Of a stretch of 23,815 bases of DNA, positions 1-23,815 are shown one piece after another (the stretch's first letter is position 1; each line of letters begins with the position of its first letter). The DNA is from a virus. The notes under the pieces are model-generated. The model searched no databases and was not told the origin of the DNA. It saw only the letters and a list, made by a program, of their open reading frames with translations. The position numbers and the translations under genes are program-made. The stretch lies in the IMG/VR virus record IMGVR_UViG_3300007516_000152, positions 1 to 23,815 of that record, one strand, 5' to 3'.

Positions 1-60
1 ATATGTAAATCTAATCAATTTATGGTTAACATGAAAATTTAAAGTGTTAAATTTTGTTAA
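1..60 (-). promoter_or_regulatory. Phage promoter copy A, reading off the left edge
   Basis: This stretch aligns without gaps to two other intergenic sites, near 15436 and 19233. On the minus strand it has two TTAAC boxes exactly 10 bases apart (complements of GTTAA at 46-50 and 56-60), then an AT-rich spacer, then CATAAATTGATTAGATTTAC. The last part (complement of 5-13) resembles the Bacteroidota -7 box TAnnTTTG. In the other two copies the start codon lies 23-26 bases downstream of that box, so a minus-strand gene should start about 20 bases left of position 1. That gene is outside the window. Confidence 0.6.
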
Positions 61-170
61 AGTTTATAAACTTATATTGTGTTTAGTACCATCTGTCATG
101 CTAAATACAAACATATCAGACACTCTATACTCTGTAATATCCAGCATTATACATGTATTGAACTTCTGTT

Positions 171-243
171 AAATTAATAGAAGAAATTAAGAGTGCATCA
201 TCCAGTCAGTTCCTTCATCACTCTTAATTTCTTCTATTAATTT
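171..243 (-). repeat. 25-bp perfect inverted repeat across the stop codon of the neck-like gene
   Basis: Positions 171-195 and 219-243 are exact reverse complements over 25 bases, with a 23-base loop. The stop codon of the minus-strand gene at 187-1017 lies in the downstream arm, and the other arm codes for the protein's C-terminal region around KLIEEIKSDE. In the mRNA this would form a long uninterrupted stem. No clear U-tract follows it, so it is not a classical intrinsic terminator. A 3' stability hairpin, an RNase III site, or a scar of template switching during replication all fit. Confidence 0.85.
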
Positions 244-1017
244 ATCAAGTTCTTCTTCACCAAGTCCTTTAATTAAATCTGGGTTTATTTGAATATTTCC
301 GGGAAGCGAGAACCCAAAGATTCCTAGCTTTTGCCCTAAAGAAATTTTAACCTTAGCAGCGCAATATCTAAAGAAAGCTTCATCTTGGAATAACGCGCAT
401 TCAGGAACAGTTTCATAGATATTTAGTATAACATCTCTTTTTGGTGATTCTCCAGTGAATCGTAACTCGTGAGTCAATTGATTATAATTGTAACTTAAAG
501 GATTATGTATAATTTGACGAGCTAAATCAAAGAAACTTTCATTAATAACATATGCTTGTAAATTTTCAGCTGCAGCTCCAGTGTTTGAGCCTCCATACAT
601 TCCGCCCATCAACATTCTTTCAACTCCAAAATCTCCTTGAGTAAAGTTAATATCCATAGACCCGCCCCAATTAGCTCCAGTCTCGAACAACCCATAAACT
701 GAATAAACTTCGTTACCTCCAGTAGTTAAGTCCATTCCAGGTAATGTAAAACTTCTAGAATTTTTAAAATGATCTGAAGAAAACAAAGCAATTGGTAAAA
801 CCATGAAATTCTCTCTAACAGAGTACTCATAGTTTTTATAGAACCATTTCTTAGCTCTCTTAACAATGTTCTGAACCTCTGCTCTCGGAAGGTTCATCGG
901 AATCATACAAGATCCAGTTATTTCATCTGCTAGCTCATTAACAAACTCAGTGAAACATGTTGAAGCCCATACTGGATCTACATTCGATGATTCATTACCT
1001 ACAATTATGTTGCTCAT
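187..1017 (-). CDS. Putative neck or head-completion virion protein
   Basis: A 276-residue soluble protein with no signal peptide or membrane segment. Near residues 46-70 it has a basic/aromatic stretch (RAEVQNIVKRAKKWFYKNY), a pattern I associate with T4-like neck proteins of large phages. The middle (about 115-150) is rich in Gly, Met and Asn, and the C-terminal 40 residues are acidic and helical. Its position next to a baseplate block supports a virion role. The ATG is preceded by AAAAAA with no Shine-Dalgarno site. The 3' end overlaps the 25-bp inverted repeat. The coding call is strong. The neck assignment rests on remembered sequence style and context, so another structural role is possible. 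Confidence 0.6.
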   Translation of the reverse strand: MSNIIVGNESSNVDPVWASTCFTEFVNELADEITGSCMIPMNLPRAEVQNIVKRAKKWFYKNYEYSVRENFMVLPIALFSSDHFKNSRSFTLPGMDLTTGGNEVYSVYGLFETGANWGGSMDINFTQGDFGVERMLMGGMYGGSNTGAAAENLQAYVINESFFDLARQIIHNPLSYNYNQLTHELRFTGESPKRDVILNIYETVPECALFQDEAFFRYCAAKVKISLGQKLGIFGFSLPGNIQINPDLIKGLGEEELDKLIEEIKSDEGTDWMMHS

Positions 1018-1030
1018 TTTTTTAGTTATT

Positions 1031-1038
1031 TATTTATA
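1031..1038 (-). promoter_or_regulatory. T4-late-like TATAAATA box before the neck-like gene
   Basis: The minus strand reads TATAAATA, identical to the T4 late promoter core, 13 bases before the ATG at 1017 and overlapping the end of the upstream gene. With T4 spacing the transcript would start near 1025 and leave a very short leader. The genome is so AT-rich that this octamer also occurs inside coding sequence (for example near 6413), so it could be chance. Confidence 0.3.
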
Positions 1039-2326
1039 TTGCTTTTGATTTAACGATTTCAACATCATTAAATTTAGCTAGTTTTTTATCAAAAGAACCT
1101 TCTCTAAAGATTCCTCCATTCATTGTTCCTTTAAATACTCCCTTTCCATATATATAACTATCAGTAACCACACAAGATCCATGTATATATGAACCATCCA
1201 ATTTTGAGTCGCTAATCTGAGTAGAAGAATAGAAGTTACAATAATGAATGTCAGATCCCTTTACGTCACATCCATACATATCGCACTCAGTGAATTCTCC
1301 TCTTAAGAAACAATTAACGAATTCATAGTTTCTAAGGTCTACGCAATATTCTAATCTTCCATTAGCGACTTGAATTCTACCTGAATCTGAATCATAGTTA
1401 ATATGACCCTTTGAAAGATCACCAAACGTAAATAGCCGCATTACTCTCTCCTTTACTGAAGGCCAGTAAAGGTCAACTATCTTTGGATTGTCACTTAAGT
1501 CAACTGTAAATTTAATATCGTTCCAATTGTCTTTAATTGTCTTCCAATTCTTTCTAGCATCTATTATTCTTTGATTGCTTGCGACTATTCTTTTAAGTTC
1601 AATTGCATTCAAAGAATTAAATTCAGTGTTTTCTGTAGATTTCCACAACTGTAACAAAAACCGGTCAACTAAGTAAAGTATCGTTGTTGTTTTCTTTTCC
1701 CAGTCAGCACCTCCAACATATCTAAACTCTAAATAATTCTTATGTCTCTTATCGAAATTAACACCATAGTATTTGCTATCAGGATATATAAAGTTCTGTT
1801 GGTTAACATGTTTACCATCGAAGAAATAAGTGTCTTCTTTTGGTAGAACAAATTTTATTGATTTTGCGTATGCAGAGTCTTCTCTCTTTGGAAAGAATTT
1901 AAAAACCTGCTCTTCATTAAAATCTAAAATGAATTTAAGAACATTCATCTTGGAGATTCTATATTTGCAATCTACTTTAGATTTGTCAAAAGATAAATTC
2001 AAGTGAATTGAAGTTCTATCATTGGTGTACCCGTTCTCTTCAATCCAAGCACACATATTAATAATCATTAAACGAGCAGCGTAGTATGGAAGGGCTCCTG
2101 TGACTAATTCAAGAAGTTTGGCGCCGCCCGACATGTCAGGTTCTATTTTGAATTCGTCTTGAGTTACTTCAAAATCACTATGCGCCTTTGTTTCAACATG
2201 AATTTTTTTACTAAGTAGTACCTCTAATTTCTTTGCCGTTTCTTCGGCGCTAAAATTTGAGAAGAATTCGAACTCCACGCCAACTAGGGCATTCTTTAAA
2301 ACATCAGCATCATTAAGGTTATTCAT
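1034..2326 (-). CDS. Amidoligase-like protein with pentapeptide-repeat-like C-terminus
   Basis: A 430-residue protein in two parts. Residues 1 to about 260 look like the amidoligase (COOH-NH2 ligase) superfamily, related to glutamine synthetase: GVEFEF at 16-21, then EPDMSGG at 62-68 followed by ELVTG, then a helix and HLNLSF near residue 107. In that family such Glu, Asp and His residues bind metal, ATP and the acid substrate, and products are amide bonds to proteins, peptides or small molecules. Residues from about 330 to 405 have a near five-residue periodicity (CFLRGEFTECDMYGCDVKGS and onward), as in right-handed beta-helical pentapeptide repeats. It sits inside the virion gene block, so it may modify a structural protein or the cell wall. 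The substrate cannot be read from the sequence. Confidence 0.65.
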   Translation of the reverse strand: MNNLNDADVLKNALVGVEFEFFSNFSAEETAKKLEVLLSKKIHVETKAHSDFEVTQDEFKIEPDMSGGAKLLELVTGALPYYAARLMIINMCAWIEENGYTNDRTSIHLNLSFDKSKVDCKYRISKMNVLKFILDFNEEQVFKFFPKREDSAYAKSIKFVLPKEDTYFFDGKHVNQQNFIYPDSKYYGVNFDKRHKNYLEFRYVGGADWEKKTTTILYLVDRFLLQLWKSTENTEFNSLNAIELKRIVASNQRIIDARKNWKTIKDNWNDIKFTVDLSDNPKIVDLYWPSVKERVMRLFTFGDLSKGHINYDSDSGRIQVANGRLEYCVDLRNYEFVNCFLRGEFTECDMYGCDVKGSDIHYCNFYSSTQISDSKLDGSYIHGSCVVTDSYIYGKGVFKGTMNGGIFREGSFDKKLAKFNDVEIVKSKAI

Positions 2327-2452
2327 TGATTATTATAATTTGATTAAATCGTATTATATTTATCTATATTTATCCGAAAACAAATTGATTTACTCTTTTT
2401 ATTTGAATTGGATAGAGTAGAAGGTATATTTCCTTTGTTTTTATTATAATAA

Positions 2453-2478
2453 AAAACCCCAGATTAATCTGGGGTTTT
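2453..2478 (-). terminator. Intrinsic terminator after the S1-domain gene
   Basis: A perfect 26-base palindrome with a CCCCAGATT/AATCTGGGG core, 24 bases past the S1 gene stop. On the minus strand it is followed by TTTTTT. The T-run and the close gene end make it a strong intrinsic terminator for leftward transcription. The palindrome has flanking A-runs on the other side too, so it could work in both directions. Confidence 0.85.
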
Positions 2479-2502
2479 AATTTATGTTAAATTTATTAAC
2501 AA

Positions 2503-3714
2503 TTATAGTTTCAAGAAAACCTTTCTAGTATCAACTTCGATTCGTGTGATTTGAACTGTTATATTATCATTCTTAGATATCGTGTCTATTTCAATACCTT
2601 CTGGCAATTCGGAAACGTGTAATAATCCGACGATTCCATCACCAATGTCTACGAATACACCATATTCTTTAACAGACTTAATAATACCTACGACTTCGAC
2701 AGGAAAAGATTTGTATTTACTTGCAATTTCTTTCCAAGGATCTATAGTCTCAACATACTCTACTTGAGTTAATGTTATTTTACTATCACTTATGATTTCT
2801 TTAACTTTGAATACAATAATGTCTCCTGGTTGAATTTCTCTATCTTTATGTTTTCTAGCCATTTCTGGCTCTAAGTCATTTGCATGAATCATTCCAGTCA
2901 AACATCCATCAAACTCAACGAATACACCATACTTAGCAGAACCTGTAACATTTCCAGTTTTAGTCTCTCCTAAGTTGTTTCTAAGTTCTTCAACTTTACC
3001 AGGGATAAGTGCTTGTAAATATTTTCTATGTGAAACTATTACAGTGCCTCTTTCTTGAGAATAACTCATAGGAACTACATACATTTCAGTGTTAACAACA
3101 GACTCGAAGTCTACAAGTTTATTAATCCCTGCAAGAGAGCCTGGCATGAAACAATCAATACCTTGAACATCCACAAAATAACCTCCGTTTGGAATCATTC
3201 CAGTTACAGTTCCAATGTATGCAACATTTTGCTCTTCAGTAGCTTCTAGCATTTCTCTTAGTGCCGCTGCTCTAATACCAGCCTCTACAGAACCTACTAT
3301 AAATCCTCTAGAGTTAGACATTCTATCAGCAACTATCTCCACTGTTAGATTAGCTCCAGGTATTAATATATCCTTAGATATTTGATTCTCCTTAGACATA
3401 TCAACATACACCATTTCTCTATGCCCAATATCAATTGAAGCCCATTCACTATCGACTGAATAAACGTCGCCTGTGTGTGTTTCTCCGATAATTACATTGA
3501 ATACTCGTGGTGATGCTGTTTCAAATCGCTCCATCAAATCGCATAATTCCTGAGCGTATGGCGCTCTTGAATAAACAACTACACCCTCGGGTGATTTGAC
3601 ATGTGTATTTGGCCTTCTAAAGCTGCTTGGACAATCAGATACATGAGCGTCCCAATCAAAGTCAAGTAATCCTGACTTTGTTATTTCTTTTTTTGTTTTA
3701 ACGTCTTGTGACAT
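2503..3714 (-). CDS. S1-domain RNA-binding protein (bS1-like)
   Basis: A 403-residue protein with about four S1 (OB-fold) domains: roughly 70-143 (divergent), 163-240, 248-320 and 334-403. The last two are the most typical, with YGVFVEFDGCLTGMIHANDL and YGVFVDIGDGIVGLLHVSEL. Bacterial bS1 usually has about six domains and tethers mRNA to the 30S subunit; this shorter version lacks two. The first ~60 residues match nothing I recognise. It lies alone between virion genes, with its own terminator 24 bases downstream, which suggests separate or high expression. The leader lacks a Shine-Dalgarno site. It may replace or compete with host S1, bring phage mRNA to ribosomes, or protect RNA. Domain identity is firm; the ribosomal role is inference. 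Confidence 0.88.
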   Translation of the reverse strand: MSQDVKTKKEITKSGLLDFDWDAHVSDCPSSFRRPNTHVKSPEGVVVYSRAPYAQELCDLMERFETASPRVFNVIIGETHTGDVYSVDSEWASIDIGHREMVYVDMSKENQISKDILIPGANLTVEIVADRMSNSRGFIVGSVEAGIRAAALREMLEATEEQNVAYIGTVTGMIPNGGYFVDVQGIDCFMPGSLAGINKLVDFESVVNTEMYVVPMSYSQERGTVIVSHRKYLQALIPGKVEELRNNLGETKTGNVTGSAKYGVFVEFDGCLTGMIHANDLEPEMARKHKDREIQPGDIIVFKVKEIISDSKITLTQVEYVETIDPWKEIASKYKSFPVEVVGIIKSVKEYGVFVDIGDGIVGLLHVSELPEGIEIDTISKNDNITVQITRIEVDTRKVFLKL

Positions 3715-3766
3715 TGTTTTGTTTTTTAAAGGGTTAATAAAATATAAGTTATATATTCAATTAATA

Positions 3767-4336
3767 TTAAATTGGAACGGCATCTATTTTTTGCTTAACT
3801 TGTTTAATAGTGTTTATAAGCTTCATAACTTGATCAGGTAACTTAAATTTTATTTTAATACCAGAAGCCAAAAGACCGGCTATTATAATAGCAAGGACGC
3901 CTATTATAGTTTTAAAGGTATTAATATTTGACTTTACGACTAGAATAGTCTGAGCAACGTTTGGAGCACCTGGTGGGACTGTAATTACAGCAGGCTGTAC
4001 TGCTGCTGCTGTGGTTGCAGTAACAGACTCTGGTAATTGCTTTAAACCAGCAATCAATTCCTTGAAAGAAAGCTTTATATTATTGATTTCTATCTTTATA
4101 AGAGCTTTAGCTTCTGGTCCTGATAAAAACTTTTTTAGATCTTTTTTCATTTCCTTTGCTTCTTTCTTAGCTGCTTCAGCGTCTCCAGTTGCTTCTAAAA
4201 GCTGGGCTTCAACCGCTTTTACTTGAACCTCTGCCATATTACTAATTACTGATTCAAAATCTAGACCTGGTATTGCTTGAGACCCAGAAGATGAAAGAAT
4301 ATCTAATGCTGTGCTCATTTCTGATATTTCTGCCAT
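3767..4336 (-). CDS. Unknown virion-module protein with coiled coil and one membrane segment
   Basis: I do not recognise this 189-residue protein. Residues 30-100 are helical and charged (MAEVQVKAVEAQLLEATGDA then many Lys/Glu), typical of a coiled coil. Residues 105-130 are Ala/Thr/Pro-rich. Residues 143-160 form one strong hydrophobic segment (TIIGVLAIIIAGLLASGI), followed by a basic, amphipathic tail. It starts two bases after the stop of the gp5-like spike gene, so it is probably translated with the baseplate genes. Such a shape could suit a tail-tip or injected protein that meets the host membrane, but nothing in the sequence proves that. Confidence 0.7.
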   Translation of the reverse strand: MAEISEMSTALDILSSSGSQAIPGLDFESVISNMAEVQVKAVEAQLLEATGDAEAAKKEAKEMKKDLKKFLSGPEAKALIKIEINNIKLSFKELIAGLKQLPESVTATTAAAVQPAVITVPPGAPNVAQTILVVKSNINTFKTIIGVLAIIIAGLLASGIKIKFKLPDQVMKLINTIKQVKQKIDAVPI

Positions 4337-4338
4337 GT

Positions 4339-5058
4339 TTATTTATTTTTTTGTTGGTAAGTATCGTGAGTTACCTTTAGTTTAGATATAATTACTGGTG
4401 TAACAGCTGTTGGTGGCCCAGTAGGCCCAGTAGGCGTTGGATGTATATGCGTCTTATAGTCATCTAATAAAGTATCTAGCCATTTCTGTAAGGAAACTCC
4501 TCGAACTGCAGGCTCCTCTTCATTTTCGGTACCCTCACCTGTATTGCTTAAGAATACATTTCCAGAGTCAAGGAATATCTTTTCAGTTGTTGATATTTTG
4601 ATATGTCCATTTTCATCTATTTGAATCAAAGGTCTTTCCTTAGCTCCAGTTCCTCGAGCAATTACCAATCCGTCATCTGGTGAATGGTATATTCTTATAT
4701 TTCTGACATCATCATAAACTAACGAAACAACATTATGAGCTGCAGCTGAACTCTCTAGTACTTCTTGTTTTAAAGCTTTACTTTGATCTATTTGAAACCA
4801 ATACTCTGGGTGATATATATTACCATTGTCAAATCGAACAGCAACAACAGTGCCAATGTTTGGTGTATTATGAGAACCTACAAGATCCCTATTCATTGGA
4901 GTTGCCCATGGAATAGCGACATTTGGTAGTTTATCAAATTTACCAAAAACTTTAACACGGCATCTACCTAAAAACTTAGGATCTACATTATCAACAACCT
5001 CACCAATCCAATGAGTTTCTCTAATATTATCGCTATTTAATTCTTTATCTGTTGACAT
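4339..5058 (-). CDS. Baseplate spike/hub protein, gp5 OB-fold type
   Basis: A 239-residue protein. Its N-terminal ~90 residues match the gp5/gpV OB-fold: WIGEVVDNVDPKFLGRCRVK, then IPWATPM, then IGTVVAVRFDNGNIYHPEYW. In T4 this domain joins the spike to the gp27 hub trimer. A short beta-rich part follows (about 120-180, IRIYHSPDDGLVIARGTG), then a C-terminal HIHPTPTGPTGPP motif that is common in phage spike proteins. T4 gp5 also has an internal lysozyme domain and a long beta-helix; both are absent here. The gene overlaps the next upstream gene by one base and precedes the membrane/coiled-coil gene by two bases. The role in membrane puncture is inferred from the family. Confidence 0.85.
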   Translation of the reverse strand: MSTDKELNSDNIRETHWIGEVVDNVDPKFLGRCRVKVFGKFDKLPNVAIPWATPMNRDLVGSHNTPNIGTVVAVRFDNGNIYHPEYWFQIDQSKALKQEVLESSAAAHNVVSLVYDDVRNIRIYHSPDDGLVIARGTGAKERPLIQIDENGHIKISTTEKIFLDSGNVFLSNTGEGTENEEEPAVRGVSLQKWLDTLLDDYKTHIHPTPTGPTGPPTAVTPVIISKLKVTHDTYQQKNK

Positions 5059-6245
5059 TATCTATATGCATTACCTAAATTAATTGCTGCAGAGGCTGCA
5101 GCCTTATCTAAAACCTGGATAGCAGTGCTATTTGGTGGAATATCATTTACATTTTCTCTAATAACTCTACCTATATCCGTTGCTTCATCTGCTTTTTTAA
5201 TAGCATTTGCAAATATATTTTCAAACGTAGGTGCTCTATTTATGGTCCTATTTCTTATTGCTTGTTCTAACTCGTTCTTTTTTTCTATAGCAAATAACCT
5301 AGCTGCTTGTTCTGCCTGTGACTGAAGCTCTTCACCCCTTGATAGTAACCTTGCCTTTATCATATCTGCGATACTATCTTGAAACACTTCAGATTCTGGC
5401 GAAGGTGACATTTGACTTTTCGTGTATTCTGGTGGATCAACAATACCATTAAGCGCCCTGGCTTCTACTTTTTCCAGTTTTTCATATTTTATATGAATTG
5501 TATTTACAGCGTTAGATTCTGGACTTTTTAATAAGTCTGCGAAAATTGAGGTTCCTGAACTTAAATCGAATTCACAATAACCAATGCCTATCATAAAATA
5601 CGGTCTAGATTCAGAACCCGCTATTTCACCATTATTTTTTTGTATACTTAACCCATTGCTTGCAATGTCTCTGATAGTATCTAAAGCGCTTGTAACAGTT
5701 ATGTCGTTAATAGGTCCAAATCCTGCTAATGTTGTTTTAGTCTGGATAGTTCTAACTTCAGTAACATATACCCACATCCTAAATTTTCTTAAGTTTACTG
5801 GTAATATATAACCACCTCTCTGAATATCGTATACTGCACTTTTATATAAGTGCATTAAACCAGCGATTGGTAAGTTTAAAGATTCTAGTGTTTCAATTTC
5901 AAGTTTTGCATCGTCACCGCCCATGTATGGGTTTTCAGAATTTATATTTTGTAATCTTTCAAGTCCTTTTAAAGATTGCCAATACCATGGAAGCTCTGTA
6001 TTAATCGTTTTTAAAGCTTGTTTAAATGCTATAAAGTCTGCCAATCTTTCAGCATAGTATGTGCTGTTATTACCTTCATTATCTGCTAATTTTTTTAAAA
6101 AGCCTTCAGCAGCTTCAGAAAGTAGTGGAGAGCTAGTACTACTGTAGTCAAACATTAATGCAAACGAAAGAAACGTAGGATCTTGGTATTTATACTTCTT
6201 AAACGACCCTTTTCTAAATTCTTTTTGTGTTTTAAAATCTGACAT
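5058..6245 (-). CDS. Baseplate/tail structural protein, family unnamed
   Basis: A 395-residue protein lying between the hub and spike genes. The region at about 105-165 (NPYMGGDDAKLEIETLESLN, then a helix ending AVYDIQRGGYILPVNLRKFRMWVYVTEVR) is typical of a structural family I recall from large T4-like phages, where it sits among baseplate or tail-tube-junction genes. The C-terminal third (about 285-395) is helical and charged, with many Arg/Glu. There is no signal peptide or membrane segment. It shares one base with the spike gene (stop and start overlap), which implies coupled translation. A baseplate or tail-tube initiator role is the best guess; the exact T4 counterpart is unclear. Confidence 0.7.
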   Translation of the reverse strand: MSDFKTQKEFRKGSFKKYKYQDPTFLSFALMFDYSSTSSPLLSEAAEGFLKKLADNEGNNSTYYAERLADFIAFKQALKTINTELPWYWQSLKGLERLQNINSENPYMGGDDAKLEIETLESLNLPIAGLMHLYKSAVYDIQRGGYILPVNLRKFRMWVYVTEVRTIQTKTTLAGFGPINDITVTSALDTIRDIASNGLSIQKNNGEIAGSESRPYFMIGIGYCEFDLSSGTSIFADLLKSPESNAVNTIHIKYEKLEKVEARALNGIVDPPEYTKSQMSPSPESEVFQDSIADMIKARLLSRGEELQSQAEQAARLFAIEKKNELEQAIRNRTINRAPTFENIFANAIKKADEATDIGRVIRENVNDIPPNSTAIQVLDKAAASAAINLGNAYR

Positions 6246-6274
6246 ATTATATATATATTTATTAATTAAATAAA

Positions 6275-7798
6275 TTAAGCTGTTGTTGGCGCTGTAGGTG
6301 CTATAGGCGTTGCTGTAACTGTTTCTGTGTTAATATTATTAAGTCTGCTAGGCCATTCTCTCCTTAATAGATTTATTGATTGCCGCACTGATAGATCGCC
6401 TGCTCTGTATTTATAAATAATACCAGAAACCGTATAAAATCCACTTAAAAAGTCATCAACGACTAATCCGCCCTGTACTTTTCCAACAACATTATCTTTA
6501 ACATCGGTATCGAACCCGTCTTTTTCTTTTTGGTCCTTTCCAACGTTATCCATTGCTATTTTATCAGGATCTTCTAAATAAATTAAAATAGGAATTTTAT
6601 GATACCTATGTATTGCTGGATTATATGTCGTTAACTCAATATCTAAAGACATTTTAGATGCTTCGGCTATATTCTGAGCGTTGTTTATTGCCGAGTATTT
6701 GTAATTTAGGTGAGTGTTTGAAGTTTCAGGGTCGCCTGAAGTTCTTCCAACATATTTACTTTTAATTTCATGTTTGTACCTGTCTTCGTCCCTACGACCC
6801 TTCATAGGTTCTTCAATGTCCTTTAACTTAGTGCTTACAAGCGCTTCTATTTCATGAGAAATTAAACCCTCTTCTGAGTCATCTTCATAATATTGCAAAA
6901 CCCTTTTATAACCGTACATTTTAGTTGTTGAACCTGACTTATTGTTAAGAGACATTTTTGTAATATATAGGTTTGTTCCTGCGTCTTTATCGTGATTTGT
7001 TAATATTAAAGGTTTTTTAGTCTTATTTATTTCATCGGACTTGATACTAGGGTCGTCTGCGAAATCCTCTTCTAGGGCAACGGTTGCCATATCTATATTT
7101 TCTTCAGAATCAATCAACTTATTAAGATTAACATAATTAATGTAATAGTGTGGATCTATGCTGTACACCTGAAAGCTATCCTCATCAATGTAGGAGTGTC
7201 TAACTAAATCTCTTAATGTATCAAACCTAGAATTAAAAGGTATCACTAGATTCATTGAATCATCTGTTGTGTCAATGTTTGTAGCAACTCCAAGCTTTAA
7301 ATCATTAGCTATTGCTTCAATATGGTCTAATGAGTTTCCAAATCCATAAGATTTGCAATCTTCTGAGAAAAGGCCAGGAACCTTCATTATACCACTAAAA
7401 AAGTATTTACTTCCCTCAGTGTTTTTTGCTTTAGGAGGACTGCCAACGCTAGTAATATCAAAGTCGATTCTAATATCTTTATATTCATCTTTATCAAGAG
7501 TACCCATCCTAAAGTTAATTACGTCACCATCTCTAGGAAACGAATCTATATCAAAAACTCCAACGCTATCCATAACAGATATATCTATACTAGGAATTAC
7601 ACCAGTACAATCCAGCGACATACTTATTATATCATCATCAGTAAATGTAAACCCATTAACTGAAATTAACAATAAATAACCCTTACTAGTATTTGCTTTT
7701 TCATTTCCTTCTCCTTCACCTAATGATGCATATACGAGCTTATCTAACTTTATAGTAGGTTCAGTTATTGTTAAGATGTGATTGTTTATAGAAGCCAT
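6275..7798 (-). CDS. Baseplate hub protein, gp27/gpD-like
   Basis: A 507-residue protein. Residues 55-105 (ISMSLDCTGVIPSIDISVMD, then FPRDGDVINFRMG) match the first tube-like domain of gp27/late-control-D hub proteins, which form the trimeric ring holding the gp5 spike. Residues 195-260 (FDTLRDLVRHSYIDEDSFQVY) fit the hub's second domain, where a short helix precedes a strand and 'DPHYYINYVNL'. The C-terminal tail is Thr/Pro/Ala-rich and looks unstructured. Finding it near a gp5-like spike gene and a gp53-like gene supports the call. It is longer than T4 gp27, with extra charged insertions at about 250-400. The start ATG has no Shine-Dalgarno site. Confidence 0.78.
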   Translation of the reverse strand: MASINNHILTITEPTIKLDKLVYASLGEGEGNEKANTSKGYLLLISVNGFTFTDDDIISMSLDCTGVIPSIDISVMDSVGVFDIDSFPRDGDVINFRMGTLDKDEYKDIRIDFDITSVGSPPKAKNTEGSKYFFSGIMKVPGLFSEDCKSYGFGNSLDHIEAIANDLKLGVATNIDTTDDSMNLVIPFNSRFDTLRDLVRHSYIDEDSFQVYSIDPHYYINYVNLNKLIDSEENIDMATVALEEDFADDPSIKSDEINKTKKPLILTNHDKDAGTNLYITKMSLNNKSGSTTKMYGYKRVLQYYEDDSEEGLISHEIEALVSTKLKDIEEPMKGRRDEDRYKHEIKSKYVGRTSGDPETSNTHLNYKYSAINNAQNIAEASKMSLDIELTTYNPAIHRYHKIPILIYLEDPDKIAMDNVGKDQKEKDGFDTDVKDNVVGKVQGGLVVDDFLSGFYTVSGIIYKYRAGDLSVRQSINLLRREWPSRLNNINTETVTATPIAPTAPTTA

Positions 7799-7819
7799 TT
7801 TGTATATTATATAGTAATT

Positions 7820-8317
7820 TTATATAGTAATTCTTCCATTGTTTATCTTGATATTAGTATCTCCTTCTTTTAAAATATTTGGAGGTAAAATCTGGGATGA
7901 TCCATTTGCTTTTTGTTCTGCCTTTCTTTTAAGATATTCAATTCTTTTAGAATCTTTAATAGGAAGACGTTTAGTGTCAATAAATTGATCTCTAATTGAA
8001 ATAGCATTTGCAGGACCCACAATACGAAAAGGAGCAATAGATACGAGAACGTTATCATTTGATGGAATTTCTAAAATATCACCTACATTAAAAGCAAATG
8101 GATTAGACATGTTGTTCCATTTTAATATATAGTCACAATAATCTTCATTTTTGTAATACTTTAAAGAAATTAAATCTATCCTTCCAACTTCATGTTCGAC
8201 TACTGTGTGAGATGCAATTACATCGGTAAATCTCGAGAACACTACAGTAGGCATTGACAAAACCCTTTTAGTATTGTCAGCTGACATTTTCTTATTTTCT
8301 AAAGTATTAAATTTCAT
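7820..8317 (-). CDS. Baseplate wedge protein, gp53-like LysM domain
   Basis: A 165-residue protein. Residues 45-85 (GRIDLISLKYYKNEDYCDYI, then LKWNNMSNPFAFNVGDILEIPS) have the pattern of T4 gp53 and phage gpX/LysM tail proteins: a short helix, W..NN..NPF, then pGd.LeIP. In T4, gp53 closes the wedges around the hub. The C-terminal 50 residues are basic, then polar. The ATG at 8317 overlaps the previous stop by one base (TAATG), suggesting coupled translation. A second ATG at 8287 (MSADNTK) would also leave the domain intact, so the start is not settled. LysM-like domains can bind peptidoglycan, but in this setting a structural role is likelier. Confidence 0.75.
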   Translation of the reverse strand: MKFNTLENKKMSADNTKRVLSMPTVVFSRFTDVIASHTVVEHEVGRIDLISLKYYKNEDYCDYILKWNNMSNPFAFNVGDILEIPSNDNVLVSIAPFRIVGPANAISIRDQFIDTKRLPIKDSKRIEYLKRKAEQKANGSSQILPPNILKEGDTNIKINNGRITI

Positions 8318-10236
8318 TATCCGTTGCTCATTTTTCTAAATATATTAACAAAATCTCCCTTTGTTGCCTTTTTATCCTTATTGCCATATGCACTAACATC
8401 AGAAGTTTTATTAATATCTGCTACATCATCTGGTTGTAAATAAAATCTACCCCTGCCTGCGTTAAACATTGATTCTATGCCAGCCTTATCTCTTGGTCTA
8501 CCTGGTTTTAATTTAATAACAGCAACTAATCTTTCCGGAAAATCTTGAATTCCATTACCGCCTTCAAAGGTGATATCACAATCAGTCATACATAAGTTTC
8601 CAATAACAGCGATAGGATCTAACGGATTACCAATAGTAAGGTGCCAATTTCCGGTAGGGTCACCTGTTAGTAACGAAGCAGCTGCTTGGCCTCCTTGTGG
8701 TGTATTAAACATTTCCATAGCAGCACCACCTATTAAGTTATTTAAAAACTTATTGTCTTTAAGCGCTGCCATTACGCCTCCCGCATCTAAGTTCATCGCA
8801 GCATCAACCGCGCCACCGAAACCTTTAGTCGCAGCACTAAACATTTTTCCAGCGTCTGAGACGATTGATCCTGCAAATCCAGCATAATCGCCGCTCTTTA
8901 AAAGATTCAAATTTCCTAATGGTGAACCAGGTCCATCTCCTCCACCACCAACATGTCTCACAGATCCTCCCCAGAATGGAGCGTTATTATAAGTTAATGC
9001 AAGAAGATTTGAAAGTTGATCAAGCATCATTACCTTTGGGTTAGCACCTTCAAAGCTTCTTAATTCATACTCAAACTTAATACTAAACTCTTGTTCAAAT
9101 TTAAGACCTTTTTCTCTAATTAAGACGTTCTTAATAACGTTCAAAGCACCAAATACGTGATTAGGATAAGTATCTTTAACAGGATCATGCCCGCTGCTTT
9201 GCGCTGCTCTATTTGCACCAACAGCGTCTCTGCCTTTTGCAGATTGACCAACTGCTGATAATATCCTACTAGATTGCATCATACTTCCAAATTTTCCGCT
9301 AGAAGCCTGTTTGGTAGCTCCTCCCGATATTGTTTGTACCTCTGATTCAGCATCTTTCCAAGAAAAACCATGAGAAAACTTTAAAATATCTGATAAAATG
9401 TTTCCTGTAGCTTCGCCGTACCATGTAACTGCTCTAGCTATGTCTGGTTGTGGTATGTCTACGAAGCCTGGTTTTACTTTTGGTGAAAGAGTATTCGTAG
9501 GTGTTGTGGATGTATCAGTAGATGTATCATCGCCGTCATCCGTTTTTTCCGTATCTAGCATCTGTGGAGTTATTATATCGTCAGCAGCGGGATACGCAAA
9601 TCTTCGCAAAGTTATCATCATGCTATTAGGTATTTTGTTAAAATATCTAGCTAACGCAAAGTCAGAATATTGGTATCTATACCCCATATTATTTGTAATG
9701 TCACCTGTTATTTCTATTATTCTAGATACAGTAGGATTAACTAAAGATGCCATTGGTATTTTTTGGTATTGTGATTTTCCATCTGTAGTGCTTTCCAATC
9801 CTTCTCTACTTCCATTTAATGTAGTCCCTCGATAATTAATAAGAGAGTACTTGTTAAACATAGAATATGGTCTTTGAATTCCAGGAACTGTCGGTTGCTT
9901 TGCAACCGCTGTACCTGTGTTTTGAGCAGCCTCAGCTTCTCCAGGAGTATATGATTCGCTTTGTACAATATCAGTATAATATTGAGATCCTCCAGAAGAT
10001 ACTACAGTAAACGGCTGATCCATTGCTGTTGCTCTAACTTTAGTATGATCTGGCTTTTCATCTAACTTTAGTGTTGCTCTTCCTCTTTTAACCTGTCCCT
10101 TAACACCGTCTGGTGAGCCATCGCTTATTCTCCCGAATTCATCTCCAATAACGTCATTATATGCGCTTATAAATCCCTTACCTAACGCACTTTGTGAAAC
10201 TGTTTTAAAACCATCAACTATATTACTATGAAGCAT
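8317..10236 (-). CDS. Large baseplate/tail structural protein
   Basis: A 639-residue protein, the largest in the window. Residues 165-215 (PTVSRIIEITGDITNNMGYR, then YFNKIPNSMMITLRRFAYP) and 370-425 (VLIREKGLKFEQEFSIKFEY, then APFWGGSVRHVGG) look like strongly folded structural regions. Residues 235-255 are a Thr/Asp-rich low-complexity linker (DDGDDTSTDTSTTPTNT). Near the C-terminus, NPLDPIAVIGNLCMTDCDITF and RPRDKAGIESMFNAGRGRFY resemble conserved tail/baseplate proteins of large myoviruses. Gly/Ala-rich segments at about 430-520 may be flexible. It is likely translated with the gp53-like gene, which overlaps its stop. I cannot name a T4 equivalent. Confidence 0.68.
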   Translation of the reverse strand: MLHSNIVDGFKTVSQSALGKGFISAYNDVIGDEFGRISDGSPDGVKGQVKRGRATLKLDEKPDHTKVRATAMDQPFTVVSSGGSQYYTDIVQSESYTPGEAEAAQNTGTAVAKQPTVPGIQRPYSMFNKYSLINYRGTTLNGSREGLESTTDGKSQYQKIPMASLVNPTVSRIIEITGDITNNMGYRYQYSDFALARYFNKIPNSMMITLRRFAYPAADDIITPQMLDTEKTDDGDDTSTDTSTTPTNTLSPKVKPGFVDIPQPDIARAVTWYGEATGNILSDILKFSHGFSWKDAESEVQTISGGATKQASSGKFGSMMQSSRILSAVGQSAKGRDAVGANRAAQSSGHDPVKDTYPNHVFGALNVIKNVLIREKGLKFEQEFSIKFEYELRSFEGANPKVMMLDQLSNLLALTYNNAPFWGGSVRHVGGGGDGPGSPLGNLNLLKSGDYAGFAGSIVSDAGKMFSAATKGFGGAVDAAMNLDAGGVMAALKDNKFLNNLIGGAAMEMFNTPQGGQAAASLLTGDPTGNWHLTIGNPLDPIAVIGNLCMTDCDITFEGGNGIQDFPERLVAVIKLKPGRPRDKAGIESMFNAGRGRFYLQPDDVADINKTSDVSAYGNKDKKATKGDFVNIFRKMSNG

Positions 10237-10279
10237 ATACTTATTAAATTATTTAATTAAAGTATATATCTAATAAAAT

Positions 10280-10330
10280 AAGCTACTCTAAATTATCATA
10301 GTCAATTGATAGAGGTCTATAGAGTAGCTT
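10280..10330 (-). repeat. Inverted repeat spanning the stop codon of the 10283 gene
   Basis: AAGCTACTCTA at 10280-10290 is the exact reverse complement of TAGAGTAGCTT at 10320-10330, with a 29-base loop. The stop codon (10283-10285) is inside one arm. After the hairpin the minus strand reads TATTTTATTAG, which is only weakly U-rich. It could be a weak terminator or a 3' stability element before the virion genes. Confidence 0.6.
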
Positions 10331-10870
10331 TTCAAAATAGTTTTTAGAAGTGCTTGCTCTTTCTCCTAAGAATTTTTTAATATGAGCCTCAAATACTCCC
10401 CTGCTTTCATAGTGATATTTGCCTTTAGAGTATATGGATCTATTGGTAAGTTCATATAAATCCCTAAGGCTTTTTTCTACTAAAAAGTCTTGTATGTTAT
10501 TATATAGTGTTATTATCTCTTCGTATGTTTTAACACACATTACTGAGTCTACGACTATGAGATAAGATTCCCATTTATTATCTATATAACTTTGAAATTC
10601 TTTTACGCTTGGTATTCTTTGTCTAGCTACTCTAAATGTTGTAACCCCTCCTTCAAATGTTTTCTCAAACTTCATATCAAACATATATCTTTTTAAAAAA
10701 TCTATGTCGTCGTAGAACTTTAGGATACGTACCTGATATCTTGGCATCTTATCGTTAAATTCTACATCATGAATGATTGCTTTAACAGGGAACACTATAT
10801 TGTTATGTCTACTGTTTGAGATAAGTAAGTTGATATGTTCTCCCTTTGCATAGAGTTTATGTCTAATCAT
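10283..10870 (-). CDS. Unknown protein, last gene of the dCMP deaminase chain
   Basis: I do not recognise this protein (195 residues from the chosen start). It begins MIRHKLYAKGEHINLL and is a mixed alpha/beta, basic protein with strands around 25-60 (IVFPVKAIIHDVEF, YQVRILKFYDD) and helices around 100-150. There is no membrane segment. I chose the ATG at 10870. A longer frame to 10894 needs a TTG start and would overlap the upstream gene by 32 bases instead of 8. The genes on both sides in this chain are equally unknown, so context says only that it belongs to a translationally linked group between nucleotide metabolism and baseplate genes. Confidence 0.72.
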   Translation of the reverse strand: MIRHKLYAKGEHINLLISNSRHNNIVFPVKAIIHDVEFNDKMPRYQVRILKFYDDIDFLKRYMFDMKFEKTFEGGVTTFRVARQRIPSVKEFQSYIDNKWESYLIVVDSVMCVKTYEEIITLYNNIQDFLVEKSLRDLYELTNRSIYSKGKYHYESRGVFEAHIKKFLGERASTSKNYFEKLLYRPLSIDYDNLE

Positions 10871-11270
10871 TTTTAATGATATTAATAGAATCAAAAAGTT
10901 TAATAATCCGATCCTCGATATTTTCGTTACTATTTATCAAAGTTAAAGAGATTAAATAGTCCCCATTAGCCTTTGAATTAATTAGATCCTTAAAATTGTC
11001 TATAATTTCAAAGTCTAGATTTTTAAACAAATAAATCACGCGACTTACTCCTGTTGCTTCAGGGTGTAGATGTCGCGTGACTTCATTAATTATTGTTAAA
11101 CCTATAATTGAGTTACTAGGTTCTTGCCCGTAGGGGTCTGACTTAATTAGCTTATTCTTTATAGAAACATGGTCAATAACCTTAGTGTTGTCCTTTTCTA
11201 TGTTTCTAATAAACCTATTAAATTCTCTTCTAGAGGGGGTCCATACACATTCAATTGATATGCTATTCAT
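10863..11270 (-). CDS. Unknown 135-residue protein
   Basis: No family is recognised. The protein looks globular: strands at the N-terminus (ISIECVWTPSRREF), a central NSIIGLTIINEVTRHLHPE, and alternating strands and helices to the C-terminus (YLISLTLINSNENIEDRIIK). There is no signal or membrane segment. It is the only gene here with a Shine-Dalgarno-like AAGGAG before its ATG, 11 bases away, but that sequence is also the coding end of the upstream gene (LEGDV), so it may be chance. A GC-rich 9-bp inverted repeat (11036-11080) lies inside the coding region. Its end overlaps the next gene's ATG by 8 bases. Confidence 0.75.
   Translation of the reverse strand: MNSISIECVWTPSRREFNRFIRNIEKDNTKVIDHVSIKNKLIKSDPYGQEPSNSIIGLTIINEVTRHLHPEATGVSRVIYLFKNLDFEIIDNFKDLINSKANGDYLISLTLINSNENIEDRIIKLFDSINIIKND
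11036..11080. repeat. GC-rich 9-bp inverted repeat inside a coding region
   Basis: TCACGCGAC at 11036-11044 is the exact reverse complement of GTCGCGTGA at 11072-11080, with a 27-base loop. CGCG is rare in this AT-rich sequence, which makes the pair stand out. It lies inside the 10863-11270 gene, where the codons give VTRH and GVSRVI, so protein constraint does not explain the match well. It could be an mRNA hairpin or a binding site, or simply coincidence. Confidence 0.5.
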
Positions 11271-11273
11271 TAT

Positions 11274-11582
11274 TTAAACATCTCCTTCTAAAGATTTTAA
11301 ATCCTTTCGAAGGGTTTTTATTTTTTCAAGCTTCTCTTGAGGCGTTGGTTTGTAATCAATACCCCAACCTTCAATTACTTTTATTTGGTGTTTGTTTTTT
11401 GAGTTACCAAATGATAGCCCAATATCAATACATATTTCTTGAATAAATTTAATTTTAGTTGGGTGATCGTCAAAGTCATACACTGTGGTAGACTCAAAGG
11501 ATTCTCCAGCTGCATTAATATTATCATCAATCACTGTCTTTATAACACCATTATCTGCTAGTGTTATTTTAACTGTCTGCAT
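11274..11582 (-). CDS. Unknown small acidic protein
   Basis: A 102-residue protein with no recognised family. The first ~45 residues form likely strands (MQTVKITLADNGVIKTVIDD, TTVYDFDD), followed by a helix with conserved-looking IKFIQEICIDIGLSFGNSK and then VIEGWGIDYKPTPQEKLEK; the last 20 residues are a charged helix. The fold may be a small alpha/beta domain. Its ATG overlaps the upstream gene's end by 14 bases, and the next gene starts 3 bases after its stop, so translation along the chain is probably coupled. Confidence 0.75.
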   Translation of the reverse strand: MQTVKITLADNGVIKTVIDDNINAAGESFESTTVYDFDDHPTKIKFIQEICIDIGLSFGNSKNKHQIKVIEGWGIDYKPTPQEKLEKIKTLRKDLKSLEGDV

Positions 11583-11961
11583 TTAACCTAGAGTTTAAAG
11601 ATTTTCTAGCGTCATTGTGCAGTTTTCTAGCTTCCTTTTTGTTTTCTCTAATAGTTTCTTGATTCTTTACAGCAAGCGTAAAGAAAGCTTCTTCTAACAT
11701 TGCAATTTCTTCAGTGTTGTACCCGATGGAAGCCCAAGTTTCTTTCATGATGTTTGCTTTGGTTTGTAAAAAGTCTTCAGTTCTTTCCAAAACAGCTCGC
11801 TCAGTATTTTCATGAGATACTCTTCCATCATCGCCCGTTTTCTTATACCAAGCAAGTCCTTGTTCAGAGAATCTCCCAAACATATTTTTAATATGTAAAT
11901 AACCCATTGCTCTAAACTGAGCTCTTCTTTGTCTTCTAGACGCTGTCGTCGTTTTTGCCAT
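11569..11961 (-). CDS. Unknown small helical protein with a basic N-terminus
   Basis: A 130-residue protein. The first 20 residues are very basic (MAKTTTASRRQRRAQFRAMG), which would suit nucleic-acid binding. The remainder is predicted to be helical: FGRFSEQGLAWYKKTGDDGR, then ERAVLERTEDFLQTKANIMK, and a highly charged C-terminal helix with KKEARKLHNDARKSLNSR. No family is recognised. It overlaps the upstream gene by 26 bases and the downstream gene by 14. It could be a scaffold, an assembly chaperone or a DNA-binding protein; nothing visible separates these. Confidence 0.75.
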   Translation of the reverse strand: MAKTTTASRRQRRAQFRAMGYLHIKNMFGRFSEQGLAWYKKTGDDGRVSHENTERAVLERTEDFLQTKANIMKETWASIGYNTEEIAMLEEAFFTLAVKNQETIRENKKEARKLHNDARKSLNSRLNADS

Positions 11962-12526
11962 TATAGTAATTATTAATAAAAAGTGTTACTTCTTCTGTTA
12001 GATATTCTTGTAGTTTATGTATCTCAATTTGAGAGACTGCCACCTTGGCTATTGTATTAATTAAATTCTCTTTGTCTTCATCTGCATTTTCAATTAACAT
12101 ATCGAATATACCTCTATTAGGTATGTTAAGGTTAATAACTGTTTTAAATGGCTCTATGTTTTTCTTAGAAAGCTTTGCAACTAATTCTTCTAGTGCTGAT
12201 TTAACAGGTTCTATTGTTTCAAGTTTATGTTCTATTTTTGGTGTAATGTTAATTCCTGATGATACATTGCCTAATCCATTTGCCCCTGGAAATGGAATGT
12301 CATTTCCAATAAATTCCTGTAAGAACTCACCAATCATATTATTAAAAATCTTAGACCCATTCGTAAAGTAAGTAAACTCTGTGTCAATTTCTTTTACTTC
12401 AACGATATCGCCGAAATGGTCACCCTTCTTCCATTGGTACTTCTTAGCCTCTTCAACCGCTTCCATTGTTTGCATATTTTGATAATTATATTCTTTTTTT
12501 GAAAATTGTTTCCTAATCCAACTCAT
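11936..12526 (-). CDS. Unknown protein, about 196 residues
   Basis: No family is recognised. From the chosen ATG at 12526 it reads MSWIRKQFSKKEYNYQNM, then GDHFGDIVEVKEIDTEFTYF (possible small beta domain), a Gly/Pro/Asn-rich link (FPGANGLGNVSSGINITP), and a helical C-terminal half ending EEVTLFINNYYNGKND. An ATG at 12577 would give 17 more residues but a 65-base overlap with the upstream gene; the 12526 start gives 14 bases, like its neighbours. The position near baseplate genes made me consider T4 gp26/gp51 hub-assembly proteins, but I see no motif for that. Confidence 0.72.
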   Translation of the reverse strand: MSWIRKQFSKKEYNYQNMQTMEAVEEAKKYQWKKGDHFGDIVEVKEIDTEFTYFTNGSKIFNNMIGEFLQEFIGNDIPFPGANGLGNVSSGINITPKIEHKLETIEPVKSALEELVAKLSKKNIEPFKTVINLNIPNRGIFDMLIENADEDKENLINTIAKVAVSQIEIHKLQEYLTEEVTLFINNYYNGKNDDSV

Positions 12527-12719
12527 AAAACAATGTATCGTCTTCATTTTTAACGTTGTATTTGGTTTTAAACGCATCTATGAAATCAAAACCATTAGGA
12601 TCTCCAATCATAGCATCTATTCTTTGTATATAATTTAAGTAAAATCGATCGCTACCGTGCTCTTTTAGAAACAAGGCGAGAATCAAATCACTCGGTATTA
12701 TTTTTTTATTAAAGCTCAT
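12513..12719 (-). CDS. Unknown 68-residue protein
   Basis: A short protein, MSFNKKIIPSDLILALFLKE then FYLNYIQRIDAMIGDPNGFD, likely two or three helices with an acidic C-terminus (KNEDDTLFYELD). It has no family I recognise. Coding status is supported by a tight fit: its ATG lies 11 bases inside the end of the dCMP deaminase gene, and its stop overlaps the next gene's start by 14 bases, as in the rest of this chain. Confidence 0.65.
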   Translation of the reverse strand: MSFNKKIIPSDLILALFLKEHGSDRFYLNYIQRIDAMIGDPNGFDFIDAFKTKYNVKNEDDTLFYELD

Positions 12720-13224
12720 TCCATAATATTACTTGTTCAACATCAATTTTTGCAGTTTTTAACAGTTCAATGCCACTCATATCTCTATAATCTTCTGTGT
12801 AATATACTTTAGCTATTCCTGATTGTATTATTAACTTAGCACAATCAAAACATGGACATGTTGTAGTATATAATTCAGCACCTTCACAACTCATAGTAGA
12901 CTTAGCAACCTTTGTTATGGCATTTGACTCCGCATGTAAAACTTCTCGTTTTGTAATTCTTCTAGTTGCAATATGAGTTCCATCGATAGAAGGTGTCCAT
13001 CCATCATATCCAAGTTCTTCAGCAGCCTCTCGGTTATAAAATGTAGAAATTTCAGTTTCTTCACATTCGTTGTCAAATCCATGTGGGGTACCATTGTAAC
13101 CGTATGATATTACTTGATTATCCTTTACGATAACACAACCAACTCTTCTGCGAGCAGCATAACTAAGCTTAGCGAATTGATAAGCTACCTGCATGTTTAT
13201 GATTTCTATAGGTATTTTAGGCAT
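12709..13224 (-). CDS. cd: dCMP deaminase
   Basis: A 171-residue zinc-dependent deoxycytidylate deaminase, converting dCMP to dUMP to supply the thymidylate pathway. The family signature is complete: HAE at 97-99 (zinc His and catalytic Glu), PCFDC at 124-128 with zinc Cys125 and Cys128, and the nucleotide-contact stretch YGYNGTPHGFDNECEE at 41-56. VGCVIVKDNQVIS at 28-40 is the expected core strand pair. The segment at 57-93 is the usual insertion before the catalytic helix. Large T4-like phages often carry this enzyme to help make dTTP for AT-rich genomes. Its ATG lies directly after the U-tract of the hairpin at 13227-13263, so expression may depend on read-through. The symbol follows T4 naming. 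Confidence 0.93.
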   Translation of the reverse strand: MPKIPIEIINMQVAYQFAKLSYAARRRVGCVIVKDNQVISYGYNGTPHGFDNECEETEISTFYNREAAEELGYDGWTPSIDGTHIATRRITKREVLHAESNAITKVAKSTMSCEGAELYTTTCPCFDCAKLIIQSGIAKVYYTEDYRDMSGIELLKTAKIDVEQVILWNEL

Positions 13225-13226
13225 AA

Positions 13227-13263
13227 AAAAAGTCTATATATGTTTATTATATATAGACTTTTT
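13227..13263 (-). terminator. Intrinsic terminator abutting the dCMP deaminase start
   Basis: Arms 13227-13241 and 13249-13263 form a perfect 15-bp stem with a 7-base loop. On the minus strand a T-run directly follows the GACTTT arm, and two bases later comes the ATG of dCMP deaminase. It sits 21 bases after the stop of the acidic leader protein. It looks like a genuine intrinsic terminator, but placed so that it would also shape the deaminase leader. Confidence 0.8.
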
Positions 13264-13284
13264 ATTTAGTTTAATTTTAGTATA

Positions 13285-13758
13285 TTATACGTCTTCTACG
13301 TCAATAGCGTCTTTCATTTCTTTACATTCGTTAATTTTCTTAGTGAATGATTCAGACATTTTGTTTAAACATGCTTCATATGCTTCAGTTTCCATGTCTG
13401 ATTTCAGTTCGTTTAAGCAATCAGCAGCCAATCCAGCTACTAATGATGCGTTTTCTGCCATGTATGTTTCAACAGTGTGCTCATCATGCGCATCTTCACT
13501 CCAGGTTTTAGCTTCAATCTGTGCATAATCATAACATTTCTTTAACATTTCTGAAACAGGAGTATTTTCTTCCTTTTCAGCATTTGTTCCTATGTTAGCT
13601 TCTCCGGCTTCGCTAATGAAGTTCTTGTCTTTGATTACCGTTTCAGTCTCTTTGTCTGATTTAACTTCAGGAGTTCCTTTAGAAACTAAATCTTTTTCTA
13701 TTTCCTCAGATCTGTCCATTTCTGAAACAAACTCTTCGAATCTTTTAATACTTGTCAT
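13285..13758 (-). CDS. Acidic protein with capsid-targeting-like leader (internal head protein candidate)
   Basis: A 157-residue, strongly acidic protein. It starts MTSIKRFEEFVSE, like the T4 capsid-targeting sequence of internal head proteins (for example MKTYQEFIAE), which the gp21 protease cuts after (I/L)-x-E or similar. Here VSE ends the leader at residue 13, and a second canonical site, ISE followed by Ala, lies near residue 52. A low-complexity Lys/Glu/Thr section (15-60) separates the sites from a helical C-terminal part with four Cys residues (KKCYDY, ADCLNEL, EACLNK, NECKEM). The same leader begins the next upstream gene, and the DNA is identical for 43 bases. Packaging into the head is inference. 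The acidic section could also suit a scaffold. Confidence 0.72.
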   Translation of the reverse strand: MTSIKRFEEFVSEMDRSEEIEKDLVSKGTPEVKSDKETETVIKDKNFISEAGEANIGTNAEKEENTPVSEMLKKCYDYAQIEAKTWSEDAHDEHTVETYMAENASLVAGLAADCLNELKSDMETEAYEACLNKMSESFTKKINECKEMKDAIDVEDV

Positions 13759-13769
13759 AATTTATCTTA
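13727..13769 (-). repeat. 43-base direct repeat, copy 1 (leader plus first codons)
   Basis: This copy is identical to 14015-14057 over 43 bases. It covers the 11 bases before the ATG (TAAGATAAATT on the coding strand) and the codons for MTSIKRFEEF. Exact identity at synonymous positions and in the leader points to a recent duplication or gene conversion of a translation-start-plus-targeting module, while the rest of the two genes is unrelated. Confidence 0.9.
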
Positions 13770-14046
13770 CTCTTTTTACATGCGCCCAACTTACATAGAC
13801 TTTATCAGGAATTGCTAGTTCTTTTCCTTTTGCTAAGGATGTGAGCTTTTTTATCATTTCGTCTCTATCATCTTTTACCCAATCAAAATAGACAAGCGCA
13901 TTTGCTGCGTCATAAATGTCTACACCGTTTTCTTTTCCGTATTTAGATACTCCATCGTATCGATCAGACGTCCAACAATCAAAGAGTCTATCATCGACTT
14001 TTATGTCTTCATTTACAAACTCTTCGAATCTTTTAATACTTGTCAT
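13762..14046 (-). CDS. Small protein with the same capsid-targeting-like leader
   Basis: A 94-residue protein beginning MTSIKRFEEFVNE, nearly the same leader as the following gene, with a possible protease site after VNE at residue 13. The mature part (DIKVDDRLFDCWTSDRYDGV, IYDAANALVYFDWVKDD, then a basic end, VYVSWAHVKRVR) is compact, aromatic-rich and unlike its neighbour's. I do not recognise a family. If the leader works as in T4, this protein is packaged in the head and injected with DNA. T4 IPI, which blocks a host restriction enzyme, is the best-known example. The next gene begins 3 bases after this stop. Confidence 0.7.
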   Translation of the reverse strand: MTSIKRFEEFVNEDIKVDDRLFDCWTSDRYDGVSKYGKENGVDIYDAANALVYFDWVKDDRDEMIKKLTSLAKGKELAIPDKVYVSWAHVKRVR

Positions 14047-14057
14047 AATTTATCTTA
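14015..14057 (-). repeat. 43-base direct repeat, copy 2 (leader plus first codons)
   Basis: This is the second copy of the leader-plus-targeting module, offset by exactly 288 bases from copy 1. The match ends sharply at both sides (the first differing bases are 14014 and 14058), which suggests a discrete transferred segment rather than slow divergence. Confidence 0.9.
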
Positions 14058-14076
14058 TTTTACAATCTACTTATTT

Positions 14077-14394
14077 CTATATATCCTTGTTTTTTAAGTA
14101 ATCAAAGCTAGTTGGTATCAAATAGTCCATTACCTTTAAGTATTTCAATAACATAAAGAATACTATTCCACCTGGCATTAAGAATATTGTGGTAAGCCCA
14201 ATAGTCTTCATGATGTTTTTTAGTTGATTGGTGACCTGTAAATGTTCTGTTTCTGTTAGTTTTCTTTTCTCAATTAAACTCAGCCTAATATTCTTAGATA
14301 TTGATCTAGTTTCTATGCCTTCTTTTTTAAGAGCTTCTAAAAATAAGTTAACATTCTTTTTAAGATTGACTAACTCAGGCTTGCTACGTTTCAC
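14077..14394 (-). CDS. LETM1-like small membrane protein
   Basis: A 105-residue protein. The part from 46 to 100 follows the core of the LETM1 family: KLTETEHLQVTNQLKNIMK, then one hydrophobic segment (about 64-86, IGLTTIFLMPGGIVFFMLLK) and LIPTSF. The LETM1 pattern is similar: a 'LT..E' helix, a membrane segment with a central Pro, then LPSTF. LETM1 proteins act in inner-membrane ion exchange in mitochondria, and Bacteroidota carry related proteins. The N-terminal 45 residues are basic and helical. The start is a GTG at 14394, because no ATG lies upstream before an in-frame stop and the next ATG is past half the protein. Its job in a phage is unknown; host-membrane alteration is possible. 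Confidence 0.6.
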   Translation of the reverse strand: MKRSKPELVNLKKNVNLFLEALKKEGIETRSISKNIRLSLIEKRKLTETEHLQVTNQLKNIMKTIGLTTIFLMPGGIVFFMLLKYLKVMDYLIPTSFDYLKNKDI

Positions 14395-14450
14395 TGATTG
14401 AACTATATTTGTTAACTATATATCTTAATTTGTAAATTCTGGTATGTTCG

Positions 14451-14678
14451 CTAGCGAATATTTTTAATGCTGTTTAAGAAAGATTCGAACGAAGTAGCTT
14501 CATTGAGTGTAAGTATGTCAGTATCTTTTAAGAACAATCCTCCTCCAACATTAATTAATATATCTCCGTCCTTTCTCTCAACAGATTCAATTTTATAAAC
14601 AATTGAATCTTCCATACAGACTACATGAGTAGCAGATACTAATCTTTTAATTCTTTCGTACTCTGAATGATTTTCCAT
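14451..14678 (-). CDS. Unknown small protein
   Basis: A 75-residue protein starting MENHSEYERIKRLVSATHVV. It has a beta-rich middle (SIVYKIESVERKDGDILINV, then GGGLFLKDTDIL) that may be a small barrel, and ends in a short helix. No family is recognised. I chose the ATG at 14678, which leaves 4 bases after the upstream stop; an ATG at 14732 would overlap that gene by 50 bases. Its stop codon lies inside a 12-base palindrome (14447-14458). Confidence 0.65.
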   Translation of the reverse strand: MENHSEYERIKRLVSATHVVCMEDSIVYKIESVERKDGDILINVGGGLFLKDTDILTLNEATSFESFLNSIKNIR

Positions 14679-14682
14679 AACA

Positions 14683-15105
14683 CTATAGCCATTCGTAATA
14701 ATGGTCAACTGATGCGCTGCATCTAATGCCATCTAGTATCAATACATCTAAATCGGAGCCACTTAAAGAATTTACAAATGATTTAATGATTCCTTCTAGT
14801 TTAATCGTGTTATCAATATCTAATGGTATTGTTGCTTCTTTAAAGTAGGTTTCAGTAGCATTTGTTGCTACAGCGTCACAGACTACTCCGGTTATATATG
14901 AATCATCATTGAATCGAAGTCCATTATGATAGCCGTCATGATAATCATCAACGGGAAACATCGTAGAGATTGTCTCGTACGAATTGCCATGCCTTAATTT
15001 ATATAAGTTCACTGCGGTTTGAATGAAAGGCTTAACACTAGTTGATGGACAATCTATAGTCGCTACAAATTCCTCACATGTGCAATTTATTTCTGAAATA
15101 TTCAT
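14683..15105 (-). CDS. Unknown 140-residue protein
   Basis: No family is recognised. The protein has several Cys residues near the N-terminus (NCTCEEFVATIDC), a His/Tyr/Asp-rich patch at about 50-62 (FPVDDYHDGYHNGLRF), and a C-terminal alternation of strand and helix (IIKSFVNSLSGSDLDVLILD). There is no membrane segment. It is the second gene after promoter copy B, 20 bases behind the first. The His-rich patch could bind a metal, but no known site pattern is visible. Confidence 0.72.
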   Translation of the reverse strand: MNISEINCTCEEFVATIDCPSTSVKPFIQTAVNLYKLRHGNSYETISTMFPVDDYHDGYHNGLRFNDDSYITGVVCDAVATNATETYFKEATIPLDIDNTIKLEGIIKSFVNSLSGSDLDVLILDGIRCSASVDHYYEWL

Positions 15106-15125
15106 AATTTAATTATTGTTTAATT

Positions 15126-15413
15126 TTAGTTTATTATTTGCATTTTTGGGTAAGCCTTACATGTACGGAAAACCAATGTTACTCTTTTTAATAAATCCAA
15201 AGAAAGATCCTTTGATTCTACTAGTAAATTATCATACAAATATCCATCGAATAATCCGTATAGTTTGTTCTGCAAGGACATTGAAGTTTCATGCTGTACT
15301 TCATTATTGAATTCTACTGCATTAATGATTGACAATATCTCAGATCGAGTATCTTCTGTCATATTGTCATGTCTATTGAATATAGAGTACTTTATGGTGT
15401 TTAAGTTTTTCAT
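15126..15413 (-). CDS. Unknown early-type protein, first gene after promoter B
   Basis: A 95-residue helical protein (MKNLNTIKYSIFNRHDNMTE, SEILSIINAVEFNNEV, YLYDNLLVESKDLSLDLLKR) with a mildly basic end. I see no membrane or DNA-binding motif. It lies directly after the strong promoter-like module, with a 26-base leader from the -7-like box. In many phages the first genes after such promoters act early against host functions, but nothing in this sequence shows what it does. Confidence 0.72.
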   Translation of the reverse strand: MKNLNTIKYSIFNRHDNMTEDTRSEILSIINAVEFNNEVQHETSMSLQNKLYGLFDGYLYDNLLVESKDLSLDLLKRVTLVFRTCKAYPKMQIIN

Positions 15414-15435
15414 AATACTTTTGTTTTTATTTGTT

Positions 15436-15501
15436 ATAAGTAAATATAATCAATTTATATAGAAACCGAAACAAAAAAATGTTAAAAAATGTTAAAGTTA
15501 T
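15436..15501 (-). promoter_or_regulatory. Phage promoter copy B
   Basis: On the minus strand there are two TTAAC boxes 10 bases apart (15481-15485 and 15491-15495), a 32-base spacer containing ATAAATTGAT, then TATATTTAC (15440-15448), close to the Bacteroidota -7 consensus TAnnTTTG. A TTTG at 15472-15475 lies 23 bases upstream of that box and could serve as a -33 element, but it is not conserved in the other two copies. The first gene starts 26 bases downstream. The TTAAC boxes would lie near -46 to -60, one helical turn apart, so they look like activator or UP-element sites. Confidence 0.7.
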
Positions 15502-15543
15502 TAACGATCAAGGTATCTTATGATTTGTTGTGTGTAAATATAA

Positions 15544-15573
15544 ACAAAAACCTCAGACTAAAAAATCTGAGGT
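15544..15573 (-). terminator. Intrinsic terminator after the RNase HII gene
   Basis: ACCTCAGA and TCTGAGGT (15566-15573 and 15550-15557 on the minus strand) form an 8-bp stem with an 8-base loop, followed by TTTTTGTTT. It lies 69 bases past the RNase HII stop and upstream of promoter copy B, so it closes the long operon that begins near 19233. A weaker 7-bp hairpin (15607-15634) lies between it and the stop codon. Confidence 0.85.
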
Positions 15574-15642
15574 GTTAATTATATGTTAAAAGTTTACTTA
15601 TAAAATATATATGAAAGTAACGGGTTCCATATATTATATTTT

Positions 15643-16275
15643 TCAAAACAACGAAATGGTCTCATTAAGAAGATGCGAAATAAAACTAGGCCTATGGTGA
15701 TTGCATGGTCCTATTGCTTTAATAGCTTCAATATGCTGCTTTGTGCCATATCCTTTATTACTATTCCAACCATATCCTGGGTTTTCGACGTCTAGTTGTT
15801 TCATCATAGAATCTCGTTCAGTCTTGGCCAAAATACTCGCTGCCGCGATTGAGATATACTTATTATCACCTCCAATTATGGTTTCAAATGGCATGCCGTC
15901 AAACCCATGAAATTGATCTCCATCTACTAGGATAAAATCAAACTTTACTTTCTTCTGTACTTCTTCCAAACAACGTTGCATTCCCCTTAAGGTTGCTCTT
16001 AATATGTTTGTTGATTCAATTTCAGTAGGATGTATATGTTCTATATGGTATGCTATTGCATTTTCCTCTACTATCATTCGAGCTTCCTTGCGTTGCTGTT
16101 CGTTAAGTAATTTAGAATCTTTAATCAATGGATTTGAAAATCCGTATGGCATGATACATGCTGACACGGTAACTGGTCCACATAATGCACCTCTTCCTGC
16201 TTCGTCAATCCCAATCTCAATTATTGATGAATCGCCCGAATGCGAATGTTTAAGTAGTATTTGTCTAGTTTCCAT
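15643..16275 (-). CDS. rnhB: Ribonuclease HII
   Basis: A 210-residue RNase HII, which cuts RNA in RNA-DNA hybrids and at single ribonucleotides in DNA. The catalytic set is complete: Asp24 and Glu25 in IGIDEAGRGALCGPV, Asp118 in ILVDGD, and Asp155 in AASILAKTERD. The C-terminal GYGWNSNKGYGTKQHIEAI and HHRPSF motifs also match. Its length is that of normal bacterial enzymes, so it appears intact. T4 uses an unrelated RNase H to remove Okazaki primers; here a host-like RNase HII may do that. It is the last gene of the operon, 45 bases after PhoH. Its start codon lies in a 12-bp hairpin stem with TATAAATA overlapping the loop. Confidence 0.93.
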   Translation of the reverse strand: METRQILLKHSHSGDSSIIEIGIDEAGRGALCGPVTVSACIMPYGFSNPLIKDSKLLNEQQRKEARMIVEENAIAYHIEHIHPTEIESTNILRATLRGMQRCLEEVQKKVKFDFILVDGDQFHGFDGMPFETIIGGDNKYISIAAASILAKTERDSMMKQLDVENPGYGWNSNKGYGTKQHIEAIKAIGPCNHHRPSFISHLLNETISLF

Positions 16276-16305
16276 CTATATATTTATAAGTATTATATAG
16301 ATGGA
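16271..16305 (-). promoter_or_regulatory. Hairpin hiding the RNase HII start codon, with a TATAAATA box
   Basis: Arms 16271-16282 and 16294-16305 form a perfect 12-bp stem with an 11-base loop. The ATG (16273-16275) is in the downstream arm, so it would be paired in any message read through from phoH. The minus strand also has TATAAATA at 16281-16288. A transcript started there would lack the upstream arm and leave the ATG free, but with T4 spacing it would begin almost exactly at the ATG. Hairpin formation is seen in the sequence; the switch is inference. Confidence 0.55.
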
Positions 16306-16320
16306 TGTTAGATTGTTTCT

Positions 16321-17031
16321 TTATTTCTTATCGTTTTCAATTCTCCACTTATCATATTTTCCTACAACTTCTTGTAAAATTTTAGCTCTAACGATATCTT
16401 TGTTCTCGAATTTATGATGACCGATTCCATTAATTCCTTCCATTAGCTTTATAAAACCTGGAAGTCCTGTGCTTGCCTTTGGAATATCATATTGACTAAT
16501 ATCACCAGTAACAAGGACCTTTGAGCTCCTACCCATTCTTGTCGTAAATAACATAAGTTGAGAAAACGTTGCATTTTGAGCTTCATCCAGGATCATAAAA
16601 CAATCGTCGAAAGTATCTCCTCGCATAAATGCAAGTGGTTTAAATTCAATTAATCCGTATTGTATAAGACTTTCAGTTAATTCATTTCCTACAATTTTCT
16701 TGAAGTTAGAGATATACGACTGCATATACGGGTCTATTTTATCTGCAATGTCTCCTGGTAAGAATCCTAGCTTTTCTCCAGATTCTTGAATTGGTTTACA
16801 TAGAATGATTTTCTTGACCTTCTTTTCTGCTAGCAATAACAAAGAAGTGTAGCATGCTGTAAATGTCTTTGACGTTCCAGCAGGACCTGAACAAAACGTG
16901 ATTTTATTTTTTAAAATATGTTGCACGTATTCTCGCTGACTGTCCTTTAAGTTAACATGCTTTATATGCTCTTCTTTTACTGACATTCTTGGTATGGTTT
17001 GTGCTTGTTCTGAACTGGTCTTCTTTATCAT
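16321..17031 (-). CDS. phoH: PhoH-family ATPase
   Basis: A 236-residue PhoH-like P-loop ATPase. Walker A is GPAGTSKT at 49-56, with Lys55 and Thr56 binding the nucleotide. Walker B is CFMILDEAQN at 144-153, with Asp149 and Glu150. Sensor-like VLVTGDISQYDIP and the AFMRGDTFDD stretch are also typical, as is the KIILCKPIQESGEKLGFLPG segment. The family often pairs with nucleic-acid or RNA work in bacteria, and many marine phages carry it, though its role there is not settled. The gene lies in an operon with bS21, a DnaJ-type protein and RNase HII. The core is complete, so it is probably active. Confidence 0.93.
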   Translation of the reverse strand: MIKKTSSEQAQTIPRMSVKEEHIKHVNLKDSQREYVQHILKNKITFCSGPAGTSKTFTACYTSLLLLAEKKVKKIILCKPIQESGEKLGFLPGDIADKIDPYMQSYISNFKKIVGNELTESLIQYGLIEFKPLAFMRGDTFDDCFMILDEAQNATFSQLMLFTTRMGRSSKVLVTGDISQYDIPKASTGLPGFIKLMEGINGIGHHKFENKDIVRAKILQEVVGKYDKWRIENDKK

Positions 17032-17045
17032 AAACTAGGATATAT

Positions 17046-17303
17046 TTAATCGCCTGTCATCATAACAAGCTGTTTAAGTTTTTTAAGCGATTCGCATTTC
17101 TCGTATTCCTCTAACTCTATAAAGTATTCTAATAGAACATCAATAAATCGGCTGCGTTGGCCAATTCCGTGAGGTATATCAATAGTATTTTTACCATCTT
17201 GATATACTATAAATCTATTTACGGTCTTTGTAAAGTTTCGGGTAATTATATAGTAGCTGGATCGCATAAGAGAATCTCTTTCATCTCCTGTTATCTCTTC
17301 CAT
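17046..17303 (-). CDS. EEYEKC small protein 1 (UVR-motif-like)
   Basis: An 85-residue protein. Its last 30 residues, LLEYFIELEEYEKCESLKKL, match two other small proteins of this operon (17590-17844 and 18920-19213) around EEYEKCxxLKK. The spacing of this helix pair resembles the UVR motif of UvrB/UvrC and ATP-dependent Clp proteins, a protein-protein contact module. The N-terminal part (SYYIITRNFTKTVNRFIVYQ) is beta-like and differs from the paralogues. A partner cannot be named. It starts 107 bases downstream of bS21, after an operator-like inverted repeat, and precedes phoH by 14 bases. Confidence 0.72.
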   Translation of the reverse strand: MEEITGDERDSLMRSSYYIITRNFTKTVNRFIVYQDGKNTIDIPHGIGQRSRFIDVLLEYFIELEEYEKCESLKKLKQLVMMTGD

Positions 17304-17323
17304 CTTTTTAATATTCTTTTTGT

Positions 17324-17343
17324 TATGATACTAAAGTATCATA
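17324..17343. promoter_or_regulatory. Operator-like inverted repeat in the leader of EEYEKC protein 1
   Basis: TATGATACT and AGTATCATA form 9-bp arms around a 2-base centre, 21-40 bases before the ATG at 17303. The compact symmetry is like a dimeric repressor site, and the flank (TATATACTATATA on the minus strand) could hold a promoter. In RNA the loop would be too tight for the full stem, so a DNA-binding site is likelier than a terminator. No U-tract follows. Confidence 0.5.
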
Positions 17344-17410
17344 TATAGTATATATTTAGATGACAACGTATTTAACAATACCTAGTTAAAAAGGGTACTA
17401 TACTACTATA

Positions 17411-17599
17411 TTATAGTTCTTTATCTTGCAGCGATTGTTTATATTTTGCCTTGCTCTTCAATGTTCTTCCATTAACTGAAGGTTTTATATATTCCTTTCT
17501 GTCCCGAAGTTCTTGAAGTTGCTTTGTGGCAAATGTTTTGCGCTTTAATGTTTTAAGCGCCTTTTCTATATTTTGATTGTCTACTTTAACTATGAGCAT
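17411..17599 (-). CDS. rpsU: Ribosomal protein bS21
   Basis: A 62-residue homologue of small-subunit protein bS21: MLIVKVDNQNIEKALKTLKR, then LQELRDRKEYIKPSVNGR, then a basic end. The YIKPS stretch followed by Arg/Lys and a short tail is the form found in Bacteroidota bS21, rather than the longer, Arg-rich tail of Escherichia coli. In Bacteroidota, bS21 lies near the 3' end of 16S rRNA with bS18 and bS6 and helps cover the anti-Shine-Dalgarno sequence. Phage-encoded bS21 is known from metagenomic phages. This copy overlaps the UVR-motif gene upstream by 10 bases. It would be expected to enter host 30S subunits during infection; whether it changes mRNA choice is inference. Confidence 0.9.
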   Translation of the reverse strand: MLIVKVDNQNIEKALKTLKRKTFATKQLQELRDRKEYIKPSVNGRTLKSKAKYKQSLQDKEL

Positions 17600-17844
17600 T
17601 TAAGTTTGTCTATTATTTTTTTAAGCATGAAGCATTTCTCGTATTCCTCTCTTTCTTTAAAGAAATTTAATACATTGTTAACACCATTTATTTTGTCTTC
17701 GACGGGAGCATCATGTTTAAGCGCTCCCATTTTATCTCTGACTATAGAATTATATATCAACTCCATCATATCCTCGCGAGAAGATTCAAGAAGTTTATTC
17801 ATAAATCCAATTTCATTGTTCTCGTACTCCTCTAATCCGTCCAT
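17590..17844 (-). CDS. EEYEKC small protein 2 (UVR-motif-like)
   Basis: An 84-residue protein with the paralogous C-terminus FKEREEYEKCFMLKKIIDKL. The N-terminal ~50 residues (MDGLEEYENNEIGFMNKLLE, then DMMELIYNSIVRDKMG) are helical, and an EEYENN there weakly echoes the EEYEKC motif. The fold probably is a bundle with the UVR-like helix pair last. It overlaps the bS21 start by 10 bases, and DnaJ lies 19 bases upstream, so it is probably translated together with these host-interaction genes. Confidence 0.72.
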   Translation of the reverse strand: MDGLEEYENNEIGFMNKLLESSREDMMELIYNSIVRDKMGALKHDAPVEDKINGVNNVLNFFKEREEYEKCFMLKKIIDKLKCS

Positions 17845-17863
17845 TACTGTATATATTGGCTAA

Positions 17864-18664
17864 TTATTCCTTTATATTTTTTAACAAAGATACCTGTTGT
17901 TCCGTTAAATTAATGGGGAGTGTTCTAAGTTTTACCATTAGATTCCCGAATTCGTTTTGATTATAGATAGGCATTCCTTTACCAGCAACTCTTAACATTT
18001 TAGCTTCATGGGATCCTTGAGGAACTTTGATTTTAACAGAGTGTACTTGAGTATGTACTTCAAAATCTCCACCTAATAAAAGGTCAATCCACTCCAATGA
18101 AAGGTCAACATATATGTCACTTCCATTCACTATTATAGAATCATCTGGTAAAACATTAATGGTTATTATTGCATCACCGACAGGCGCTGTTGAGTTGATA
18201 GGGTGTGGTGCTCCTTTTCCAGAGACTTTGAGCTTTGTTCCATTTGGAATTCCTCGAGGAATATTAATATTGAATCCACCTGTCCCAACGTCAATATATC
18301 TTAATGTTCCTTCATAACTTTCAAGAACGGTTATATTTATTGCTACCCTAATGTCGGATCCTGTTGCGCTCCCACCGAATGCATTATTAAACATATCTGC
18401 GTAGTTTCCGCTTGTATTTGAGAATATGTCATTCCATGATGAACCTTCAGAAGCATAAGATACTCTATTATATTGTGATTGATCGTATGCCTGTCTCTTT
18501 GTTGGGTTACCTATAACTGAGTATGCTTCATATATTTGTTTAAATTTGAAACCATCACCACCTGTTGTATCAGGATGATTTTCCTTTGCTAGTTTTCTAT
18601 ATGACTTTTTGATGTCGTCTGCTGACGCTTCTTTTGAAACGTTAAGAGTTTCATAGTGGTTCAT
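17864..18664 (-). CDS. DnaJ-family co-chaperone (type II, no zinc finger)
   Basis: A 266-residue J-domain protein. Residues 1-65 form the J domain, with NHYETLNVSKEASADDIKKS, the HPD motif at 30-32 that triggers Hsp70 ATPase, and YEAYSVIGNPTKRQAYDQ. A Ser/Gly-rich linker follows (about 66-100). Residues 105-260 are two substrate-binding beta domains (INIPRGIPNGTKLKVSGKGA and IKVPQGSHEAKMLRVAGKGM). The zinc-binding Cys repeats of classic DnaJ are missing, as in CbpA-type proteins. It would recruit host DnaK for folding or disassembly of complexes. T4 lambda-like use of DnaK in replication is one known precedent (phage lambda). I give no symbol because it is not a dnaJ orthologue. Confidence 0.92.
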   Translation of the reverse strand: MNHYETLNVSKEASADDIKKSYRKLAKENHPDTTGGDGFKFKQIYEAYSVIGNPTKRQAYDQSQYNRVSYASEGSSWNDIFSNTSGNYADMFNNAFGGSATGSDIRVAINITVLESYEGTLRYIDVGTGGFNINIPRGIPNGTKLKVSGKGAPHPINSTAPVGDAIITINVLPDDSIIVNGSDIYVDLSLEWIDLLLGGDFEVHTQVHSVKIKVPQGSHEAKMLRVAGKGMPIYNQNEFGNLMVKLRTLPINLTEQQVSLLKNIKE

Positions 18665-18670
18665 AACAGG

Positions 18671-18877
18671 TTATTTGGAAGTTTTAACTCTGATAGTTTG
18701 ATTTTTAGGAGCCTTTTCTCTTATAGGCAATACTCTCTGTTGATTAGCTTCAATTGTTTTTTTATCAGCTATCTGAGTTTTTTTATACATTGCAATTTCT
18801 CGTAGCTGACCATTCTCCATACATATTGCAATTCGCTCTAGGTTATCTGCTATCTTTTTTAATAGTTCTTCGTTCAT
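18671..18877 (-). CDS. Unknown small basic protein
   Basis: A 68-residue protein from the ATG at 18877: an amphipathic helix (MNEELLKKIADNLERIAICM), then a basic, likely disordered tail (KTQIADKKTIEANQQRVLPI and on, ending IRVKTSK). A longer frame to 18916 would need a TTG start, so I prefer the ATG. It lies 6 bases before the DnaJ gene. The helix-plus-basic-tail shape could bind RNA or a ribosomal or chaperone partner, but no family is recognised. Confidence 0.6.
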   Translation of the reverse strand: MNEELLKKIADNLERIAICMENGQLREIAMYKKTQIADKKTIEANQQRVLPIREKAPKNQTIRVKTSK

Positions 18878-18919
18878 ACTGTTGATTACTTTATTACTAT
18901 AATATATATTAGGCAAATT

Positions 18920-19213
18920 TTATAGTGTTTTGTCTAGTATCTTTTTTATAGAGGCGCACTTTTCATATTCCTCAATATCAAGGAATATATCAAGCATTTC
19001 ATTTAGTGTTTTTACTACTTGTTCTATTTTAATACCACTTTCTACCATTGCTTTAAAGTCAATTCCATTCTTAACTATACATTTAAAGTTCTCATTGGCT
19101 AGCTTAAGCTTTAGCTTATATAATATTTCCTGCATTCTTGGGTCTGTCATTATAGAGCCACCATCAAAATCATCATCAAAATCTCTGCTATAGTCGTCGT
19201 TAAAATCCTCCAT
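18920..19213 (-). CDS. EEYEKC small protein 3, operon leader (UVR-motif-like)
   Basis: A 97-residue protein. It begins with an Asp-rich segment (MEDFNDDYSRDFDDDFDGGS), then a helical middle (DPRMQEILYKLKLKLANENF, FKAMVESGIKIEQVVKTLNE) and the shared end FLDIEEYEKCASIKKILDKT. This is the closest of the three to the UVR pattern, in which a helix with paired acidic residues precedes A.(L/I)(K/R). It is the first gene after promoter copy C, with a 23-base leader from the -7-like box. The acidic N-terminus is absent in the paralogues. Adaptor or DNA-mimic roles are possible but unproven. Confidence 0.75.
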   Translation of the reverse strand: MEDFNDDYSRDFDDDFDGGSIMTDPRMQEILYKLKLKLANENFKCIVKNGIDFKAMVESGIKIEQVVKTLNEMLDIFLDIEEYEKCASIKKILDKTL

Positions 19214-19232
19214 TTGTTATGTTTTTTAATTA

Positions 19233-19298
19233 ATAAGTAAATATAATTAATTTATATTGAACCTTAAAATAAAATATGTTAATTTTTGTTAAATTTAC
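19233..19298 (-). promoter_or_regulatory. Phage promoter copy C
   Basis: This copy aligns without gaps to copies A and B. GTTAA boxes lie at 19278-19282 and 19288-19292 (TTAAC on the minus strand, 10 bases apart), and TATATTTAC is the complement of 19237-19245. The region ATAAATTAATTATATTTAC is almost the same as in B. It stands before an operon of about eight genes (UVR-like protein 3 to RNase HII) that ends at the 15544-15573 terminator. Confidence 0.7.
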
Positions 19299-19319
19299 TT
19301 ATTAATATATATCATAATA

Positions 19320-20048
19320 TCAAAATGGTAACAACATATTCATATTAGATATTTTTAACATCACATTCATTGTTGCTTCAACATCACCCTCACAATATTT
19401 TTTTATTTTTTTTAGATTTCCAGCATAGTACTCTGGTGTTGTGTCGCTGGCTTCCATAATTGTTTTTGGAGATGGTATCTTAAGCACATCACAAATCAAA
19501 TCAAGTGAAGCGCTATTCCAACCTGCAAACTTCCAAATATCGTAAGTGTCTATTAGACAATTTTCCCATGGTTTTTTCTTTTGCAAGTGTAGTTGATGTG
19601 GTATTGTAACCTCGTTTATGATTGACCTTTTGATTAGGTATGGGAAATCAAAGTTCTTTATGTTGTGACCTATGAATTGTATATTTGGACTAGCATTAAA
19701 AATAGATTGAACAGTTCCCATGAATTCTTTAAGTATCGCTGCCTCATCGTCTCCGTAGAATGATCGAATCTTAGAGTGAGCAAACCCTCCATCATTAAAT
19801 TTTATTTGACCAATAGAAATCACTATAATCTTACCAAACTCCGGAGAAAGTGCTGACATTCTATCATATAGTTCTCCATCATTAAGTTCTTGTAATTGGG
19901 ACTCTGTACTTCTGTGTTGTTCTGCCTTTTTTGACCAATATTTATCTACATTAGGTCTAATTAATTGGAATTCTTCAAAACTCTTAAATTCTGAAACAGT
20001 TTCAATGTCTATAAAAAGCATTGACTTTAACTCTTGTTGACTATACAT
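19320..20048 (-). CDS. DEDD 3'-5' exonuclease, DNA polymerase B exonuclease-like
   Basis: A 242-residue exonuclease of the predicted PolB-like 3'-5' exonuclease type (the family of PF10108, as I recall it). The DEDD residues are visible: Asp14 and Glu16 in MLFIDIET, Asp134 in FIGHNIKNFDFPYL, and Asp222 in KKYCEGDVEAT, with Tyr218 four residues before it (DEDDy type). Other typical segments are LSPEFGKIIVISIGQI and IDTYDIWKFAGWNSASLDLI. It removes nucleotides from 3' ends with two metal ions. It has no polymerase domain. It is the last gene of the oxygenase/glycosyltransferase group, its start overlapping the upstream gene by 8 bases. Proofreading or DNA repair are the likeliest roles. Confidence 0.87.
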   Translation of the reverse strand: MYSQQELKSMLFIDIETVSEFKSFEEFQLIRPNVDKYWSKKAEQHRSTESQLQELNDGELYDRMSALSPEFGKIIVISIGQIKFNDGGFAHSKIRSFYGDDEAAILKEFMGTVQSIFNASPNIQFIGHNIKNFDFPYLIKRSIINEVTIPHQLHLQKKKPWENCLIDTYDIWKFAGWNSASLDLICDVLKIPSPKTIMEASDTTPEYYAGNLKKIKKYCEGDVEATMNVMLKISNMNMLLPF

Positions 20049-20280
20049 CTTTCATATTTTTAGAAATCTTATAAATAGGTACAGGATAAGTTGATTTTGA
20101 ACCGTGTGGATCCACGTCAGAGTTCATCCAGAACCAAGCATATCCGTATGTCTTTTCTAGGTTATCATTTCTAGAAAGTATAGGGCCGAACATAAGGCTT
20201 CCAGCGAATCTAAAATAGTATCTTTCTCCTATTTTAGGTCTTGCCACATGAATGAGTTGCTCTTTTTTATCTTTTGCCAT
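20041..20280 (-). CDS. Unknown small protein
   Basis: A 79-residue, aromatic-rich protein (KIGERYYFRFAGSLMFGPIL, then YGYAWFWMNSDVD and YPVPIYKISKNMKD) that looks like a small beta-barrel. No family is recognised. Its stop overlaps the exonuclease ATG by 8 bases, so the two are probably translated together and could work together, but I see no motif that shows it. Confidence 0.7.
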   Translation of the reverse strand: MAKDKKEQLIHVARPKIGERYYFRFAGSLMFGPILSRNDNLEKTYGYAWFWMNSDVDPHGSKSTYPVPIYKISKNMKDV

Positions 20281-20310
20281 ATAGTATTATATAGAGATAT
20301 TGATAAAAGT

Positions 20311-20547
20311 TTACAAATCAGATAAATTAGTTAAAAAATCCGAGTGATCAGTTGACTGTCTAAGTTTTAAATATCTTTCAAATGATATAGACAATCCTAT
20401 CCATCCACCAGTAATAGACTCTGGTATTTCATCCGCATTAATAAAATAATGTGGAGATTCTTTAGTTCTATCTAATAAAAAGTCCATCATTGAATCAACC
20501 TCTCTATTGTGAACCCATATATTTACGAATGTATTATTCATTTTCAT
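20311..20547 (-). CDS. Unknown small protein
   Basis: A 78-residue protein (MKMNNTFVNIWVHNREVDSM, then FLLDRTKESPHYFIN, GGWIGLSISFERYLKLRQ). It has alternating strands and helices, no membrane segment and no recognised family. Two ATGs are possible, at 20547 and 20541, both inside the end of the glycosyltransferase gene (14 or 8 bases overlap). The overlap supports real coupled translation. Confidence 0.68.
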   Translation of the reverse strand: MKMNNTFVNIWVHNREVDSMMDFLLDRTKESPHYFINADEIPESITGGWIGLSISFERYLKLRQSTDHSDFLTNLSDL

Positions 20548-22384
20548 TGTATACTATATTTGCTACCATTTCGTCAGCTCCATACCTTGAGTCTGTCATT
20601 AGCGGCGCCTCTGGATTTTCTTCATAAGCCCAATCATGAAGACCTAGCTCTGTAAATCTATCTCTAATAAGTTCATTATAGTAATAACCAATAGTTCTTA
20701 CTCTTCGTTGAATGTCTGCTCTAGCCATATCATGTGTGTTTTGGCCATTCATGTTATTATATAAAAACTGGACATACCCTAACTTAGGTATTTTACATGT
20801 TATTGTTTTTAAGAAAGTTCTAACTATTAATTCATAATCATCTGCAACTGCAAGATTTCTATTATGTCCTCCTATTTCAAAATAAGTAGATCGTCTCCAG
20901 GCTCTTACATGATTAGGAACTCCTACAATATGCCGAATAGTCTTAGGATTTATACTATGTTGGGTAGCAATGTCCATTAATTTACCCATATACTCTTCTT
21001 TTCTATATGTACCATATGCCAACGCAAAACCATCAGGATATGTTTGGCATTCCCATTCTTCGTTAACTTCTAAAGTGTCATTAAAAAAGAATCCTGCATC
21101 TGGATGTTTTTTAGAAGCCTTATATAAATCTTCAGTGCAACATGGCACCAGCAAATCATCGTGATCTAATTCTGCAAGAAGATACCCCTTAGCAAGAGAA
21201 CAGCACCTCCATTTTACCTCACCAATATTGCCTCCGCTCTTTTCTCTAAAGTCGTATACCTTAACCCTAGGGTCTCTACTTGCAATATCTTCTGCTATTT
21301 TAAGAGTTCTGCCACCGTCTGTTGAATCATTTACAATAACCCACTCCCAGTTTGTATATGTTTGTTCTATTAAAGAACCGTATGTTGCATACAGCTTATT
21401 TCCTGTGTTATATATTGGGGTAAAGTATGAAATCATTTCAGAATCTTCAAGTGAATCCTCGTTTAACATGGTTAACATAGAACACTGATACGCAGATTGT
21501 CCAACCTCTTCTATAGATTTGTCAATTGGTATGTTTATCCATTTTCTACGAAATTGAAGAGGCATTTCAGCTATTCGTGGAAATTCTTCCCAGCTAGCAC
21601 CTCTTGTAATTACACAATCAGGTTTGAAACTAGCTAAATGAACATTAATATTGTCATCTGACTTTAGATATTTTACGTCTAGATTATCTGCTTCATAATT
21701 AAGTATTTTAAGTGACTTAAGTTCTGGTTCGTCTAGTCCAATATAAAGAATTTTAGGGACCTTAGCTGTTGATTTTCGTTCCAATGCATTATAATAACAA
21801 AGCACATCTACATTAAATGTAAACCATTCCGGGTGATCTTTAAAAACATTCTCTATTAATATGCTATCAGCACGATAATCTTTTTTAAATTTGTAACCAT
21901 ATTCAACGTATACACTAGACTCTACAATATATTGAGCAAGATCTATGCTGCCTTTTTTAACAAAGGTAGGATATGCTAACCTAAATTTAAGTCCACTAAA
22001 ATCTCCTGAAACAATATTCTGAGAAACGACATGGACCATTTTTTCTGGACTATCTTCAAACTTTTTATAAATAGCATTATAGAACTTTGGGTGCATTACG
22101 TTATCATCATCTAAGAAATATATCCAAGTGTCTTTTAACGTCTCTATTAATTTGTTAGCTTGAGGATATAACATTCCAATACTATCACCTCTTTCAAAAT
22201 GATATGTTGTATTTTCATCCTTTAAATCTCCCAATAGCTCTGCATCAATGTCCTTTAGGGAGTTCACATCGAACATTACGTGCCAATCTATTATTAATCC
22301 TTTTGGTATATTACTAAAAATAGAATCCTTGACTGTTTTTAAATTATGCTGCCTAGTACATCTTGTTATTATGCTAATTTTCAT
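20534..22384 (-). CDS. Multi-domain glycosyltransferase (two GT-A-like domains)
   Basis: A 616-residue protein with two glycosyltransferase-2-like parts. The N-terminal part (1 to about 200) has MKISIITRCTRQHN and a metal-binding-like FLDDDNVMHPKFY (92-94). A middle part (about 205-310) begins KVPKILYIGLDEPELKSL and may be a separate Rossmann-type domain. The C-terminal GT-2 domain (about 317-580) has ISYFTPIYNTGNKLYATYGS, VIVNDSTDGG (Asp353) and the sugar-nucleotide motif LAELDHDDLL (407-410), then VADDYELIVR. Such enzymes attach sugars to proteins, DNA or surface glycans. It follows the 2OG oxygenase gene by 18 bases, with the collagen-like fibre gene just beyond, so fibre glycosylation is attractive but unproven. 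Confidence 0.88.
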   Translation of the reverse strand: MKISIITRCTRQHNLKTVKDSIFSNIPKGLIIDWHVMFDVNSLKDIDAELLGDLKDENTTYHFERGDSIGMLYPQANKLIETLKDTWIYFLDDDNVMHPKFYNAIYKKFEDSPEKMVHVVSQNIVSGDFSGLKFRLAYPTFVKKGSIDLAQYIVESSVYVEYGYKFKKDYRADSILIENVFKDHPEWFTFNVDVLCYYNALERKSTAKVPKILYIGLDEPELKSLKILNYEADNLDVKYLKSDDNINVHLASFKPDCVITRGASWEEFPRIAEMPLQFRRKWINIPIDKSIEEVGQSAYQCSMLTMLNEDSLEDSEMISYFTPIYNTGNKLYATYGSLIEQTYTNWEWVIVNDSTDGGRTLKIAEDIASRDPRVKVYDFREKSGGNIGEVKWRCCSLAKGYLLAELDHDDLLVPCCTEDLYKASKKHPDAGFFFNDTLEVNEEWECQTYPDGFALAYGTYRKEEYMGKLMDIATQHSINPKTIRHIVGVPNHVRAWRRSTYFEIGGHNRNLAVADDYELIVRTFLKTITCKIPKLGYVQFLYNNMNGQNTHDMARADIQRRVRTIGYYYNELIRDRFTELGLHDWAYEENPEAPLMTDSRYGADEMVANIVYNENE

Positions 22385-22402
22385 GTTTGTGTATTAAGTT
22401 TA

Positions 22403-23335
22403 TTATACGTCAAAGAAGAACATGTGAAAGAACCTAGCATTATCTATTGCGTCTCCAAAATACTGAGTAGCAGCATGAATATTTTTAGCGTCAAATAATA
22501 CTAATCTATTGTACTTGTTTCCGACCTCGTCTATTTTCTCAAAGTTTGTTCCATCATAAAAGTTCATTTCATTATTAATACCAGTGAACGCTCTCACGTA
22601 ATTTGGTGTCTGTCTATTTTCATCATTAAAGGAATAGTCTCCAGTTACCTTACTCCTATAGAATGAAGTTCCAGTAGACGGTGGAGCGTCTTTTGTAAGA
22701 AACACCATTCCAGCATATGTTTGATTATCTACATGATAAACTATAGGCTGATCGGCAGTACAAAATTGAAAGATTCCATTAGCATATATTTCATTATTCC
22801 AATTATATATGGGTTTACCTATTATCTCTTCAAGCTTTTCTTTAGTACCATTTATTGAAAATCTTTCAGTTGCCCTTTCTCCTTTATGATAATTTGAAGG
22901 AGAGAATCCTATTTCACTGATTGCCCATTCTCTTACAAAGTCAGGGTTACTGTAAAAATTATCAACTACGATTAACCCCTTATCCATATTGTTGAATCCA
23001 GAGTAATACGCAATCCACTTAGCTAGTGATTCTATTTCTACAACTTCTTTAATATCTTTAAATTTAATTTGGAGATGCTTAAATACTTGTGATTCTTTAA
23101 TTGAAAAAGTTACTCCTGGATTTAAACCAATATGAAGGTACTCAGTACTCACATCAGCTCTTTCATGAAATTCTGGTGAAATAGATTCTCCTTCAATTAA
23201 TATATCTTCAACCTCATTTAATGTCGATAGAATCCACCCCTTGAAATAATACAGAGCACTCGTGGATATAGACATGGAATCTATATACATATAAAGATTA
23301 TTAGTACCTGTTTGATGCTTTATGATGTCTGCCAT
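22403..23335 (-). CDS. 2OG-Fe(II) oxygenase-like protein
   Basis: A 310-residue protein. Residues 120-310 carry the iron and 2-oxoglutarate pattern: HVD at 201-203, a distal His287 in NIHAATQYFG, and Arg301 in IDNARFFHMFFF. The start of this domain, VVDNFYSNPDFVREWAI, resembles phage and bacterial families with prolyl-hydroxylase-like folds. Residues 1-115 form a separate N-terminal domain with no known match. Such enzymes hydroxylate proteins, nucleic acids or small molecules. A collagen-like gene lies directly upstream and a glycosyltransferase directly downstream. Collagen hydroxylation followed by glycosylation is known from animals and large viruses, so a similar role can be proposed. 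The family call is good; the substrate is a guess. Confidence 0.82.
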   Translation of the reverse strand: MADIIKHQTGTNNLYMYIDSMSISTSALYYFKGWILSTLNEVEDILIEGESISPEFHERADVSTEYLHIGLNPGVTFSIKESQVFKHLQIKFKDIKEVVEIESLAKWIAYYSGFNNMDKGLIVVDNFYSNPDFVREWAISEIGFSPSNYHKGERATERFSINGTKEKLEEIIGKPIYNWNNEIYANGIFQFCTADQPIVYHVDNQTYAGMVFLTKDAPPSTGTSFYRSKVTGDYSFNDENRQTPNYVRAFTGINNEMNFYDGTNFEKIDEVGNKYNRLVLFDAKNIHAATQYFGDAIDNARFFHMFFFDV

Positions 23336-23379
23336 GTATTTTATATAAAGTATTTTAGATTAGTTTATTATATATTCCC

Positions 23380-23405
23380 AAAAAAAAGGATCCCTTAGGA
23401 CCCTT
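23380..23405 (-). terminator. Intrinsic terminator after the collagen-like gene
   Basis: On the minus strand AAGGGTCC pairs with GGATCCTT (one G-U pair) around a TAAG loop, followed by a run of T. It begins 18 bases past the stop of the collagen-like gene and 45 bases before the oxygenase ATG, so the oxygenase group must have its own promoter in 23336-23379 or depend on read-through. Confidence 0.82.
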
Positions 23406-23422
23406 TCAATTACTAATTATAT

Positions 23423-23815
23423 TTATCCTCGCACTACAGCTAAGTTGTAATTAACTCCATCTATTTTTAAAGTTATAGTAGCACCTCGGTCATTTACAGT
23501 TACCGCTTCTAAATTTGCTAAATGGCTATTACCATCACGTCCATTAAAACCATCACGTCCATTAATACCAGTAGCTCCAGTAGGTCCTGCTACAGTTGAT
23601 GCTGCTCCGGTTAATCCAGTTGGGCCTGTAGGTCCAGTAGTTCCCTGTACTCCAGTTGAACCAGTTGCTCCTGTATTTCCAGTAGTTCCTACAGTTCCTT
23701 GTACTCCAGTTGAACCAGTTGCTCCTGTATTTCCAGTAGTTCCTACAGTTCCTTGTACTCCAGTAGTTCCTTGTACTCCAGTTGAACCAGTTGCTCCTGT
23801 ATTTCCAGTAGTTCC
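23423..23815 (-). CDS. Collagen-like fibre protein, C-terminal part (5' end outside window)
   Basis: An open frame of 130 residues runs from the right edge to a TAA at 23423-23425; its N-terminus is beyond the window. About two thirds are Gly-X-Y repeats ([18 protein letters not shown] and variants), with Thr in the third position more often than Pro. The end is a short non-collagen cap: [20 protein letters not shown], then [17 protein letters not shown]. Phage tail fibres often have such triple-helical shafts with a C-terminal trimerisation cap, and Gly-X-Thr collagens are often glycosylated (Bacillus BclA is one example). The 54-base repeats mean its length probably varies between relatives. 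It has its own terminator. Whether it is a tail fibre or a head decoration cannot be told. Confidence 0.82.
23646..23815 (-). repeat. 54-base tandem repeats in the collagen-like gene
   Basis: Three copies of an 18-residue (54-base) unit begin at 23646, 23700 and 23772. The first two are directly adjacent and nearly identical in DNA. The third is separated by an 18-base partial unit (two Gly-X-Y triplets). Near-identical third codon positions point to recent expansion by slippage or recombination. The array continues past the window edge. Confidence 0.88.

Follow-up and report, generated by a model that had tools for sequence, protein, structure and literature searches.

Whether viruses build specialized ribosomes is the question raised by a 23.8 kb (23,815 nt) IMG/VR fragment, IMGVR_UViG_3300007516_000152 (the window), which encodes a protein with S1 domains and a homolog of ribosomal protein bS21 (Table 1). 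Because both genes lie on this one fragment, they are physically linked in one phage. Entry of phage bS21 into ribosomes had been shown before; the existence of a true phage bS1 had been in doubt. Here, the two phage ribosomal proteins probably serve to turn host ribosomes to the synthesis of virus proteins.

Table 1. Coordinates of the S1 and bS21 loci and associated elements in the window
Feature	Position	Strand	Evidence
Phage bS1-like protein, four OB folds (OB1-OB4 of bS1)	2503..3714	-	Pfam S1, PDB matches, AlphaFold and Foldseek, 45 distinct members
OB4, residues 338-402; no OB5/OB6 follows	2509..2703	-	AlphaFold model
OB3, residues 250-316	2767..2967	-	AlphaFold model
OB2, residues 165-228, best-conserved domain; Y179/F189 at E. 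coli Phe120/Phe130	3031..3222	-	AlphaFold model, alignment
OB1, residues 79-142; R99 at E. coli Lys43 position (uS2 zinc pocket)	3289..3480	-	AlphaFold model, alignment
N-terminal segment, residues 17-67: F-x-W (F19, W21 invariant), predicted helix 54-67, invariant Y53-A54	3514..3666	-	bS1 alignment, invariant columns, model, motif score
Late-type promoter-like element ATATATAA upstream of S1	3749..3756	-	32/38 distinct S1 upstream regions
Single SD-like AAGGAGAT ahead of the 10863-11270 gene	11280..11287	-	-10.9 kcal/mol; judged chance
PhoH-like ATPase, bS21 block	16321..17031	-	Pfam PhoH 5.6e-63
Small conserved ORF downstream of bS21	17046..17303	-	Synteny
bS21 (rpsU), Bacteroidota form	17411..17599	-	Pfam S21, 7jil match; no SD; 10-base overlap of start with preceding ORF
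Small conserved ORF immediately preceding bS21 and overlapping it	17590..17844	-	Synteny in 10/10 bS21 loci of S1-bearing phages
DnaJ-like co-chaperone, bS21 block	17864..18664	-	Pfam DnaJ and DnaJ_C, synteny
TTATATTTACTTA promoter-like element of the operon with bS21	19234..19246	-	Two copies in window, second at 15449

A phage S1 protein resembling bS1

The S1 ORF encodes 403 amino acids, in which S1 is the sole Pfam domain found (E=2.9e-22), with no catalytic or partner domain beside it. Pfam alone yields two above-threshold S1 stretches; the AlphaFold model has four OB folds, in agreement with the four S1 domains proposed in the initial annotation. Among PDB sequences, ribosomal bS1 proteins match best (E. 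coli, 6e-32; F. johnsoniae 9zcd, 2.6e-24), the family profile is colinear with OB1-OB4 of bS1 (8e-51 across profile positions 46-383, hmmsearch), and the top nine Foldseek matches of the model against the PDB are ribosomal S1 or its homologs; the match to 9gut_B reaches 5e-26 over 367 columns. The F. johnsoniae bS1 query is identical to PDB 9zcd, residue by residue, over 549 residues. Clustering with non-ribosomal S1 families had been named as grounds for refutation, and the best matches are all bS1; PNPase, RNase R, Tex, NusA and Rrp5 were rejected as identities, their matches being far weaker than the main bS1 entries. The family comprises at least 45 distinct proteins from large uncultured phages, and homology identifies it as a genuine phage bS1 family.

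Unlike bS1 of E. coli and Bacteroidota, with its six OB folds, the phage protein stops after OB4. This is so both in the model and among the aligned members, all of which retain the OB3-OB4 S1 motifs. In E. coli bS1, OB1-3 are essential, OB4 is stimulating and OB5-6 are dispensable (PMC3858243). The domains kept by the phage protein are thus those that E. coli needs, which was counted in favor of a trimmed, working bS1.

In D'Urso 2023 (PMC10123108), bS1 contacts uS2 and mRNA through the Lys43, Phe120 and Phe130 positions. All 13 family rows are basic (K/R) at the Lys43 position and aromatic at the Phe120 and Phe130 positions; the Lys43 position is also basic in 7/7 rows from huge phages. The N-terminal segment contains an F-x-W motif (DFNWDAYE type) that is common to Bacteroidota bS1 and, in the alignment, absent from gamma, alpha and chlamydial bS1; its F and W are invariant in 45/45 members, and the motif score is at least 5 in 41/45 members versus 2.2% of shuffles. 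In the E. coli protein, the aromatics Phe5 and Phe9 of an N-terminal helix stack on uS2. A helix is predicted at residues 54-67 of the phage protein, with Y53-A54 invariant, but the alignment is loose in this part, and most rows have Met or Leu in the Phe9 column (Met61 here). As judged by alignment, the phage S1 keeps docking features of bS1: the basic residue, the OB2 aromatics and the F-x-W motif.

In the trees, the phage S1 clade is distant from every host bS1, with a stem of approximately 2.5-2.9 changes per site; joining it to Bacteroidota bS1 gives an AU p-value of 0.379, the stem being long. With so long a stem and such distance from all host bS1, the function may have shifted. Scans with short peptide patterns, which give weak evidence, found no close host S1 homologs in genome_contigs and no matches of the F. 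johnsoniae bS1 query in viral_contigs; thus, no recent host copies were seen.

bS21, gene order and co-occurrence

The bS21 protein (62 amino acids) scores 49.8 bits against Pfam Ribosomal_S21 (cut-off 27), and its nearest PDB sequence is F. johnsoniae bS21 (7jil), which bears out the Bacteroidota form claimed for it. Its Tyr53 corresponds to F. johnsoniae Tyr54, the anti-SD-covering aromatic, in an aligned column that is mostly Y and also F or H; an aromatic of the Tyr54 type sequesters the anti-SD (PMC9723584). A scan of genome_contigs for host bS21 homologs returned Nitrospirota only, which is weak evidence given the short peptide patterns used. The small ORFs flanking bS21 had been considered for a UVR-domain label, which was dropped, as Pfam gives it no support.

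The S1 gene lies in the late structural cluster, between tail/baseplate genes and neck genes, and adjoins amidoligase-like and neck genes in 16/16 loci. The element ATATATAA occurs in 32/38 distinct S1 upstream regions versus 1.6% of random same-strand 80-mers. S1 is behind its own copy of this element and the bS21 operon behind TTATATTTACTTA at 19246, so the two genes do belong to different operons, as first annotated.

Two sister lineages and several huge phages (476-735 kb) carry both S1 and bS21. Each of the uncultured huge phages LR756501/503, LR745206, LR756502 and LR756504, which we take to be records from Al-Shayeb 2020, has both. One S1 clade keeps the DnaJ...PhoH block but lacks bS21, most sampled bS21 phages lack S1, and most sampled bS21-only relatives do not share the DnaJ-PhoH block. 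The expectation of co-occurrence in relatives is thus borne out as to recurrence but not as to constancy: the pairing is recurrent, not obligate.

Shine-Dalgarno sites

Thirty-five start regions were scored against the 16S 3' tail. As the initial annotation had it, starts lack SD sites: 34/35 are not below -8 kcal/mol, including those of S1 (1.6 kcal/mol) and bS21 (-0.3 kcal/mol). The one exception, before 11270, had been suspected of being codon-driven. It is missing in the closest relatives (L006, 0.2; L010, -3.2) and was rejected as a functional site; since it is not conserved, a codon-driven chance origin is probable. Phages with S1 and bS21, with S1 only and with bS21 only show similar SD depletion, which therefore reflects the Bacteroidota hosts that impose it. 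It provides no evidence for the pair, and this part of the original argument falls away.

Host rpsU of Flavobacteriales is autoregulated by means of an extended SD (-14 to -21 kcal/mol; PMC9976891). No extended SD (below -13 kcal/mol) precedes rpsU in the window, and 0/101 phage rpsU loci fall below -4.3 kcal/mol. However, four Bacteroidales host rpsU genes are also without one and rpsU of the 735 kb phage LR756501 has an SD (-12.1), which weakens the idea that loss of the autoregulatory SD of the host is a strict rule for phage rpsU. The contrast between phage and host holds only for Flavobacteriales-type hosts, as described in the literature.

A possible refitting of the host 30S subunit

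The favored explanation, with a probability of roughly 0.55, is that a trimmed phage bS1 and bS21 re-equip the host 30S for SD-less phage mRNA. A large Bacteroidota phage encodes bS21 and a bS1 reduced to the N-terminal docking segment and OB1-OB4. Late in infection, phage bS1 would dock on uS2 and so fill the loosely held bS1 place on the host 30S, while OB2-OB4 would recruit phage mRNAs that are A-rich and SD-less. The bS21 of the phage, expressed from a different promoter type, would enter the neighboring platform site and keep the anti-SD tail covered through Tyr53, leaving a 30S suited to SD-less mRNAs. The two proteins would act at neighboring sites yet are kept independently. Homology places them next to each other on the 30S platform, where the bS21 C-terminus bridges bS1 OB1 to 16S rRNA (D'Urso 2023, PMC10123108).

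This explanation draws on sequence homology, architecture, docking residues, the conserved late-type promoter element, synteny and co-occurrence, from which we infer ribosome binding, a preference for phage mRNA and a likely exchange with the host proteins. F. johnsoniae bS1 raises initiation on SD-less mRNA about 2-fold (PMC9976891), and phage bS21 is able to enter E. coli ribosomes (PMC6375957). Counting against it, E. coli ribosomes with phage bS21 were nearly inactive (Mizuno 2019, PMC6375957), Phe9 is replaced by Met/Leu in most members, the pair is not obligate, SD depletion adds nothing and the S1 stem is long. A bolder and more doubtful proposal is that the platform is refitted as a unit: phage bS1 and bS21 would replace two exchangeable host proteins that touch each other where mRNA exits, rpsU, being without an extended SD, would escape host bS21 autoregulation, and the virus-specified ribosomes would be selective for phage late mRNAs.

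An off-ribosome function, in which S1 protects or remodels phage late mRNA or partners a phage RNase or polymerase, is rather unlikely. S1 domains bind RNA in many settings, and bS1 works with RegB and Q-beta replicase. The entire OB fold set has diverged from hosts, and Al-Shayeb 2020 (PMC7162821) leaves "on or off the ribosome" undecided; however, the protein retains the Bacteroidota-type N-terminal motif, and its conserved positions include those with which bS1 docks on uS2 and at the exit site for mRNA. Similarly unlikely is a host shut-off decoy, whereby phage S1 would fill the uS2 site and, with OB5-OB6 missing and OB surfaces that differ, deliver host mRNA poorly, lowering host translation without recruiting phage mRNA. 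Retained docking positions combined with absence of the C-terminal RNA-binding domains would suit such a decoy, as would the fall in translation with phage bS21 in Mizuno 2019 (PMC6375957), but OB5-OB6 are dispensable in E. coli (PMC3858243), the OB3-OB4 motifs persist, and a late-type promoter fits virion-protein synthesis and not early shut-off. The invariant place beside amidoligase-like and neck genes might indicate a packaged or structural protein merely resembling bS1; this is very improbable, as sequence and fold match ribosomal bS1 throughout and the protein has no structural PHROG match.

A conserved bS1 family that has kept docking positions, lacks dispensable domains and recurs with bS21 offers a concrete, testable system. 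Culturable Flavobacteriales, among them Tenacibaculum and Chryseobacterium, are hosts to phage isolates whose structural genes are related, and the S1 clade without bS21 is a natural control.

The pair is less new than the initial annotation supposed, since the available text of Al-Shayeb 2020 (PMC7162821) already lists S1 and S21 in huge phages, describes the S1-bearing ones as rarely having SD sites, as here, and considers a true rpS1 hard to confirm. In the tree, the huge-phage S1 proteins group on one side with the window S1, and LR756500 shares the baseplate-S1-neck gene order of the family, but these proteins are only approximately 30-42% identical to the window S1 and lack the F-x-W motif; the docking residues and the separate contig lineage described here are not met in that text. 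The Bacteroidetes phages of Chen 2022 (PMC9723584) likewise encode a Bacteroidota-form bS21 with the Tyr54 equivalent. There, bS21 adjoins terminase and capsid genes and is expressed late, whereas in the window it lies in the DnaJ-PhoH block behind a different promoter type, in a phage that also has S1. F. johnsoniae bS1 and bS21 (9zcd, 7jil) share the F-x-W motif, the OB1-OB4 order and the anti-SD-covering Tyr, but the host bS1 has six OB folds where the phage protein has four, and the extended SD of Flavobacteriales host rpsU (PMC9976891) has no counterpart before the window rpsU (-0.3 kcal/mol). The jumbo cyanophage PhiMa05 also encodes bS1 with other ribosomal proteins (bL21, bL27, bL33, uL11 and uL1, but no bS21), taken from a Vampirovibrio-like host (PMC13157829). 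Phages with S1 or S21 genes were thus already known; the useful new case here is an S1 family that is well conserved and has an N-terminal motif like that of Bacteroidota.

The phage S1 protein and its relatives

The window is an IMG/VR phage fragment of 23,815 bases, whose main genes all map to the minus strand. The S1-domain protein proposed in the initial annotation is borne out: among PDB sequences it matches ribosomal S1 proteins best, and a profile from 24 relatives aligns in one stretch, OB1 to OB4, with residues 7-344 of E. coli bS1 and with residues 39-369 of F. johnsoniae bS1. An AlphaFold model (mean pLDDT 79, pTM 0.50) has a helix at the N-terminus followed by four OB folds, and its top nine Foldseek matches in the PDB are ribosomal S1 or organellar homologues, headed by bS1 on a 30S mRNA delivery complex. 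The low TM-scores probably reflect different angles between domains, and the colinearity with bS1 by sequence is firmer than the structural match.

Features of the window
Feature	Position	Strand	Remarks
Amidoligase-like protein	1034-2326	-	N-terminus fused to repeat region; always beside S1 and neck gene
S1 protein, 403 aa	2503-3714	-	Pfam S1
Adjacent proteins	13285-13758, 13762-14046	-	identical start peptide MTSIKRFEEFV
TTATATTTACTTA element, two copies	19234-19246, 15437-15449	-	each with ATATAAATT upstream part
Small proteins around bS21	17046-17303, 17590-17844, 18920-19213	-	common C-terminal EEYEKC..KK motif
bS21, 62 aa	17411-17599	-	Pfam S21; close to F. johnsoniae bS21
Gly-x-y repeat protein	23423-23815	-	window edge; collagen-like, probably a tail-fibre or surface protein

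A scan of viral contigs yielded 110 relatives. In an alignment of 45 distinct proteins, F19, W21 and Y53-A54 are invariant, as are stretches in OB2 (GGY.V..QG..CFMPGSLAG.NKL), OB3 (CLTGMIH) and OB4 (GLLH.SE). The N-terminal F-x-W motif corresponds to the DFNWDAYE-type starts of five Bacteroidota bS1 proteins (L187-L190 and F. johnsoniae), is partially matched in Prevotella Lak phages, and was not found in the gamma-proteobacterial, alpha-proteobacterial and chlamydial bS1 compared. E. coli bS1 docks on uS2 by OB1, which bS21 bridges to 16S rRNA; contacts involve Lys43, whose position enters the uS2 zinc pocket, Phe120 and Phe130 (PMC10123108). The Lys43 equivalent is K or R in 13/13 family rows examined (R99 in the window), and the two OB2 aromatics become Y179 and F189. 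The minimal functional core of E. coli bS1 is OB1-OB3, with OB4 helpful and OB5-OB6 dispensable (PMC3858243); the phage protein is a bS1 core with a Bacteroidota-type N-terminus.

The proposed comparison with host bS1 separated phage from host proteins. A 100/100 branch with a very long stem parts all sampled phage S1 proteins (the window's family, Lak phages and huge phages) from hosts, making this an old phage lineage, not a recent host copy; joining them with Bacteroidota bS1 gave AU p=0.379, and the tree does not fix the source host phylum. Lak-phage S1 (L199, L200) matches family member L010 at 44% over 50 residues of the N-terminal segment and 20% in OB1, and the window protein at 24% and 26%, respectively; the N-terminal segment may be a constrained docking part.

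In 16/16 loci, S1 follows baseplate genes and directly precedes amidoligase-like and neck genes. Of 38 distinct S1 starts, 32 have the late-type element ATATATAA in the 80 bases before them; among random 80-mers of the same strand, 1.6% contain it. The start peptide shared by the two adjacent proteins looks like the capsid-targeting N-termini found on internal proteins of the T4 type.

The bS21 gene and its control

The bS21 identification also holds, the anti-SD-covering tyrosine of F. johnsoniae bS21 being kept. All ten bS21 loci of S1-bearing phages, counted with minor gaps allowed, share the order ORF, ORF, DnaJ, ORF, bS21, ORF, PhoH, RNase HII, and the small ORFs beside bS21 are kept even in loci without it. 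The EEYEKC..KK proteins appear UVR-like by eye, yet Pfam, searched as far as E=1, matched no UVR domain to them. The two TTATATTTACTTA and ATATAAATT copies likely form one promoter class.

In Flavobacteriales, rpsU (the bS21 gene) is preceded by an extended SD (-14 to -21 kcal/mol) that lets ribosomes lacking bS21 increase production of this protein (PMC9976891). The score for window rpsU is -0.3, and the 101 phage rpsU loci, many of them near-duplicates, include none below -4.3; by the same method the full extended SD gives -21.9. Phage bS21 would therefore be made outside host feedback; four Bacteroidales hosts likewise lack the extended SD in rpsU, which limits the contrast between phage and host. 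This reading would presuppose a host order with the extended SD. Related structural genes occur in Tenacibaculum, Chryseobacterium and Lak phages, making a Bacteroidota host likely. Unlike other phage rpsU genes scored, that of the 735 kb phage LR756501 has a strong SD (AAAGGAGGAT, -12.1 kcal/mol), and this phage also encodes an S1 protein.

Shine-Dalgarno sites and co-occurrence

The expected scarcity of SD sites was confirmed: when 35 window start regions were paired with the 16S 3' tail, only that before 11270 fell below -8 kcal/mol, and this site was not found in the nearest relatives. The scarcity lends no support to the pair. Related loci came from phages with both genes, S1 only or bS21 only; in each set, starts show moderate SD-like pairing (below -4.5) less often than mock positions do, and strong pairing (below -7) is rare throughout (1-5%). 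Bacteroidota ribosomes hide the anti-SD (PMC9976891), so the host group explains the few sites; SD scarcity does not discriminate between explanations for S1 and bS21.

The suggested pairing of the two genes stood in part. bS21 is present in 20/50 S1 records, many of those scored without it being short contigs, and both genes occur in huge phages LR756501/503, LR745206, LR756502 and LR756504; S1 is present in just 5/37 bS21 records (one of 476 kb), and bS21 contigs of up to 268 kb lack it. Nine records from one S1 clade, reaching 236 kb and with about 69% identity in S1, have DnaJ; the four of them examined closely keep PhoH and both flanking small ORFs, which stand about 90-95 bases apart with no bS21 between, and a bS21 profile matched nothing there even at E=10. 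This clade nests among bS21-bearing relatives (one node weakly supported), making bS21 loss the simpler reading. The pair is thus recurrent but separable.

Proposed supply of ribosomal proteins and known systems

In F. johnsoniae, bS1 aids initiation on an SD-less mRNA, and bS21 loss reduces initiation on SD-less mRNAs (PMC9976891). In the simplest account, phage bS1 would be supplied late, capturing 30S subunits for phage mRNA, and phage bS21 would replenish or replace host bS21 independently. We infer docking, exchange and selectivity.

Al-Shayeb 2020 (PMC7162821) reports huge phages with S1 and S21 and links S1 to rare SD sites; bS21 phages of Bacteroidetes were described by Chen 2022 (PMC9723584), and E. 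coli ribosomes take up a phage bS21 (Mizuno 2019, PMC6375957). New here are evidence that, at several docking positions, one family of phage S1 proteins is bS1 proper, the trimmed architecture and constant late-cluster placement of this family, and the demonstration that its pairing with bS21 recurs yet can come apart.
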